From the NCBI RefSeq assembly GCF_003149045.1, contig NZ_QGDU01000002.1, positions 1 through 64,000 on the forward strand: a stretch of 64,000 nt of DNA, read 5' to 3'. The notes under the pieces were generated by a model. It did not search any database and had not been told where the DNA came from. It saw only the letters and a program-made list of their open reading frames with translations. Source of the DNA: Fibrobacter sp. UWR4. Lineage in GTDB: Bacteria > Fibrobacterota > Fibrobacteria > Fibrobacterales > Fibrobacteraceae. Shown here one piece after another: positions 1-64,000 of the stretch. Each line of letters begins with the position of its first letter. The first letter of the stretch is position 1. The position numbers and the translations under genes were made by a program.

Positions 1-52
1 ATTAAATTTTAGAAAATAGCCCATTTTTTGTTTAATTTAGGCGAAAGTCAAC

Positions 53-75
53 AAAAAAGGGTGGCGAAGCCACCC
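53..75 (-). terminator. hairpin with T-run on the minus strand
   Basis: Seven-base arms (59-65 and 69-75) close a small GAA/TTC loop, and six T follow when read on the minus strand. No minus-strand gene is visible to its right, so it may end antisense transcription or an unseen small RNA. Nothing else was recognised in bases 1-195. Confidence 0.35.
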
Positions 76-195
76 ACACATGTTGATGAAGAGCCTTTTT
101 TTATGGGTAATTAGATCAGGCCCCTGAAAAACAGAACCAAAAAACACCACCAATTTACCCATAACAACATTCAAAACATTTGATTTATAGGTAAA

Positions 196-1047
196 ATGCA
201 ACACCCTTACGCCATTATGTTCAATATCAAAGAAAATTTAGACGCAATCAACAAGCAAATCACCAAACTTTTGCAGCACCTTCCCAAAGTAAAACCCACG
301 TCCGGGACATTGAGAGTAGCCCACAACAAAGGTTGCCCGCAGTTTTACCACATGATCCAGAAAGGAGACACCAACGGGACATACATTCCAAAATCAGATG
401 CGGAACTCATTACGTCCTTAGCGCAAAAAGACTATAACGAAAAGTGTCAGCGCATCCTCAAAAAAATGCAGAAGCAAATCAATGCATTTTTAAGGAAATT
501 TCATCCAGAGGAATTCTCTGCGCTACATACGAAACTTGGGGTTCGTCGCGATTTCATTACCCCGCTGATTTTAACAGACGACGAATTCGCAGCGCAATGG
601 CAGGCCATCCCTTACACAGGAAAATCTATTTCAAGCGATGTGCCGCAACTCATCACCTCACGGGGAGAACATGTGCGATCAAAATCCGAATGTATCATTG
701 CAGATACGCTAACTCGCCTAGGCATTCCTTATCGCTACGAGGCTCCGCTCAAAATCGCCATCAGCGATAATCCAGATTCCAAAAGCAAGCGCAGCTCACT
801 AAAACACGCCGTCACTTTCCATCCGGACTTCACCTGCCTAAACAAGCGCACCCGCCAGGAATACGTCTGGGAACATTTCGGCATGATGGACAAACCAGAC
901 TACGCCCACAATGCGGTGGAAAAAGAACGTATATATGCAAGTGCGGGTTTTATCCCAGGCATAAATTTCATCGCCACCACCGAGACAACGGAACTTCCGT
1001 TGAACAGCAAACATGTTGAGCAACTAGCAAAAAAGCTTCTTCTATAA
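196..1047 (+). CDS. PD-(D/E)XK nuclease-like protein of unknown role
   Basis: A 283-residue protein with no signal peptide. The N-terminal half (about 10-110) is helical and lysine-rich. The C-terminal half carries a spaced pattern resembling a PD-(D/E)XK endonuclease core: RSKSE (Glu165), YEAPLKI (Glu182), HPDF (Asp211) and VWEHFGM (Glu226). The spacing of PD to E-x-x suits that fold, and a WEH-G motif in the last position is seen in small Vsr- or phage-type nucleases. The start at 196 is used; an ATG at 217 would lose only seven residues. It is an orphan gene, separated from the next gene by 90 bp. It could be a housekeeping-like nuclease or a leftover of a defence or mobile element; no partner is adjacent. 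The fold is an inference from motifs only. Confidence 0.6.
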   Translation: MQHPYAIMFNIKENLDAINKQITKLLQHLPKVKPTSGTLRVAHNKGCPQFYHMIQKGDTNGTYIPKSDAELITSLAQKDYNEKCQRILKKMQKQINAFLRKFHPEEFSALHTKLGVRRDFITPLILTDDEFAAQWQAIPYTGKSISSDVPQLITSRGEHVRSKSECIIADTLTRLGIPYRYEAPLKIAISDNPDSKSKRSSLKHAVTFHPDFTCLNKRTRQEYVWEHFGMMDKPDYAHNAVEKERIYASAGFIPGINFIATTETTELPLNSKHVEQLAKKLLL

Positions 1048-1137
1048 GGAGTCTCTCTCCTATTCAAGCGAACCTTTCAAATCTTCAAATCATAAAGTTC
1101 AATAAAATGTTTATTTCTAATTTTGTATATATACCTT

Positions 1138-2163
1138 ATGCGCCGTTTGATTTTCACAATTTTTTTTGCATTTGCAGTAGCGCTCTACGCCCAGAAGGAC
1201 AAAAGCCAAGCTGTTCTAAATGACAATTTAAATTGTCTACTGTTTGAAGACTGCAAAAACGCCAGTTCCGATTTGCAAGAAGCGCATAAACGCAAAGCCT
1301 TCTGCAAAGAAAATACGGTCCGCCTCAACATGCTTATTCTTGACGACTACTTCGTTGTAAGCCAGCAGGAAAATGGCAAACTCTATCCCGACACCATCGT
1401 AACGAAAATCTATTCCGCAGACGCCATCCGCGAACTTCCCCAGTGGGTCCGAGTTTACGGCGTAAAGCAAGCCTCTCCCGATTCGATTCTTAGCATTCTG
1501 AAAGGTATGTACCAGCAAAACAAAGGCAAATCGGATCGGGAAGAACTTCTTATCTCCTACCCGCTTCAGGACAAAAGCATCTACGAATACAAAAATTTTA
1601 TCAGCGCCATTAAGAAAATCGGTTACACCAAAATTCGCCTTGTAGGATTCAACAATGAATTTGATGCAGAAGTCTATAAAAAGCTTCAACTTCAAAAGTA
1701 TAGCGAAAAGCAAATTGAATCCTGGGAAAGTTCAAGAAATGAATGCAACAAAGATTGGCTGAGGATTGTCGAAAACAAACTCATGTATGGAAAGCGATTA
1801 AACTATCAAACCATTAGCGATCCCATCATAGAACCAGGTCATAGATCATTTGCAGGAGTCAAAGACATTCTTGTCAAACAGCAAAGAAAGCTCGTCGCAA
1901 TTCAAAAGAAATTCAAGAATAAACTATCCCAACTTAAGGATGTGAAAACTCCAGAACATCCCGATGCAGATGCGCAAATAAAAGTCACCCTTAAATTTAT
2001 CATCGCTCCCGAAGGAAACATTTCCAAGATGGAGATTATTTCTTCAAATTCCCAGAACGAAGAATTTGACCAGTGTGTTTTCGACGAAGTTTCTAAATGG
2101 ATTTTTGAAAAAGCGGAGCACCCCACAACATTGACTGTTCCCTTCAAATTTGACAAGGACTAA
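1138..2163 (+). CDS. secreted protein with TonB-C-like C-terminal domain
   Basis: About 341 residues from the ATG at 1138; a TTG at 1123 would only add five residues before the signal peptide MRRLIFTIFFAFAVALYA. The last 60 residues (VTLKFIIAPEGNISKMEI, then a cysteine and FEKAEHPTTLTVPFKF) match the TonB C-terminal / AgmX-PglI type beta-alpha-beta-beta domain, which usually binds outer-membrane transducers or assembles at the envelope. The middle (about 130-260) is charged and helical and shows no family I recognise. No TonB-type transmembrane anchor with a proline-rich stretch is present, so it is probably periplasmic rather than a real energy transducer. It stands first in a tight plus-strand set with the flavodoxin-like and HAD genes. 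Confidence 0.6.
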   Translation: MRRLIFTIFFAFAVALYAQKDKSQAVLNDNLNCLLFEDCKNASSDLQEAHKRKAFCKENTVRLNMLILDDYFVVSQQENGKLYPDTIVTKIYSADAIRELPQWVRVYGVKQASPDSILSILKGMYQQNKGKSDREELLISYPLQDKSIYEYKNFISAIKKIGYTKIRLVGFNNEFDAEVYKKLQLQKYSEKQIESWESSRNECNKDWLRIVENKLMYGKRLNYQTISDPIIEPGHRSFAGVKDILVKQQRKLVAIQKKFKNKLSQLKDVKTPEHPDADAQIKVTLKFIIAPEGNISKMEIISSNSQNEEFDQCVFDEVSKWIFEKAEHPTTLTVPFKFDKD

Positions 2164-2177
2164 AGAGGGCTTAAGCA

Positions 2178-2738
2178 ATGAGCAAAGTTTTAATTCTCGT
2201 AGGTAGTCCTCGCGTTCACGGCAACACGGAACTTCTGGCAAATGCTTTTGCGGAAGGAGTCCATCAGCAGCTTGATGAAGCAGGCAGGCCCCGTCACGAA
2301 GTGGAAATTCTAAATGTGGCGCGTATGAATATCGCCCACTGCACCGGTTGCAACACCTGCTTTACCCGTGAAGGCAACGCCTGCGCTCGCCGCGACGACA
2401 TGGACAAAGTATATGCAGCCCTTGCCCAGGCAGAAGTTCTTGTGATTGCCTCGCCGGTTTATTTCTACGGAATCAGTTCCCAGATGGCAGCCTGTATCGA
2501 CCGCCTGCACACGCCTCTGCGAAACACATTCCACATCCACAAGGCCTGCCTGCTGTTGTGCGGAGCGGCGGGACTTCCCAACATTTTTGACGCCATCACC
2601 ACCCAGTACGAAATGGCCCTGAAATTTTTTAATATTCAGGACTGCGGTCGCGTCCTGGTGCGAAACGTCAAGGACAAGGGAGACATTCTGAATACAGATG
2701 CACTTGAGTCCGCAAGAAAACTAGGCGCAAGTATTTAA
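2178..2738 (+). CDS. flavodoxin-fold NAD(P)H-dependent oxidoreductase
   Basis: A 186-residue flavodoxin-fold protein of the iron-sulfur flavoprotein / NADPH-dependent FMN reductase superfamily. The N-terminal strand and loop ILVGSPRVHGNTELLANAF is the FMN phosphate-binding motif. CTGCNTCF (Cys55, Cys58, Cys61), with a further cysteine at 69, is the compact cluster seen in iron-sulfur flavoproteins, and VIASPVYFYGISSQMAACID is the typical flavin ring contact loop. Its likely role is electron transfer or quinone/flavin reduction in an anaerobe. The gene starts 14 bp after the TonB-C-like gene and ends 2 bp before the HAD gene, so co-transcription is likely, although no shared pathway is obvious. 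Confidence 0.8.
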   Translation: MSKVLILVGSPRVHGNTELLANAFAEGVHQQLDEAGRPRHEVEILNVARMNIAHCTGCNTCFTREGNACARRDDMDKVYAALAQAEVLVIASPVYFYGISSQMAACIDRLHTPLRNTFHIHKACLLLCGAAGLPNIFDAITTQYEMALKFFNIQDCGRVLVRNVKDKGDILNTDALESARKLGASI

Positions 2739-2740
2739 AT

Positions 2741-3391
2741 ATGAAGTTCACGAATTACATCTTTGACTTAGGCGGTGTCATTCTAGACATCAACATGCAG
2801 AATGCGCTGGATGGTTTTAAAAATCTTGGAGTTCCCGAAGAGGAACTGCGGTTCGACGAAGGTCCCACAGCAAAGATAATGCAGGAATACCAGCTGGGGC
2901 GCCTGACCACCGAGGATTTCTGCGACGCCATTATTGCAAGAAGCATTGCCTCGACGAAACCAACCCGCCAGCAGATTGTCGACTCCTGGAATTCCATTTG
3001 TCTGAACATACCCCAGCGAAAGATTGATGCCCTACGTGTTTTAAAAACACAAGCTAATGTATTCCTGCTGAGTAATACCAACGAACTTCACTGGAAATAT
3101 TGTCTGGATCATTGGTTTAATGTTGGCAAGGGAGTCTACGGTCCCAATAACTTGAACGACTGTTTCCATCACGTTTTCCTCAGTCAGGAAATGCACCTGG
3201 AAAAGCCCGATCCGGAAATTTTCATTCGTACATTCCAGAAAATATTTACCTTAACGACCAGCGACCTTCCTAATGCGGAAAACACCGTTTTTCTAGACGA
3301 CAACAAGGCGAATATTTACGCAGCAGCATCCTGCGGTATCAGCACAATCCACGTCACCCCCGAGTACAACTGGGTCACAAATTTAATCTAG
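2741..3391 (+). CDS. HAD-IA family phosphatase, YihX-like
   Basis: A 216-residue haloacid dehalogenase-superfamily protein. Motif I is YIFDLGGVILDI with nucleophile Asp9; the FDLGxV form is that of YihX-type sugar-phosphate phosphatases and epoxide-hydrolase N-domains rather than the DxD form. Motif II is FLLSNTNE (about 105-112), motif III the lysine in LEKPDPEIF, and motif IV FLDDNKANI. The region between motifs I and II is a small helical cap, giving subfamily IA. A sugar or nucleotide monophosphate is the probable substrate, but the exact one cannot be read from sequence. The start lies 2 bp after the preceding stop, so translation is probably coupled. Confidence 0.82.
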   Translation: MKFTNYIFDLGGVILDINMQNALDGFKNLGVPEEELRFDEGPTAKIMQEYQLGRLTTEDFCDAIIARSIASTKPTRQQIVDSWNSICLNIPQRKIDALRVLKTQANVFLLSNTNELHWKYCLDHWFNVGKGVYGPNNLNDCFHHVFLSQEMHLEKPDPEIFIRTFQKIFTLTTSDLPNAENTVFLDDNKANIYAAASCGISTIHVTPEYNWVTNLI

Positions 3392-3408
3392 ACATTCCCG
3401 ATTTATTT

Positions 3409-4068
3409 TTACCACCGGACAACTGGGGTGAAGGCAACAATATCACCAATCAAAGCACGAGTTGCATAATCCCAGTCGCTACCAGTTACCTCAATCGATC
3501 TCAGGGAGGCCTTACCTTCCTTTACACCATAAGCAAGAATCTTCCCGGTCTTTGCATCATAGAATGCATACCTGGCTTTAGCCTTAAAGAAATTATATGC
3601 AGAGACACCACTATACGGAGTAGTCTGCATAGCCATAGAAGCCTGATTGCCCTGAACAGTCATGTATTCCTCTGATTCACAACCAAACCAGATATTACTC
3701 AGCACAAGATAAACATCGGCTCCATTCATACTTGCATAAGCGGGAGCTTCAAAATCCTTTTCCCCCAGCTTTACAATCTGAACGGACAAAGCGCTTGCAT
3801 CCACAAGTTCTATGGATGTCTTGACTTTTTTTCTAGACTCCTCATCCATCTTTTCGGTTACAACATTTTCAAACCACTTGCCGAGATTATCCTTATATTC
3901 AGGCAAGCCATCCGTCAATTGTTGTGGATTACTGATTGTTGGATTCACATACACAACCTTCACACTTGTAGGTTGTTCAGTCCAGGAAGAATCCTTGAAA
4001 TAAGTGGGAGCAGCACAGCCCCAGAGCAATAAAGAAATTGCAATTACAGAAATAATTGACTTAAGCAT
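3409..4068 (-). CDS. lipoprotein of unknown function
   Basis: 219 residues from the ATG at 4068, which has a good GGGAGG ribosome site; an upstream in-frame extension to 4242 lacks these features and overlaps the divergent gene at 4128. The N-terminus MLKSIISVIAISLLLWGC is a lipoprotein signal with the lipobox LLWGC. The mature part (about 30-219) has the look of a small alpha/beta envelope lipoprotein with ISNPQQLTDGLP, GADVYLVLSNIWFGCES and a closing DIVAFTPVVRW, broadly like GNA1162-type lipoproteins, but I cannot assign a family safely. It stands alone, divergent from the RNase H-like gene. Confidence 0.7.
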   Translation of the reverse strand: MLKSIISVIAISLLLWGCAAPTYFKDSSWTEQPTSVKVVYVNPTISNPQQLTDGLPEYKDNLGKWFENVVTEKMDEESRKKVKTSIELVDASALSVQIVKLGEKDFEAPAYASMNGADVYLVLSNIWFGCESEEYMTVQGNQASMAMQTTPYSGVSAYNFFKAKARYAFYDAKTGKILAYGVKEGKASLRSIEVTGSDWDYATRALIGDIVAFTPVVRW

Positions 4069-4127
4069 TCTAACCTCCCAAATGTAATGCGATTCCAAAT
4101 CTAACAATAAAAGACTAAATTTGCCTT

Positions 4128-4523
4128 GTGAAATTCGAGAAAGACTCTCTCTACATCTGGGTAGGCGGCAGTTGCGACTACGGCCATAAGGAGCGTGCCG
4201 GCGGTGGAGCCTACATCGCTCAGCAATACGATACCGAATCAAAAAATAGTGACGACGGTAAAATCGTGGACACCTTTACCTGTGCAGAATTCAACACTAC
4301 AGAATTCAAGATGATCTTTACCGCCATGGATCATGCGGTCCAGAAATTCTCAAATCAAAGAATCGTCTTTCTGTCCAACGTCCAGTACATTATGAACTAT
4401 GAAAAACGAGACCTTGTGGACTTGAAGGTTCTCCCCTACCACAGGTTCGAACAACAAAAAGAAGTTCACGACATGGCAAGCAACGCCATGCGGGAACTGC
4501 GCAACAAAAAGCAACAACAATAA
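4128..4523 (+). CDS. RNase H-fold-like protein with missing catalytic residues
   Basis: 131 residues. The order of elements follows ribonuclease HI: a first strand ending in GGSCDYGHKERAGGGAY, where RNase HI has the DGS...GGxG motif; an acidic helix start AEFNTTEFKMIFTAMDHAV, equivalent to TTNNRxELxA; a strand and turn VFLSNVQYIM, equivalent to the TDSxYV motif; and a final helix HDMASNAMREL. The first catalytic aspartate is replaced by glycine and the third by serine/asparagine; only the middle glutamate and a late aspartate remain. It is therefore probably a non-catalytic RNase H-fold protein, perhaps nucleic-acid binding. It is convergent with guaB, sharing a terminator, and the 59 bp between it and the lipoprotein gene must hold two promoters. 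Confidence 0.55.
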   Translation: MKFEKDSLYIWVGGSCDYGHKERAGGGAYIAQQYDTESKNSDDGKIVDTFTCAEFNTTEFKMIFTAMDHAVQKFSNQRIVFLSNVQYIMNYEKRDLVDLKVLPYHRFEQQKEVHDMASNAMRELRNKKQQQ

Positions 4524-4526
4524 TTT

Positions 4527-4570
4527 CAAAAAAAATCCCGCGGCAGCGATTACTGCAGCGGGATTTTTCA
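4527..4570. terminator. bidirectional intrinsic terminator
   Basis: ATCCCGC (4535-4541) pairs with GCGGGAT (4558-4564), with an inner GCAG/CTGC pairing, an A-run on the left and a T-run on the right. It serves the plus gene ending at 4523 and the guaB operon ending at 4645. Confidence 0.85.
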
Positions 4571-4644
4571 TAAAGCGGAGCCTCTCACATCCCTACGTTT
4601 GGGAAAGGAGGATCTTAAGGGGGGCGGAGCCTCCCTTTGTCTCA

Positions 4645-6108
<1,464 letters not shown>

Positions 6109-6140
6109 TCATTCTATTTTGCAAAGGAAATATAGAAAAT

Positions 6141-6692
6141 TTATTTTCCGTTGTATCGTTCCATGCATTTTTCCATACCGAACTTAAAGTAGCATTCCAC
6201 CAGGGGTTTTACCTTTTCAAGAGCTTCGTCAAAAGCAGGGCGGTCTTCTGGAGGGAACTTAGCCAACACCCAGTTGGAAAGGTCAAACTTGGGCGGGCAC
6301 TTGCCCACCCCGAAACGAATTCTCGGGAACTTGTCGCCAATCTTTTCGATAATGTTACGGAGACCGTTCTGACCGCCATGGCTACCATTGGCTCGACAAC
6401 GGATACGGCCCACGTCAAGATTAATATCATCGCTAAAAACAAGAATTTGTTCGGGCTTGATCTTGTACCAGGTCATGAGAGCCTGGACTGATTCACCAGA
6501 CAAATTCATATAGGTCTGTGGTTTGGCAAGCAGACATTCCTGACCACCAATGACGACTTTCTGGGTCAAGGCCTTGTGTTCTGATTTCCAGTCATCGGAA
6601 TTAGCCAGTTTTTCTACAGCCATGAAACCAGCATTATGATGCGTATTGGAATACTGTGTTCCGGGATTACCAAGACCGACAATCAAATACAT
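6141..6692 (-). CDS. pth: peptidyl-tRNA hydrolase
   Basis: A 183-residue cytoplasmic enzyme that frees tRNA from peptidyl-tRNAs dropped by stalled ribosomes. The start MYLIVGLGNPGTQYSNTHHN contains the signature GLGNPG and the catalytic histidine (His19) in the THHNAG context. FSDDINLDVGRIR holds the conserved aspartate, and GSHGGQNGLRNI is the substrate-binding loop. FPRIRFGVGKCP and the acidic C-terminal helix complete the fold. Length is typical (the E. coli enzyme has 194 residues). It lies 28 bp downstream of the thioredoxin-like gene and 41 bp upstream of guaB. Confidence 0.97.
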   Translation of the reverse strand: MYLIVGLGNPGTQYSNTHHNAGFMAVEKLANSDDWKSEHKALTQKVVIGGQECLLAKPQTYMNLSGESVQALMTWYKIKPEQILVFSDDINLDVGRIRCRANGSHGGQNGLRNIIEKIGDKFPRIRFGVGKCPPKFDLSNWVLAKFPPEDRPAFDEALEKVKPLVECYFKFGMEKCMERYNGK

Positions 6693-6720
6693 ATAAACCT
6701 TCTTTTAAAAATCCTTATAA

Positions 6721-7266
6721 TCATTGCCACAGGACGTCCGGCCAATCGGACCCTTCCTGTCCCAAAAGTTTCAGAGGTTTCATTTTTTCGTCCACCACCA
6801 GCGTCTTAGGAAGTGCAATTTCACCAGACTTTTCCACAAGTCCAAATCCTTCTGTCATTACCTTGAACGGATCGATAACCAACTTAAACGTTCCTGCGTC
6901 AATGCTATTTATCCAGGAGCGAATTTTTCTCTCTTCAAGTTCACGGACTCCGACATTCACTAGGATTACGTTAACGTTATGCTCCTTCAGTTTCGCCTTG
7001 GATTGGGCAAGTCGTTTAATCCCGATCTTACAGGGATTACACCAAGTAGCAAAAAACACAAGGGCCGTTCGTTCCGCCTTCGCCGCCTCCCTGGCAAGGA
7101 AAACCTTGGTAAAGGGAGAACTCATATCGTTGATCTCACGGACTGCAAACCACGGTAATGAATCCGCAATGGCACTAGGCAGTTTCAGTTCAACAGAGGG
7201 AACATCCTCCGCTCCAAAGGAAAATGCGGCAAAAGCCAGGGTCAAAATACAAAACAGTTTTCTCAT
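6721..7266 (-). CDS. secreted TlpA-like thioredoxin-fold protein
   Basis: 181 residues with signal peptide MRKLFCILTLAFAAFSFGA. The thioredoxin motif is FFATWCNPCKIGIKRL with Cys76 and Cys79, followed by a TlpA/ResA-like sequence (LVNVGVRELEERKIRSWINS, then FGLVEKSGEIALPKTLVVD with the cis-proline before TLVVD). It should act as a periplasmic thiol reductase or, less likely, a cytochrome c maturation factor. Its start codon overlaps the stop of the LPP20-like lipoprotein by 4 bp (ATGA), so the two are translationally coupled and may work on the same envelope protein. A CcsBA homologue exists at 58.7 kb but is not linked. Confidence 0.85.
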   Translation of the reverse strand: MRKLFCILTLAFAAFSFGAEDVPSVELKLPSAIADSLPWFAVREINDMSSPFTKVFLAREAAKAERTALVFFATWCNPCKIGIKRLAQSKAKLKEHNVNVILVNVGVRELEERKIRSWINSIDAGTFKLVIDPFKVMTEGFGLVEKSGEIALPKTLVVDEKMKPLKLLGQEGSDWPDVLWQ

Positions 7267-8285
7267 TTAACGTCCCACTGGTCAAGGACCTTTGCCCACA
7301 AAACAAACCATTCACCATCAGCAATGTTCTGAACAAGACGACCAACAGCCTCATCCTTACCATACTTACCGGTCCCCTTAACCATCGTTTTCTGGACAAA
7401 ATAACCCTCACCAGAGCAGGAAGTTCCAGTCAGAGTAAGCATTGTAGAACAAGTTGTTCCGAAACTTCCATCCTTGCAATCAGGTTCAGTCGTATTTACA
7501 GAAAGAAGAACTCCTCCCTGACATACACCGGCAACCACATGATACTTCTGGGAAATACGGGCAAACACCGACACAGCCTTTTCATCCTGACTGGAGGCAT
7601 TGTAATAGAAGGCATAGCGGGACTTGAACTGACGATACCTTTCCATCAAGGAGGCGTAAGCTTCTTCCCCACGATTTTCATGAGGATAGCTAAAACTTTC
7701 CAGGACATTCTTATTTCCCTGCAGGCGGGTATACACATCCTGAGTGTTCTTAAACGCCTCCATCTTTTTCAAGGGATGTTCCGTTCCATCATATTCAGCA
7801 ACCTTTAAAAGGACAGAATCCTGAAGCAAATTGAATCTCTGGACGAAAGGGCTCATAGCATCTTCTATGGACATACAAGTCACTACGCCAACCTCGCCTT
7901 CGCTTTCCTGAAATCCAACCACCCGAGCATCCTGGGCATTCTCTAATCGGGAAAACACCTTGGAATCAATTACGTAACTGGAGCTGACAGACTCCGTTCC
8001 ATTTCCGTCTTCCGTTTGAACACGCTTTAGATTGGAACTGGACTCCACTGTAGACTGAATGCGATTTGCAATCTGTCTCTGTGCGGACAGCAAGGCCTCG
8101 TCACGAGAAGGTCCAAAACCTTCCCCGCGAATGTATCCCCGATCATCGGGACAGACGAAACTATTTAAGGAAATTTTCTTTACAGGCGATTGAGCAACTG
8201 CAGGTTCGACATCCGAATTACTCCCTGCGCAAGCGGAGAGCATGACCATCGTAGATAGCAGAAAGAATTCCTTAACAAAATTCAT
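7263..8285 (-). CDS. LPP20-like lipoprotein
   Basis: 340 residues with a lipoprotein signal MNFVKEFFLLSTMVMLSAC (lipobox LSAC). The segment following about residue 50 (YIRGEGFGPSRDEALLSA, then QRQIANRIQSTVESS) has the pattern of the LPP20/LPOB-type domain, in which a GxGxS-x-A-x-A helix precedes a sheet; ARVVGFQESEGEVGVVTCMS continues it. The second half (about 180-340) is not recognised; it contains five cysteines in a stretch ending near TLTGTSCSGEGYFVQ, suggesting disulfides. The partner downstream is a TlpA-like thioredoxin overlapping by 4 bp, which would be consistent with a disulfide-containing substrate. A 223-bp gap with the htpG terminator separates it from htpG. Confidence 0.7.
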   Translation of the reverse strand: MNFVKEFFLLSTMVMLSACAGSNSDVEPAVAQSPVKKISLNSFVCPDDRGYIRGEGFGPSRDEALLSAQRQIANRIQSTVESSSNLKRVQTEDGNGTESVSSSYVIDSKVFSRLENAQDARVVGFQESEGEVGVVTCMSIEDAMSPFVQRFNLLQDSVLLKVAEYDGTEHPLKKMEAFKNTQDVYTRLQGNKNVLESFSYPHENRGEEAYASLMERYRQFKSRYAFYYNASSQDEKAVSVFARISQKYHVVAGVCQGGVLLSVNTTEPDCKDGSFGTTCSTMLTLTGTSCSGEGYFVQKTMVKGTGKYGKDEAVGRLVQNIADGEWFVLWAKVLDQWDVK

Positions 8286-8413
8286 GTATCAAAAACCTTT
8301 TTTACAGAGCATCTGAAACAAAAATAGAACTTTTAAACGAAAGCATATATTTTTTTGGTTCAAAATCACAGCACTTGTAAAATTCTTCAAGTAACAAGCG
8401 CTTGTATTAAAAA

Positions 8414-8445
8414 CAAAAATCCTGCGAGTTCATCGCAGAATTTTT
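8414..8445 (-). terminator. intrinsic terminator of htpG
   Basis: CTGCGA (8422-8427) and TCGCAG (8433-8438) with A-rich left and T-rich right flanks form a short symmetric hairpin about 65 bp beyond the htpG stop. Confidence 0.65.
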
Positions 8446-8467
8446 GCATAAGGAAGTTTCGTCACAG

Positions 8468-8501
8468 GATCCTTCGAAGCCATTCGGCTTCTCAGGATGA
8501 C
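8468..8501. repeat. GATCCTTC...CAGGATGAC intergenic repeat, copy 1
   Basis: GATCCTTC, a small GAAGCC/GGCTTC hairpin, then CAGGATGAC. The same bracket occurs at 27753-27777 with a different centre, and the hairpin at 32673-32713 ends in the related GAATGACG. It lies between the htpG stop and its terminator. Confidence 0.6.
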
Positions 8502-8508
8502 GTCCAAC

Positions 8509-10392
8509 TTACTTGGCAGCGGCAGTCAGCAGTTTTGTAATGGCGCTGACGTATTCTGCCGGGTTGGGCAGCGGACTACCTTCGGCAAGCAGAGCCTGAC
8601 CGTAGAGAGCCTTGGGCCAATCACCCAGATCTTCCTTGGCTTCAGCCTTAGCCTTCAGCATTTCGCAGATGGGGTGCGTGGGGTTGATTTCCAGGATACG
8701 CTTGGACTTGGGCACGTTGGCCTGGCCCATGGCCTTCATCATGCGTTCCATCTGGGCGCTCATGGCATCGTCGCTGGTGACGAGGCAGCAGGGGCTGTCC
8801 TTCAGACGGCTAGACACGCGGACTTCCTTGATGTCTTCGTCCAGAACCTTCTGGAGGTTTTCGCAAAGACCCTTGAAGAGACCCTTGTTTTCTTCTTCAG
8901 CCTTCTTTTCTTCGACCGTCTTTTCGAAGTCAACGTCACCGCGGGAGATGTCGTGGAACTTCTTGTCGCCGAATTCGGTGAGAGAAGACATCATGAATTC
9001 GTCGATGCCGTCGCTCATGAGAAGCACCTCGTAGCCCTTGGCCTTGAAGGCTTCCAACATGGGGTTGGACTTCACGGCGTTCTTGTCGCCAATGAGGTAG
9101 TAGATTTCCTTCTGGCCTTCGGGCATGCGGTCCACGTATTCCTGGAGGCTAACAAGCTTGCCTTCTTCAGTCTTGGTGCTTTCGAAGCGGATCAGCTTCT
9201 TCAATTCATCAAGATGTTCCCAGTTCATGTAGAAACCTTCCTTGAGAACCATGCCCAGTTCCTTCCACCAGGCATTGTACTTGTCCACGTCCTTGGACAT
9301 GTTCTGCAAGGCTTCCAAAGTCTTCTTGATGACATGCTTACGGATGTTGGTCACGATCTTGTTGGACTGCAGAATTTCGCGGCTTACGTTCAGCGGCAAG
9401 TCTTCAGATTCCACCACACCGCGGACAAAGCGGAGCCAAGGCGGAAGCAGGTCCTTGCAGTCGTCCATGATGAAGGTCTTCTTCACATAGAGCTTCAGGC
9501 CGTGCAATGCGTCGTTCTGCCAAATGTTGTAGGGTGCCTTGGAAGGAATGTACACCAGATTCCAGAATTCCAGGGAACCTTCGGCGTGGCTGTGGCTCCA
9601 GCAAGCAGGTTCGCCACCGTCGTGGCAAATGACGTTGTAGAATTCCTTGTATTCTTCTTCCTTCACGTCCTTTTCGGACTGGCGCCAGAGAGCGGTCTTG
9701 TCGTTCAGTTTTTCTTCGTCCTTGACTTCCAATTCGCCCTTGTCGTTCTTGGTGGGCTCCGGATGGAAGTAAATACCGTAGTTTACGAAACCGCTGTACT
9801 TCTTGATGATATCCTTGATGCGCCATTCGCTGGTGAAGTCTTCGGCATCTTCGTCGTCCTTCAGGTACAGGGTAATCTTGGTACCCACTTCGTTGCGGGG
9901 GCATTCGGAAATTTCGAATTCGCCGGTGCCTTCGGAAGCCCACAGGTAGCCCTGGGTTTCGCCAGCCTTGAGGGTCAGGACTTCAACCTTCTTTGCCACC
10001 ATGAAGATGGAGTAGAAACCCACACCGAACTGACCGATAAGATCGACACTAGCCTTGTCAGCATCCTTCAGGTTCTTGATGAAATTCTTGGTGCCGGAAC
10101 GGGCGATGGTACCCAGGCAGTTGATCAAGTCTTCCTTGTTCATGCCGATACCGTTATCGGTAATGGTCAGCTTCTTCTGATCCTTGTTCACATCGATGTC
10201 GATGCGGAGCTGGGTGCCCTGGGGCAGCAAATCTGCGTTAGAGAGAGAAAGGAAACGACGCTTGTCCAATGCGTCAGCAGCATTGGAAACCAATTCGCGG
10301 AGGAAGATTTCCTTGTTGCTATAAAGAGAGTTGATCATGAGGTTCAGCATGTCGCGAACTTCGGTCTGGAACTCCATTTTTTCTGTTGCCAT
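8509..10392 (-). CDS. htpG: HSP90-family chaperone HtpG
   Basis: A 627-residue cytosolic ATP-dependent chaperone. The N-terminal GHKL ATPase has EIFLRELVSNAADALDK, ITDNGIGM and GQFGVGFYS, the nucleotide-binding Asn, Asp and Gly-rich lid. The middle domain contains FVRGVVESEDLPLNVSRE, a hallmark, and the C-terminal dimerisation domain ends the protein without the eukaryotic MEEVD tail. Length agrees with E. coli HtpG (624). The start MATEKMEF follows a clear AGGAG ribosome site. It appears monocistronic, with its own terminator. No heat-shock operator was recognised in its upstream region, which is filled by repeat-like sequence. Confidence 0.97.
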   Translation of the reverse strand: MATEKMEFQTEVRDMLNLMINSLYSNKEIFLRELVSNAADALDKRRFLSLSNADLLPQGTQLRIDIDVNKDQKKLTITDNGIGMNKEDLINCLGTIARSGTKNFIKNLKDADKASVDLIGQFGVGFYSIFMVAKKVEVLTLKAGETQGYLWASEGTGEFEISECPRNEVGTKITLYLKDDEDAEDFTSEWRIKDIIKKYSGFVNYGIYFHPEPTKNDKGELEVKDEEKLNDKTALWRQSEKDVKEEEYKEFYNVICHDGGEPACWSHSHAEGSLEFWNLVYIPSKAPYNIWQNDALHGLKLYVKKTFIMDDCKDLLPPWLRFVRGVVESEDLPLNVSREILQSNKIVTNIRKHVIKKTLEALQNMSKDVDKYNAWWKELGMVLKEGFYMNWEHLDELKKLIRFESTKTEEGKLVSLQEYVDRMPEGQKEIYYLIGDKNAVKSNPMLEAFKAKGYEVLLMSDGIDEFMMSSLTEFGDKKFHDISRGDVDFEKTVEEKKAEEENKGLFKGLCENLQKVLDEDIKEVRVSSRLKDSPCCLVTSDDAMSAQMERMMKAMGQANVPKSKRILEINPTHPICEMLKAKAEAKEDLGDWPKALYGQALLAEGSPLPNPAEYVSAITKLLTAAAK

Positions 10393-10404
10393 TTTTTATC
10401 TCCT

Positions 10405-10500
10405 GTTAGGTCGCGCTTCGCGCTTTCAGCACGCTTCGCTTTGAGGTATGAGGTCGTTCCCCCTACGGGGTCACTTTGAGGAGTGAGGCAAGAGGAACGC
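10405..10500. repeat. repeat-rich leader region upstream of htpG
   Basis: The segment contains small palindromes (GCGCTTCGCGC, CCCCCTACGGGG) and the related phrases TTTGAGGTATGAG and TTTGAGGAGTGAG about 38 bp apart. It looks like a dispersed intergenic repeat. The 10500-10670 stretch that follows holds no gene or RNA that I can support. Confidence 0.45.
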
Positions 10501-10705
10501 CTTTCTGTTCATTTTTATACAATTTCGCGGTCGTTAACGTTTCACTTTGAAACAAACAACAGCCTTTCTTTTGTTTTCGTTGGTATAAATGCAAGAACCG
10601 TGCCAATTAGGGGTAAAATTAAAGAAGAAGGTCATTTGCAAATTGCTAATGATAAATGCACCGCCCCTCCTTTTTCAGGCTTCGATTCCGAAATATATTT
10701 CACAT

Positions 10706-10867
10706 AGGAAGGAAGACAAATCTTTACAGGGGCAAAGGGAACGTTTGGGTGCGATGTAGAGAATACTCCTGTTTGCAAGTTCCCATATCTGTAAAGAAGT
10801 CGGGTCCGGAGTGTACCCGGCTACATTGGGTGGCTAATTTTGCCCTTTAGCCACCCAATTTCTTTTT
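10706..10867 (+). ncRNA. candidate structured small RNA of about 160 nt
   Basis: A putative promoter (-10 TATATT at 10694-10699, weak -35 near 10671) precedes nested complementary segments: TCTTTACAG (10721-10729) with CTGTAAAGA (10789-10797), and inside it GGGAAC (10737-10742) with GTTCCC (10779-10784). A second hairpin CGGGT/ACCCG follows at 10801-10818, then a 13-bp perfect terminator stem. This is a complete small-RNA transcription-unit layout. It does not show the conserved loops of SRP RNA, tmRNA, RNase P or a riboswitch known to me; a 6S-like long hairpin is possible. Alternatively it is the attenuated leader of the TIGR02147 gene that starts 38 bp later. Confidence 0.55.
10825..10867 (+). 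terminator. strong intrinsic terminator of the small RNA
   Basis: ATTGGGTGGCTAA (10825-10837) pairs perfectly with TTAGCCACCCAAT (10847-10859), followed by TTTCTTTTT. Confidence 0.85.
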
Positions 10868-10905
10868 AAAGAGATATATTATCCGAGAGTCTATTTGGTG
10901 AAACT

Positions 10906-11736
10906 ATGAATTCGATATTTGAATTTTCGGACTACCGTGATTACCTGAAGCTCTATTACGAGGAAAAGAAAAAAGAACATCCTTTTTTCTCTTATCAGAT
11001 GTTCGGCAAGAAACTGGATATCTCGCCAAGTTCCCTTTTTTGCGTTCTAGAAAAGAAATTGCACCTTCCCGTAAGGTGCGCCCCTGCGGCCAAAAAATGC
11101 CTAGGCCTTACAGGACGGGCATCCCAGTATTTCGACCTACTGCTGGCAGCCTCCCGAACCAAAAGAATAAAGGAAAAAGAGCGGCTCATGGCCGAAGCCT
11201 TCCAGCTTAAGGACATCCAGCGTCGAACTCTGGAAAACGACGAACTTTCCTATTTAAGGCAATGGTGGACAGTAGTCATCCGTTCCTTCCTGCAAATCAA
11301 CCAGGGAAAAGTGGACGCCGAAAACATCGCCAAACACCTCCGGCCCCAAGTATCCACTGATCAAGTAAAGGACAGCCTCACCTTACTTAAGAACCTCGGT
11401 TTCATCCGCAAGGCTGCCCACGGCCGCGTCAAGCTGGCAGACGCTCACTTGACCGTTAGTGCAGGAACCGAAAAAACAAAGGCCATTCGCGAATTCCAGG
11501 CGCAAGTGATGAGTCTAGCGAAGGCATCCCTTGAAGAAGTTCCACCCAAGGAAAGAGATATTTCTACATTGACCATGGCCATCGATGAAGATTGCATCGA
11601 GGACATCAAAGGCATGCTTCAAGAATTTCGCAGACAGATCCAAATACGTATTGACGAATGTCCCACGCCCACCCGCGTGGTTCAGTTGAACATGGCTATG
11701 TTCCCTGTCACCCAGGAATTTAAGGGGGAAGACTAA
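10906..11736 (+). CDS. TIGR02147 family regulator
   Basis: 276 residues of the Fibrobacter-enriched TIGR02147 family (DUF4423-type C-terminus). The N-terminus IFEFSDYRDYLKLYYEEKKK is the family hallmark. SYQMFGKKLDISPSSLFCVL (about 29-48) reads as a helix-turn-helix, and the rest is helical with a winged-helix-like DSLTLLKNLGFIRKAAHGRV (about 160-180). These features indicate a DNA-binding transcription factor; the signal it senses is unknown. It overlaps the next gene, a lipoprotein, by one base (TAATG). The second TIGR02147 gene in the window (49135-49980) also overlaps a lipoprotein gene, which suggests that regulator plus surface lipoprotein is a recurring module. Confidence 0.85.
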   Translation: MNSIFEFSDYRDYLKLYYEEKKKEHPFFSYQMFGKKLDISPSSLFCVLEKKLHLPVRCAPAAKKCLGLTGRASQYFDLLLAASRTKRIKEKERLMAEAFQLKDIQRRTLENDELSYLRQWWTVVIRSFLQINQGKVDAENIAKHLRPQVSTDQVKDSLTLLKNLGFIRKAAHGRVKLADAHLTVSAGTEKTKAIREFQAQVMSLAKASLEEVPPKERDISTLTMAIDEDCIEDIKGMLQEFRRQIQIRIDECPTPTRVVQLNMAMFPVTQEFKGED

Positions 11737-13277
11737 TGAAACATCTCTATGCATTATGCCTTTTCCTGTCCGTTGCATTCTGGGGGTGTTCCAACCAAGA
11801 CACCGCCGGAGGAAACTCCACGGAAACAGAGAATGCCATTGCCTTCCTGGTGAAAGATGTCAAGGGTATCTCCTTAGGCCAGGTCGCCTATAAGGTTCTA
11901 CCTAGCGAATTTAGGGCAGACACCCTACAGAGACTTTCTGCAAAGGATTATCTGTATTCCGGCGAAAGCGACTCCATGGGCAATATCTTCCTTGAAAACC
12001 ACCAAGCCGGAGATTTCATCATCGAGATCCAGAAGGATTCTCTACTAAGCGCATTTGCCTATGACATCCAGAATTCTGAAGAACGTCTCGAAAGTGATAT
12101 CGCTAACGAAATCATCCTGCAAAAACCAGGCCGCGTAACAGGTCACGTAACCTTGCCTAAGGACGTTTCCCATGCCTGGGTGTTCATTGAAGGTACAGAC
12201 CGAGTTGTCAAAACAGATTCCACGGGACGTTTCTTTATGGAAAATGTTCCCTCCGGAGAAAACCTGGAATTCCAGGCACTCACCTCAGGAACAATGCAAC
12301 ATCTGGGAAGTCTCGCTTCTCGGGTAAGACCTGGCGATACAACCATCGTGAACGTAACAACCATCGATTCCCAAACCGTGATGGAACTGAAGTTGAAAGA
12401 CTACATTTCCTTCTGGATGCGTCCCCTACAAAGTCCAATGGTATTGACCCTCCGACTGGATTCCAGCGATCTGGATTTCGCACAAGTCAAGAACAACGGC
12501 AGGAACCTGATCTTGACAGAAGACGAAATCAGCTCCGTCACCCCCATGCAGGTCACCTATTGGGATTCCACCAACGGACGAGGCATCCTGCAGGTTAGAG
12601 TCTCAACCTTAGCCGACACCTCAAAAATTTTAAAACTCATTGAAGTAGAAAACAATCCATCTCAGGTTTCCACTGACGTATGGGAAGACGTTTCCGATTC
12701 CCTATACTACGCCCTGAACACGCTTACCTTGGGGACCTTTGAATACGACACACGTCAAAACGCCTTGCCCAGCCCGATCCCGGTAAATTTCTGGTACCAG
12801 GCCGCCAGCATCGGCGGCACCATATCCCCCGCCACGGACGACATCCTGGCCTACCCCATTGAACAGGCTGATAGCGGCCGCCCAGGAAGAGCAGCACACT
12901 TCAGCTACACAGGAAACGATCCCGAATACGCCGTCATCGGAACTACCCTTTCCAACGGCACCAGAAGCCTAGCCCAATTAGACTCCCTGGAAATATGGAT
13001 TCGAGGTGACGGGGATTACTCCATAGCTCTAGAAGACCTTTCTGATTCTGCATCCGTCGGAATCAAGGCCCTGTATAAAGGAACCTGCACATCCAACTGG
13101 TCTAGGATCGCTATTCGCCCCCAGGATTTCCTGCCTGCAGATTCCACCTTTGGAAACTATGGCTGGGACTTCGTGAAGTACAGAATTTCCACTTTCTCCG
13201 TCTTTGCGAGAAACGGTCACGACATCTGGATCGACGACATCCGTCTCTATGGAGTCAACAGAGACGACTTGAAATAA
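11736..13277 (+). CDS. lipoprotein with carboxypeptidase-regulatory-like and CBM-like domains
   Basis: 513 residues; signal MKHLYALCLFLSVAFWGC with lipobox. Residues about 30-215 contain a carboxypeptidase-regulatory-like beta fold (SGESDSMGNIFLENHQAGDF, then PGRVTGHVTLPKDVSHAWVF, with TDSTGRFFMENVPSGENL), a type common in Fibrobacter surface lipoproteins. The C-terminal 150 residues (RAAHFSYTGNDPEYAVIG; LDSLEIWIRGDGDYSIALED; a closing DIWIDDIRLYGV) resemble a CBM11/CIA30-type galactose-binding jelly roll. It is therefore likely anchored in the outer membrane and able to bind a polysaccharide. Translation is coupled to the upstream regulator through a 1-bp overlap, so the regulator probably controls its own surface partner. 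Confidence 0.7.
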   Translation: MKHLYALCLFLSVAFWGCSNQDTAGGNSTETENAIAFLVKDVKGISLGQVAYKVLPSEFRADTLQRLSAKDYLYSGESDSMGNIFLENHQAGDFIIEIQKDSLLSAFAYDIQNSEERLESDIANEIILQKPGRVTGHVTLPKDVSHAWVFIEGTDRVVKTDSTGRFFMENVPSGENLEFQALTSGTMQHLGSLASRVRPGDTTIVNVTTIDSQTVMELKLKDYISFWMRPLQSPMVLTLRLDSSDLDFAQVKNNGRNLILTEDEISSVTPMQVTYWDSTNGRGILQVRVSTLADTSKILKLIEVENNPSQVSTDVWEDVSDSLYYALNTLTLGTFEYDTRQNALPSPIPVNFWYQAASIGGTISPATDDILAYPIEQADSGRPGRAAHFSYTGNDPEYAVIGTTLSNGTRSLAQLDSLEIWIRGDGDYSIALEDLSDSASVGIKALYKGTCTSNWSRIAIRPQDFLPADSTFGNYGWDFVKYRISTFSVFARNGHDIWIDDIRLYGVNRDDLK

Positions 13278-13285
13278 AACACATT

Positions 13286-13316
13286 AAAAAAAGACCGCCG
13301 AGGCGGTCTTTTTTTT
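13286..13316. terminator. bidirectional intrinsic terminator
   Basis: AAGACCGCC and GGCGGTCTT around a GAG loop, with A- and T-runs on both sides, lie between the lipoprotein gene and the convergent uppP gene. Confidence 0.92.
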
Positions 13317-14166
13317 ACTTAATAAAAATCAGTCCCAGAATACCTGCAACCCACAGGTAGTAGCTGAAGTAATGGAACTTGCCCTTCTGAACAAAGGCCA
13401 TGAGCCACTTCAGGGCGATAATGCCGAAGATGAAGGCGACGACCATGCCCACCAGAAGTTCAGGAGTAAAGCCCGAAGCGTCGGCACAGGCCAATGCCTT
13501 TTCGGGCTTTTCGATGGCGTAGCGAGCAACGGTTTCGGGGTCCTGGCACTTGATCCACTTGATGCAATCCAGGAGGGCGGCGCCACCTACGGCGGGAATA
13601 CTCATGAGGAAGCTGAATTCGCCGGCGTACTTGCGGTTCACACCCAGGAAAATCATGCCGCTGATGGTAGAACCGCTACGGCTGATACCCGGGATGCAGG
13701 CGATACCCTGCACGACGCCTGTGACCAGAGCGCGCCACCAGTTCATCTTGACGCCTTCGTTATCCGGATGCTTGCTGCCGGTCTTGCCCCACTGGGAGAC
13801 GAACAGCAAGGTGGCGGTAAAGAGCATGGCGCAGCAAACGGCCTTGGGATTTTCGAAGAGGCTTTCCAGCGGCTTCTTGAAACCGATGCCGATAATAGCC
13901 GTAGGGATGGAGGCCAGCACGATGTAGCCCGCTTCTTTCAGCTGGACGGGATCGCGACGGATGCAGCCCACAATCATGTCCACCAATTTCTTGCGGAACA
14001 CGACGAAGATGGAAAGGAGAGTTCCTGCGTGAAGCATGATGTCAAAGAACATGCCCGCTTCCTTCATGTTCAGAAGCTTTTCGCCCAGAACGAGATGGCC
14101 GGAACTGGAAATGGGGAGAAATTCTGCCAGGCCCTGCAACAGGCCTAAAATGATAGATTCAATCAT
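13315..14166 (-). CDS. uppP: undecaprenyl-diphosphatase
   Basis: 283 residues from the ATG at 14166 (an upstream extension to 14211 would overlap the divergent gene). This integral membrane enzyme (BacA/UppP family) dephosphorylates undecaprenyl pyrophosphate to recycle the lipid carrier of peptidoglycan and O-antigen synthesis. The first motif is LLQGLAEFLPISSSGHLVLG with the conserved glutamate and PISSSGHL; the second is PGISRSGSTISGMIFLG. Hydrophobic segments fill the rest, about eight in all. Length fits the family (about 270). Its start is only 34 bp from the divergent deacetylase-like gene, so the two promoters must overlap or reach into the coding regions. Confidence 0.95.
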   Translation of the reverse strand: MIESIILGLLQGLAEFLPISSSGHLVLGEKLLNMKEAGMFFDIMLHAGTLLSIFVVFRKKLVDMIVGCIRRDPVQLKEAGYIVLASIPTAIIGIGFKKPLESLFENPKAVCCAMLFTATLLFVSQWGKTGSKHPDNEGVKMNWWRALVTGVVQGIACIPGISRSGSTISGMIFLGVNRKYAGEFSFLMSIPAVGGAALLDCIKWIKCQDPETVARYAIEKPEKALACADASGFTPELLVGMVVAFIFGIIALKWLMAFVQKGKFHYFSYYLWVAGILGLIFIK

Positions 14167-14200
14167 GTCCTTAAATATAGAATTTTTTATCTTAACTTGT

Positions 14201-14929
14201 ATGAGCCACAAGTACCTACTCTGCTTTCATGATTATAGCATCTGGAACTATAAGGAAGTCACTCCTATTCTTCACGAGCTGAAAGATATAGCGGGTGCAC
14301 CTTTCAGCATCCTTGTCATTCCCGATGTTCGTGGAGCCTCCGAATCCCAAATCCAGGATTTTCGTAAAGTACTTCTGGATTTGCATCAGGAAGGCTTTGA
14401 ACTGGCTCTCCACGGTTTCCTGCACAAGGCCGATATGAGCCTCGCCCGTAGCTATCTCGGTCATTTTCAGCTGAAGATGACCAACAACGAAGCGGAATTC
14501 GCAGGTTTAAACAAAACTACATCCCGCAGCCTTCTCAACAAGAGCGTAAAAGCCTGGAACGATCTGATCAACCAAGGCGAATTCCTTGGGAAACGAATTC
14601 ATCCAGCAGCATTCGTGCCGCCCACCTGGTACGGAAACCCCTATCTCTCCGGACAGGCCCGTAAATCCAACCTTCAGTTCGAATCCCGTTTTACACTGGA
14701 ACCGATCATCGGTAACACCATCGCGTCTCCCGTAGTAAGCTTCGCAGGCATTCCTCGTTCCATGGAAAAGTGGGCAATTCTATTCGGCAAGTTCATGCTG
14801 AAACAGCCTTTTGGACGTCCCCGCATCGCGCTCCACCCCTGCGATTTCCCTAGACTCAAGGATGAAATCGTCCAGTTGATCCAGCAGGCAAGACTATCCA
14901 GCAAAATATCCTACTACCGCGATCTTTAA
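14201..14929 (+). CDS. DUF2334 / polysaccharide-deacetylase-like protein
   Basis: 242 residues starting MSHKYLLCFHDYSIWN at 14201; the longer open frame to the left runs antisense through uppP. FHDYS carries the first metal-type His/Asp, and ELALHGFLHKAD (about 65-78) matches the HGxxH motif of carbohydrate esterase family 4 folds. FVPPTWYGNPYLSGQARKSN resembles the xxPP-W motif of DUF2334 proteins. The C-terminal PRIALHPCDFPRLKD gives a further His/Asp. The expected activity is metal-dependent deacetylation of a sugar polymer, but no secretion signal is visible, so the substrate may be cytoplasmic. It is convergent with the xylanase at 15014. Confidence 0.78.
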   Translation: MSHKYLLCFHDYSIWNYKEVTPILHELKDIAGAPFSILVIPDVRGASESQIQDFRKVLLDLHQEGFELALHGFLHKADMSLARSYLGHFQLKMTNNEAEFAGLNKTTSRSLLNKSVKAWNDLINQGEFLGKRIHPAAFVPPTWYGNPYLSGQARKSNLQFESRFTLEPIIGNTIASPVVSFAGIPRSMEKWAILFGKFMLKQPFGRPRIALHPCDFPRLKDEIVQLIQQARLSSKISYYRDL

Positions 14930-14944
14930 TCGTTACGTGATTAT

Positions 14945-14985
14945 AAAAAAATCCTGCAGCCGATTGACTGCAGGATTCTTCTTGA
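14945..14985. terminator. bidirectional intrinsic terminator
   Basis: ATCCTGCAG (14951-14959) pairs with CTGCAGGAT (14968-14976). An A-run precedes it, and a short T-rich tail ends the plus transcript; it also serves the xylanase gene on the minus strand. Confidence 0.85.
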
Positions 14986-15013
14986 TGTTTTTAGGAGTTG
15001 TTATTCAAGAAAA

Positions 15014-16594
15014 TTACTTGACTACAGAAACCTTCTGGAAGCGGTTGCCCTGACGGATCATGTAGACACCAGCCTTCTGGAACTTAGCCATGAGAGCGTC
15101 CTGGAGAGAAGCGCCGTTCACGACATCCACACGGCCCATGAACTTGCCCTGCATATCGAACACCTGGAAGGTCTTACCGGAGGTAGCGAACTGAACGTTA
15201 GAGATCAGAGCATCCTTGCTGTCGGAAGAAGCTACAGGCTGAGACGCGGAGGAGTTCGGCTGCGGCTGAACACTTGCGGAAGATTCCGGTGCCGGAGTTG
15301 CACCCTGCTTGGAGAACTTTACAAAGTCAACGTTGGTGTTGTCGTTGTTGATGGTGATGCGAACAGTCTGCTTGCCTGCAGCAAGAGTAATCTTGCCAGT
15401 AGCATCTTCATAGGCATCCCAGTCATCTGTAGTACCATTGAAGCTAAGCTTTGCAGAGGCAGAGCCGACCTTCACAGTAATAGAACCCTTGCCAGAACCG
15501 TTGGACACAGAAGCAGTAACATCGTATTCACCAGCTTCCTTAACGTCAACGGTGTATTCCAGCCATTCTTCAGCAGCGGTATAACCGATTACACGACCAG
15601 TGCCACTCTTCACAACGTCAACAGAGGAATAATCTTCACCGCGGTAGTCATGGTCGCCATTTTCACCAGAAGCGCCCTGGACGCCGGAGTATGTTACGCC
15701 ATAGTTACCGTTATCAAAGTCTTCTGCTTCGATGGTGCCCGGAATGGACATTGCCTTGAATGCAGAACGTTCAATTTCCTTAGGCGGTTCAGACGGCTGA
15801 CCGTTATCGCTCATGTCGAAGTAGGTGTAGTTCACGGAACCAGTTGCGTTACCACCAGCTTCGTTCATCAGCATCACTTCGGTAACCTTACCGAACTTCA
15901 GAGTAGTGCTTCCACCGCCCTTGGAACCGCTAAGCTGAGCAGTCTGACCCTTGAAAAGTTCGTCCCACTTGTTGAAGTGAGCGGAAATATCAATGTGACC
16001 GCACTGACGAGGAGACTGACGAACGCTAAAGATCTGCAGGAAGGTAGAGGTACCGGTCTTGGAAGGTTCCTGCTGACGAAGGTAAGCATGGATGGTATAG
16101 GTAGCGCCATCCACAGTGATTTCACCACGCTTTGCGCCGATATACTGTTCGCTGGGCTTGCTATACCAGTCATCAACGATGTAGTATTCCACCTGGGGAT
16201 TTACGGTCCAGCCGTAAACACCAATGTAGCCATACTGAGCGGAACCACTCTTGGTGTACTTATAGTCAACAGTATAGTGCTTAGTAGTATGATCAACACC
16301 CGGGCCGTTATCACCATAGCGGTAACCCACGCGAGCCAGGTAGTCCTGGTTGTTGGACCAGGTAGCTTCGAAAGTACCGTTATCGTAGTACTTCATGGAG
16401 TTGGAGCCACCACCAGACCACTGTTCGAAACCCCACGGGGTGCCAGAAATAGAACCAGTCTGATTGCCGTTCACGTTGTGGGCATTGCCCCTGGGCTTTG
16501 CCATTTCATCCTTACAAGCATCTGCTGCAAAGGATGTTGCAGCCATGCCGAATGCAAGCACAATACTTGCCTTAGCGAGAGAGGAAAAACTCAT
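15014..16594 (-). CDS. secreted GH11 endo-1,4-beta-xylanase with CBM6
   Basis: 526 residues. A signal peptide (about 1-23) precedes a GH11 jelly roll (about 30-262). The two active-site signatures are VNPQVEYYIVDD (nucleophile Glu136) and VMLMNEAGGNATGS (acid/base Glu245). After a short PSEPPKE linker, a CBM6 domain spans about 285-425 (IPGTIEAEDFDNGNYGV, with WLEYTVDV and NTNVDFVKF), expected to bind xylan. A Ser/Pro-rich linker leads to a C-terminal module (ISNVQFATSGKTFQVFDMQG, ending AGVYMIRQGNRFQKVSVVK) that resembles the sorting or attachment tails of Fibrobacter hydrolases. It has its own upstream region, a terminator on each side, and shares a palindrome with the second xylanase gene. 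Confidence 0.95.
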   Translation of the reverse strand: MSFSSLAKASIVLAFGMAATSFAADACKDEMAKPRGNAHNVNGNQTGSISGTPWGFEQWSGGGSNSMKYYDNGTFEATWSNNQDYLARVGYRYGDNGPGVDHTTKHYTVDYKYTKSGSAQYGYIGVYGWTVNPQVEYYIVDDWYSKPSEQYIGAKRGEITVDGATYTIHAYLRQQEPSKTGTSTFLQIFSVRQSPRQCGHIDISAHFNKWDELFKGQTAQLSGSKGGGSTTLKFGKVTEVMLMNEAGGNATGSVNYTYFDMSDNGQPSEPPKEIERSAFKAMSIPGTIEAEDFDNGNYGVTYSGVQGASGENGDHDYRGEDYSSVDVVKSGTGRVIGYTAAEEWLEYTVDVKEAGEYDVTASVSNGSGKGSITVKVGSASAKLSFNGTTDDWDAYEDATGKITLAAGKQTVRITINNDNTNVDFVKFSKQGATPAPESSASVQPQPNSSASQPVASSDSKDALISNVQFATSGKTFQVFDMQGKFMGRVDVVNGASLQDALMAKFQKAGVYMIRQGNRFQKVSVVK

Positions 16595-16691
16595 ATCACT
16601 ACTCCTTGAATATTCCTTTTTTGTTTATCCCTTTTCCTACATCAAAAATTAAGTTCAGCCATTCCAAACCGGAATATCCAAGAAGGACAAA

Positions 16692-16713
16692 GCGTTGTTA
16701 CACATTACAACGC
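16692..16713. promoter_or_regulatory. palindrome GCGTTGT-N8-ACAACGC upstream of xylanase gene
   Basis: Perfect 7-bp inverted arms centred 108 bp before the start codon at 16594. A matching GTTGT-N8-ACAAC site sits at nearly the same distance upstream of the second GH11 gene, so this is a candidate operator. Confidence 0.55.
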
Positions 16714-16823
16714 ATAAAAGTTTACAATCCCCCTTGTCTCATTCAAAAGTGCAAACAAGCAATTTTCCAACCAACATTTTGGCATCAAGAAATTTGTTTG
16801 TACAAAAAAATTGCATCTGTATA

Positions 16824-16858
16824 TAAAAAAAACGCCCCGCTTTTATGCGAGGCGTTTT
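16824..16858 (-). terminator. intrinsic terminator of the second GH11 gene
   Basis: AACGCCCCGC (16831-16840) pairs with GCGAGGCGTT (16847-16856) with one mismatch. Eight or more T follow on the minus strand. It shows that the two xylanase genes are separate transcription units. Apart from it and the palindrome, nothing else was recognised in 16595-16889. Confidence 0.85.
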
Positions 16859-16889
16859 CCATCGATAGAAAATTCAAACCAGTCGATTT

Positions 16890-18641
16890 TTACTTGACGC
16901 GAGCGGAGAACATGCGACCGTTTTCCTGCTTCAGCATATAGACGCCAGCCTTGTTGAACTGAGCCTTAAGAGCATCGTTCAAGGAAGTACCGTTGGCAAG
17001 TTCAATTGCGCCAAGGAAGCGGCCCTGCATATCGAACACCTGGAAAGTCTTACCGTAGTTGAAGAACTGAACATTGGAGATCAGAGCATCAGTGCTTTCG
17101 GAAGAATTCGGCTGGCTTGCAGAAGAATTCGGAGTAATTTCGGAACCCGGTTCAGCAGTGGTGAAGACCAGCTTGACGTCACTAATCTTGACTGCACCTG
17201 TAGCCTGTCCCAAATTGAAGGCAAACTGAGCGGCATCATCAGAAGCTTCTTCCATAGCAAAGATATATGTGTATTCCTTTTCCGTGGTGGTGATGTCAAA
17301 CACCTTAGTGGCGTATGCACCCCAGGGGTCTACGGATTGCTGGAAAGAAACTTCGATCTCGCGAGCTACGTCAGCGCTAGCCTTAAAGGACAACTTGTAC
17401 TTCATGCCCTTATCAAGAGCCACATTGTACTGAACAAGCTGCGGCATATAAGTTTCTTTACCAATAGTGGTAACGTCAACCGTAGCCGTGCCGCCAGCAA
17501 CAGAAGTCTTTGCTGCAGAGCCACCCCAGTTTGTACCCTGCCCCAGGAACCAAGAAGATGCACCGTTACTTGTAGAAATCACACTGCTGCTAGGGAAATT
17601 ACCATCCTTGAGAAGGTTCACTGTGGTTTCGCCAACCAATTCAAACTTGGCAACTACAGACTTTTCCTTGTCCATGGTTACAGTAATGGTTTCGTCAGAG
17701 CCGGTTGCACCACCTTCCCAACCCACAAACTTCCAGCCTTCGTTGGCTTTGGCGGTGAGCTGTACAGTTGATTTGGGAGCGTAATAATTTGCGCTAGGGC
17801 TCTTTGTCACAGTACCTGCAGCAGCCGGAGATGCAGTTACATTGAGGGCAAGTTCATCGGCACTGCCACCGATTTTCAGCAGGTTCTTCTTAACTTTAGC
17901 ATAACCCTTTGCAGTACCCGTATTTCCAGTGTAGGATTCAATTTTCATGGAAGCAACTTCATACAGCTTACCCATCTTCATACCAGCTTTAGCCCATTCG
18001 CTGAAGTGCTTGGAAATAGAAATGGTACCCTTGGTACGATGCTGGCTCGTATTCGACGGGATGGACCAATACTGCTTAAAGGTGCTGGTACCCGAAAGAG
18101 AAGGCTGATTAATACGGTCGGTAGTATAGAAATCGTAGCTAATACCATCGATAACGGCAGAACCCCACTTTTTACCGCCCTGGGTAGGATTGTAGCTTCC
18201 GCGATCCTGGACAATGTAGTATTCAATTTCATTGCTGAAGCCACTGGGTTCGTCCCCTCTGTCGTAATAGCCCCAGCCATAGACACTGACATACTTCACG
18301 TTGTCGGTGGAGCTCCATTCCACATCAAATTCGGAGGTAATATTACCCACATTCTGTACGGTAACAGAGGAGTTAGATCCCCAACGTTTTCCGGTACGGG
18401 CTAACATGTTGATAGTACCCTGCCATTCAACTTCGAAAGCACCACCATTTTCAGCGCTTACGTTAAGCTTCATTGTTGCGGAACCGGCACCATTCTGGCT
18501 CCAGAGTTCGTAATCATAGCCACCGGCGCTACCCATTTTCTGGGATGTGCCATTGGAGCAGGTAACGGTCTGTCCCCAGGAAATGGAAGACGAAATTGCG
18601 GCCATGGCAAAGGCTGTTGTTAAAACTTTTTTGATACTCAT
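16890..18641 (-). CDS. secreted GH11 xylanase with InlB-type repeat and CBM4/9-like domain
   Basis: 583 residues. A signal peptide (about 1-23) is followed by a GH11 catalytic domain (about 25-250) with NEIEYYIVQD (nucleophile Glu140) and SMKIESYTGN (acid/base Glu235). Residues about 260-335 form a divergent InlB B-repeat type domain (LTAKANEGWKFVGWEG, VTMDKEKSVVAKFEL). Residues about 338-495 look like a CBM4/9-type jelly roll (NLLKDGNFPSSS, PQLVQYNVALDKGMKYKLSF, ISDVKLVF). The C-terminal tail ISNVQFFNYGKTFQVFDMQG is a close relative of the tail in the 15014 xylanase, so both probably use the same export or attachment route. RBS AAGGA; a -10-like TATAAA lies about 50 bp upstream. Catalytic domain similar to the neighbour, ancillary domains different: duplication with domain shuffling. 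Confidence 0.93.
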   Translation of the reverse strand: MSIKKVLTTAFAMAAISSSISWGQTVTCSNGTSQKMGSAGGYDYELWSQNGAGSATMKLNVSAENGGAFEVEWQGTINMLARTGKRWGSNSSVTVQNVGNITSEFDVEWSSTDNVKYVSVYGWGYYDRGDEPSGFSNEIEYYIVQDRGSYNPTQGGKKWGSAVIDGISYDFYTTDRINQPSLSGTSTFKQYWSIPSNTSQHRTKGTISISKHFSEWAKAGMKMGKLYEVASMKIESYTGNTGTAKGYAKVKKNLLKIGGSADELALNVTASPAAAGTVTKSPSANYYAPKSTVQLTAKANEGWKFVGWEGGATGSDETITVTMDKEKSVVAKFELVGETTVNLLKDGNFPSSSVISTSNGASSWFLGQGTNWGGSAAKTSVAGGTATVDVTTIGKETYMPQLVQYNVALDKGMKYKLSFKASADVAREIEVSFQQSVDPWGAYATKVFDITTTEKEYTYIFAMEEASDDAAQFAFNLGQATGAVKISDVKLVFTTAEPGSEITPNSSASQPNSSESTDALISNVQFFNYGKTFQVFDMQGRFLGAIELANGTSLNDALKAQFNKAGVYMLKQENGRMFSARVK

Positions 18642-18730
18642 GCTTATCCTTCTGAGTGGGGGGGGTTATTTGTTCTTTCTTCTAATTTATACTATTCTAC
18701 ATGGGTTGTTAAGCACGACTGAATCAATTC

Positions 18731-18760
18731 CGTTGTCGCTCTTTACAACACATACAACGG
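18731..18760. promoter_or_regulatory. inverted repeat CGTTGT...ACAAC...ACAACG upstream of xylanase gene
   Basis: CGTTGT (18731-18736) faces ACAAC (18745-18749) at N8 spacing, and a second ACAACGG (18754-18760) completes an outer palindrome. Distance to the start codon is 90-119 bp, matching the site before the other GH11 gene. Confidence 0.5.
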
Positions 18761-18868
18761 TCTGCACCCCCGTAAAATGGAGAAAAAAACGCAAGTCTGT
18801 ATATACTTGTTAACGTTCTTCACCAAAATCGGCCCATGTTAACCAATTATTTTACAAAAAAAATATAT

Positions 18869-18910
18869 CGCATAAAAAATCCGCCCTCGTTTTTTACGAG
18901 AGCGGATCTT
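18869..18910 (-). terminator. intrinsic terminator of gyrA
   Basis: ATCCGCCCTCGT (18879-18890) pairs with ACGAGAGCGGAT (18896-18907) with one mismatch; T6 follows on the minus strand. Besides it and the xylanase promoter region, nothing else was recognised in 18642-18955. Confidence 0.88.
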
Positions 18911-18955
18911 AATTCGTTCCGTATTCTAGACACGATTTAGAACAAACTATTCAGC

Positions 18956-21661
18956 CTATTCGTTGTCGCCACCTTCGGAAGAAAGACCAATCTGCTGTTC
19001 TGTTTCGCTGGACTTTTCAACAGAATCGTCATCCACTTCAACGCCTTCCACATGATCGAAGGTTTCCTTGGCTTCAGCGGAATCGTGTTCGATGTCTTCG
19101 ACACTAGGCAGTGCAGTTGCATCCTGGACAGTGTCGCCATCGTTCAGGCGGATGCACTTCACGCCAATGGCGCTGCGGTTGGTCAAGCGGATGGTTTCAG
19201 CTTCGATACGGATGACCTGACCTTCCTTACTGGTAATGATCAAGTCGTAGTCGTCAGCAACGCTTTCCACGAATACTGCCGGACCAGTCTTTTCCATACC
19301 GTCGGCGCTGAGGTTACGGACACCCTTGCTGCCACGCTTGGTCACGCGGTAGGAACTGGGCAGAGAACGCTTACCAAAACCCTTTTCGGTAATGGTCACG
19401 ATCTTGTTGCCTTCCTTCAGCCAAATGAGGGAGATGACTTCGTCACCTTCGGCCAAGGTAATGCCCTTCACGCCGTGAGTGCCGCGGCCCATGCTACGCA
19501 TGCAGCTAATGGGGAACGTTACTGCCTGACCCATCTTGGTGGCAATCATCAAGAGGTCCTTGGCGATAGGCTGATCGGCAGTTTCGTCGGAATCTTCAGA
19601 TTCTGCGGCAGTCTGAGATTCAGCAGCCTGGACTTCTGCAGATTCGTCATTTTCATCGCCGGCCTGAGAAGCATTGAATTCTTCAGCAGACATGCCCACC
19701 AGCTGGACCTTCACCAATTCATCGTCTTCGTCCAGGCTGATTGCGTTGACACCAGCCTTACGGGGGCGGCTAAACAGAGTAAGGTCCATCTTGTTCACGA
19801 TACCCTTCTTGGTGGCGAACACCAGGCAGAAGTAACCGCCGAACTTACGGACGGGAACGATAGCCTGAACCTTTTCACCTTCGGTAAGGCCAATGAAGTT
19901 GATGATGGGGCGACCCTTGCTATTGCGGTTGCCTTCGGGCAGGCGGTAAACCTTGGTCCAGTAGGCACGGCCCTTGTTGGTGAATACCAGCAGGTAGCTG
20001 TGGGTACTTGCGGTAAAGATCTGATCCACATCATCGTCGTCCTTGAGGCCGGTGCCCACAACACCCTTACCACCGCGGGTCTGAGCCTTGAAGGTATCGA
20101 TGGGAAGACGCTTGATGTAGCCTTCCTTACTCAAGGTAATGACCTGTTCTTCTTCAGCAATCAGGTCTTCGTAATCATAATCGTCTACAGCATCTTCAAT
20201 GGAAGTACGGCGTTCGTCACCGAACTTTGCAACCACTGCATCCAGCTTTTCAAGGACAATTGCCAGACGGCGTTCGCGCTTTGCCAGGATGTCCTTCAAG
20301 TCGGCAACGAGTGCAACCAGTTCGTTGTATTCGTTTTCCAACTTTTCCAAGTTCAGACCAGTGAGCTGTGCAAGGCGCATGTCCACGATAGCCTGGGACT
20401 GAATTTCATCCAGGTTAAAGCGTTCCTGCAAGCCCTTCTTAGCCAGTTCCGTAGTAGCGCTAGACTTGATGATCTGCACCACTTCATCGATATTCTGGGT
20501 TGCAATGCGCAAACCCTCGATGATGTGGAGACGAGCTTCAGCCTTGTTCAAGTCGAACTGGGTAGCACGGGTGATCACATCCAGACGGTGATCAATGTAA
20601 ATCTGGATCAGGTCCTTCAGAGTGAGAACCTTGGGCAGGCCATTGACCAGTGCCAGGTTGTAAATGCTGAAGGTAGTCTGCATCTGGGTGTTCTTGAACA
20701 GGTTGTTCAGCACCACTTCTGCAACGGCATCCTTACGCAGTTCAATAACCACGCGGATACCTTCACGGTTAGATTCGTCGCGAATGTCGGTAATGCCGTC
20801 GATACGCTTTTCACGAACCAGTTCGCCAATCTTTTTACAAAGTTCGGCCTTGTTCACCATGTAGGGAATTTCGGACACGATGATACGGGGCTTACCGCGG
20901 CCATCCACATCAATTTCCGTACGGGCACGAACACGGGCACGGCCATGACCAGTCAGATAAGCATCGCGGATACCAGCACGGCCACAGATTACGCCACCAG
21001 TGGGGAAATCCGGACCAGAAACATAACCCAGCAAGTCTTCGCCGGAAATATCCGGATTTTCAGCCACAGCGTGGATTGCGTTTGCAATTTCACGAAGGTT
21101 ATGGGGAGCCATGGAGGTCGCCATACCCACAGCAATACCAGTGGTACCATTCACCAGCATGTTGGGAATGGCGGAGGGCAACACCTTCGGTTCTTCCAAG
21201 GATTCGTCATAGTTGGGGCCCATGTCCACGGTATCTTTTTCAAGATCTTCCAGCATGAGCATGCCAAGGTTGTTCATCTTGGCTTCAGTATAACGCATTG
21301 CAGCAGCGCCATCACCATCGATAGAGCCGAAGTTACCCTGACCGAAAACCAGCGGATAGCGCAGGGAGAATTCCTGGGCCATACGGACCAAGGTTTCGTA
21401 TACGGCGGAGTCACCATGGGGATGATACTTACCGATGACATCACCCACGATACGGGCGGACTTCACGGTGGGCTTATTGGGAACCACACCCAGCTTGTGC
21501 ATACTGTACATCACGCGACGATGCACCGGCTTGAAGCCATCACGGGCATCGGGCAATGCACGAGCAACAATCACGCTCATGGAGTAGCGAAGGTAGCAAT
21601 CCTGCATGTCCTTTTCGATCAGGGACTTGAACTGCTTGCCTGGGAGCATTTCTTCTGACAT
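18956..21661 (-). CDS. gyrA: DNA gyrase subunit A
   Basis: 901 residues. It is the breakage-reunion subunit of gyrase, which negatively supercoils DNA with GyrB (not in the window). The catalytic tyrosine is Tyr124 in [10 protein letters not shown]. The quinolone-determining region is [18 protein letters not shown], with Ser85 and Glu89 at the positions of E. coli Ser83 and Asp87. The GyrA box [12 protein letters not shown] identifies gyrase rather than topoisomerase IV. Two additions are unusual: an acidic Glu/Asp/Ala insertion in the C-terminal pinwheel (about 655-690) and a long acidic tail of about 45 residues. It lies 60 bp downstream of surE; the gap contains a heptamer repeat. Confidence 0.98.
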
Positions 21662-21676
21662 TACTTATCCTTTTTT

Positions 21677-21702
21677 AGTAGGAAGTAGGAAGTAGGAAGT
21701 AG
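21677..21702. repeat. heptamer array AGTAGGA x3.7
   Basis: Three full AGTAGGA units and a partial fourth lie in the surE-gyrA gap just upstream of the gyrA start. They belong to the NTAG-phased heptamer arrays also seen at 27.6 and 51.0 kb. Confidence 0.8.
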
Positions 21703-21721
21703 ACAGTTTATAATCAATTGT

Positions 21722-22609
21722 CTACAGGCCACCTCCCACTAACTTTTCATTTATCATCTCTTTTATTTTTTTCAAACTTTCATCATCGGTCTGGTCGATG
21801 TGATGGGGGGTGATGGTGGCGTAACCCTGGTTCAACAGATAGTCGTCACTATCCACAGGGGATTCATTCCATAATTTATCGCCATCCAACAGCCACAGCT
21901 TGTCGCCGCTACCGTCATCTGCATCTACGAGGCTATAGTGATCCGTAAACATCTCGTGAGCCATCTTCGTAGACTTGTAGCCCTTGAACTTGTCCTCGGA
22001 AACCTTGGGGAAGTTCACATTCCAGAAGGTGGCAGGAGCAATACGTTCAAAAAGGCGATCCTTGACCACACGTACCGCAAAGTCCACGGCAGTCTGGAGC
22101 AGGTCTCCCCCACAACCGCGGAGGGAAAGAGCAATGCCAGGGACGCCCCACAAGGCCGCCTCACGAGCTCCAGCTACAGTGCCCGAATACAGGGAGGACA
22201 CGCCGGCATTTTCGCCCACATTGACGCCCGAGAAACAGACGTCAAACTCCCCTGCCGCAGAACTTACACCGGCACAGCCCTCAGGTTCGCTTTCAAGGCC
22301 GAACTTGGCAAAATGACCCAGCCCGAACTTGGCGCAATCTGCAGGAGTGCCGGACACGGAATAGAATTCATAAGGCCAGGCTTTTGTACCGTCGGTAGCC
22401 ACGGGGGTGGTTTCATCCACGGGCACCTGTTTAACGCACAAACCTCGGCGCACGGTAAAGGCCTGAGAAACCCCGCTCTGCTCCGTTTCGGGGGCAAAAA
22501 CGAACACATCAGCCACCTTGGACAAGGCAGCCGCAAGAGCGCGCAGATTGCCGCTCTTAAACCCATCGTCGTTTACGATGAGAACTCGTGTTCTAGGGGT
22601 ATTTTGCAT
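21722..22609 (-). CDS. surE: 5'/3'-nucleotidase SurE
   Basis: 295 residues of the SurE survival-protein family, a metal-dependent nucleoside monophosphate phosphatase. The N-terminus RVLIVNDDGFKSGNLRALAA has the Asp-Asp metal ligands. SGVNVGENAGVSSLYSGTVA is the family signature (usually SGxNxGxN...YSGTVxAA), and AREAALWGVPGIALSL follows. The sequence is somewhat longer than E. coli SurE (253) because of insertions such as ESEPEGCAGVSSAAGEFD near 110-130. The C-terminal half (FKGYKSTKMAHEMFTDHYSL, SDDYLLNQGYATITPHHID) is typical. It is co-directional with gyrA 60 bp downstream. Confidence 0.93.
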   Translation of the reverse strand: MQNTPRTRVLIVNDDGFKSGNLRALAAALSKVADVFVFAPETEQSGVSQAFTVRRGLCVKQVPVDETTPVATDGTKAWPYEFYSVSGTPADCAKFGLGHFAKFGLESEPEGCAGVSSAAGEFDVCFSGVNVGENAGVSSLYSGTVAGAREAALWGVPGIALSLRGCGGDLLQTAVDFAVRVVKDRLFERIAPATFWNVNFPKVSEDKFKGYKSTKMAHEMFTDHYSLVDADDGSGDKLWLLDGDKLWNESPVDSDDYLLNQGYATITPHHIDQTDDESLKKIKEMINEKLVGGGL

Positions 22610-22826
22610 GCTTTTACAAAGATAGAAAAAAGCGGTTCTGCCACTTCAAAAAATGGTAAAAAAAGCGCCCCATTTCGGGGTGTTTTTAGGGGTAAAATCA
22701 TCAATAAATTTCCTGTTATTCTTTGCGGCAAGGCATGTTGTGTTAGTTTTGTGCAACGGGTTTGCACCAGCGTGTAATTTAGGACCAGTCAAATGACAAA
22801 AGATGACATTTAAAGAAAATAGTGTA

Positions 22827-22858
22827 AAAAAGCCCAGGTTCTTGAACCTGGGCTTTTC
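22827..22858 (-). terminator. intrinsic terminator of the FISUMP gene pair
   Basis: AGCCCAGGTTC (22831-22841) pairs with GAACCTGGGCT (22844-22854); T-run on the minus strand. The rest of 22610-22878 holds nothing I recognise. Confidence 0.88.
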
Positions 22859-22878
22859 TCTTTATTGTTTCAACACAA

Positions 22879-25005
22879 TCAGCGATTCTTTACGCAGCGG
22901 ACAGATCGCTTATATTTTTTTCCACTTGTGTATTTTGCAATTGATTTGTTGTTGTATACAATTTCGTAATAGGCACCAACGGTATCGTTGACTTCTTCGG
23001 CTAGCCAGAATTGAGCAGAGGTGCCGACGTCATCGTACGAATTTCCGTATGAATAGCCTGCAGGGAGGGCCGAGAAGCCGTAGGGATTTTTGGGGAAGTA
23101 GATATCCTTCCACAAGTTGCTTGCTTTCAGTTTTTCGCCAATGGTAAAGGCATCGTTGACGGTTTGGATGAGTGCGTTCCAGTCGTCTTTGGTGGAAACA
23201 TGCCATCCATCGGGGCAAATTCCCTGTTCGGTTCCTTTCAGTGTGGCGACGTCCCATTCATAAAGTAGACCATAGATTTCGCAATTGCTGTCAACGTCAT
23301 TGGGGCAAACGGAGCCGAAGTAACTTGCTTCGTTGGCATGAGGTTTATAGTTCAAGTTGTCGGCCATCCAGGTATCTTCGCCAATCTTTGTTGTTCGATA
23401 GACCTGCTTATCGCGAGTATCGGTAAAGGTTCCGAAGTCATTGAATTCGATAGGATCCACAGGTTCATCCATAAGGCAGCGCACCTGAAGGTAGGCCTGT
23501 TTTCTTGCGTAACTATGAATAGCCGCAGTTTTACTGCTACTGAAGTATACGACATTGCCAACGCTGTCGCGATTGTCTGCAGTCCACAGGTTTGCATCAT
23601 AGCCCACACTGCGGAATTCACAGTCCGTGTAGGAATCGTAAGCTTTCATGTTGAATCCATATCTGTCGGTGTTCTTGCCACCACGCCATGTGACGGAGTC
23701 CTTGAGGACCGTGCCTGCATTCTCGATGCCGCCTACGTATTTGAACAGGGTGTCGTATTCCGCATCGGTAGGGATATGCCAGCCAGAAGGGCAGATTCCC
23801 CTGTGGGGAGCTTTCGTCTTGTATTTATAGAGAGAATAGGCCGTATCCATGGCGGCAGCCCATGTATAGTAGCGGCCCACGAAGCAGCTGTCCTTGGTTC
23901 GGCACTTGCTGTGGACATCGGCATCGGCGAAACCACCCTTGCTAACGTAGCGCAAGTTTTCGGCCATCCAGACTCGGTCACCGATTTGTGTGGTTTTGTA
24001 GACTTCGTTATCGCGAAGGTCCGTAAGGGTGTGGGCCTTGCTATCATATTTGGAGCCAGCATCCGGCGTGTGTTGAGCCAGGCTGTCGATATCGTAGTTT
24101 TCGAGGCAGCGGACAAAGTTTCCAATGTCATCAAAGAACCAGTACATTCCCATCCTGCCGGGTTCAATACTGATGGTGAGAGCATAACGGCTACTGAAGA
24201 AACCGCCGTGCTCCGAAGTCCATAAGCCAGTTTCATGTTGGCCCTGGTTATTGGTAGTAACGTATGTGTATCCGTTATAGGATCCGTATCCGCCGAAAAC
24301 AATGGAAAATCCAAAGTCATCTGTTCCCGTATCATCGGGCCAGGAGCCTTCTACTTTTGAACGGAAGGCGGTTGCAAGGTTTGTGATACCGCGATCCTTG
24401 GCGTAGTTGAAGAGCATTCCCCAATCGGAGGGTGTGGGAATGTGCCAGCCATCAGGGCAGATTCCCTGGGGGTTCATGGCGTCGTTTTCGTTACAGTCTG
24501 CCACGGCGCCGAAGTTGGCCCCCCGCCAGGTGTACATGCGGCCGCATTCAAAGTGGGAATCGCGGGTTGTGGAATCTTTGGGATTGTCGTAATTCAGATT
24601 CTGCGCCATCCAGTTCTGGATGCCGATGCGTACAGTCTTGTAAACCTGACCATCGCGAGGGTCGGTCATGGAGCCGTATTTGATATCCGGATTCAGGTAC
24701 TTGTCGGTGCTGACGCCTGCCTGAGCGCTGCTGCGGGGCGCTGCGCTAGAGCTGGACCCGTTGCTGCTGGAACTTTTCCCGGAACTGCTGCTGGAGTTTT
24801 CGCTGCCGCCCTTCACAGAGGAACTGTACCTGGAATCGGCGCTGCTCTTTGAATCTTTATCGCCCTTGGAGGAACTGCTGTAATCACCGTCAATTTCGGA
24901 ACGATTTACGTCGCTGTCCGGTTCAGACGTGTTGGAAGCACTGCAGCCAAAAAATGCAATGGCGGCAAAAGGAATAATTTTCTTTAGGTTCTTCATGAAA
25001 ATCAT
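22879..25005 (-). CDS. FISUMP-domain lipoprotein with three repeats
   Basis: 708 residues; signal MKNLKKIIPFAAIAFFGC with lipobox FFGC (the AGGGGG ribosome site favours the ATG at 25005, three codons before this). A serine-rich linker (about 33-95) is followed by three copies of the Fibrobacter succinogenes major paralogous domain (FISUMP, TIGR02145). Each has the order DxRDxxVYKTxxIG, W-M-A-x-N-L, GICPxGWHIPT, W-tAe and VRCL; they start at about 110, 330 and 535. Function unknown; the fold is C-type-lectin/FGE-like, so surface binding is plausible. It lies 31 bp downstream of the next FISUMP gene and shares its terminator, so the two form an operon. Confidence 0.9.
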   Translation of the reverse strand: MIFMKNLKKIIPFAAIAFFGCSASNTSEPDSDVNRSEIDGDYSSSSKGDKDSKSSADSRYSSSVKGGSENSSSSSGKSSSSNGSSSSAAPRSSAQAGVSTDKYLNPDIKYGSMTDPRDGQVYKTVRIGIQNWMAQNLNYDNPKDSTTRDSHFECGRMYTWRGANFGAVADCNENDAMNPQGICPDGWHIPTPSDWGMLFNYAKDRGITNLATAFRSKVEGSWPDDTGTDDFGFSIVFGGYGSYNGYTYVTTNNQGQHETGLWTSEHGGFFSSRYALTISIEPGRMGMYWFFDDIGNFVRCLENYDIDSLAQHTPDAGSKYDSKAHTLTDLRDNEVYKTTQIGDRVWMAENLRYVSKGGFADADVHSKCRTKDSCFVGRYYTWAAAMDTAYSLYKYKTKAPHRGICPSGWHIPTDAEYDTLFKYVGGIENAGTVLKDSVTWRGGKNTDRYGFNMKAYDSYTDCEFRSVGYDANLWTADNRDSVGNVVYFSSSKTAAIHSYARKQAYLQVRCLMDEPVDPIEFNDFGTFTDTRDKQVYRTTKIGEDTWMADNLNYKPHANEASYFGSVCPNDVDSNCEIYGLLYEWDVATLKGTEQGICPDGWHVSTKDDWNALIQTVNDAFTIGEKLKASNLWKDIYFPKNPYGFSALPAGYSYGNSYDDVGTSAQFWLAEEVNDTVGAYYEIVYNNKSIAKYTSGKKYKRSVRCVKNR

Positions 25006-25036
25006 AATGCACCCCCTTTATAAACAGAGAATAACT

Positions 25037-26593
25037 TTATTTCGCCTCAGGTTTGAAGGCTCCGTTCATGCCACTTTCACGGAAGGACCATTCTCTATCC
25101 TTCGCACAACGAAGTGGAAAGGCTCGATTATTCTTACGTTCCAAAAAATGCACTTTGAACTCGTCACTAAAGATTTCAAGAGCATACGTTGTGGATTCAT
25201 CATTCTCTGTAGACAACCAGTAGCCGTAGTCTCGCCTCAACCAGGCGGCATCACCTAATGCGTAATAATAATCGAAATAATCCAGGCCATGTGTACCAAC
25301 CTTCGCATAACGGAGACTCTTGTAGCCATGCTGATACCCGGAAAACACTTTTGACCAATACCAAACTTCACTAGCATCCTCTTGGGAAATAATATGCCAG
25401 CCATCTGGACAAATCCCTTTTTTCTCCCCACAGAGGACTCCGTTTCCGCAGCCTGTATTCAAGGAATCCATGGCGCCAGCGTAACCATAAGCAATAAGAT
25501 CTTCATGCCCGGCCACGGAATCAAATGTGTAAACATTGCCCTTAAGACTGGGAGTCGCAATACTGTCCATGTAACGCAAAGACTCGTTCATCCAAGTTTG
25601 TTGACCGATGGTTACAGTCTTGTAGACTTCCCCATCTCGAGCATCCAACAATTCTCCATAAGAGCAGGTATCAAAATCATCACCTCGGCAAGGAAGGATC
25701 TTTTCTGGATTTTCTACACAACGAACATGCATGCCATAGCAAGAACGATATCCACTGCAAGAAACAGGAGACGGATTTGTTCCATGGACAGAGAAGGAGG
25801 CGTTGTGCCCTGCCCAATAGTAGAATCCACCTAAAGAACTATTGTGGGCATCCATTCTGATAGCTTCATTGGTAAAACCTAGTCCCAATTTATCAGGCCC
25901 TGTATGAGACATATTAGGCCATTCCTTGATGCCCATAACATCGCTATAATATATACTAAGAGCAATCCAGTCCTCTGGACTAGCCACATGCCAGCCCTTA
26001 GGACAAATATCATCAGCCATAACCTCCTCTGGATAGAAGCCTTGTCCCGAAGAATCACAGCTATTGTTCACGATGCTCAAATTCACAACCATCCAATTCT
26101 GGTAGCCAACCCTAAGCGTGGGGAATACTACGTTGGTTCTTTCATCCAAAGCTTCACCATAGTAGCCCTGTTCCAACATTTCCTCGTTCAGGTGTTCCGT
26201 GGGGCAGCAACGATGCTGTTTGCAGCTGTAAGTGCCGCGGGGCATGATCTTTGCCACGGCGATTTCTTTTTTTGCATCGGAAGAAGAGGTTACTTTTGAA
26301 GAGGAAGAGTCATCGGAGGAATCGCTATCTGATGAACTACCCGCAGAATTACCGGATGAAGAACTTCCGTCTTTCTTGGAACTGCTAGAATTATTTGAAT
26401 CGGAATCCGCACTTGAAGAGCCGCTCTGGGACTTGCCTGAAGAACTGGACACAGACTGCGTGGACGAACAGGATTTTTCCTTGGAATCAGAATCGTAATC
26501 GTCACTATCCGAGATACCGGAGCCTCCGCCACTGCAGGCGAACAGCACGAAAATCAAATGGACAAGCAGAATACCAAAAAATGATTTACGCAT
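25037..26593 (-). CDS. FISUMP-domain lipoprotein with two repeats
   Basis: 518 residues; signal MRKSFFGILLVHLIFVLFAC with lipobox LFAC. A Ser/Asp/Lys low-complexity linker covers about 24-110, then two FISUMP domains. The first (about 140-300) is marked by TLRVGYQNWMVVNLS, DDICPKGWHVASPEDW and MHVRCVEN. The second (about 310-510) is marked by LLDARDGEVYKTVTIGQQTW, GICPDGWHIISQEDASEVW and FPLRCAKD. Cysteine pairs such as CKQHRCCP near 125 are additional. The role is unknown. The same domain occurs in many copies in Fibrobacter genomes, and the lipoprotein anchor suggests the cell surface. First gene of the pair with 22879-25005. Confidence 0.9.
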   Translation of the reverse strand: MRKSFFGILLVHLIFVLFACSGGGSGISDSDDYDSDSKEKSCSSTQSVSSSSGKSQSGSSSADSDSNNSSSSKKDGSSSSGNSAGSSSDSDSSDDSSSSKVTSSSDAKKEIAVAKIMPRGTYSCKQHRCCPTEHLNEEMLEQGYYGEALDERTNVVFPTLRVGYQNWMVVNLSIVNNSCDSSGQGFYPEEVMADDICPKGWHVASPEDWIALSIYYSDVMGIKEWPNMSHTGPDKLGLGFTNEAIRMDAHNSSLGGFYYWAGHNASFSVHGTNPSPVSCSGYRSCYGMHVRCVENPEKILPCRGDDFDTCSYGELLDARDGEVYKTVTIGQQTWMNESLRYMDSIATPSLKGNVYTFDSVAGHEDLIAYGYAGAMDSLNTGCGNGVLCGEKKGICPDGWHIISQEDASEVWYWSKVFSGYQHGYKSLRYAKVGTHGLDYFDYYYALGDAAWLRRDYGYWLSTENDESTTYALEIFSDEFKVHFLERKNNRAFPLRCAKDREWSFRESGMNGAFKPEAK

Positions 26594-26788
26594 GTTAACC
26601 CCAACGTAATTTTTTAACTTCCTAACAAAGGGAAATATAAAAAAAGTTAACCATTCCTTCGCAGTCCTAATGTTGATTTCGCAATTGTTAGAAAGGGAAG
26701 TGACATTCCGCTCAACATAGGTTGAAATGTAATTCTGGTAAAAGAAGAAACAACTTCTTTTTCAAATAAAAACTGTCGCAGGTTCTTA

Positions 26789-27544
26789 TTATGCAGATTT
26801 GTCCGAGCGGATCTTAAACGCCATGATGGCGAATGCTCCAGCCACGTTCATGCTGGCCTTGCGACCTGCCATGGGAATGGTCACCTTCATGGTGGTGGCG
26901 GCCATGATTTCGGGAGCGATACCCAGTTCTTCGTTTCCCAAGATAATCAAGCCTTTTTCCGGCCACGTTACTTTGTTTATATCGGGAATGTCTTCGCCGG
27001 TTTCAAGGGCGATAATCTCGTAGCCGTTTTCCTTGTGCCAGTTGATGCAGTCAAAGGGATCTTCCCAGCGCTTGATGGGAATCCATTCCTGGCAGCCGCG
27101 GGCGGCACTCTTCACCGTTACATGATCGGGACTGCAACTGTAGCCACTAAGGTGAACGCCTTCCAGGCCGAAGCAGTCGGTACTACGGATAATGGAACCC
27201 ACGTTAAAGGCACTGCGAAGGTTGTGAACCAGCACGGCGAACTGGATAGGCTTTTCGTTTGCAACCTCGCGGTCACCCGGTTCCTGTTCCAGGTAAACAT
27301 CACGTTCAAAGCCAAGGCCTGCGCGGGTGCGGAAAGTCTTGTACAGGTCAATCATCTGAGCCTGATTCTTGCCCACCAAAGTTTCTTCTGCAGGAAGCTT
27401 CATCCACTCAGCGTAGGTCTCGAACTCACGACGAGCGCGAGGAACGTCATCGCCCAACTGCAAAATGATGACACGCAGAAGTTCCGCCAAGCGCTTGTAC
27501 TTGGAGGTTTCCTTTGTAGCAAGAAATTTCTTTTCGGAAAACAT
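26789..27544 (-). CDS. TrmH-family (SpoU) RNA 2'-O-methyltransferase
   Basis: 251 residues. The C-terminal SPOUT domain carries VLVHNLRSAFNVGSIIRSTD (motif 1), GLIILGNEELGIAPEIM (motif 2, NEELG) and IPMAGRKASMNVAGAFAIMA (motif 3), which form the SAM-binding trefoil knot. The N-terminal 80 residues are helical and lysine/arginine-rich (KYKRLAELLRVIILQLGDD) and may bind RNA. Substrate (tRNA or rRNA ribose) cannot be fixed from sequence. It lies downstream of the PD40 protein gene with a repeat-filled 249-bp gap. Confidence 0.88.
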   Translation of the reverse strand: MFSEKKFLATKETSKYKRLAELLRVIILQLGDDVPRARREFETYAEWMKLPAEETLVGKNQAQMIDLYKTFRTRAGLGFERDVYLEQEPGDREVANEKPIQFAVLVHNLRSAFNVGSIIRSTDCFGLEGVHLSGYSCSPDHVTVKSAARGCQEWIPIKRWEDPFDCINWHKENGYEIIALETGEDIPDINKVTWPEKGLIILGNEELGIAPEIMAATTMKVTIPMAGRKASMNVAGAFAIMAFKIRSDKSA

Positions 27545-27568
27545 TTTAAGAATCGAGGGTTAGGACGT

Positions 27569-27642
27569 TTAGGGGCTAGAGACTAGGTTCTAGGGGGTAG
27601 GGCATTTTTAGGGGCTAGAGACTAGGTTCTAGGGGCTAGGGC
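27569..27642. repeat. two tandem copies of a five-heptamer array
   Basis: TTAGGGG-CTAGAGA-CTAGGTT-CTAGGGG plus a fifth unit at 27569-27603, repeated almost exactly at 27608-27642. Every unit is 7 bp with TAG at positions 2-4. Confidence 0.85.
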
Positions 27643-27691
27643 CGCGGGATGCAAATACAAGCTATTTAAAGAGAGTTTCATCTTTATATCC

Positions 27692-27733
27692 CTAATCTCT
27701 AGTTTCTAATCTCTAGTTTCTAATTTCTAGTCT
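27692..27733. repeat. six-heptamer array, opposite orientation
   Basis: Six 7-bp units alternating CTAATCT/CTAGTTT. Read on the other strand they are CTAGAGA/TTAGAAA-like, so this array is inverted relative to 27569-27642. Confidence 0.85.
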
Positions 27734-27752
27734 CTTTTGGAATTAGGGGCTA

Positions 27753-27777
27753 GATCCTTCACTTCGTTCAGGATGAC
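27753..27777. repeat. GATCCTTC...CAGGATGAC intergenic repeat, copy 2
   Basis: Same bracket as at 8468-8501 with a shorter centre ACTTCGTT. Located just before the 3' end of the PD40 protein gene. Confidence 0.6.
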
Positions 27778-27793
27778 ACGCGGGAGGAGAACA

Positions 27794-29065
27794 TTACTTG
27801 GCCTCGGCGACGCCTGCGGGAATATGTTCAGCACCCTCTGCACCCATGTTCTTGTCCATCTGGGTGCGGGTCAGTGCGTTTACCGCATCAGTCAGGCGGT
27901 CAATAGCCTTGATTAGTTCGTCCATCTTGGCATCGCTTGCACCACCTGCAACAGCGGCAGAAGCAGCGTTGGCGGCGGCAGCCTGAGCTTCAGCGGCAGG
28001 AGCAGCCTTAACAGGAACTTTGCCCAGCCAGATATCCGGCCAGCGGTCGTTACCGGAATGATAAGTAATGCGGGCAGCGGTTTCTACCGGTTCGCCAATC
28101 TTCCACATGTACAGTTCATAGTCGAACATATCGTGATCGTGGCCCTTGTCGGTTGCACCCCAAACAAGCCACTTGCCATCAGGAGAAAGACGAGGGAAAT
28201 ATTCATGACTGCGACGACCCGGCAAATCCATCAGGCGGACGTTCTTGGGAATACCGAAGAAGCCCACCTTTTCCACCTGCTTGCCATCCTTGGCAGAGAA
28301 CCACAGGATTTCGCTAGGAGCGGCAGTACCACCATTACCAGTGGGATTTACGCGATAGAGTTTGGAGCCATCAAAATTCCAGTCAATCTGGCAACCGTCA
28401 CCAGACTTAGTCCAGGTCTTCTTTTCCAGATCCCAGACGCCAGTTTCACGCATGGAACCGCGAAGCGTAATGGCCAAGTGCTTGCCATCCGGACTCATAT
28501 TCGGTTCCTGAAGAATCACATCCTTCTTATTGAAAGCGACTTCACCATCCAGAATCATAGATTCTGCCTTGCTGGAAAGGTCCATTGCGAAAACCTTGCC
28601 TGCACGGCTAAAGACAATAGTCTTACCATCGGGACGCCAGGTACCCCAGGTAGCGTTGTCTACAACCTTAGTCTGGTTGGAGCCATCGATATCCATGGTC
28701 CAGAGTTCCCACTTTTCCGGATAGTTCGCGTCATTTTCAGGAACCCAACCGCCCTTACTGCGGTTAAAGAGTACCTTGGCACCATCGGGGGAAATACGGG
28801 GGAACCAGTCCACATTATCGCTATTGGTCAATGCATGGGCGTTGGAGCCGTCGGCATTCATGAGCCAGATATCATGATGGGAATTTGCACGGCTGGTAGA
28901 CCAGGCAATCACACCTTCTACCTTTCCCTTCAGAGCATCAAGTGTTTTCTGTTCATCGGCTGTAGGATCTACAGCAGCACCCTTAGGAGCCCCCTGCTGG
29001 GCAAAAACAGAAGAACAGGCCAAAGCTGCAATCAAGGAAGCCCTTGCAAACTTCATCATTTTCAT
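27794..29065 (-). CDS. secreted TolB-like PD40 beta-propeller protein
   Basis: 423 residues; signal peptide MKMMKFARASLIAALACSSVFA. The mature part is a six-bladed TolB/PD40 type propeller: DIWLMNADGSNAHALTNSDN, FPRISPDGAKVLFNRSK, WELWTMDIDGSNQTKV, TWRPDGKTIVFSRAG, EPNMSPDGKHLAITLRG and FPRLSPDGKWLVWGATD. An alanine-rich linker (about 360-385) and a short helical tail (DAKMDELIKAIDRLTDAVNA) that may be a coiled coil end the protein. A periplasmic or surface scaffold role is likely. It is divergent from the GH5 cellulase, with 211 bp between the starts, suggesting but not proving a link to polysaccharide use. Confidence 0.85.
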   Translation of the reverse strand: MKMMKFARASLIAALACSSVFAQQGAPKGAAVDPTADEQKTLDALKGKVEGVIAWSTSRANSHHDIWLMNADGSNAHALTNSDNVDWFPRISPDGAKVLFNRSKGGWVPENDANYPEKWELWTMDIDGSNQTKVVDNATWGTWRPDGKTIVFSRAGKVFAMDLSSKAESMILDGEVAFNKKDVILQEPNMSPDGKHLAITLRGSMRETGVWDLEKKTWTKSGDGCQIDWNFDGSKLYRVNPTGNGGTAAPSEILWFSAKDGKQVEKVGFFGIPKNVRLMDLPGRRSHEYFPRLSPDGKWLVWGATDKGHDHDMFDYELYMWKIGEPVETAARITYHSGNDRWPDIWLGKVPVKAAPAAEAQAAAANAASAAVAGGASDAKMDELIKAIDRLTDAVNALTRTQMDKNMGAEGAEHIPAGVAEAK

Positions 29066-29276
29066 AAAAACCTCTAAAAAGGGAGGCGAACTGCCTTCCT
29101 ACGCACTCTAAAAGATAGTAACAAAGTACTAAAAATTAGGACAAATCGTACCATTTCAGTCAAAACTATGTTGATAAGGAACACACTTGTTTCTTTCTGT
29201 AAACAACAAAAACCTTACATTCCGAACACTTTACCTTATAACGATATAATTTAAAGAAAAAAATATGAGGATGTTT

Positions 29277-30683
29277 ATGAAGATTCTTTCCATTCCCGCC
29301 CTTGCCTGCGCCATGACTTTAGGTTTTGGATTGGCATCCGCACAGACCATTACTCCTACCCGCGTAGGTCCTGTGAGCCAGTATGGCCAGCTCATGACCG
29401 GCAAGAATTCCGCCGGCGAAGGCCGCATTTACGGTTCCTGCGAAGGCGTCAAGGACGGCGCAGAAGTCCAGGTTCGTGGCATGAGTCTTTACTGGAGCCT
29501 TCAGCCCCAGGCAGTGGAATACTGGAGCGATGAGGGCGTTTCTACCATGGTCAAGGACATGAACATCCAGATTGTCCGCGCCGCCATGGCTACCGGCAAC
29601 GAAGACTGGTGGGGCGAATGGAACGGACAGCGCCTCAAGGGTTATGCTTCCGCACCCGACCAGCAGAAAGGCTTCATGAAGGCAGTCGTGGAAGCAGCCA
29701 TCAAGAACGACATCTACGTGATTATCGACTGGCATAGCCACGAAGCTACCAGCCAGGTCAATTCCGCAAAGGGTTTCTTCGAAGAAATGGCCAAGACTTA
29801 CGGCCAGTACGACAACGTCATCTTTGAACTGTTCAACGAACCCACAGACATTTCCTGGGATAACATCAAGAACTATGCCAACCAGATTATTCCCACAATC
29901 CGTCAGTATTCCGACAACTTGATTCTCGTGGGAACCCGCGCCTGGGACCAGCACCCGGAAGAAGTCATCGGCAAGGAAGTTACCGACAGCAAGAAGAACA
30001 CTGCCTACACCCTGCACTACTACGCCAACAGCCACTGCGTCAGCGGCAACTATGACTGGGGTGGAAGCTGCGAAGGCGCCAACGGCGAAAAAGCAATCAA
30101 GGCAGGCCTTTCCGTATTCGTCTCCGAATGGGGTACCGGTAACGCCAACGGTGATGGCACACCCGACCAAAACAAGAATACCCAGTGGCAGACTTTCATC
30201 AACAAGTACAAGCTTTCCTGGGCAAACTGGTCCGCATCCCACATTAGCGAAGGCACCGCCGCATTCGGCAGCGGTTCCAACAAGACAAGCCTCAACTACA
30301 CCACCTCTGGCAACCTTGTAAAGGGCTATCTGGCCACCAACCCCACCAATTACACCAAGTGTGCTGCAGGTTCCCAGGGTGGACAGCAGAAAGGTTCCAC
30401 TACCGATCCTTCCCAGGGTGGTCAGCAAGGCGGACAGACTCCGAACCCGGAAGCAATCATCGGCATCAAGGCACCCAACGGTCTGAGTGTCGCATTCCTG
30501 GACAAGTCCCTTGAAATTTCCGGCGTGAAGGCCGCAAATGTCGAGCTGTTTGACCTGAAGGGCAATAAGCTCATGATGATTGACGGTGTTAGCGGCAACC
30601 TTTCCCTGGCAGCAGTTCCCGCAGGCCAATACCTGGTAAAGGTCACTGCAGGTTCCGCAAGGAAACTTCTACCGTATTCTTAG
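29277..30683 (+). CDS. GH5 endoglucanase (cellulase)
   Basis: 468 residues from the ATG at 29277, which has GAGG six bases upstream; two earlier in-frame ATGs (29265, 29271) are possible. Signal peptide MKILSIPALACAMTLGFGLA. The catalytic barrel spans about 30-330. Acid/base glutamate is in FELFNEPTDISW and the nucleophile glutamate in VFVSEWGTGNAN; VIIDWHSHE and TLHYYANSHC carry the conserved His and Tyr of the clan. A Gly/Gln/Ser linker (QGGQQKGSTTDPSQGGQQGG) leads to a short C-terminal sorting-like domain (VELFDLKGNKLMMIDGVSGN, then AGQYLVKVTAG). The last 41 bp overlap the 3' end of the convergent GH8 gene. A TATAAT (29245-29250) is a candidate -10 box. Confidence 0.95.
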   Translation: MKILSIPALACAMTLGFGLASAQTITPTRVGPVSQYGQLMTGKNSAGEGRIYGSCEGVKDGAEVQVRGMSLYWSLQPQAVEYWSDEGVSTMVKDMNIQIVRAAMATGNEDWWGEWNGQRLKGYASAPDQQKGFMKAVVEAAIKNDIYVIIDWHSHEATSQVNSAKGFFEEMAKTYGQYDNVIFELFNEPTDISWDNIKNYANQIIPTIRQYSDNLILVGTRAWDQHPEEVIGKEVTDSKKNTAYTLHYYANSHCVSGNYDWGGSCEGANGEKAIKAGLSVFVSEWGTGNANGDGTPDQNKNTQWQTFINKYKLSWANWSASHISEGTAAFGSGSNKTSLNYTTSGNLVKGYLATNPTNYTKCAAGSQGGQQKGSTTDPSQGGQQGGQTPNPEAIIGIKAPNGLSVAFLDKSLEISGVKAANVELFDLKGNKLMMIDGVSGNLSLAAVPAGQYLVKVTAGSARKLLPYS

Positions 30684-32022
30684 CATCACTATTCCACAGG
30701 TGCTTAACCACAGAACCAGAAATAGAAATCAGATCCACGGAAGCCTTACCGTTAACGGTCATCTGTAGAGTACGACCATCCAGCTTCAAGCCGAAAACGG
30801 CAGGGAGAGCCGAGGCTGCGATAGACAAGCCTGGATCAGCCGGATCGGTAGGATCGGTGGGATTGGAAGGATCAACCTTCTGACCACCTGCAGCAAGATT
30901 CGGCATGTTACCGGAAACAAGCAAACCATTCAACAACTTCAAGGACTGATTGAAGTAATTTTCGCGACCTAAGTTAACAGCTTCCTTCCAGTATTCGTCC
31001 AGTTTAGTCTGGTAGGACGGATCAGAAATCAAGGAAGTCATCAAGGAAGTAACGAAAGTACTGTTATGGTCATTACCCAAGTCACCAGACTCACGACGTA
31101 CCGGGCCGCTCATTTTGGAAGCAGGGATGGTAGACACGAATGCACCCATCTTCTTATCCAGGGCGAGGGCACGCTGGTCCGCATGCCAACAAACGGCCTT
31201 TGCATTACGCCAGGGAGCACGAGAAGCGTCATAAGAATAGTAGTCATCTTCACTCTTACCATTCTTGTCCGTCCAGTCGTCAATAAGACCGGTCTTTACT
31301 TCATCGGAACTGGATTCATAAAGTTTCATGTTGGCGTCATATGCAGTAGTCTTCCAGAATTCTGCATTTTCCGTATCCACTTCTGCAAAGAGTGGCATGT
31401 AAGCCGGATCAAAATAACCCGGGTTCTTACGATTATAAGCGGCATCGCCCCAAGCGTCACCCGGCATATGCAGGCCATTAGATTCAAATTCATACTTCTT
31501 CATGGATTGAATCAAAGTTCTTGCATCGGTTAGGTACTTTTCATCACCGAACTGATGGTAAGCCATCACAAGAGCTGCGGCAGCATCAATATCCCCATCA
31601 AGGGCTGCACCATTGCCTGCATCCCAGGATTCAGAAAGATTACCAATCTTCCAGATCATAAGACCGTTCTTGTTCATGAACTTCTTGTAGAAATTCCAGA
31701 TCTTATCGAATTGCGGCTGGTAACTCGTTTCGTTATCACTGAAATAGACCATGAGCAGCATGCCATAGCCCACACCTTCAGAGAAATAGCAGTCAGAACC
31801 GGGATCAGAACGGATGCCCGCAAGGTCACCCTTTTCGTTATACATATCTGCCATCCAGTCCTGGAACTGTTTCTTTAAATCGGCAGAGGCAGCAGCCTTG
31901 TCACTGAGCAAAGTCGCATTTCCACCGTAATCGGACATCTGGGGGAACGGGTAGTTAACGGCTGCCTGGGAGAGTCCAAAGGACATCAGCCCTACCAAGC
32001 TCAACTTGGTAAAGAAATTCAT
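30643..32022 (-). CDS. GH8 endoglucanase/xylanase with shortened C-terminus
   Basis: 459 residues from the ATG at 32022, with ribosome site AAAGGAGC; upstream in-frame codons to 32064 lack one. Signal MNFFTKLSLVGLMSFGLSQA. The GH8 (alpha/alpha)6 barrel covers about 22-385. The general acid is Glu82 in CYFSEGVGYGMLLM, the second acidic motif GAALDGDIDAAAALVMAYHQ (Asp142), and RESGDLGNDHNSTFV lies late in the domain. After a Pro/Asp linker the C-terminal module (GLKLDGRTLQMTVNGK, then SGSVVKHLWNSDAKNTVEVS) ends at LRNLQ, where homologous tails usually continue with a GxYxVxV strand. The end overlaps the GH5 gene by 41 bp, so the tail looks cut. Cellulose and xylan are both possible substrates of GH8 enzymes. 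Confidence 0.93.
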   Translation of the reverse strand: MNFFTKLSLVGLMSFGLSQAAVNYPFPQMSDYGGNATLLSDKAAASADLKKQFQDWMADMYNEKGDLAGIRSDPGSDCYFSEGVGYGMLLMVYFSDNETSYQPQFDKIWNFYKKFMNKNGLMIWKIGNLSESWDAGNGAALDGDIDAAAALVMAYHQFGDEKYLTDARTLIQSMKKYEFESNGLHMPGDAWGDAAYNRKNPGYFDPAYMPLFAEVDTENAEFWKTTAYDANMKLYESSSDEVKTGLIDDWTDKNGKSEDDYYSYDASRAPWRNAKAVCWHADQRALALDKKMGAFVSTIPASKMSGPVRRESGDLGNDHNSTFVTSLMTSLISDPSYQTKLDEYWKEAVNLGRENYFNQSLKLLNGLLVSGNMPNLAAGGQKVDPSNPTDPTDPADPGLSIAASALPAVFGLKLDGRTLQMTVNGKASVDLISISGSVVKHLWNSDAKNTVEVSLRNLQ

Positions 32023-32051
32023 ATATGCTCCTTTTATACCGCTTTTAGGGC

Positions 32052-32091
32052 GGACCAAACACATTTCTCCAAAAATAATGCATTTTGGTCC
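32052..32091. promoter_or_regulatory. inverted repeat GGACCAAA-N24-TTTGGTCC upstream of GH8 gene
   Basis: Perfect 8-bp arms (32052-32059 and 32084-32091), 30-69 bp upstream of the GH8 start. It may be an operator or a 5'-UTR hairpin. Confidence 0.45.
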
Positions 32092-32169
32092 AAATGCAAA
32101 CTTTTAAAAAGCCTACTAAGCCCAAGAAATGAATTAAATCACTAAATGCAGAGAATTTTCAGTAGGGAG

Positions 32170-33705
32170 TCAAGGATTCTGCCACTTTAATTCCCACTTT
32201 TTTGCAGGAACACTACGATGGCAATGAATAAAAGGTCTATCGAACACCACAAAGTATTCGTCTTGATAGACTCGGTTCCAAGCCTGTTTTCTTGAGTCCA
32301 AATCCGCAATCAGCTTATTCCAACGCGCATAATAACGTGTCGGAAGAATCACTCGGCCGATTTGATTCTGCACAGCATATTCGACAAAGGTTTCTGGATT
32401 TTCAGCAAAGCCGAGATACTGTTCAAAGAAATCAGCTGTCTTTAAAATAAAGCGACCATCAATATACGTGGAATCGGAAGGATTCACGAAAGCCAGGTAA
32501 CCACCCGCACGATCGTCATTAAAAAGTCGCCCATCATGAGGATTGGCCTTCATCCATACCGCAGCGGCCACAGGAACTCGCTGATAAGAAACCATCGTAT
32601 GATCATAGACCTGAAGCGAGCGGATCCAGAGCCCGAATATAAAGGCAATGAGGATGATAAATGCTGAACGCAGGATGCGAGAAGCTGATTCCGGCTCGGA
32701 GGCCGGAATGACGTTTGCGAAGGAGGCTACCTTAGGAGTAGTCAAAAGAACCACAAGGAGAACTGGCAAAAATAGGACTAAATTTCTTTCAGCCATTAGG
32801 GAAAGAACTGCGGCTACCAGCAGCGTTATATGAAGGATCATACTGCGGGAGTTGTCCTGAAGAACTTGCTTGCGAAGGAACAGTACTCGCAGGATTTCGT
32901 GTCCGATGGAAATAACAGCGAGGAACACCATCCCGAAAGAAACCAAGGTGTTTTCGCCAGATTGCAACAACGTGACAGGAGAGCGGTTCTCCGCGATTTC
33001 GCTTGCGAAGATGGTTGCAGACTGAGAAAGTCCAAGCAGTCTATCCAGAAGTCCAAAGGGATACAGGAAAAGGGAAAGTCCTTCCCTATGGAGGAACGGC
33101 ATACAGAACATTGCCAGCGGGAATAAACCCCAGGGAAGCATTTTTCTGCGAGTATCCTCCGCCTTGAAAAATTCCACCAGAAATACACCTGCAGCCAATA
33201 TCGGGCCAAGAACGAATAAGCCCTGAGTCTTACACCAGAACCACTGAATCACAAGCAGAACTAAACAGGCCGCCCATTTTTTTAAAGCCGTTTTCGTCTG
33301 AAATATAAAAGGCAAAATATTCCAGTAGATTCCCAGGAATAGAAGGCTAAAGACTACCGGACGCATTTCCATCTGATAGCGGAACAGGAACAGCAATACG
33401 ATTCCGACGCAAGCGCCCAAAAAAGAAACTTTCCCCTCCCGATTCAAGAACGGTTTCATAAAGAGGGCAAAAACGATTCCCCACAAGATTGCCTTAAAAA
33501 ATACAAGCGCCTGTGCGCCCCCTATTCCATAAACAAATGCAACAACTTGCTGGAAATAATAATGCACATTGACAACAGGTTCACGCACAGGAGTCCATGT
33601 GGTCACCCATTCACGAGCGCAGGCCAAATGCCACCATATGTCCGTATCCGTCAGGGGAAATACGGCAAAGGCCGCTGCCACGACGAACAGCAAAATCAAG
33701 AGCAT
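32170..33705 (-). CDS. polytopic membrane protein with GT-C-like features
   Basis: 511 residues from the ATG at 33705; a TTG at 33747 would overlap the upstream gene. About ten hydrophobic helices. The first loop carries PLTDTDIWWHLACAREWV, an acidic-plus-WWH motif like the catalytic loop of GT-C type glycosyltransferases, which use lipid-linked sugars. The soluble C-terminal domain (DGRLFNDDRAGGYLAFVNPS, IDGRFILKTADFFEQYLG) resembles the tail seen in many such membrane proteins. A repeat-encoded segment containing VIPASEPES lies in a loop near residue 345. It is the last gene of the ten-gene operon, 25 bp after the fourth TIGR02171 gene, and is the only multi-spanning membrane protein in it. 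Confidence 0.72.
   Translation of the reverse strand: MLLILLFVVAAAFAVFPLTDTDIWWHLACAREWVTTWTPVREPVVNVHYYFQQVVAFVYGIGGAQALVFFKAILWGIVFALFMKPFLNREGKVSFLGACVGIVLLFLFRYQMEMRPVVFSLLFLGIYWNILPFIFQTKTALKKWAACLVLLVIQWFWCKTQGLFVLGPILAAGVFLVEFFKAEDTRRKMLPWGLFPLAMFCMPFLHREGLSLFLYPFGLLDRLLGLSQSATIFASEIAENRSPVTLLQSGENTLVSFGMVFLAVISIGHEILRVLFLRKQVLQDNSRSMILHITLLVAAVLSLMAERNLVLFLPVLLVVLLTTPKVASFANVIPASEPESASRILRSAFIILIAFIFGLWIRSLQVYDHTMVSYQRVPVAAAVWMKANPHDGRLFNDDRAGGYLAFVNPSDSTYIDGRFILKTADFFEQYLGFAENPETFVEYAVQNQIGRVILPTRYYARWNKLIADLDSRKQAWNRVYQDEYFVVFDRPFIHCHRSVPAKKWELKWQNP
32673..32713 (-). repeat. mobile intergenic repeat inserted in frame in a coding region
   Basis: ATTCCGGC (32688-32695) and GCCGGAAT (32702-32709) form a hairpin bracketed by GGATGCGAG and GAATGACG. 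In the minus-strand gene it encodes VIPASEPES and flanking residues, so a repeat element appears to have been absorbed in frame into the membrane-protein gene. Confidence 0.7.
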
Positions 33706-33730
33706 TTTTCCATGCAATCGTTCCACAGAC

Positions 33731-36388
33731 TTACTCAAGAGTTGCAATCAGGGAATCCAGACGAGTGGAGAATCGCTTGGCTCCACCGGCGCAAAGATGA
33801 TCATAGTAGGACGCCATCGAAGATGTATAATCATGATCACCCATCTTATTTTCATCGAACAGAATGAAATTCTTGGACTGGTATTCCTTAATGCGTTCAA
33901 CCATTTTTGCAGCAAGGCTACGGCGCATTCCATGACGGCCAAAAGCACCTGTATTCTTATAGGCTGGAGACTGCGGGAAAATTGCACCAATCACGATTAC
34001 ATCCTTCTTTGCAGCTATTTCCACAAGTTCCTGCAGAGCAAGGAAACTGTCTTCCAACATCAGGGAATCCGTAGAAGTCGTCGTATCTGTAGCAATAGGC
34101 GGATTATCCTCCCCCCAATCAGAACATACTGCCGAAATAAATCCGTTTTCGCTCATATAGGTTTTCGGGCCGTTGTCTACACCAGGAGCATTAGAGGTCA
34201 GTTCGTAAAGTCCTTTGGGATATCCGCCCTGCCAGTAGTCATGATTTTTATCATAGACAAAACCAGGAAAAATCTTGTAGGTTCCCTTGAAGAAATTATA
34301 CACATCCACATCCGATTTCCACCAGAAATCAAGATCCAAAGAAACAACAAGATACTTCAACTTTTTGAAATGAGGCAGAATATAATTCCGTACAAGATCT
34401 CTCGAAGTAAAAATGGAATTAGGAGTTTGAGCCAAATTTGCAACAACGGTAGGAGTATTCATCAGCTTGGGACGAATACCGTTGAACGGTCTCGAAGATC
34501 CCACAACCACAACGTCAGCAGTATCCTTCAATTTCCATAACAGTTCCATTTTGTAACGCCAGAATACATCTTCCTGCAAGAAGTTATCGCTCACGTACAA
34601 GCCGGCACTATCCACACTCAGAGTCTCATCAAGCTCTACATTCTTGAGATTTTCATCCACCCATAAGCAGGGATGGAATAAATCCGTACCCGCCACTAGC
34701 TCCGTAAAGGAACTATCAGACAAGTCCACCAGAACAATCCTTTCGTGATTTCCAGAAGTTCCTGTAAGAGTAGCCACAACAAAACCTGTTTTTCCCACCC
34801 ATTCCGTATGGTCAAAGGCATAATTTTCAGGAGCGGAAACCATCTGAATCAACCTACCCGTACTATCCGCAATAAGCAGCTGCTCATGGACACCATATTT
34901 ATGTCCGACAAACTCAGCCCCTTTTCCATTGTTGCTACCAAAATCAAGGAACAACGTACGTTTGGTCCCATCCTGGGAAAGGGAGGCATTACAAGCCTGT
35001 TCCTGATTATACCACAGGGTATCAAGAGCTTGAGATTCAAAGACCGTTCCATTTTCGCCTTGAGCAATTCGGGCACGAAGTTTCCTAGCACCAGTCACCG
35101 CAAGCCTTTGATCCTGACTTATCCCTCCATGATAGGCCCCGTCAAAAAGCTTTTCGGGAGTTCCAAAAACACCTTTTGCAAATGAAACCTGCCAGGTACT
35201 GCGAGAAAAGAAATCTCCATCGTCAGCATTATTGCCACTATCGGTAACATAGACTAGCACGGTGTCGCCTTCCGGAGAAATTCTCCATCGGGGGATAGAA
35301 GCATTGTCCACCTTCAGCAAAACAGGAAAGCTATTTTCAGACAGCTTACGAGCATATACATTTGATTTCCCAGTGATACCTTCCGAGCCCGTAGAGAAAG
35401 CAACCCACTGTCCATCAGGGGAAATATCTGGATGGAACATTTCCAGCGAATCCGTAATATCTACAAGACGAGGCCTTCCATTGTTAAAATCAACAAAGGC
35501 AAGATTTCCATTCAAATTGTTTCGGAATGCAAGTTTTATCCGATAGGATTTCAATTTTCTGAAAACATCCTGAGAGGTAGCCTGTAAAGATACGGTTCCG
35601 TCAACAGTTGTTCCCTGATTGGTTAGCCATTGTGCCCCTGGAATTTTTCCATAGGCTAGACGAAAACCTACGTAATAAATACGGGTGGATGAGGAAACCG
35701 TATAGATATCTCCTCGATTATACGAATTCACATTAAACTGATCAGAACTATAATCACCCCCCTTCAGAACATGTTCATCAAGGGAGCCTCCGTTAACAGC
35801 ACCTACAAAATCAGTAATGGTCGTATCCTTCAAACGTCCAAGCCAGTCATTTACCCATTCTTTCACATGAACAGAATTTTCAATTTCATTAAAGGCATAT
35901 ACCCACTCCGCCTCCGTAGGGATGCGGAAGCCCTCCACCTCGCTATTAAATTTCAACCCCACAAGATTAATGCAGCTTCCCTTATTATCTCGCTGAACCT
36001 TGGAATAAGAATAAACCGTATCCATTTTTTCAGCCTTGCTTCGGGCATTGGCATAAAGGACTGCGTCGTAATAGGTAATATATGTTACGGCGCCACTGGC
36101 ATCGCACATATGATCGACAGGCATATCCTGATACTTGGAAAATTCATCACAGGAAATTTCATCACTGCTGATATAGAAATCATAATCCAAGACCACATTC
36201 ATCTGTGGTGCATCCATCGTCTTAGCGTTTTCCATATTCGTCCCAAGAATCACAGGATTCTTAGGAGCCTTCAGATGGACAAATCCCTCCAGGTCTTTTT
36301 CCTTACCAGCTGCAGACGATGCGGAAGAATCCGTATCACTACACGCTGCATACATCAGCAGGAAAAAGGCCAGAAGAAACTTCATCAT
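33731..36388 (-). CDS. TIGR02171 family lipoprotein, paralogue A (fourth of four)
   Basis: 885 residues; signal MMKFLLAFFLLMYAAC, anchored at Cys16. The order of parts follows the other three: an FGE/SUMF1-like domain (about 35-255, with FRIPTEAEWVYAF and VLKGGDYSSDQFN), a TolB/PD40-like beta-propeller (about 290-580, with HPDISPDGQWVAFSTGSEG and LAVTGARKLRARI), and an SGNH-like C-terminal domain (about 625-885, with VVVGSSRPFNGI, VVSLDLDFWWKSD and a closing SYYDHLCAGGAKRFS). About 30 residues between EAEW and EWVNDWLG are missing relative to the other paralogues, including the VCxK...CDMAGN loop. The FGE cysteines are absent. It follows paralogue B by a 2-bp gap and precedes the membrane-protein gene. 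Confidence 0.88.
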   Translation of the reverse strand: MMKFLLAFFLLMYAACSDTDSSASSAAGKEKDLEGFVHLKAPKNPVILGTNMENAKTMDAPQMNVVLDYDFYISSDEISCDEFSKYQDMPVDHMCDASGAVTYITYYDAVLYANARSKAEKMDTVYSYSKVQRDNKGSCINLVGLKFNSEVEGFRIPTEAEWVYAFNEIENSVHVKEWVNDWLGRLKDTTITDFVGAVNGGSLDEHVLKGGDYSSDQFNVNSYNRGDIYTVSSSTRIYYVGFRLAYGKIPGAQWLTNQGTTVDGTVSLQATSQDVFRKLKSYRIKLAFRNNLNGNLAFVDFNNGRPRLVDITDSLEMFHPDISPDGQWVAFSTGSEGITGKSNVYARKLSENSFPVLLKVDNASIPRWRISPEGDTVLVYVTDSGNNADDGDFFSRSTWQVSFAKGVFGTPEKLFDGAYHGGISQDQRLAVTGARKLRARIAQGENGTVFESQALDTLWYNQEQACNASLSQDGTKRTLFLDFGSNNGKGAEFVGHKYGVHEQLLIADSTGRLIQMVSAPENYAFDHTEWVGKTGFVVATLTGTSGNHERIVLVDLSDSSFTELVAGTDLFHPCLWVDENLKNVELDETLSVDSAGLYVSDNFLQEDVFWRYKMELLWKLKDTADVVVVGSSRPFNGIRPKLMNTPTVVANLAQTPNSIFTSRDLVRNYILPHFKKLKYLVVSLDLDFWWKSDVDVYNFFKGTYKIFPGFVYDKNHDYWQGGYPKGLYELTSNAPGVDNGPKTYMSENGFISAVCSDWGEDNPPIATDTTTSTDSLMLEDSFLALQELVEIAAKKDVIVIGAIFPQSPAYKNTGAFGRHGMRRSLAAKMVERIKEYQSKNFILFDENKMGDHDYTSSMASYYDHLCAGGAKRFSTRLDSLIATLE

Positions 36389-36390
36389 GA

Positions 36391-39162
36391 TTACTCATCC
36401 AAAACTTTCATCAACAAGGTATCAAGGCGTCCAGCCACCTTCACCGCTCCCTTCAAGCCCAAATGATCTTCGTTAGAGAAGTCTTCGTATTCGTAGTCGT
36501 TAACGCCATCCTTATATTCATCAAAAATAAGGAAGTTATCATACTTTTCCTGCAGGGACTTCATATCATTCTGAATTTCCTTGGCATCATCCATGGTCAA
36601 GCCATAACGTCCCCATACTCCCTTCTTCACATAATAAGGAGACTGGGGGAAGACAGCGCCAATAACAAGAATACCCTTCGCCTTTGCCGAGTCTAAAATT
36701 CCGACCAGTTTTTCACGATTAAATGCATAGGCATCAGGATACTTGGAATACCATTTTACATCCCAGGATACTTCCGGATTTTCATCCACCCAACCCTCAG
36801 ATTCAGAATGGTACACACCATTGTTGTAACCAAAGGTATAAGACTCTTCGTCATCCGGAGTCATGGCGCTACGAGTCAAATTCAACATGCTCTTGGGCAC
36901 CCCATCCTTCCAGAAAGAATGATTTTCATCATAACGATAACCAGGAATATTCCCAAACCATTCCTTCCAATTATCATCCTTCACAAACCAGCGGTCATAA
37001 TCCAAAGTGATGACAACAGCCTTCAACTTGGGCATCAGAGGAATGATATAGTTATTCACGAAGAAATTCGTTGCAGTAAGATCTTCTGCGGAATAGGCAA
37101 GATTAATGGTAAAATGAGATGTTACCGCAGTAGGATCTAAGCCCGCAAAGGAACGAGACGAACCAATGACTGCAACTTCTGTAATCTCACGATATTGCCA
37201 GAAATACTCCATCTTGATTTTCATGATTCGAGTAGTAATATCCGAGGTCGCTGTCATATAAACGCCAGCACTGTCCAGATTCAGGAATTTTTCCTCTTCC
37301 GGAAGATTGACGTTCAAGACGCGAAGACACGGATCCCACAGTTCGTCTCCCTTCACCAAGTCCGTTACGGAACTATCCTGAAGATCGATGAGCACCAGCT
37401 TATTATGGCTACCGTTAAAATCATAAACGGAGGCAACTGCAAGATTTTTACCGTTGACCCATTCCGTATGGTCAAAAGACATATTGTTGGGAGCAGCAAC
37501 ACTCTGAATCAGATTGCCAGCACTGTCTGCTATAAACATACGTTCATGAACACCGTATTCCTTACCGACGAATTCACGACCCGGACCATCCTTCTTTGCA
37601 AAGTCCAGGAACAGGGTACGCTTGCTGCCATCTTGAGATAGAGAGACATTACAAGCCTGAGCACTATCAAACCACACGGTATCTACGGGGGATGATTCTC
37701 TTTCGAAATGAGCCCTCAGGAGACGGGCACCAGTAACAGCAAGGCGACCATCAGGAGTTACGCCCCCATGGTAATTTCCGTCGAACAACTTTTTAGGAGT
37801 TCCAAACTGTCCATTGGAGAAGGGCACTTGCCAAGTACTTGTTTCCGTAAAAATGGAATTTTCCGTATTGATATCAGCGGATGTCACATAAACAATTACG
37901 GTATCCCCAGCGTCCGTCACGGAGAAACGGGGAATTGCAGCAGATTCCACATCCAGCTTTACCAGGTTGGTACCAGCCAAATTGAGGCGACGCACATACA
38001 GTTCGGATTTGCCAGGAAGCCCTTCCCCACCTGTACAGAAGGCAACCCACTCCCCGTCAGGGGAAATATCCGGATGCCTTACCTTAAGGGTGGAATCCTT
38101 GATTTCCTTTACAGAGAAAGAACTTTCATTGAAGTTCATGTAAACCAGGTTGTTTGTCAGCCGGTTCACAAAAGCAAGCTTTGCACGAAGGGTACCCAGC
38201 TTATTCTTGAGGGTAGAAGACTTTACCAGCGGTTTCAGGAAAGCGGAAGAAGTAGAGCCATCGGCAGCCATCCACACAGGCTTTTCAATTTTACCGAAGG
38301 CAATACGACCGCCTACATAATTTGCCTTGCTTTTCGAAATGATGGTATAAGTATCCAGACGGGAATGAAGTGTGGTTCGAGCCTCACTATGCTTAAAGCT
38401 ACCGCCCTTTAAAACACGTTCACCAAGGGATCCTCCATCAGGAGCGCCTACAAAATTCGTAACGGTCGTATCCTTGAAATAGCCGAGCCAATCACTCACC
38501 CATTCCGCAAGATTTCCAGCCATATCGCAAAGGCCCAAGCCATTTCTAGCTTTAGAGCAGACTTCATGAGCATTGTCCCCGGAATTGGTCTGGTTCCAGC
38601 CATCGCTCACATTCCAGCCATGAGATGCAGCAAAGATCCATTCCGCTTCCGTTGGCAAACGATATCCTTCTACATCAGGATTGAACTGGAAATTTTCAAA
38701 TCCATTGACATGGTGGACACTATCATAATCTACGTAGGTGTAGGTATAGACCGTATCATAACCTTCAAGTTTGGAACGGTTATTCACATACAAGACCATG
38801 TCACCAAAAGTCGTATTGGCAATAGGAAGGTTTTCAGAACCAGGGGCAGGTTCCCCGCCCATGACTTTGGCATATTCCGCCTGAGTGACTTCGTGTTCCC
38901 CAATAGAGAAGTCATAATCAAACTTCACCTTCATTGCAGGAGATTCTTTCTTGTTAGCATTTGCATTATTGGTGCCAACATAGGTGAAGTGCCCTTTTGC
39001 GTGAATTCGAATCAATCCCTCATGAGTGGAATCTTTACCATACTCAACCTCGGTATCATCGTATTCCGTCTGACACACGGGATTCGCATCATGATGCGAA
39101 CAAGACGCAACCAGGGCTATTAGCCCTAATGTGCCCATGAGATTCGTAAATTTTCCAGCCAC
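36391..39162 (-). CDS. TIGR02171 family lipoprotein, paralogue B (third of four)
   Basis: 923 residues; signal MAGKFTNLMGTLGLIALVAS then Cys21. FGE/SUMF1-like domain about 50-300: FSIGEHEVTQAEYAKVMGG, YRLPTEAEWIFAASHGW, LCDMAGNLAEWVSDWLG, VLKGGSFKHSEARTTLHSR; the catalytic cysteines of true formylglycine-generating enzymes are lacking. Propeller about 340-620: HPDISPDGEWVAFCTGGEG, AAIPRFSVTDAGDTVIVYV, LAVTGARLLRAHF. SGNH-like domain about 660-915: AVIGSSRSFAGLD, VVITLDYDRWFVKD, VIGAVFPQSPYYVKKGVWGR, SNEDHLGLKGAVKVAG. Its single-base overlap with paralogue C (TAATG) indicates coupled translation. Family function is unknown. Confidence 0.88.
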   Translation of the reverse strand: MAGKFTNLMGTLGLIALVASCSHHDANPVCQTEYDDTEVEYGKDSTHEGLIRIHAKGHFTYVGTNNANANKKESPAMKVKFDYDFSIGEHEVTQAEYAKVMGGEPAPGSENLPIANTTFGDMVLYVNNRSKLEGYDTVYTYTYVDYDSVHHVNGFENFQFNPDVEGYRLPTEAEWIFAASHGWNVSDGWNQTNSGDNAHEVCSKARNGLGLCDMAGNLAEWVSDWLGYFKDTTVTNFVGAPDGGSLGERVLKGGSFKHSEARTTLHSRLDTYTIISKSKANYVGGRIAFGKIEKPVWMAADGSTSSAFLKPLVKSSTLKNKLGTLRAKLAFVNRLTNNLVYMNFNESSFSVKEIKDSTLKVRHPDISPDGEWVAFCTGGEGLPGKSELYVRRLNLAGTNLVKLDVESAAIPRFSVTDAGDTVIVYVTSADINTENSIFTETSTWQVPFSNGQFGTPKKLFDGNYHGGVTPDGRLAVTGARLLRAHFERESSPVDTVWFDSAQACNVSLSQDGSKRTLFLDFAKKDGPGREFVGKEYGVHERMFIADSAGNLIQSVAAPNNMSFDHTEWVNGKNLAVASVYDFNGSHNKLVLIDLQDSSVTDLVKGDELWDPCLRVLNVNLPEEEKFLNLDSAGVYMTATSDITTRIMKIKMEYFWQYREITEVAVIGSSRSFAGLDPTAVTSHFTINLAYSAEDLTATNFFVNNYIIPLMPKLKAVVITLDYDRWFVKDDNWKEWFGNIPGYRYDENHSFWKDGVPKSMLNLTRSAMTPDDEESYTFGYNNGVYHSESEGWVDENPEVSWDVKWYSKYPDAYAFNREKLVGILDSAKAKGILVIGAVFPQSPYYVKKGVWGRYGLTMDDAKEIQNDMKSLQEKYDNFLIFDEYKDGVNDYEYEDFSNEDHLGLKGAVKVAGRLDTLLMKVLDE

Positions 39163-41945
39163 TATTTTCCTCCCAACTGATTGAGAACCGAGTCAATCCT
39201 AGAAGTAATCTGATAAGCACCATCGCCATTCAAATGATCATAGTCGTACGCGAGACTATCCGAATAATCATGATCACCCATCAGATTTTCGTCAATCAAA
39301 CGGAAGTTGGAGAAATCCTTTTCCATATCGTGAAGAGTTTCAATCAACTTAATTGCATGGGATCTGCGCATTCCATGACGCCCAAAAGAACCCGTCTTCT
39401 TGTAATAGGGGCTTTGAGGGAAAATAACACCCACCACAATAACATCCTTTTCCTTTGCCTTCTCAATAATATCAGTCAGCTGGGAAATGCCATTTTTCAG
39501 GAGATCCGTATAGTCACTCCAGGTAGAGTCTGCAACCAAGGCGATGCCATTCGTCCAGGAACGTTCACCCGAATATTCCAACCAGCCGTTTCTCTGGCTA
39601 ATGAATTTCAGGTGGCTACTTTCCTGAATATATCGGTTGCTCAGTTTCTTGAGAAGATCATAGCCTTGATCAACCCAGAAATCATGATTGGCATCATAAA
39701 ACAATCCAGGAACACTTCCCAGATTTTGGCTCAAATTGACGCCAGGAGCCTCGCCCCACAAATCAAAATCCACCCCCACCACAAGGAACTTCAATTTCTT
39801 ACAATGATTCAGGGCGTAGTTCACCGCAATATAGCGTGACACCTCCATATCAGAAGGGATGGTCGCCATATTGAATGAAGCTCCATAGGAAATGCGATTC
39901 GATATAAAACCTAAACTCATACGGGAGGAACCAAGAGCCACCACTTTTAAGTAGTTGCACTTATTCCAGAAAACATTCATTTTCGAAGCAATCAGCTTAG
40001 AATCCACGCCCTCATAATAAATGGCCGCGCTATCTCGATCAAGTTCGTTAATTTTTTCATCATCAATGAGGGAGGCCTTTTCAACCCAGAAGGTTGGGTG
40101 CCAGATTTCCGTACCTTCAATCAATTCTGTAATGGAATGATCCATCAAGTTCACTAGGACTATCTTTTCATGGGCACCGTCGTTAGTCGTAAGGCTAGCG
40201 ACAATAAACGGCTGGTATCTGGACAAGGTTGTCATATAACCACCCAGAGCCCATTCCGTATGATCAAAAGTGTATCCGCTGGGTGCGGCTACAGAATCAA
40301 TCAACTTGCCCGTACTGTCTGCGATAAGGATGTATTCATGCCTTGCATAGGAATGTCCAATGAATTCCTCGCCAGTCTTACTGGCAAAATCAAGGAACAA
40401 CGTGCGCTTGCTACTATCCTTAGCCAAGGATGCATTACAAGCCTGCTCCTCATTGTACCAAATTGTATCTAAGGAAGAATCATCCATCACAACGCCTGCT
40501 GAATCCGCGATTCTTGCACGCAGGCGCCTTGCTCCAGTAACGGCAAGACGATTATCGTAGCTAACACCTCCATGATAAGCGCCGTCAAACATTTTTTTCG
40601 GAGTTCCAAAATGATAATTACTAAAAGGGACCTGCCAGGTGCTTGTACTCTTAAAGGTTCCGTCGCTCGTATTATCTCCAGCGTTGGACACATACACAAT
40701 GACCGTATCCCCATCTTCCGTCACACGCCAGCGGGGAATAGCAGCGTTTTTCACGTCAAGTTTAACAAGGCTGTCACCGTTTACAGTCAGCTGCCTTACA
40801 TAAATGGACGAAGGACCGTCAATACCTTCAGTCCCAGTGGAAAACGCTACCAGGCTTCCATCTGGAGAAATATCAGGATGGAAACAATTCAGGGTATCCT
40901 TGATTTCAATAGCCATCTGGGGAGCATAAGAATAATCCACAAAGGCAAGATTATGCGTCAGCTCATTACGGAACACTAGCTTGGAACGGGCTGTTCCCAC
41001 CAGGGTACGCAAGGCACGAACGCTAATCTTAGGAATCAGGCGATCTTCTACGGAGATTCCATCGTTACTCAGCCACATGGCATTGGGAATACGACCGAAA
41101 GCAATTCGAAAGCCAACATATACCGTATGGGAGTTGGAAACCACATCGTAGGTATCCCCCCTACTTGTAAAACTGGTGAATTCCTTGGGAGTCGTAAAGC
41201 CCCCACCCTTCACAATACGAGTTCCGGAGAGCGCACCATCAGGAGCACCGGCATAATCGTAAACTACAGTGTCCTTGTAAATCCCTAACCAGTCGTTCAT
41301 CCATTCCATGGCATTGCCGGCCATGTCGCAAAATCCTTCACGATTTTCCCCCTTGGAACAGACATTATGGACCCGACTCATACCATTTTCCTGCGTCCAG
41401 GCTTTTTCCACATCCCAATCCTGACTTGCCACCAGCATCCATTCCGCTTCAGTTGGCAGGCGATATGCATCCACATCCGGAGAGAACTTCAAAGCTTCCA
41501 TTCCAGAACATCTTCCATCCACGTTGATTAAGGCGGAAGAGTAGGTATAGGCGGTATCATAACCTTCAGCCTTGCTTCGGGCATTGGCATAAAGGATCGC
41601 ATCATAATAAGTCAAATCCGTAACAGGCAAGCTATCAGAAGACTTGACAAAAAATCCCCAGTCATCCGTAGTATACTTGCTAAATTCAGCACGCGTAACT
41701 TCGTGCTTGCCTAAGGAAAAATCGTAATCAAACCGAACCCCCATCTTGGGTTTTTCGTTGAAAAGCGCCTTTGTGCGATTGGTTCCCAGGACAACAAAGC
41801 CATCCTTGGAATGAACATAGATTAGCCCTTCATGGGACTCATCATTATCCATCTCCACATTGGTGGATCGCAGTGCATAGTCATCGGACGTTGTACACGC
41901 ACACAGACAAATCACCCCAAAAAGCAAAATTATCCACTGCTTCAT
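39162..41945 (-). CDS. TIGR02171 family lipoprotein, paralogue C (second of four)
   Basis: 927 residues, the longest of the set; signal MKQWIILLFGVICLCAC, anchored at Cys17. FGE/SUMF1-like domain about 35-300: FSLGKHEVTRAEFSKY, YRLPTEAEWMLVASQDWDVE, FCDMAGNAMEWMNDWLG and IVKGGGFTTPKEFTSFTSRG, without the catalytic cysteine pair. Propeller about 340-625: CFHPDISPDGSLVAFSTGTE, AAIPRWRVTEDGDTVIVYVS, LAVTGARRLRARIA. SGNH-like domain about 660-925: VALGSSRMSLGFISNR, VVGVDFDLWGEAPG, VIFPQSPYYKKTGSFGRHG, YDYDHLNGDGAYQITSRID. The ATG overlaps the stop of paralogue D by 4 bp. Divergence is spread over the length, consistent with old tandem duplication. Confidence 0.88.
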   Translation of the reverse strand: MKQWIILLFGVICLCACTTSDDYALRSTNVEMDNDESHEGLIYVHSKDGFVVLGTNRTKALFNEKPKMGVRFDYDFSLGKHEVTRAEFSKYTTDDWGFFVKSSDSLPVTDLTYYDAILYANARSKAEGYDTAYTYSSALINVDGRCSGMEALKFSPDVDAYRLPTEAEWMLVASQDWDVEKAWTQENGMSRVHNVCSKGENREGFCDMAGNAMEWMNDWLGIYKDTVVYDYAGAPDGALSGTRIVKGGGFTTPKEFTSFTSRGDTYDVVSNSHTVYVGFRIAFGRIPNAMWLSNDGISVEDRLIPKISVRALRTLVGTARSKLVFRNELTHNLAFVDYSYAPQMAIEIKDTLNCFHPDISPDGSLVAFSTGTEGIDGPSSIYVRQLTVNGDSLVKLDVKNAAIPRWRVTEDGDTVIVYVSNAGDNTSDGTFKSTSTWQVPFSNYHFGTPKKMFDGAYHGGVSYDNRLAVTGARRLRARIADSAGVVMDDSSLDTIWYNEEQACNASLAKDSSKRTLFLDFASKTGEEFIGHSYARHEYILIADSTGKLIDSVAAPSGYTFDHTEWALGGYMTTLSRYQPFIVASLTTNDGAHEKIVLVNLMDHSITELIEGTEIWHPTFWVEKASLIDDEKINELDRDSAAIYYEGVDSKLIASKMNVFWNKCNYLKVVALGSSRMSLGFISNRISYGASFNMATIPSDMEVSRYIAVNYALNHCKKLKFLVVGVDFDLWGEAPGVNLSQNLGSVPGLFYDANHDFWVDQGYDLLKKLSNRYIQESSHLKFISQRNGWLEYSGERSWTNGIALVADSTWSDYTDLLKNGISQLTDIIEKAKEKDVIVVGVIFPQSPYYKKTGSFGRHGMRRSHAIKLIETLHDMEKDFSNFRLIDENLMGDHDYSDSLAYDYDHLNGDGAYQITSRIDSVLNQLGGK

Positions 41946-44710
41946 TTGCTATCCCTCCGTTTTTCTAACCCCAGAAGAATCGAGTTCAGCCTTTCCGTAA
42001 TTTGCGGAATGCCTTCGGCACAAAGGTGATCGAAGTCCACGGCCATCTCGTTCCCATAATCGTGATTACCCATCTTATTTTCATCCATCAGGACAAAATT
42101 CGTATAAGTTTTCGAAAAACCATCTATTTTTTCAATCAGACTCTTCGCCACACTGCGACGAAGACCGTATCGGCCAAAGGCTCCTGACTTCGCATAAGCA
42201 GGACTTTGCGGGAAAATCACACCCACGACAGAGATGTTCCGTTCTTCGCATTTCTTAATGATATCTTCCAGGACTTCCAGGGAATTTTTCAGATATCCCC
42301 CGTCATCCATGTAAGTGCTATCGATTTCAATTTCAGGAACAGTCCCCCAGGATCCACAGGCAGAAGGAGTATGGCGGCCTCGGTCATACGTGTACAGGAT
42401 TGCATCTTCCGTTCCAAGGGCCTTTTCCGTTGCCTGTAACAGACCTGGAGGTACGCCGTCTTTCCAATAGTCATGATGTTCATCATAGACATAACCCGGA
42501 TAGCGTTTCACATCCTTATAGAAGAAATTATCGCCACCATCGCCATCGATTTTCCACCAGAAATCAATGTCCAGGGAAATCACCACATGTTTTAGATTTT
42601 TCAGATGGTTGAGGATGTACTTGTCCAGGAAATCCCTGGTTGCATAGATGGAATTCGGAGTATGCGCAAAATTGATTGCAAAGAATTCATTGCTTAAAAG
42701 GTCCGGACTTAGGGAATACAACGGACGGGAAGATCCAAGAATAGCCACATTTGCAGAATCTGCATAACGCCATAACAATTCCATCTTATAGCGCATAATC
42801 ACGGATGCCCAGCTATCATTTTCCTTCAGGTATACGCCAGCACTATCCATATCCAGGCCTGAATCCTGAAAATCATCGACACCATCCACCCACATGGCAG
42901 GATGCCACAACTCCTCCCCTCTTGCCAAAGCCAGGACAGAATCTGTAGACATGTCTACCAAGGCAATCTTTTCATGAACACCATTATAGTTGGTCAAGGA
43001 CACAATCGCATTATTTCCAAAAGTCCACTCGCTATGATCAAAAGCATAATCATCGGGAGCAGATACATATTGAATCAGTTTGCCGGTGCTGTCCATCACC
43101 TGGATTCGTTCATGAACGCCATAACCCTCGATGTTGTTTTCCTTATCCGTCTTGCGGCCAAAATCCAGGAACAGCGTGCGCTTGCTATCATCCTTTGAAA
43201 GACTTACATTGCAAGCCTGTTCGCCATTATACCAGACGGAATCCACCACACCTTCGTCAGACTCCGTACGAGAGCGTAGCAGTCGAGACCCAGTTACGGC
43301 CAAACGGTCATCACGAGAAACACCTCCATGGAAGGCTCCATCGAAAAGCTTTTGAGGTTTCCCGAATTTTCCATTGGAGAACGGGACCTGCCAAGTGCTA
43401 CGTCCCATGAACAAATTCTTGTCGGAATTATCCCCCGCGTTGGTCGCATAGACAATCACCGTATCGCCACCCGAAGTAACCCTCCAGCGGGGGATAGCAG
43501 CTCTTTCTACATTCAGCTTTACCAAATCAGAACTAATCGGGCTGAGAGTACGGACATATATTTCGGATTTTCCATCTACACTTTCGATACCCGTGCAGAA
43601 GGCAACCCACTTTCCATCAGGAGAAATGTCCGGATGGAAAACAGATACATCATCTTCAATTTCAAAGACTTTAGAACCTAAGGAATAATCAATGAATTCC
43701 AAATTTCCGGTAATATGGTTACGGAACGCAACCTTGACCTGCATCGTACCAAAGCGTTTCTTCATTTCAGTAGAACTGACCAAGGAAACCGTATTGGACG
43801 AAGAACCTGAGCCTCCATTCATCCAGGCCGGATCAGGAATCGCACCATAAGCAAGACGGAACCCCACATAGTCCGCATGAGTTGCAGAAGTCACTACATA
43901 GTCATCCCCACGGCGATAGGCATTTGCATATTCCTTACTATGCTTGAAACTACCGCCTTTCAAAACTCTTTGACCCAAGCCATCTGCCTGAGGAGAGCCC
44001 ATAAAATTCGCAACCGTGGTATCCGAGAATTTTCCCAGCCAGTCGTATACGAATTCCTTCACGTTTCCTTCCATGTCGCAGAAGTGCACAGAATCCGAAA
44101 CAAAATGACACACAGAGTGGGGACGGTAATCGGAATTTTCCGAATTCCAGCTACTATCCGGTTTCCAGCGAATACGAGCAGCTGCCATCCATTCCGCTTC
44201 AGTGGGTAAACGGAAAGCATCTACAGTGTTACGCAAGGTAAGTCCCGTAAGACCACTACAATGTCCTTCCCCATCAATGGTTACTGACTGGTAGGAGTAA
44301 GCCGTATCAAAACCATCCGCAATGCTTTTAGCATTTGCAAAAAGGATAATGTCATAATAGGAGACATTTGTGGCAGGAAGGTCATCTTCATCACAGGCGA
44401 CCTTGGTAATCATGCCTTCGGGAAGATCAGCCTTCCCCATAATTTTATTGAATTCACCGCAAGTTACCTCGCTCTGTCCAAGAGAAAAATCATAGTCAAA
44501 CATCACCCTCATTTGGGGACGTTCATTTTCCTTGGCCGTAGAATCCTTCGTACCGACAACAACGGTTTTGCCGGTTGCTTTTAGCAGAATGTATCCCGGG
44601 ATTTCGGAGGTACGAGCAGAAACCACGCCTGCCCTGGAGGAAGACGAATCATCAGAGCAGCTACTGAGCAAAGCTGCCAACAACGCGACAAACAGCGCAA
44701 CGCACTTCAT
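41942..44710 (-). CDS. TIGR02171 family lipoprotein, paralogue D (first of four)
   Basis: 922 residues; signal MKCVALFVALLAALLSSC, anchored at Cys18, then a Ser/Asp-rich start. FGE/SUMF1-like domain about 35-300: DYDFSLGQSEVTCGEFNKIM, FRLPTEAEWMAAARIRW, HFCDMEGNVKEFVYDWLG, VLKGGSFKHSKEYANAYRRG. It has extra cysteines (CGEF, KVACDEDD, GHCSG) but not the active FGE pair. Propeller about 340-620: FHPDISPDGKWVAFCTGIES, AAIPRWRVTSGGDTVIVYAT, LAVTGSRLLRSRTES. SGNH-like domain about 655-915: AILGSSRPLYSLSPD, VVISLDIDFWWKID, VIFPQSPAYAKSGAFGR, VDFDHLCAEGIPQITER. It follows the transglutaminase-like gene by 19 bp and is first of the array. Genome-level family function is unknown. Confidence 0.88.
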   Translation of the reverse strand: MKCVALFVALLAALLSSCSDDSSSSRAGVVSARTSEIPGYILLKATGKTVVVGTKDSTAKENERPQMRVMFDYDFSLGQSEVTCGEFNKIMGKADLPEGMITKVACDEDDLPATNVSYYDIILFANAKSIADGFDTAYSYQSVTIDGEGHCSGLTGLTLRNTVDAFRLPTEAEWMAAARIRWKPDSSWNSENSDYRPHSVCHFVSDSVHFCDMEGNVKEFVYDWLGKFSDTTVANFMGSPQADGLGQRVLKGGSFKHSKEYANAYRRGDDYVVTSATHADYVGFRLAYGAIPDPAWMNGGSGSSSNTVSLVSSTEMKKRFGTMQVKVAFRNHITGNLEFIDYSLGSKVFEIEDDVSVFHPDISPDGKWVAFCTGIESVDGKSEIYVRTLSPISSDLVKLNVERAAIPRWRVTSGGDTVIVYATNAGDNSDKNLFMGRSTWQVPFSNGKFGKPQKLFDGAFHGGVSRDDRLAVTGSRLLRSRTESDEGVVDSVWYNGEQACNVSLSKDDSKRTLFLDFGRKTDKENNIEGYGVHERIQVMDSTGKLIQYVSAPDDYAFDHSEWTFGNNAIVSLTNYNGVHEKIALVDMSTDSVLALARGEELWHPAMWVDGVDDFQDSGLDMDSAGVYLKENDSWASVIMRYKMELLWRYADSANVAILGSSRPLYSLSPDLLSNEFFAINFAHTPNSIYATRDFLDKYILNHLKNLKHVVISLDIDFWWKIDGDGGDNFFYKDVKRYPGYVYDEHHDYWKDGVPPGLLQATEKALGTEDAILYTYDRGRHTPSACGSWGTVPEIEIDSTYMDDGGYLKNSLEVLEDIIKKCEERNISVVGVIFPQSPAYAKSGAFGRYGLRRSVAKSLIEKIDGFSKTYTNFVLMDENKMGNHDYGNEMAVDFDHLCAEGIPQITERLNSILLGLEKRRDSK

Positions 44711-44729
44711 CTGCTCAAAAAATAGAAAA

Positions 44730-45455
44730 TTAGCGTTCTTTAGCTATATTCTGGTTAACGGAAATCCCTGGATATTCAGGAAAAAACTCTTCTGCCAGGC
44801 GGTACCATTTAAGGGCTCTGGGAGCATCATCTTTCAAGTAAAGATTTCCCACATCGAAAGTGGCCAATCCCACCAACTGCCGAGCTAAAAGAGGTTTGAA
44901 TTCAAGCCCTGTCCAGGGACCTGCCTTATACTTTTCACGGTACTCCTCATCGGTATAGGCATACCCCCTACGATTCGGTTCCAAATTGACAGAAGTTTGT
45001 CCCTGAATTCCATACCGCAAGAAAACATGTCCCGGAAGAAGGATCGGCTGCAAGTCAATTTGCCGATCTTCGGCCACCATCATGGCAAGCCAGGCAAGAC
45101 CGACGCAACCCGATTTCTTATTTTGCAAAACCTGAAGCGGGAATACCACCTCCTGAGAGGATGAAGCATTCTCCGCGCCCGCAAATTGAATATTCCAATA
45201 GCTCCAGAGAAGACTCTTTAATGACTGCAAAGTATCCCCGGTTACAGACAAAGTAGAATCATAGAATCGAAGTCCATCATTCCACTCCGGCAGGGAATCC
45301 ACGCAATCTATTGACTTTCCCTCCATGGAACAGGCCATCTCCAGATAACTCAAGTCACCCCCACGACCGCCCCACAGAAGAACACCTCCTGCCATACCCA
45401 GCAGGAGGAATACAGCCACCACAACGTAGTTCACAACTGTATTAGACTTTTTCAT
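44730..45455 (-). CDS. membrane-anchored transglutaminase-like protein
   Basis: 241 residues. One N-terminal membrane anchor (VVNYVVVAVFLLLGMAGGVL, about 8-27) and an extracytoplasmic part. Residues about 105-165 have the papain-like transglutaminase arrangement: Cys117 in KKSGCVGLAWLAMMVAED, His143 in LLPGHVFLRYGI and Asn161 in VNLEPNRRGYAYTD, similar to SirB1-type proteins. The end (GNLYLKDDAPRALKWYRLAE, then EFFPEYPGISVNQNIA) looks like one TPR-like helix pair. All three triad positions are present, so peptidase or transferase activity is possible. It sits 8 bp downstream of the SGNH lipoprotein gene and 19 bp upstream of the TIGR02171 array. Confidence 0.75.
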   Translation of the reverse strand: MKKSNTVVNYVVVAVFLLLGMAGGVLLWGGRGGDLSYLEMACSMEGKSIDCVDSLPEWNDGLRFYDSTLSVTGDTLQSLKSLLWSYWNIQFAGAENASSSQEVVFPLQVLQNKKSGCVGLAWLAMMVAEDRQIDLQPILLPGHVFLRYGIQGQTSVNLEPNRRGYAYTDEEYREKYKAGPWTGLEFKPLLARQLVGLATFDVGNLYLKDDAPRALKWYRLAEEFFPEYPGISVNQNIAKER

Positions 45456-45463
45456 TTATTCCA

Positions 45464-47482
45464 TTAACGAAGTGCATCCCATTCCATGGGAGATTGCCAG
45501 AGGTCTCTAGCCGTCATCATGTAAATGACCAGTCTCTTACTCTGCATATCCTTCTTCATCTTCATCATGCGGCTACGGACACCAGGACCGCCGCCCCAAC
45601 TGGTAAGGACCTGTACATCCAAACCTGTTGCATAAGCCAGCAAGGAACCCGGGCCACCGCTCTTCTGGTCCACACTTTCAAAGACGCCAGTAAAGGAATC
45701 GCCCATCAGGAGAATCGGAGAATTCTTCCCGCCCTTGTAGGTTTCCGTGCCCTTGTAAACCTTCATCACATTCAGATTATCCGCAGGATACTTGGACTTT
45801 TCCGCATCCGGCAAATGAGCTACCAGGTCACCTTCACGGAGGGTCTGCGTTTCCTGCAAGTTCAAGCTACCAGGTTGAGCGCCAGATTCCGCATACCAGC
45901 TGTACTGAGTTACACGACCTGCCAGAAGTTCCATGGCAGCAAGTTCACCAGGCAAAGCCCAATGGGTATCGTAACGCTGGAAACTGTAATGAGGCGGTTC
46001 ATCCCCAGCCTTTGCAGCCATAAGCGCAGGATAAATATCCAGCACGTCGATGCCGGCTTCAAGAAGTTCCTGGGTAAAGGCGCGACCTTCAAGGTTGACA
46101 CACAGGTCGGCAGCGGTACCCGGCACCAGCTTCTCGCCGTAGATTTCTTCCTTCACGGGAACAGGAACCACCAGCAGCTGGATTCCCAGCGAATCCAGAT
46201 AGTTCTTTAATTCAATCATTCGCGGTAGCGGGTTATGAAGGCTATCCTGACCGCTAATCTTGTCCGCCAGCAGGTAGTTTGCGTTACGACGGAACCAGAG
46301 GAAACCGCCCTCCACCTTGTTACCATTTACATCCACTTCAGCCCAGGCGTTCTGCTCCTTGGGAAGTTTCGCCATCTGTTCCGCCAGGGACTTGCGGAAA
46401 GCCGCAGTAGCTTCGTTGGCAGGACACGTTCCCTTTATTGCATTTAAGGTTTCCAAGCGGAAAGTAGAACTGGTATCCAGGTGACGATCTACGGGAATCA
46501 CTTCACCATGAGCCATCAGGGAATCCGCCACCTGCTTTGCACGAATCACCTCGTCCGTCATACGGAAAGCGGGAGCCTCAAAGCCAATCCACATGGGAGA
46601 TCCCATAGGATTGCCGCGCATCACCGCAAAAGGCCTTCCGTTTTCCCAGGGAGCGCCAGCCGTATGAGGTTCTAAGTCCGTATTCAAAGTGGGATACCAG
46701 TAGGAAGAGAGAGTCCGAGCCCAGTTCAAGGCATCGTCGGAATTCATTTCTCCCGTCAAGTAGTAGTTGAGAATTTCCGCAACTTCACCTATAGAAGTCA
46801 GCTTCAGCTTACCGTAGAAAACATTGCGTCCAGTCCACAGTGCAGGAAGAACTTCCACCCACCAGTCAATGGCATTAGAACCTGCATTGGCATTGGAGGA
46901 AGGAACGCCCCACAAGCGGGTCACACTCTGGAACGCCCTGAAAACCTCCGGTTCATTCCACTTCACCGCTTCCACACCATTCAGCAGAACGGACAGGGAA
47001 TCTGAACCCGTCTGGGAGTATAAAAGTTTTGCGAAGGGTTCCCAGGCGATAGGTTCCACCCCCGTCACCGCATTGGGTTCATAGCTAGAAAGGGAATCCA
47101 GCATAGGGAACGGATAATCAGCCAATTTTGCACCGGCCATAACGCCCTGGTAATTTTCAGGCTTTTCTTCCTTACCGGCCAGGCGAATAGGGTTGTTGAA
47201 ATAGGCTGCAAAATCAAGAGCCGCCAACGTGGGCTTATCCACCACACGGATCTGCTTGTCTCCGGAAACAATTTTCATTTCAAAAACGGTCACCGCCTTG
47301 GGAGCCACATAGCGAGGCATATTGGCTGGGGCAGAATTTCCCCCACGAATTTCCGCTACCGCAGGAGGAACAGAACCCGATTCTACATTACTATTTCCGG
47401 CACAGGCCATCAATCCAAAAGAAAGAGCCGATGCAGCAAGTGCCGCACCGACCTTCAAATAATTTGCTTTAAAATTTTTCAT
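45464..47482 (-). CDS. lipoprotein with AlgJ/AlgX-like SGNH domain
   Basis: 672 residues from the ATG at 47482 (a GTG two codons earlier is possible). Signal and lipobox end at GLMAC. The N-terminal 350 residues show no family I know. The C-terminal part (about 395-670) has the blocks of AlgJ/AlgX-type O-acetylation proteins: QLLVVPVPVKEEIYGEKLVP, the Asp-His motif RYDTHWALPGELAAME, and the nucleophile serine block PILLMGDSFTGVFESV; the final VIYMMTARDLWQ is also typical. Members of this group transfer or remove acetyl groups on extracellular polysaccharides. No MBOAT partner is in the window. It is followed by the transglutaminase-like gene after 8 bp, and it shares the SGNH theme with the four TIGR02171 proteins. 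Confidence 0.75.
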   Translation of the reverse strand: MKNFKANYLKVGAALAASALSFGLMACAGNSNVESGSVPPAVAEIRGGNSAPANMPRYVAPKAVTVFEMKIVSGDKQIRVVDKPTLAALDFAAYFNNPIRLAGKEEKPENYQGVMAGAKLADYPFPMLDSLSSYEPNAVTGVEPIAWEPFAKLLYSQTGSDSLSVLLNGVEAVKWNEPEVFRAFQSVTRLWGVPSSNANAGSNAIDWWVEVLPALWTGRNVFYGKLKLTSIGEVAEILNYYLTGEMNSDDALNWARTLSSYWYPTLNTDLEPHTAGAPWENGRPFAVMRGNPMGSPMWIGFEAPAFRMTDEVIRAKQVADSLMAHGEVIPVDRHLDTSSTFRLETLNAIKGTCPANEATAAFRKSLAEQMAKLPKEQNAWAEVDVNGNKVEGGFLWFRRNANYLLADKISGQDSLHNPLPRMIELKNYLDSLGIQLLVVPVPVKEEIYGEKLVPGTAADLCVNLEGRAFTQELLEAGIDVLDIYPALMAAKAGDEPPHYSFQRYDTHWALPGELAAMELLAGRVTQYSWYAESGAQPGSLNLQETQTLREGDLVAHLPDAEKSKYPADNLNVMKVYKGTETYKGGKNSPILLMGDSFTGVFESVDQKSGGPGSLLAYATGLDVQVLTSWGGGPGVRSRMMKMKKDMQSKRLVIYMMTARDLWQSPMEWDALR

Positions 47483-47499
47483 ATTCACTTAATGAATAT
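47481..47499. promoter_or_regulatory. perfect palindrome ATATTCA-N5-TGAATAT over a start site
   Basis: A 19-bp inverted repeat directly on the start region of the SGNH lipoprotein gene, in an AT-rich 36-bp gap. It could be an internal operator or just part of a weak internal promoter. Confidence 0.35.
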
Positions 47500-47518
47500 A
47501 TAAAATTTCAAGCAGTTC

Positions 47519-48340
47519 CTAATCTAAGCCACCTCGACAGTTTATTGCAGAACAGCCTATACCCCGTTCCCCGTCATTCGATTCGTAGCGGCAATAGAAA
47601 TTCATGGCCTCCACGGCATACATATCGCACCATTCACTACAAGCTCTTTCGGGATCAGCCTGAAACAATTCAGACTTTTTCGGATTTGCAAGACAGCTGG
47701 AAACGCATTGGTCGCGAGCCGCCAGCAAATCCTGACGGATCCAAGTTTCGCCATTTTCCACCTGATTAAAGGACGAACAATTATCAGGCCCACAGATTGC
47801 ATTTTTTACCACAATAGGAGCGTTCAAATCCAATGTTCCATCACAAGTTTCCACTGCAAAGAATTCCTGGATTTCATCATCCAGCAAGGGGGTATCCATA
47901 TTTTCGTTTGGAGCAGCCATCGTAATGACAATGGAATCCTGACCTACATGGTCTAAATTGTAGTAAGCATTATTTCTACTGTGCTCCCACGCCACCAGAT
48001 AGTAATGACAGTTCTCAGTTCCACCGCGCTGATCCAGGCGATGCTTTAAAACAGGCATCAGACGATGGAAAGTCCATTCATTCACGGGAATCAATGTCGG
48101 TTCACTAGGTAAGTTGCACATTGCCGAATATTGGGTATTCCTATACCCCAGCAAATAGATACTGGGATTAAAAAACACCATGGAATCCCCAGGAACTTCA
48201 TCCGCTACGGACGCAGATTCTTTATCATTTTTAAGCGAAACGGGATTCCTTTCCGAATTCGCCTGAGTCGAAGCATTTTCCGAACATGCCGCAAAAGCAA
48301 GAATTGCAGAACATGCCAACATCGTTTTTAGAAAGTCCAT
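47519..48340 (-). CDS. cysteine-rich lipoprotein of unknown function
   Basis: 273 residues from the ATG at 48340 with ribosome site GGGAGG; the open frame to 48391 lacks one. Signal MDFLKTMLACSAILAFAAC, lipobox AFAAC. The mature part has 11 or more cysteines, several in the C-terminal third (CGPDNCSSFN, DQCVSSCLANP, ERACSEWCDMYAVE, FYCRYES, GIGCSAINCRGG), implying disulfide bonds. GENMDTPLLDDE and similar stretches do not give a family assignment. It lies 16 bp after the next lipoprotein gene and 36 bp before the SGNH gene, and is part of the operon led by the TIGR02147 regulator. Function unknown. Confidence 0.7.
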   Translation of the reverse strand: MDFLKTMLACSAILAFAACSENASTQANSERNPVSLKNDKESASVADEVPGDSMVFFNPSIYLLGYRNTQYSAMCNLPSEPTLIPVNEWTFHRLMPVLKHRLDQRGGTENCHYYLVAWEHSRNNAYYNLDHVGQDSIVITMAAPNENMDTPLLDDEIQEFFAVETCDGTLDLNAPIVVKNAICGPDNCSSFNQVENGETWIRQDLLAARDQCVSSCLANPKKSELFQADPERACSEWCDMYAVEAMNFYCRYESNDGERGIGCSAINCRGGLD

Positions 48341-48356
48341 CCTAACCTCCCTTTGT

Positions 48357-49154
48357 TTACTTGATTTCATTTTCCCAGCGGTCACAGTCATTCTTAAACT
48401 GTTCCGCCTTTTGTGTAAGTTTTTCCTGAATACCTTCCGGCAAATAGTACTCGTACCAGCTGCGATTTACGGTTCCATTATCGCAGCCATTGCGATCCCA
48501 GTGACCATAGACACCACTAATACCAAGAATTTCCAACGAATCTGCATGAGGAACCACGTAAGATTCAAATTCATCCAGCAAGTCCTTGCACAAGTCCCAA
48601 CGATTTTCAGTTAGATGCGTTGCCATTGTTTTTACATACTCATTATCCATTTCGGGATCTTCGTAATATAGGATTGATTCCGACATCTCAATGAATTCCG
48701 CACCGGCAGTGAATTGCACTCCCACCCTATAACTCGTATCACTATCCACAACCTTTACAAGGCAGTGGGCAGACTCGTAGAACACATCTCCTTCCCCATC
48801 CAACAATTTACCCGGGCAAATGTTTTCGCCAAGGTCATTCTGGCAGGAATCAATCCTGGACGCGGTATCCAAAGGAGTATGCGGAACATCCATAGGATAA
48901 ACAGACGGAACGGTATCAGGAAACACAACAGAACTTGATGACACCTCAATGACAATATCATGTTCTGGAGGAAGTTGACCAGAAGGAGATTCGCTAGCAG
49001 ACGAATTTATGGCAATAGTATTCTTATCCTGATCCACATTGGCATTGGGATCCGTTACGGTTCCATTAGCCACACCATTGTCACTGCAGGCAATCAGCAA
49101 CGAACAACTAGCAATAAACCCACCCATAAAGATTTTAAGAATCTTGTCCATCAC
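48357..49154 (-). CDS. lipoprotein of unknown function
   Basis: 265 residues; signal MMDKILKIFMGGFIASCSLL then lipobox LLIAC. A Ser/Gln/Pro-rich linker (about 45-85) precedes a compact C-terminal domain (about 95-265) containing three cysteine positions (CQNDLGENICPGKLL, ESAHCLVKV) and a tryptophan-rich end (HLTENRWDLCKDLLDEFESY, NRSWYEYYLPEGIQ). No family recognised. The start codon overlaps the end of the TIGR02147 gene by 20 bp, so this lipoprotein is the direct partner of the regulator, like 11736-13277 for the other TIGR02147 gene. Confidence 0.72.
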   Translation of the reverse strand: MMDKILKIFMGGFIASCSLLIACSDNGVANGTVTDPNANVDQDKNTIAINSSASESPSGQLPPEHDIVIEVSSSSVVFPDTVPSVYPMDVPHTPLDTASRIDSCQNDLGENICPGKLLDGEGDVFYESAHCLVKVVDSDTSYRVGVQFTAGAEFIEMSESILYYEDPEMDNEYVKTMATHLTENRWDLCKDLLDEFESYVVPHADSLEILGISGVYGHWDRNGCDNGTVNRSWYEYYLPEGIQEKLTQKAEQFKNDCDRWENEIK

Positions 49155-49980
49155 TAACCTCCATCTTTTTTGCAGTCAGCGGAAAGAGCTGCAAATTCAA
49201 ACGATAAACTCGTTCAGCATCATCTGCCGCTGAAACCACATCCACAATTTGGCGTCTGCAATCCTCTAGAATTTTAAGCACACGACCATAAGTTTCGGCT
49301 CCTAACCCCATTGTAATCCCCGTAATACTACGTTCATTCACCCCAAAATCATCTACAGCACCTTCTGCAAACCTTGCCATGTCCCGATGCATGGTGCGGA
49401 TGGCCACAGGCAACGCCTCGGCAGAACCTTCCAAGGATCTTTCCGCCTGTTCATAAACGTCCTCGCCAGTCTTTTTTAAAAGACCCATGGCTACCAAGTC
49501 ATGAAGGACCTCCCGAACCTCCATGGCGGTAATTTCCTGATGGCACATCTTGGCAAGCGTCAGAGGCTTTGCCCCCGGCATGATGGAAGCCAGTTCACGA
49601 AGCACGGGATATTTCCAGGATTCGTAGAACTTGAAAGTTTCACCATCAAGGATGCGGACCTTGTGCGCCTTGGCGATTTCCCGCATTTCGGCATAAGCCT
49701 TCTTTTTATCTTCGTCCTGCTTGGCCTGCCCAAACAGAACTAAGGCGCGGAAATACACCAGCTCAAAACCAACGAGACCCATGGCAGCCGCAGTCCGTTC
49801 CACCCCAATCTGGCTCAGACCGCTTTTGCCTTCGCACACCAATTTCAAGTAAGTGGGCGAAGAAAATCCGGCCTGCTTCGCAAATTCCCGCCAAGAAAAT
49901 ACGGAAGTTCTCTTACGGTTGTCGTAAAAGTCCTGCATATAGGCGCGGTAATTGTCGTATTCTATCACGGATTTCATCAT
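49135..49980 (-). CDS. TIGR02147 family regulator heading the ten-gene operon
   Basis: 281 residues, Fibrobacter-type TIGR02147 family. The N-terminal IEYDNYRAYMQDFYDNRKR is the family start, followed by SWREFAKQAGFSSPTYLKLV (about 25-44), a helix-turn-helix-like segment. The central region is helical, and a winged-helix-like block EVREVLHDLVAMGLLKKTG lies near 155-173. The C-terminus (GAVDDFGVNERSITGITMGL, DCRRQIVDVVSAADDAER, VYRLNLQLFPLTAK) is the DUF4423-type domain. Expected role: DNA-binding control of the operon behind it. The two first codons are ATG ATG; a near-consensus promoter ends 7 bp before the first, giving a leaderless or almost leaderless mRNA. Confidence 0.88.
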   Translation of the reverse strand: MMKSVIEYDNYRAYMQDFYDNRKRTSVFSWREFAKQAGFSSPTYLKLVCEGKSGLSQIGVERTAAAMGLVGFELVYFRALVLFGQAKQDEDKKKAYAEMREIAKAHKVRILDGETFKFYESWKYPVLRELASIMPGAKPLTLAKMCHQEITAMEVREVLHDLVAMGLLKKTGEDVYEQAERSLEGSAEALPVAIRTMHRDMARFAEGAVDDFGVNERSITGITMGLGAETYGRVLKILEDCRRQIVDVVSAADDAERVYRLNLQLFPLTAKKMEVSDGQDS

Positions 49981-49986
49981 ACCCTA

Positions 49987-50015
49987 AATATACCATCTCG
50001 CATCGTACTCGTCAA
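49987..50015 (-). promoter_or_regulatory. near-consensus promoter of the TIGR02147 operon
   Basis: On the minus strand TTGACG (50010-50015) and TATATT (49987-49992) are separated by exactly 17 bp. The expected transcription start is about 49980, the A of the regulator's ATG, so translation would be leaderless. A half-site ATGATACA (50022-50029) lies just upstream of the -35. Confidence 0.75.
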
Positions 50016-50092
50016 TACTTTATGATACATTTTCTTTTGTTTTTGAAATATTTAAAGAATTATTACACATTTTTACAAAAATACAAATATCT

Positions 50093-50111
50093 ATGATACG
50101 CTCCGTATCAT
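50093..50111. promoter_or_regulatory. operator-like palindrome ATGATACG-CTC-CGTATCAT
   Basis: Perfect 8-bp arms around CTC, about 80 bp upstream of the -35 of the TIGR02147 operon and 57 bp before the TM2-gene -10. ATGATAC recurs as a half-site at 50022-50028. It may be a binding site of the regulator encoded next to it. Confidence 0.6.
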
Positions 50112-50144
50112 AAAAGTCACGGTAACACATCCAAGAAGCAAGAG

Positions 50145-50173
50145 TGTTACAGAGACTGTACAGTTTCTATATT
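50145..50173 (+). promoter_or_regulatory. candidate promoter of the TM2-domain gene
   Basis: TGTTAC (50145-50150) and TATATT (50168-50173) with a 17-bp spacer; the latter lies 24 bp before the start codon at 50198. Confidence 0.5.
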
Positions 50174-50197
50174 TATGTACAGAAAAAGGATTTTCTT

Positions 50198-50389
50198 ATG
50201 ACCGCAAAAGGTGAACACAATAAATGGATAGCCCTAGCCCTCTGCATTCTGCTGGGCTACCTTGGACTCCATCGTTTTTATGAAGGCAAGATTGCCACAG
50301 GCATTCTTTGGCTATGCACCGGCGGTCTCTGCGGCGTAGGCATCGTGATCGACGCCATCCTTATTGTATTGAAACCCGAAAAATATTAA
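50198..50389 (+). CDS. TM2-domain membrane protein
   Basis: 63 residues from the ATG at 50198 with AAGGA upstream; the longer open frame from 50144 has no ribosome site. Two membrane segments are visible: WIALALCILLGYLGLHRFYE and TGILWLCTGGLCGVGIVIDA, then a KPEKY tail. The LGYLGLHRFYEGK and DAILI motifs are those of the TM2 family. Function of the family is poorly known; membership is clear. It is divergent from the TIGR02147 regulator, with 217 bp between them, and lies 13 bp before rdgB. Confidence 0.85.
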   Translation: MTAKGEHNKWIALALCILLGYLGLHRFYEGKIATGILWLCTGGLCGVGIVIDAILIVLKPEKY

Positions 50390-50402
50390 AGCTCGTATTT
50401 TT

Positions 50403-51035
50403 ATGAAATCTCTGTTCGTTATCGCCACAGGAAGCGCAGGAAAGATTCGCGACTTCGCCCATATTCTCGGAACTGAAAACAAGGAATTCAAGACTCTGAA
50501 GGACATCGGCTTCGACGGCGATATCGTAGAAGACGGAGATTCTTTCGCTGCTAACGCCAAGATAAAATCCAACGTTACCGCCCAATGGCTTGCCGCCCGC
50601 GGTATCGAAGCCACAGTTCTTGCAGACGATTCCGGACTTGAAGTTTTCGCCCTCAATGGGGAACCGGGAATTTACAGCGCCCGCTATGCAGGTGGCCACG
50701 GCGACGATGATGCCAACAACACCAAGCTCATGGCAAAGCTGGAAGGTATCGAGGATCGCAGCGCCCGCTATTTCTGCGCACTTTCCTACCAGCAGGTTAT
50801 TCCTGATGCCGACGGCAAGCTTACCGTTACCGAACCAAAAATTTTCGAAGGAGAATGCCGCGGTAACATCAACTACGCTCCCGTCGGTGACATGGGTTTC
50901 GGTTACGATCCGCTTTTTGTTCCCAATGGGGAAACCCGCACTTTCGCCCAGATGGAACTGGAAGAGAAGAAAGTCATTAGCCATAGAGGAAACGCAATCC
51001 GCGCACTGAAGGCTGCTCTTTCTAGGGGTTTTTAG
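50403..51035 (+). CDS. rdgB: non-canonical purine NTP pyrophosphatase
   Basis: 210 residues of the HAM1/RdgB family; hydrolyses ITP, dITP and XTP to monophosphates and so cleans the nucleotide pool. The N-terminus LFVIATGSAGKIRDFAHILG carries the family T/S-x-N/A-x-x-K motif. VLADDSGLEVFALNGEPGIY contains the DDSGLxVxALxGxPG signature, and YSARYAGGHGDD follows. GFGYDPLFVPNGETRTFAQM is the C-terminal signature. The gene ends in a heptamer repeat unit, so the last codons SRGF are within CTAGGGG-TTT; the tail may have been altered by the repeat. Confidence 0.93.
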   Translation: MKSLFVIATGSAGKIRDFAHILGTENKEFKTLKDIGFDGDIVEDGDSFAANAKIKSNVTAQWLAARGIEATVLADDSGLEVFALNGEPGIYSARYAGGHGDDDANNTKLMAKLEGIEDRSARYFCALSYQQVIPDADGKLTVTEPKIFEGECRGNINYAPVGDMGFGYDPLFVPNGETRTFAQMELEEKKVISHRGNAIRALKAALSRGF

Positions 51036-51065
51036 GGGTTAGGGTCTAGGGGCTAGGGGCTAGGG
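51021..51065. repeat. YTAG-heptamer array (CTAGGGG type)
   Basis: One unit within the end of rdgB, then five contiguous units TTAGGGG, TTAGGGT, CTAGGGG, CTAGGGG, CTAGGGC (51031-51065). Confidence 0.85.
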
Positions 51066-51133
51066 CGTCAAGATGTAAATGTTTTTGATTTCAGGATAAT
51101 TACACCCTTATATTTCATACGGAGTATTCCCGA

Positions 51134-51175
51134 AATCACTAACCACTAATCACTAACCACTAGCCACTAATCACT
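51134..51175. repeat. heptamer array, opposite orientation
   Basis: Six 7-bp units of the type AATCACT/AACCACT/AGCCACT. On the other strand they are YTAGTGR-like. Together with 51031-51065 they form a convergent pair of arrays in the rdgB-lptD gap. Confidence 0.85.
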
Positions 51176-51205
51176 ACCCTAGGAAATGGGGCAGCCCCTT
51201 GCATC

Positions 51206-53662
51206 TTACTTAGTTTCAGTGCTACCGGCGTTCAGCTTGATGTCAGGTAGATCGCGAACGTAAATGGAGAAGCTCCATCCTGCAGCAGGCCCCGTAGGAG
51301 TCCAGGTAAAATCCAGCTGCCAGCAATGCAATGCACGATTGAAGGTAAACTCGTGTGAAACGAAACGACCTTCATTGTAGTTATAGCGGGTACTATAGGT
51401 CATTTCCCAGTTGCGGGTCGGCTGCAGACTAGCAGAAATTCCCGTAGAATGAGTCACACGATCCTGGAACAAATCACGAGCGACACGATTACTGCTAAAG
51501 CTATAACTATAGTCCAGACCGAAGGACCACTTCAAAGTTTCATACTTTCCCATCTGGGATGGAAGCCCGCCATTAAATTCGCCACTCCAGCTAAAGCGTT
51601 TGGAGAAGTCATATCCCCAATAAGTCAATTCCGGAATCTGGACCTTATTGGGATCTTCCGTATACTTATGGTAGAAACTATGGCGAGTGTTAATGGTAAA
51701 GAGATAATCCGGCAAAATCTGGAAACCGAAAGACGAACTAATATCGGAGAATCTCAGGGAATCCGCAGCAAAGTTATAGGACAGGTTATGCCTTGTAGTA
51801 AGCAGACGGCGGTTTCCGTACTGTTCTTCTACAGCCTTGGCAGTATCTCCCTTCGTCGTATCCGGCTTATAACCTGCCACCTTCAGGTACTTGATATCAA
51901 AGTCATTATTCAAGCCGAATCCAACCGTCTTCTGTTTCGTCTGGTAAGGATTCTGGCCCAACAGCGGATGAGGAGCAAACTTTTTCACCGTATCGATTTC
52001 AGGAGCGTATGTATACGAGATCTTGGGAGAAAGTACATGACGGACACCGGTGAATCGTCCAATTTCTGGAACCCAGATACCATACAGTTTCGTGTCGGCC
52101 GTAATGCTATAGTTATGGTTGTAAGCCACCTGGCCATAATCATCATGCTCAGGATCCAGCAAATAGCGCTTGCGATATTTCAGGGAATCATTGGGGTTCA
52201 CCCAGCCCGTTCCCGTCCAATAGCCCGCAAAAGAAGCCCTAGGAGTAATGTTGATGACATCAAACAGGGAGCCCGAATAATCCAAGGAGAAATTACCCGT
52301 ATACCCCACATACTGTGCAGTAGTATCCACGTCGTTAATGGTATCTCGTGCACGAACGGTATTATAGTTGAAGCGGTTGCTAAAGCTATAGTTCAGTTTT
52401 TCCAAATAACTCAAGAAGGAACCATCTTCTGCAGCCACGTCATCTTCATCTATTTCAAAATCAAAAAGAGGACCGCTCATATTATACTGAACGTCCGGCA
52501 GCTGACGTTCCAGGCGATCTGTCACCAGGTTATGGTCCTGGCTGGCTTTTACCGTAAGACTCTTGTTATTCCCGAATCGGCCTGAATAAGTCAAGGATGC
52601 CTTGGCCTGCTGGTCAAGAATCGTCTCCGCATCCAAGGCATTATCCTTACGGACATGCTGGCTACTAACGAAAGAACCGTTGCCACTTAAGGTATGCTTG
52701 CCATCCGGAGTAAGATTCTGCTTATGGTTGAAGCGGATGTCGTAGCCACTATTGCCCAAGTCGAATTCTTCCAGGTAAGCCGTGTAAGAAATGTTTCCAT
52801 CCAGTAGATAGCGTTTCTTGTACCGCACTTCACCCGTTACCGTTGAGCGTTCAAATCGGGCTTCCTCGCCTTCGATAATATCGCCCTTCAAGGTGGCATC
52901 CCAGTAATCGTTAGCGGCATAATAGAAACCCAAGTTACTCATGTAGTAGCCTTGTTTCTGGTCGCCACCAAACTTAGGTGTCAAAAGACCGGACTTACGG
53001 CCGCTCTTCAGGGGAGCTACCACCATAGGCAGCACAGCCACAGGCACATCCGCAATATTCAGCACCACAGGCCTAGCCGTAATCGTTTCCTTCGGCTTCA
53101 CCACCATACGACGGCCATAGAAATAAAAATGCTGATGGGTAGAATCATTACAAGTACTAAAATCGCCTCGGGCAATCTGGATACGCTGATCCGGCAGACG
53201 ACGAACTTCCATACCGTTCAACTGCTGGTTATCCTGATATGTGGTGGCATAATAGATTTCACCAATCTTGCTCTTCATATTGTACTTGAGACGCATTCCC
53301 GACAAGGACGGGTTCTTGGTTTCCCTCAGAATAGGATCACCAGCGGCCGCCAGCACGCTATTCTTCTGGTCAAACCAAATGGTGTCCGCATCCAATGTGG
53401 CCGTACGATACTTCAGCTGAGCAGTATTATTCAAATTGAAAGTGGAATTTTCCACGTCATATTCCAGGTCCACCGCACGATATTCCACCGTGTCCGTACC
53501 CGTAGTGTCACTCATCCAGTCTACTTCGGTAGTATCCTCTTCCACGTCTTCTTGCACTTCCAGCTCAAAGCGGGTCATCTCCTGACCGAACAGGTCAGGA
53601 GTCAAGGCCAATACAAACACAAAAACGGCCCAAAGACATCTATGGGTTCTGGATAAAATCAC
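51206..53662 (-). CDS. LPS-assembly protein LptD-like outer-membrane protein
   Basis: 818 residues if started at the GTG 53662, which gives a clean signal peptide MILSRTHRCLWAVFVFVLAL; a TTG at 53710 gives 834. There is no ATG near. The N-terminal OstA-like beta-taco (about 60-215: YRTATLDADTIWFDQKNSVL, DPILRETKNPSLSGMRL) is followed by alternating hydrophobic beta strands that fit the lipopolysaccharide-translocating barrel (SGRKSGLLTPKFGGDQKQGY starts it). It should insert LPS into the outer membrane. The long 3' neighbour region is full of heptamer arrays. No LptE-like gene is adjacent. Gene symbol withheld because only the domain order, not a close match, is seen. Confidence 0.85.
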   Translation of the reverse strand: MILSRTHRCLWAVFVFVLALTPDLFGQEMTRFELEVQEDVEEDTTEVDWMSDTTGTDTVEYRAVDLEYDVENSTFNLNNTAQLKYRTATLDADTIWFDQKNSVLAAAGDPILRETKNPSLSGMRLKYNMKSKIGEIYYATTYQDNQQLNGMEVRRLPDQRIQIARGDFSTCNDSTHQHFYFYGRRMVVKPKETITARPVVLNIADVPVAVLPMVVAPLKSGRKSGLLTPKFGGDQKQGYYMSNLGFYYAANDYWDATLKGDIIEGEEARFERSTVTGEVRYKKRYLLDGNISYTAYLEEFDLGNSGYDIRFNHKQNLTPDGKHTLSGNGSFVSSQHVRKDNALDAETILDQQAKASLTYSGRFGNNKSLTVKASQDHNLVTDRLERQLPDVQYNMSGPLFDFEIDEDDVAAEDGSFLSYLEKLNYSFSNRFNYNTVRARDTINDVDTTAQYVGYTGNFSLDYSGSLFDVINITPRASFAGYWTGTGWVNPNDSLKYRKRYLLDPEHDDYGQVAYNHNYSITADTKLYGIWVPEIGRFTGVRHVLSPKISYTYAPEIDTVKKFAPHPLLGQNPYQTKQKTVGFGLNNDFDIKYLKVAGYKPDTTKGDTAKAVEEQYGNRRLLTTRHNLSYNFAADSLRFSDISSSFGFQILPDYLFTINTRHSFYHKYTEDPNKVQIPELTYWGYDFSKRFSWSGEFNGGLPSQMGKYETLKWSFGLDYSYSFSSNRVARDLFQDRVTHSTGISASLQPTRNWEMTYSTRYNYNEGRFVSHEFTFNRALHCWQLDFTWTPTGPAAGWSFSIYVRDLPDIKLNAGSTETK

Positions 53663-53729
53663 GTTGGGCCAAAAATAGCTAAAACAAGTACGCCAGATTA
53701 CAGGCACCAAACTAAAACAGCGTATTTTA

Positions 53730-53770
53730 CCATAAAAAAAATGACCTGCAGGATAACCTGCAGATCACTC
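53730..53770 (-). terminator. intrinsic terminator of the PDZ protein gene
   Basis: TGACCTGCAGG (53742-53752) pairs with CCTGCAGATCA (53757-53767) with one wobble; T8 follows on the minus strand. Confidence 0.85.
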
Positions 53771-53800
53771 AAAATTACTTTATACTAAATACCAGTCGAA

Positions 53801-54604
53801 TTACTTCAGCACAGCATTCTTACCGCTGATGGAACCGTTATGTTCGATAGTGACCATATAGCGGCCGCTAGGAACATTTTCTGCATTCCAGCGGAGAGTG
53901 TTGTAACCGGCTTGAGCGTTATCCGCACGGAGAGTTGCAACCTGTTCGCCATCAGCATTCATGATGGTAACGATTGCGGTACCAGCGGACTTCAATTCAA
54001 AGCTTACAGCCTTACGGTTAAAGCCCTTGAGAGAAGCGGAGGACGGCTTTGCGGCAGTAGGAGATGCCTTGGGAGCAAATTCGTCGGCCTTTTCAACGTA
54101 GATGCCATTCAGGCCTGCTGCATTGACTGTCCCTTCGGGAACGCGATAGCCGTGCTTCAGCACAGCAACCAGCTGCTTTTCGCTCTTGGAGCTTGCATAG
54201 GTTTCCAGTTCCTGGGCGTTAAATTCGGTCTTGTCACCATACCAGGCTTCTACACCTTCGCTTTCCAGGTCCTTCACGGTGATCTGAGCACGGCGAATGA
54301 CGGTAGACAAGGTGTCGGCACCGCTCACGAAGGTAATTTCCAGGGGCTTGTTCACCTGGCCACGGAGCTGTTCCTTGGAAAATTCAATGTTCTGGCCCTT
54401 CAGACTCACACCATCCACAGAGATAATCACATCACCGGCCTGGATCTTGGTATCAGCAGCAGGGGTTCCAGGAATCACTTCGGCAACCTTGACACCGTCG
54501 CGAAGCTGATAGATGGTAACACCGATGCCGCCGAAAGCTTCGTCAGCCATTGCAGGAGCAGCAACCATAGCTGCAAGCAGAGATGCCTTAATCAAGTTCT
54601 TCAT
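53801..54604 (-). CDS. secreted PDZ-domain protein with FlgD-like C-terminus
   Basis: 267 residues; signal MKNLIKASLLAAMVAAPAMA. A PDZ domain (about 21-110) has the ligand-binding loop GVTIYQLRDGVKVAEVIPGT and AGDVIISVDGVSLKGQNI. After a helix-rich middle, the C-terminal 70 residues (AGTAIVTIMNADGEQVATLR, GYNTLRWNAENVPSGRYMVT) match FlgD/T9SS-type Ig-like tails common in this phylum. It may be a periplasmic scaffold. There is no protease domain, so it is not an HtrA-type protease. The gene has its own terminator; the next gene upstream is 86 bp away. Confidence 0.8.
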   Translation of the reverse strand: MKNLIKASLLAAMVAAPAMADEAFGGIGVTIYQLRDGVKVAEVIPGTPAADTKIQAGDVIISVDGVSLKGQNIEFSKEQLRGQVNKPLEITFVSGADTLSTVIRRAQITVKDLESEGVEAWYGDKTEFNAQELETYASSKSEKQLVAVLKHGYRVPEGTVNAAGLNGIYVEKADEFAPKASPTAAKPSSASLKGFNRKAVSFELKSAGTAIVTIMNADGEQVATLRADNAQAGYNTLRWNAENVPSGRYMVTIEHNGSISGKNAVLK

Positions 54605-54690
54605 AGGAGTTCTCCTTACTAAATTCTTCTACAGGAAATATACATCTATTTTGGAATAAGCGTTACAGTCAAATAGGGTATAAAAGCCTT

Positions 54691-55803
54691 CTATTCGAAC
54701 ATTACGCCCTCTTCTTCCCCGTCATCATAATCTTCCATAGTTTTTTCTCCCGGAACTATGACCAGACCCAAGGTCACCGGTTCCCCCTTGGCATTCAAAT
54801 AGGCCTCTAGGTACAGGGAGGAGGACAAGCGAAGAAGACGCAAATCCAGCATGGTTCCGCCCTTATGGATGCTCTTGGGGTTCAAATTGAAGAACAGGAA
54901 CTTTTTATTGATATATTCAAATCGATCCTGCTCGTAATTGATGGACCATTTGGAATCCCCATCGTTTTCCTGACGGTAGAGGCATTCATCATGGTCAATA
55001 TCGCACTCAAAACTGGCACTTTCCTGATATTTCTTATTCCATTCACGACTAAAGGAACAGGACTGAATACGGCCACCGCCATTACGATGTTTATTCAGCT
55101 GGTCGTTGATGACAACGTAATCCATCTTCATGTTCTTCACCTGTTCGTAAACACTCATCAGAATGATATAGGCCTCAATATCCTTCGGGCACTTGCCGGA
55201 AAGGTTCACATCCTCATGAGCCTTCAGCAAGGTCTGCTGGAGTTCCACGTCAATGGCATCGGGAATTTCACTTTCGGCGATCTTATCCAGAACTTTCTTA
55301 GGGGGAATGAACACCACCTTGTCACCCTTCTTCACAGCAAAGCCCAGCTGGTCGCGGATGTAGTCCAGGCACTGCTGGACGTGAATATGAACTGTATTGG
55401 AGGCGGCAGACACGAAGTCCACGCCAATACGGACGTTCCATTCACCAGCGGTACTACCATTCTTGTCCAAGTCGCAGAACGGTTCTTCACGAATACCATC
55501 CACAAAAATCACCTTGGCGTTCAGCTTGGTCACCAGGGATTCATCCTTCTTCATGACACCACCCAGGCTCCAGAAGTTGGGATTCATGCGAAGGACTTCT
55601 TCAAAGGCCTTGTCACCATCCAATGCCGGAAGCAAGGAATCATTACGAGCATTCTTTTCCTGCATCAGCTCAGAATACTCCGTGGTAACGGTCATGTTGC
55701 TAAAGCCATTACGGGCAGCAGGTTCCGGATAGGCAAACACAACCGAAACAAGCAACAACAGATGAAGAGCGAAAAGGGATAGGAGTAAGCGAGAAATTTT
55801 CAT
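54691..55803 (-). CDS. secreted protein of unknown function
   Basis: 370 residues; signal peptide MKISRLLLSLFALHLLLLVS ending near VFAYP. The mature part is mixed alpha/beta with a cysteine-containing central section (EEPFCDLDKNG, VQQCLDYIRDQLGFAVKKG, SGKCPKDIEAYIILMSVYEQ, ECDIDHDECLYRQENDGD) and an acidic C-terminal end (EKTMEDYDDGEEEGVMFE). I do not recognise a family. It could be a periplasmic protein with disulfides. Spaced 75 bp from the ABC permease gene and 86 bp from the PDZ gene; its own promoter is likely. Confidence 0.65.
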   Translation of the reverse strand: MKISRLLLSLFALHLLLLVSVVFAYPEPAARNGFSNMTVTTEYSELMQEKNARNDSLLPALDGDKAFEEVLRMNPNFWSLGGVMKKDESLVTKLNAKVIFVDGIREEPFCDLDKNGSTAGEWNVRIGVDFVSAASNTVHIHVQQCLDYIRDQLGFAVKKGDKVVFIPPKKVLDKIAESEIPDAIDVELQQTLLKAHEDVNLSGKCPKDIEAYIILMSVYEQVKNMKMDYVVINDQLNKHRNGGGRIQSCSFSREWNKKYQESASFECDIDHDECLYRQENDGDSKWSINYEQDRFEYINKKFLFFNLNPKSIHKGGTMLDLRLLRLSSSLYLEAYLNAKGEPVTLGLVIVPGEKTMEDYDDGEEEGVMFE

Positions 55804-55878
55804 ATCGTTTTTTTTTAATCCTCTATAGCCGATTCTGAAACAAGTTCAGAATGACTGTGTTCACATAATCTAGAATGA

Positions 55879-56688
55879 CTATGTCCGTTTACCTAATCTC
55901 TTAACAGCGAAGTGGAGAGCATAGGCCAGCACTCCGCATGCAATAATCGTGGGGCCAACCACCAGGTTCAACTGGCAAGCCAGCAACAATCCAGAAATTA
56001 CCAAAATCAAGGATACGATGACCGAGATGATCATCATCTGGGCAAGACTTTTGGCGAAACATTCCGCTATGTAGGCAGGAATGGTAAGCAGGGCAATCAC
56101 AAGGATCATCCCCACCGCCTGAACCGCAATCACCACCGTAAGAGCAATGAGAGCGATCAAAGCCATATAGTAGGCAAGCACAGGCATCCCCTGCACGCGG
56201 GCAAATTCCGGATCGTAGGAAATAGCGAGGAACTTGCGGAACTTGGCAAAAACAGCAACCAGGATGACAACCAGAAGAGCGCCCATCCAGTAGAGCAAAT
56301 CCGTAGGGACAGTCAGCAAGCTACCAAAAAGGAAACTCATCATCTCCCCGTTGTAACCGGGAGTCATATCCGTAAGGATAACACCCAGAGCCATACCGCC
56401 CGCCCAGATTACGCCAATAAAGGTATCGGACTTCTTGCGGTCACGCCAGGTCAAAATTCCCATAAGCATGGCACAGGCAACCGCAAAGCCAAGGGAACCG
56501 AGCATCGGGGAAAAGCCCAGCAAAGCAGCAAGCCCCACCCCACCGAAAGAAGCATGGGCAACACCGCCAGACAAGGAGGTAAGGCGGTTCACCACCACAA
56601 AGGTTCCCATGACACCACAGGCGATAGCCACCAGCACGGAGGCCACCAGGGCATTCTGCATAAATTCCATGGACAGCAGTTCAAGCAT
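55879..56688 (-). CDS. metal ABC transporter permease (ZnuB/MntB type)
   Basis: 269 residues, about eight membrane helices, of the ABC-3 permease family that carries Zn2+ or Mn2+ into the cytoplasm. VASVLVAIACGVMGTFVVVN and the LSGGVAHASFGGVGLAALLG loop (the SGGxxHASFGGVxLA motif) are diagnostic. Near the end, VGMILVIALLTIPAYIAECF is the coupling-helix area. The ATP-binding and substrate-binding partners are not next to it; they must lie elsewhere. It follows the HAD gene by 16 bp and so appears to have joined an unrelated operon. Confidence 0.9.
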   Translation of the reverse strand: MLELLSMEFMQNALVASVLVAIACGVMGTFVVVNRLTSLSGGVAHASFGGVGLAALLGFSPMLGSLGFAVACAMLMGILTWRDRKKSDTFIGVIWAGGMALGVILTDMTPGYNGEMMSFLFGSLLTVPTDLLYWMGALLVVILVAVFAKFRKFLAISYDPEFARVQGMPVLAYYMALIALIALTVVIAVQAVGMILVIALLTIPAYIAECFAKSLAQMMIISVIVSLILVISGLLLACQLNLVVGPTIIACGVLAYALHFAVKRLGKRT

Positions 56689-56704
56689 AAGTCAGAATCC
56701 AGGA

Positions 56705-57385
56705 TTAACGGGGCTTTACCAGTTCGGGCAAAATCGTTGTCAGATGAAGCAGACTCGGAACATAGAAGTTCACCCAGCTAGGCACATCGGGAATAGGATT
56801 CACGAGAACCGTTGTCCAGCCACGACGATGGGCCGGTTCCAGATTGCGGACGGAATCTTCCAGCAAAACAATGTTTGAAGGATTTGCAGGCATGCCGTTG
56901 CTGAAGAACATATCGGGGACGCGCCTGGCAAGGAATGCTTCCATCTTGTCGTAAGCGCTTTCGTGAGGTTTTCCTACCCAGTCCATCTGCTTCAGGTCGA
57001 AGACATCTTCGAAGCAATCACGGACGCCCATATGTTCCATGCCCGCTTCGCTCCAGTCCCTACGTCCATTGGTAAAGATAAAACGACGGCCAGGCAGCCC
57101 CATAATCAGGTTGCGTTTCACAGGTGACTTCTTGGGATACTGCAGAAATTCCGGCTGATGGATAAAATCAAAAAAGTCATCCGGCTTTACACCATGCATA
57201 GCCTGCAGGCCAGCCAAGGTCGTCCCAAAGCGTTGCAGATAATCCTTACGAATCTGATGGGCTGTCTCGGAATCAACACCCGTGGCGTTCTGGACGGACT
57301 TAGAAATACGTTCGTCCAAGGAATCCAGGACGTTACGTTCATCGGCACCGTACAAAGTCAAGTCGTAATCAAAAAGCCAAATCAT
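56705..57385 (-). CDS. HAD-family pyrimidine 5'-nucleotidase-like phosphatase
   Basis: 226 residues from the ATG at 57385, preceded by AGGA; the 5' extension to 57430 lacks a ribosome site. Motif I is IWLFDYDLTLYGAD with Asp6 and Asp8; the DYDLTLY form is that of SDT1/PHM8-like nucleotidases. FIFTNGRRDWSEAG is motif II, the lysine in WVGKPHESAYDKM motif III, and NIVLLEDSVRNLEPAHRRGW motif IV. Its location 7 bp downstream of the dGTPase gene suggests that the product may dephosphorylate a nucleotide made nearby; the actual substrate is unproven. Confidence 0.82.
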   Translation of the reverse strand: MIWLFDYDLTLYGADERNVLDSLDERISKSVQNATGVDSETAHQIRKDYLQRFGTTLAGLQAMHGVKPDDFFDFIHQPEFLQYPKKSPVKRNLIMGLPGRRFIFTNGRRDWSEAGMEHMGVRDCFEDVFDLKQMDWVGKPHESAYDKMEAFLARRVPDMFFSNGMPANPSNIVLLEDSVRNLEPAHRRGWTTVLVNPIPDVPSWVNFYVPSLLHLTTILPELVKPR

Positions 57386-57392
57386 AAAAGTC

Positions 57393-58700
57393 CTAATATC
57401 CCATAGCAAGGCCGCCAATCTGGCGGGCAAGATAAGTGGCGTAATTATCCGTCATGCCGCTCACAAAATCAAGCACTTGATGGTAAGCCTCGGCAGCAGT
57501 CACACTCTGGCCAATCTTTGCCTGGCCAATAAGACGGACAATACGGTCTGCACGATAGGAATTCTTGCCATTCTTACGGAAGTCATAGACACCGTTGATG
57601 AAGGCATCCAGAACCGTACTCAATGTGGTATAGCTGCCCACTTCCAGTTCCGTCTTGCGGCGGTCCGGATAGATGCGCTCCACACCCAGACGTTTTGCAA
57701 TGCGGATACCTTCCATCACTTCGGAACGGGAAAGATCCACAAGATGCTTGATGGGTGCCCCACACATGATTTCCTCGTAATGGTTCACGAAAGTGACAGC
57801 CACATCATCAATAAGATTCTGGATGGCAAGGCCACGAATACTGCTGAGGAAGTCGCGGAAGTTCTGTCCGTTTTCCTGATATTCGCGGTCAATATCCACA
57901 TCGGGGCCACACAGATAGCTGAACATGCTACGGACATCACCGAAGGAAAGGATACCCAGTTCGATGGCGTCTTCCACATCCAGGATGCTGTAGCAAATAT
58001 CGTCGGCGGCTTCCATCAAGTACACCAGCGGGTGGCGAGCCCACTTACCGGTTTCCAGTTCGGGAATGCCCAACGTGTAGGCGGTCATGCGGTAAAGATC
58101 CGCTTCCGTCGAGAAAAGACTTGTGGGTGTTCCAAACTTTGCAAGCTGAGGGTACTTGATCATGGACCCGATGGTAGCGTAAGTCAAACGCATGCCACCA
58201 TCCAGGAAGTGATATTCCAGCTTACTCAAGATACGATGTCCCTGAGCATTGCCATCGAAGTTTTCGAAGTCAGCGATTTCGTCCGGTTTCAGATCCTGCA
58301 TGGGAGCAGAATTACGATTCTTGCGGAACCATTCACGAATGGCAGCTTCGCCGGCATGACCAAAGGGAGGATTGCCAATATCGTGGGCCAGGCATGCAGA
58401 CTGAACAATGGTACCGAACTGGTATTCGTTCACGTACTTGGGCAGATGCTGTTTAATCAGATGATAAACCGTAATGGCGAGGCTACGGCCAACACTACTG
58501 ACTTCAATACTGTGAGTCAATCGGCTATGAACATGGTCGTTCACGGAGAAAGGATGAACCTGGGTCTTGCGGCCCAAACGACGGAAAGCAGTAGAAAAAA
58601 CAATACGGTCGTAATCGCGATGAAAATCGGAACGGTTCGGATCCGGATCAGCCGGGTGTCCGTAACGCGTTGCAGAAAGCAAAGTGTCCCATTGAAGCAT
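57393..58700 (-). CDS. dgt: deoxyguanosinetriphosphate triphosphohydrolase
   Basis: 435 residues from the ATG at 58700; a TTG at 58709 is possible. HD-superfamily enzyme that cleaves dGTP (or other dNTPs) to deoxynucleoside and triphosphate. Motifs are FRRLGRKTQVHPFSVNDHVH, the HSRLTHSIEVSSVGRSLA block with the first His, and CLAHDIGNPPFGHAGEAAI, the HD motif. YLMEAADDICYSILDVEDAI contains the last metal-binding Asp. The gene lies between the CcsBA gene (19 bp) and the HAD gene (7 bp). Pairing with a nucleotidase gives a nucleotide-pool theme. Confidence 0.92.
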   Translation of the reverse strand: MLQWDTLLSATRYGHPADPDPNRSDFHRDYDRIVFSTAFRRLGRKTQVHPFSVNDHVHSRLTHSIEVSSVGRSLAITVYHLIKQHLPKYVNEYQFGTIVQSACLAHDIGNPPFGHAGEAAIREWFRKNRNSAPMQDLKPDEIADFENFDGNAQGHRILSKLEYHFLDGGMRLTYATIGSMIKYPQLAKFGTPTSLFSTEADLYRMTAYTLGIPELETGKWARHPLVYLMEAADDICYSILDVEDAIELGILSFGDVRSMFSYLCGPDVDIDREYQENGQNFRDFLSSIRGLAIQNLIDDVAVTFVNHYEEIMCGAPIKHLVDLSRSEVMEGIRIAKRLGVERIYPDRRKTELEVGSYTTLSTVLDAFINGVYDFRKNGKNSYRADRIVRLIGQAKIGQSVTAAEAYHQVLDFVSGMTDNYATYLARQIGGLAMGY

Positions 58701-58719
58701 GGAAGACAATTTAGAAAAT

Positions 58720-60804
58720 TCAGCGCTTCACGGATGGACAAAATTTGGCAATGAGGCCTATGATTACAACATCCACAAGGCAGAACGCCGTGAGCCACAG
58801 CACAGTTCCATTCTGGAAGCCGTAACTGTGAAGCCCAACCCCCAGCAAGTTAATGCCAAACCAGCAAAGGAATGTAATCATCACATTGAAGCAGTTTAGC
58901 AAGGCAAAACTTCTTTCACTGATGAGCCTAGCGCCGCGAAGGTGTAACGCCAGCATGGACCAGAGAATCACAAAGAGTGCGCCACATTCCTTAGGATCAA
59001 AACCCCAGAATCGTCCCCAGGCAAAATCCGCCCAAACGCCACCTAAAAGAGTTCCGATGATAGTGAATACACCGCCAAAAACGAGAGTGGCATACAGCAG
59101 CTTTTTGATGGGTTGATGTTCTGGTAAGGTACTGTCGCTGCGGGCCAAGGCAATATGGGCCACAACCCCAGAAAGAATCATTCCCACATAACCCAAGGCG
59201 ATAGTGAAAACATGAATGGTAAGGAACACGGAGGAATTCAAAACGGCGGGAATGGGCTGGAACAAGTCTCCAGGTTCCAGCACGAATTTTGCAAAGAACA
59301 AAAGCATCGTGGCCATAGCCGTTACGGGAATGATCAAGGAGAAGGTCCGTTTTTTGCAGAACAGGAACGCTCCGAATTCAAAGGCTTCCAAAAGCAGGGC
59401 CACTAGCAGCACGATTTCGTACAAACTAGAAAGAGGCGGACTATGGGTTATGTAAAGACGCAGGGCAAAAGCTACGGCAAGGGTTACCGTTACAGCCGCA
59501 GACGCAAAGTTCGCCGCAATATCCAGGGCTCGTTTCTTGAAAAGGGAATTGACCGCAGCCAGGACACAGCCAAGGAATGCAAAGATAAAGGCGATGAGGG
59601 CGAAGTTAGCGTGATTGTAGAAAACTTCCGCCTTAAAGGTTTTTATTTGTTCGGGAGTGGCATCTGCTTTCTTAAAGTCGCCTCGCTGTATAGATTCAAA
59701 AAGTAGCACATTGGAAAGCAGACGTTTCATTTCTGCTGTAGCCGGATGGTCATCGTTACGACTTGCATAAACTTCAAGTTCATTACGATATTTTTTCAGC
59801 TGGTTATAGCTTACATATCGTTCACTTTCAGGAATATTCAAAGCATTTTGAACATCGGCACGAAGGACTTTAAACAAGCGATATTCAGCAGCATCAGCGG
59901 AACCTGCACCAATTTTTTCAACAACTTCACTTGCGGAAATTTTACCTTGGCAAGAATCCGTCTGGCGGCATTTATAAGTCACGCGTCCCGAAAAATCATC
60001 AAGAACTCCACGGGCAAAAGAATCAAAGGGGCGATAATTTTCGCCAACAAGAATCATTTGATTTGCCTGGGCAGAAGGCACGCAAACAAAACCACCCATG
60101 GCGATTAAAAATAACGGTAGAGCCTTTGCCACATTCGTCCCCGAGCGACTACCGCGAACGTTCGCCACATAGTGGAATGCCACACTTAGCAGGAATAAAA
60201 TCATGAACACGTAAGGCACGAAATGGAAAGGATCGTAGGTAGCCGTATAAAGGTCCACCTTCACTCCCATCATATCCACCTGGCCCTTGTAGAACGTAAA
60301 GTAGGGATAGCCCTCCCCCACTTCTACGGCACTTGTGTTCAAGCTGTCATCGACGGTGTAGTAGGTAATCTTTTGCGGAGTCTTGACGTCCGCCAATTCG
60401 CCTACGGCAGGAACCGCACGGAAGCCGTTAAACTCTTGGCGAAATTCGGAACCCACAAGACTTCCTACGAGAAGGACGAGCAAGGCGATATGCATTCCGT
60501 AAAGGCCCAGATTCCGCCAGCCCGAAGGCACAAGCCTGCCCGAGGCGTCCCGAGAGAAAACCCGCGGCATTCGGTACATCATGGAGGCAATCAGGTGAAG
60601 CGTCCCCACCACAGCCAGCGACTTTATGGCCGGTAGCGGCACCACCCCCATGGTCCAAACGAAATAGCTTCCGAAAAAACGTTCCGTTGCCGCAGCGACA
60701 CCTTCATTCCCTGCAGCAGCCTGCCCCAAAACGCCCCAGAAAGTCAGCAGCAAAAACGCCACCAACAAACCGCAAGTCACCTTTAGAGAAGCGAACTTAT
60801 GCAT
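58720..60804 (-). CDS. CcsBA-type cytochrome c biogenesis (heme-attachment) protein
   Basis: 694 residues, a fusion of ResB-like and CcsA-like parts. N-terminal helices (SLKVTCGLLVAFLLLTFWGV) and a periplasmic ResB-like region are followed by a large periplasmic loop (about 250-395) with CRQTDSCQGK. The C-terminal CcsA half has several helices and the heme-handling WWD-type motif FAWGRFWGFDPKECGALFV. System II heme lyase activity is expected, joining heme to CxxCH motifs of exported cytochromes. It overlaps the metallophosphatase gene by 8 bp (ATGCATAA). Presence of system II in a fermentative gut anaerobe implies at least one c-type cytochrome. Confidence 0.85.
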   Translation of the reverse strand: MHKFASLKVTCGLLVAFLLLTFWGVLGQAAAGNEGVAAATERFFGSYFVWTMGVVPLPAIKSLAVVGTLHLIASMMYRMPRVFSRDASGRLVPSGWRNLGLYGMHIALLVLLVGSLVGSEFRQEFNGFRAVPAVGELADVKTPQKITYYTVDDSLNTSAVEVGEGYPYFTFYKGQVDMMGVKVDLYTATYDPFHFVPYVFMILFLLSVAFHYVANVRGSRSGTNVAKALPLFLIAMGGFVCVPSAQANQMILVGENYRPFDSFARGVLDDFSGRVTYKCRQTDSCQGKISASEVVEKIGAGSADAAEYRLFKVLRADVQNALNIPESERYVSYNQLKKYRNELEVYASRNDDHPATAEMKRLLSNVLLFESIQRGDFKKADATPEQIKTFKAEVFYNHANFALIAFIFAFLGCVLAAVNSLFKKRALDIAANFASAAVTVTLAVAFALRLYITHSPPLSSLYEIVLLVALLLEAFEFGAFLFCKKRTFSLIIPVTAMATMLLFFAKFVLEPGDLFQPIPAVLNSSVFLTIHVFTIALGYVGMILSGVVAHIALARSDSTLPEHQPIKKLLYATLVFGGVFTIIGTLLGGVWADFAWGRFWGFDPKECGALFVILWSMLALHLRGARLISERSFALLNCFNVMITFLCWFGINLLGVGLHSYGFQNGTVLWLTAFCLVDVVIIGLIAKFCPSVKR

Positions 60805-61792
60805 GTTCGCGGCCTATCCACTCAAACTTGCTTTCATCAAGTTGCTGTTCGCCATCAAAACGGTAAGCCGCCAAGCGTCCGTTTCCTAAATGGCCCGCTA
60901 CACTAAAGTCCAGGCAGCAAACGTTACTGCGAATCAACTGGGGAACGCCCGTGAGCCAGTAATGCCCAAAGAACACCGGCCTTTCGTTCTCTCCATAATA
61001 GGAACGTTTACGTATTTCCGGATCAACATCGCAGCCCTCGGGCATAGTCACCCCAGGCTGCAAACTCAGTTCCTGCAAGCTGGCAGCCGCAGGATTTACC
61101 CACCAACGCAACCGCGTCCTAAAACGCTTCACGTTTTCCCCATCAAAGAAGAACTGATGGTTAGGCAATTCCATTTCAGGACCCTTCAGCAGCATGTCGA
61201 TGGGCCAGAACAAGGAATCCCCATATTCGTCATCCTCATCGTTGGCGCGGAAAATCAATTCCTCGAAATCGCCATCGGCAAAACAAGTAACGCCGGCGGC
61301 CTTCAACTGCGCAACGGCCCGCGGGTCAAAACAGGCGTGCTGAGCCCTGAAGGACTCCGTTTCCAGATAGAAGGGCAAAGTCTTGGCGAATGCCTTCATT
61401 TCCTTGAATTCAGCCTTACGACCTACAAAGTCCGCCACCGTCCTGGAATGAACAGCCACCTTATTGAAGGTATGTTCACGCAGATAACCCGGCCCCACCT
61501 TTTTCAAATAGCGGGAGCCTTCATTCTTCTGCCAAAAACTAAGCATATTGAATTCGTGATTTCCCATGAGGGCTATGGCTGAGCCCGCATCACGCATGGC
61601 ACGAACCACATTCAGCGTCTCACGAACATTGGGGCCACGATCCACGTAATCGCCCAGAAAAACAACCATACGTTCATTGCTCGGATATCGGAAAGCGCCA
61701 GCACTCTCCACATAGCCCAGCTTCTTCAGCAGAGCCTTTAGGCATTCGCTATGCCCGTGAATATCGCCAATGAAATCAATGGAAGTCCTCAT
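60797..61792 (-). CDS. calcineurin-like metallophosphatase
   Basis: 331 residues of the PPP/ApaH-like family of metallophosphoesterases. The metal-binding motifs are in order: FIGDIHGHSECLKALL (Asp10, His12), VVFLGDYVDRGPNVRE and IALMGNHEFNMLSFW. Later histidines in RPVFFGHYWLTGVPQL and the VCCLDFSVAGHLGNGRLAAY end complete the metal sites. Substrate could be a phosphoprotein, a diadenosine polyphosphate or an RNA cap-like end. First gene of the five-gene operon with CcsBA, dgt, HAD and the ABC permease. Confidence 0.88.
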   Translation of the reverse strand: MRTSIDFIGDIHGHSECLKALLKKLGYVESAGAFRYPSNERMVVFLGDYVDRGPNVRETLNVVRAMRDAGSAIALMGNHEFNMLSFWQKNEGSRYLKKVGPGYLREHTFNKVAVHSRTVADFVGRKAEFKEMKAFAKTLPFYLETESFRAQHACFDPRAVAQLKAAGVTCFADGDFEELIFRANDEDDEYGDSLFWPIDMLLKGPEMELPNHQFFFDGENVKRFRTRLRWWVNPAAASLQELSLQPGVTMPEGCDVDPEIRKRSYYGENERPVFFGHYWLTGVPQLIRSNVCCLDFSVAGHLGNGRLAAYRFDGEQQLDESKFEWIGREHA

Positions 61793-61799
61793 ACACCAT

Positions 61800-61816
61800 C
61801 AATCATAGGAAATTTT
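61800..61816. repeat. CAATCATAGGAAATTTT repeat, copy 1
   Basis: 17 bp shared with the copies at 62384-62400 and 63374-63390. It lies 8 bp upstream of the start codon of the metallophosphatase. Confidence 0.6.
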
Positions 61817-61860
61817 ATTTCTCAACGTACATCACGCAAACAAATTTTTTCATAAAAAAG

Positions 61861-62302
61861 CACGTTCGCCAAGAAATTTCTAGCACCGGTGATACAACTA
61901 AGGTGGGACGGCTGTTTGATATCGAAATGCAGATGGTTAGACGCCTTGGCCAAAGGCGCTGATTACGAAGAACTACAGGAACAATACATTCTGTTCATCT
62001 GTCCCAACGACATCTTCCATAAGGGAAAGGCAATTTACAGGTTCCAGAATCGCGAAGACTCTGACCCAAATATTCTGTTGGATGACCTCTGCTATAAAAA
62101 TTTCTATATATTTAAGAAGTACTCCGAAATGGACGACGATTCCGCTCGTGAGTATATGAAGTATTTTGCTACCAAGAAATGTGAATCCGAAAAGATGAAG
62201 CGCATTCACGAATTGGTAAAGGCTTTCCGTGATAAGGGTGTTGCCATGGATATTATCGTTGATTCAACAGGCCTCACCCCCGAGGAAATCAAGGCCCTGT
62301 AA
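61861..62302 (+). pseudogene. decayed Rpn-family nuclease/transposase
   Basis: The frame at 61861-61960 reads QEISSTGDTTKVGRLFDIEM and stops at TGA 61960. FDIEMQ is the catalytic ExQ motif of Rpn (PD-(D/E)XK) recombination-promoting nucleases. The next frame from 61940 continues DALAKGADYEELQEQYILFI and NDIFHKGKAIYRFQNRED, the Rpn C-terminal region, to a stop at 62302. In intact relatives about 17-20 residues lie between these blocks, so an out-of-frame deletion joined them. No start codon is visible upstream. The C-terminal half alone is an open frame of 137 residues beginning with ATA, and it is unlikely to be made. Confidence 0.75.
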
Positions 62303-62333
62303 AATAGCCCCCCTTAAAAATTGTACAAACGGA

Positions 62334-62366
62334 AAAACGCCATACGGAATAACCGTACGGCGTTTT
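62334..62366 (+). terminator. intrinsic terminator behind the Rpn remnant
   Basis: AAACGCC-A-TACGG pairs with CCGTA-C-GGCGTTT around an AATAA loop; T-rich tail. Confidence 0.85.
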
Positions 62367-62381
62367 GTTTATACATCCCTA

Positions 62382-62404
62382 TCCAATCACAGGAAATTTT
62401 GAGG
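62382..62404. repeat. CAATCAYAGGAAATTTTGAGG repeat, copy 2
   Basis: Matches 63372-63394 at 22 of 23 positions; the core matches 61800-61816. Confidence 0.65.
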
Positions 62405-62472
62405 GATTTGCTGTTGTCGAGACAAAATTTTGGATACTCCAAACAGTCTTAATTACAGGGAAACTTACTCTG

Positions 62473-62808
62473 CTAATAGCTAATAGATTCTTCTCCCAAA
62501 GGCACGAAAAAGATTCTTCCAACAACCATATAGTAAAAGCTGGAATGAAAACCATCTAAAAAACTTTTGTAATACCCCACATCATATTTAACAAATCCAA
62601 TTATACCATCAATTCCATAAAAGTCAGTTTTCAATTGAAGAGTGTCTTTATACATTTTTCTTTGTTGATTTTCAAGGAACAAAGAATCACTATATGTAAA
62701 GCAGCATGTAGAAGATGGAGTTATTGAAATAAAAAAACTCTCTAAACCATAAGCACTTTTTATTGGAGCTTCTTCATATTTTATAAAAAAAATGAGAAAA
62801 ACACCATT
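62473..62808 (-). pseudogene. start-less membrane/secreted protein fragment
   Basis: An open minus-strand frame of 111 codons that begins directly after a TAA at 62809-62811 and has no ATG in its first half. It starts hydrophobic (GVFLIFFIKYEEAP), then continues through TPSSTCCFTYSDSLFLENQQ and DGIIGFVKYDVGYYKSFLDG to a stop at 62473. It looks like the C-terminal remnant of a gene, in an AT-rich stretch. A TTG at 62682 could start a 69-residue product, but this is weak. Confidence 0.35.
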
Positions 62809-62908
62809 TTAAGCTGTAAGCTTCCCCGTAACTAGAGGTTTATTGAGAATGATCATAATTGATATGATGAAGGATATCATTTTTCAATTTTCTTAGGGAC
62901 GACAACTA

Positions 62909-63337
62909 TTATTCTATTAAATGCTGTAATTGTGGATAGTCTGCATCAGAAATAAATGTAAATCGTCCACGCAAAAATAAAATAGCATACCACCCATCCG
63001 CATCAATATCCCTTTGCAAGATACGGATACCCTCTTTTTTGACCTTAACTTTATTTCTAAAAAGATACACGAATTCAAATTTTTCTCCAGACTCAATTAT
63101 CCTAACAGGACACATATTGAGTAACCAAAAAAGAATTACACCTGTAAAAGATAAAAGAACAAACAACTCAGCCACCGTTACCGACCAATCCGTTTGAACG
63201 CAATTAAGTCGAGACATAATTATTGCATAACAACAGCTGACATCCGTGTACGCAATAAAAAGTGCCGGCAATAGAAAAAATATAATCGCAAACATTCCCT
63301 TTGCCTTGTACACTTTCTTCTTAGCGTGCATCATCAT
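62909..63337 (-). CDS. small membrane protein with PH-like C-terminal region
   Basis: 142 residues starting MMMHAKKKVYKAKG. Two membrane segments are seen (MFAIIFFLLPALFIAYTDVS and VAELFVLLSFTGVILFWLLN, about 14-35 and 58-78). The C-terminal 60 residues (ESGEKFEFVYLFRNKVKVKK, then GIRILQRDIDADGWYAILFL) have the strand pattern of a small PH-like domain, as in bPH proteins. Family is unknown to me. It has low GC, like the rest of the 62.4-64 kb stretch. Confidence 0.6.
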   Translation of the reverse strand: MMMHAKKKVYKAKGMFAIIFFLLPALFIAYTDVSCCYAIIMSRLNCVQTDWSVTVAELFVLLSFTGVILFWLLNMCPVRIIESGEKFEFVYLFRNKVKVKKEGIRILQRDIDADGWYAILFLRGRFTFISDADYPQLQHLIE

Positions 63338-63371
63338 TAGTGTAACCCCTGTTCAAAACCTAATCCACCTC

Positions 63372-63394
63372 TCCAATCATAGGAAATTTTGAGG
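63372..63394. repeat. CAATCATAGGAAATTTTGAGG repeat, copy 3
   Basis: Matches copy 2 at 22 of 23 positions. It lies 27 bp after the stop of the gene at 63422, between two small orphan genes. Confidence 0.65.
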
Positions 63395-63421
63395 TTCTGG
63401 AATTATTTGTTGATTACGCTC

Positions 63422-64000
63422 TTAATCCAATTTAAGATTTTCAAGAACTTCCGTTTTTGGTATGACTTTTCCATTTTTCAACGGAATGTTATAATCGGTT
63501 CCTAAGCCTCCATCCACCTTACACTTGGGGATAAATTCCTGAATCCTACGCCAGGCTTTGGGCATGTCAAGTTTGTGCATTGGGTATATTTCCATCACAA
63601 TATTTTTGCAATACACGATTACTGGATACTCAATAAGATCCGAGGAATAATAAGCATAAATATGTCTATCATTAATCGAGTCGTTTAGCAGAACGGAGAA
63701 TTTACTTAAATCGTATTGATTAAAGGTATAATCATGCTCAACAGGCTTTTTTATGAACCATAAGTTAAATACATAATCATCAACACTAGCTCCGAGAAAA
63801 TGATAACCAATATCCGTCACATATGAGCTTCCAAAACCAAACCCATAATGACGGATCAAATCTGTATAGTCATGTCGATTGATTTCATTGGAAATTTTCA
63901 ACTTAAAAACAAAGGTGTACAAAGATGTTTTGGCGTTAAAAAAAAGGAAATAGACTAATACAATAAGCGCAACTACAATAGTCACAACAATCTTTATTTT
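63422..64000 (-). CDS. unknown protein with N-terminal membrane segment, 5' end beyond window
   Basis: 192 residues are visible; the frame stays open to the window edge (KIKIVVTIVVALIVLVYFLF reads as a membrane segment), so the start lies outside or at a GTG at 63985. After the anchor the protein is polar: NEINRHDYTDLIRHYGFGFG, then GYHFLGASVDDYVFNLWF, YAYYSSDLIEYPVIVYCKN and KAWRRIQEFIPKCKVDGG. No family recognised. Tyr- and Asp-rich composition and low GC suggest accessory DNA. Confidence 0.55.
   Translation of the reverse strand, partial: KIKIVVTIVVALIVLVYFLFFNAKTSLYTFVFKLKISNEINRHDYTDLIRHYGFGFGSSYVTDIGYHFLGASVDDYVFNLWFIKKPVEHDYTFNQYDLSKFSVLLNDSINDRHIYAYYSSDLIEYPVIVYCKNIVMEIYPMHKLDMPKAWRRIQEFIPKCKVDGGLGTDYNIPLKNGKVIPKTEVLENLKLD

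Follow-up and report, generated by a model that had tools for sequence, protein, structure and literature searches.

A conserved envelope gene module with an expandable TIGR02171 lipoprotein array, a candidate part of a split MBOAT-SGNH O-acylation system in Fibrobacter

The DNA analysed here (the window) covers positions 1-64,000 of contig NZ_QGDU01000002.1 of Fibrobacter sp. UWR4 (GCF_003149045.1), a genome of 3.6 Mb in 93 contigs. Ten minus-strand open reading frames, g1 to g10, were all found at the positions given in an earlier sequence-only reading of this DNA. They are listed below together with an outlying TolB-like gene.

49135-49980, minus strand: g1, TIGR02147-family DNA-binding regulator (DUF4423); 281 bits against a cut-off of 50; looks like part of a cassette, not of the core
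48357-49154, minus strand: g2, lipoprotein overlapping g1, of the typical TIGR02147-linked type; cassette
47519-48391, minus strand: g3, small lipoprotein, likely start 48340; cassette
45464-47488, minus strand: g4, predicted AlgX/AlgJ-like SGNH O-acyltransferase lipoprotein (PF16822, E 2e-19)
44730-45455, minus strand: g5, membrane-anchored transglutaminase-like protein (Transglut_core2, PF13369, E 3e-10)
41942-44710, minus strand: g6, TIGR02171 lipoprotein, copy 1 (1154 bits)
39162-41945, minus strand: g7, TIGR02171 lipoprotein, copy 2 (1084 bits)
36391-39162, minus strand: g8, TIGR02171 lipoprotein, copy 3 (1053 bits)
33731-36388, minus strand: g9, TIGR02171 lipoprotein, copy 4 (1015 bits, in two pieces)
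32170-33747, minus strand: g10, polytopic GT-C-fold glycosyltransferase-like protein (structural model and Foldseek)
27794-29065, minus strand: TolB-like secreted protein with a PD40 match, outlying member of the ancestral operon with homologues in distant operons

The junctions from g1 to g10 were also reproduced (20-bp overlap, 16, 36, 8, 19, 4-bp overlap, 1-bp overlap, 2 and 25 bp), where the values of 16, 36 and 25 assume that g3, g4 and g10 start at Met 48340, Met 47482 and Met 33705 respectively. Profile scores upheld the family calls TIGR02147, ALGX, Transglut_core2 and TIGR02171 and the predicted structure upheld that of GT-C for g10, while g2 and g3 are lipoproteins to which profile searches assigned no family. 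Neither promoter-like sites (28 versus 28.5 in shuffles) nor terminator-like sites (20 versus 19.1) are in excess; the best minus-strand promoter match, at 50015-49987, lies directly upstream of g1. The gene run is nevertheless beyond chance because its order is kept in related species.

When the surroundings of g4 were annotated in ten genomes of this genus and in additional close relatives, the ten genes proved to be two units, g1-g3 and a conserved module g4-g10. Of the 19 loci that no contig end cuts, 18 have the order g4, g5, one to six TIGR02171 genes and g10; the exception is genome G003, which lacks g10, and two genomes carry an additional TIGR02171-like fragment between g4 and g5. Besides the window, only G011 among the relatives examined has g1-g3 at the g4 locus; its g4 is 95% identical, its g1, g2 and g3 are 88, 44 and 53% identical and the locus is cut before g10. 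In G036 g4 is 90% identical, yet g1-g3 are missing from the locus. Synteny thus rules out the regulator-headed ten-gene unit of the earlier reading: the order that it expected to be conserved in relatives is so from g4 to g10, the TIGR02147 regulator is not part of it, and g2 and g3 do not belong to the module since no other examined locus except G011 has them. What was borne out for g4-g10 is that they form a coherent and conserved envelope module, so far uncharacterised, whose products include an SGNH enzyme resembling AlgJ/AlgX. A search for g4 among plasmids gave zero matches.

Profile searches found 26 TIGR02147 matches in the UWR4 genome, and a lipoprotein gene follows 11 of the 14 TIGR02147 genes examined, at a distance of -53 to +9 bp. 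This pairing pattern and the patchy synteny suggest that g1-g2 are a standard TIGR02147-lipoprotein pair upstream of the module. The genes g1-g3 resemble one of some 26 TIGR02147-lipoprotein cassettes of this genome, and would be an unrelated regulator-lipoprotein cassette inserted upstream of the module.

The module is related to an operon with a wider distribution. An occurrence survey covering the Fibrobacterota showed that in distant members of the phylum the genes for a small secreted protein, an MBOAT protein, an AlgJ-like SGNH protein (PF16822, E 7e-30), the AlgX-like g4, g5, the GT-C protein g10 and the TolB-like protein form a compact operon, which is complete or partial at nine loci from several other families. 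At seven of these loci the TolB-like homologue directly follows the GT-C or the AlgX gene. In UWR4 the operon is split: contig C1 carries the genes for MBOAT and the small secreted protein, contig C21 carries the AlgJ-like gene, and both sites are unlinked to the module. In some Fibrobacter species (three genomes, G003 among them) no more than about 10 kb still separate MBOAT from it. In the distant families TIGR02171 genes lie mostly elsewhere in the genome, with one exception near the operon (G089), and in three Fibrobacteraceae genomes (G080, G087 and G088) they are joined to it. The claim that the operon is built around TIGR02171 therefore fails, as the AlgX-transglutaminase-GT-C core is found without adjacent TIGR02171 in other families.

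Sugar enzymes accompany some of the distant operons. In some genomes a UDP-4-keto-pentose/UDP-xylose synthase-like enzyme adjoins the operon; at one locus a UDP-pentose synthase near it matches NF008872 above the cut-off (319 bits) and two further loci have relatives below the cut-off. Other neighbours of some distant operons are polyprenyl-phosphate-sugar-transferase-like GT2 and sugar epimerase-like proteins. Among the genes adjoining the operon no polymerase or synthase could be recognised.

The sequence of g4 contains DTHW at residues 507-510 and GDSF at residues 596-599, with D507, H509 and S598 invariant in an alignment of 20 homologues, and a DxH and GxS arrangement has been described for AlgJ (PMC4148444). 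Its profile matches AlgJ (4o8v, E 3e-12) as well as AlgX, and no known structure matched its N-terminal region of 400 residues. The AlgJ-like protein from contig C21 also has sequence matches to AlgJ/AlgX structures. The MBOAT protein matches DltB (E 1e-26) and ends in FLYFQF in all 18 orthologues read to the end, which fits FXYXXF, the acyl-shuttle motif of PatA/DltX; in PatA the Tyr of this motif is auto-acetylated, and the motif has been proposed for alginate and cellulose systems too (PMC12148441). In g5 the putative triad C117-H143-E159 is invariant at all three positions in 17 homologues. No Pfam family matched g10, and its AlphaFold model (pLDDT 86) is confidently assigned a GT-C fold by Foldseek matches to STT3/OST (E 3e-7) and also to DPY19, ArnT and AftA, at about 11% identity and TM scores of 0.4-0.6. 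The first of the outer loops of g10 contains an acidic residue, D36, which is invariant in 29 homologues.

Although mostly unlinked from g4 in the genus, MBOAT is gained and lost together with it. Among 80 genomes of the genus 61 have both genes, 15 have neither, four have MBOAT only (all of them 70-77% complete) and none has g4 only. Outside the genus the corresponding numbers are 27 with both, 39 with neither, four with MBOAT only and one with g4 only (p 3e-14), or 18, 21, three and one when collapsed to genera (p 4e-8), with p-values that ignore phylogeny. Mixed presence inside three families points to repeated gain or loss, and the losses need not be independent since genomes without the system tend to be small. 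The protein g5 follows g4 in the same way in the 80 genomes of the genus (both 61, neither 17, g5 only two, g4 only none). In this MBOAT-SGNH system the genes for the membrane part have become separated from those for the outer part, yet the two are kept or lost together.

The four lipoproteins g6-g9 are full members of TIGR02171 (1015-1154 bits versus a cut-off of 544), each with an FGE-sulfatase domain. In the AlphaFold model of g6 (pLDDT 88) an FGE-like domain is followed by a TolB-like propeller and then, at the C-terminus, by an alpha/beta domain. With Foldseek the FGE-like domain is closest to the C-type-lectin-fold variable protein TvpA of T. denticola (2y3c, E 5e-14) and the propeller has a TolB-like match (E 2e-11). 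The lipobox C18 as well as S661 and H895 are invariant in 53 aligned rows, and G659 and N680 are further invariant residues of the C-terminal domain. The secondary structure of this domain in the model is compatible with an SGNH layout, in which the Ser comes after strand 1 and the His before the last helix, and two of 38 members show a weak match to DltD/DUF1574 (E 5e-4). Profile comparison of the domain with g4 or a GDSL protein was negative, and the 50 Foldseek matches listed for the full-length model, dominated by propeller and FGE matches, include no SGNH structure. We regard it as a putative DltD-like SGNH domain. Formylglycine-generating enzyme activity was rejected, as the GGS motif is not followed by any conserved Cys and positions 256-261 vary freely. 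A role as target of a diversity-generating retroelement (DGR) was also rejected: there is no RVT_1 match on the contig of the window and the differences from the G036 orthologues are not clustered by domain.

Taken together these results point to g4-g10 as the outer parts of a split MBOAT-SGNH system of the AlgI/AlgJ/AlgX type that O-acylates an envelope glycan, a reading to which we give a probability of about 0.7. Most likely the module decorates a sugar chain of the cell surface with acetyl-type groups. Modification of a surface polysaccharide had been proposed for this locus before, and it gains support from the genes that accompany the operon in distant relatives (MBOAT, AlgJ and UDP-pentose) and from the co-inheritance of MBOAT. 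The computations show the gene content and order, the co-inheritance, the motifs and the folds of g10 and the first two TIGR02171 domains; for the acyl donor, the glycan substrate, the order of transfer and the roles of g5 and TIGR02171 we infer the following scheme. MBOAT would load the Tyr of its C-terminal FLYFQF with an acyl group taken from acyl-CoA. The AlgJ-like protein and g4 would receive this group on the catalytic Ser and hand it over to the glycan, which is probably built with the GT-C enzyme g10 using a lipid-linked sugar. A constant partner of the system is g5, membrane-anchored and transglutaminase-like, and the TIGR02171 lipoproteins would be accessory paralogues duplicated inside the operon, which at the outer membrane may bind or transfer acyl groups to specific targets.

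The core of the proposed O-acylation system is related to known MBOAT-SGNH systems. AlgI-AlgJ-AlgF-AlgX of Pseudomonas aeruginosa carries out periplasmic acetyl transfer to a polymer (PMC4148444), and has in common with the Fibrobacter system an MBOAT and two PF16822 SGNH proteins with DxH and GxS. Unlike AlgX, however, g4 is a lipoprotein with its long N-terminal region, and the Fibrobacter module adds the transglutaminase-like, GT-C, TolB-like and TIGR02171 partners with the UWR4 genes scattered over three loci. Reading through the annotated neighbourhoods of these loci brought up no recognisable Alg8, Alg44, AlgK, AlgE or AlgF of the alginate operon; for AlgF, it is only its position that makes the small secreted protein a candidate. 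PatA/PatB, DltBXD and WssH/WssI likewise combine an MBOAT that has a C-terminal FXYXXF with an SGNH acceptor (PMC12148441), whereas Fibrobacter has two SGNH partners and the TIGR02171 array. The unusual part is this expandable array of large three-domain lipoproteins.

Some distant operons are also reminiscent of the Arn aminoarabinose lipid-A pathway (ArnA/ArnC/ArnT), having an ArnA-like UDP-pentose synthase, a polyprenyl-phosphate GT2 and the GT-C protein near to each other. No formyltransferase domain was seen, the resemblance of g10 to ArnT is no greater than that to STT3, and in the window such sugar genes do not adjoin the operon. The resemblance to STT3 leads to another explanation, namely protein glycosylation, where g10 would act like an oligosaccharyltransferase and move a lipid-linked sugar to secreted or lipid-anchored proteins, for example the neighbouring cellulases or the TIGR02171 proteins themselves, with SGNH and MBOAT only decorating the glycan. 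The best structural matches of g10 are indeed STT3/OST and DPY19, polyprenyl-phosphate-sugar enzymes lie near the ancestral operon, and GH5 and GH8 genes adjoin the operon in many of the Fibrobacter loci examined. One fold is however common to STT3, ArnT and AftA so that such a match, here of low identity and modest TM score, does not fix the acceptor. We consider protein glycosylation rather unlikely.

The FGE-like fold is common to GldK and PorK (E 6e-10 to 2e-4, with PorK chains matched), and TIGR02171 occurs alone on contig C13 of UWR4 and in other families. The lipoproteins could therefore be a structural ring or scaffold like GldK/GldJ/PorK of type IX secretion, unrelated to acylation and sharing the operon for expression. 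This appears improbable: TIGR02171 scores 39 bits at best, far under the GldK cut-off of 350, which rules out GldK/PorK membership, it has two additional domains, Ser661 and His895 are invariant, and tandem arrays are mostly inside the AlgX-transglutaminase operon in the Fibrobacteraceae loci examined. Some genomes (G060 and G069) have TIGR02171 without g4, which counts against the O-acylation reading in that its role may not depend on acylation. Very improbable, finally, is a sensory module in which TIGR02171 binds surface or plant glycans with its lectin-like domain and signals via the TIGR02147 regulator, as the order of genes in the window, with the regulator first, and the C-type-lectin-fold match 2y3c might suggest: the sensing role considered earlier found no backing beyond that lectin-like fold of one domain, only one of the relatives examined has the regulator at this position, the species that lack g1 suggest that expression or function of the module is unchanged without it, TIGR02147 genes pair with their own lipoproteins and no transmembrane signalling part is seen in TIGR02171.

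Attachment of Fibrobacter to plant fibre depends on the cell surface. The O-acylation reading points to an acylated surface glycan in these major rumen and hindgut cellulose degraders, and offers a testable function for the conserved operon and for TIGR02171, a Fibrobacter-rich orphan lipoprotein family. Neither TIGR02171 nor TIGR02147 is named by any paper in the literature searched, and the main text of an F. succinogenes envelope proteome names neither AlgI/MBOAT/transglutaminase nor TIGR02171. We may further speculate, as a doubtful extension, that the TIGR02171 proteins are acyltransferases of a new class, multi-domain and anchored in the outer membrane, which would receive the acyl group from the MBOAT shuttle and whose paralogues would aim it at different glycans via the lectin-like domain. 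If this were true Fibrobacter would vary its surface acylation by growing or shrinking the tandem array. A tree of 57 array copies shows that the array expands and contracts: nearest species share positional orthologues, g7 for instance grouping with its G036 and G011 orthologues, and the four copies of G087 form one clade and thus a lineage-specific duplication. The fastest-changing copy is g9, which is 60% identical to its G036 counterpart and lacks profile positions 172-209, a part of the FGE-like domain.

The TIGR02147 regulators together with their lipoproteins look like a large uncharacterised family of regulator-lipoprotein pairs, and the UWR4 genome holds 26 TIGR02147 matches. At window 48357-49980 and at loci L163-L174, genes for these regulators are in most cases followed by an overlapping lipoprotein gene. 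By eye, the linked lipoproteins have an N-terminal motif in common, in which the lipid Cys is followed by AG and then N-x-I/V-A.

Four further features were recorded in the same genome:
window 29265-32064: GH5-like and GH8-like genes (named from sequence by eye), between the GT-C gene g10 and the TolB-like gene
L081:8592-8978: gene for a small secreted protein of 128 aa, immediately preceding the MBOAT gene
L082:4682-9880, contig C35: second, paralogous MBOAT with two adjoining GDSL-lipase proteins
L083:8283-10994, contig C13, away from the operon: solitary TIGR02171 gene

The small secreted protein gave no family match and possibly has an AlgF-like role; it is encoded directly 5' of the MBOAT in most examined loci. 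The C35 genes are a separate, putative acylation cluster. The solitary C13 gene has the top TIGR02171 score of the genome (1185 bits). The GH5-like and GH8-like genes occupy the same position in many Fibrobacter genomes, and the C-terminal tails of their proteins look by eye like type IX secretion sorting domains.
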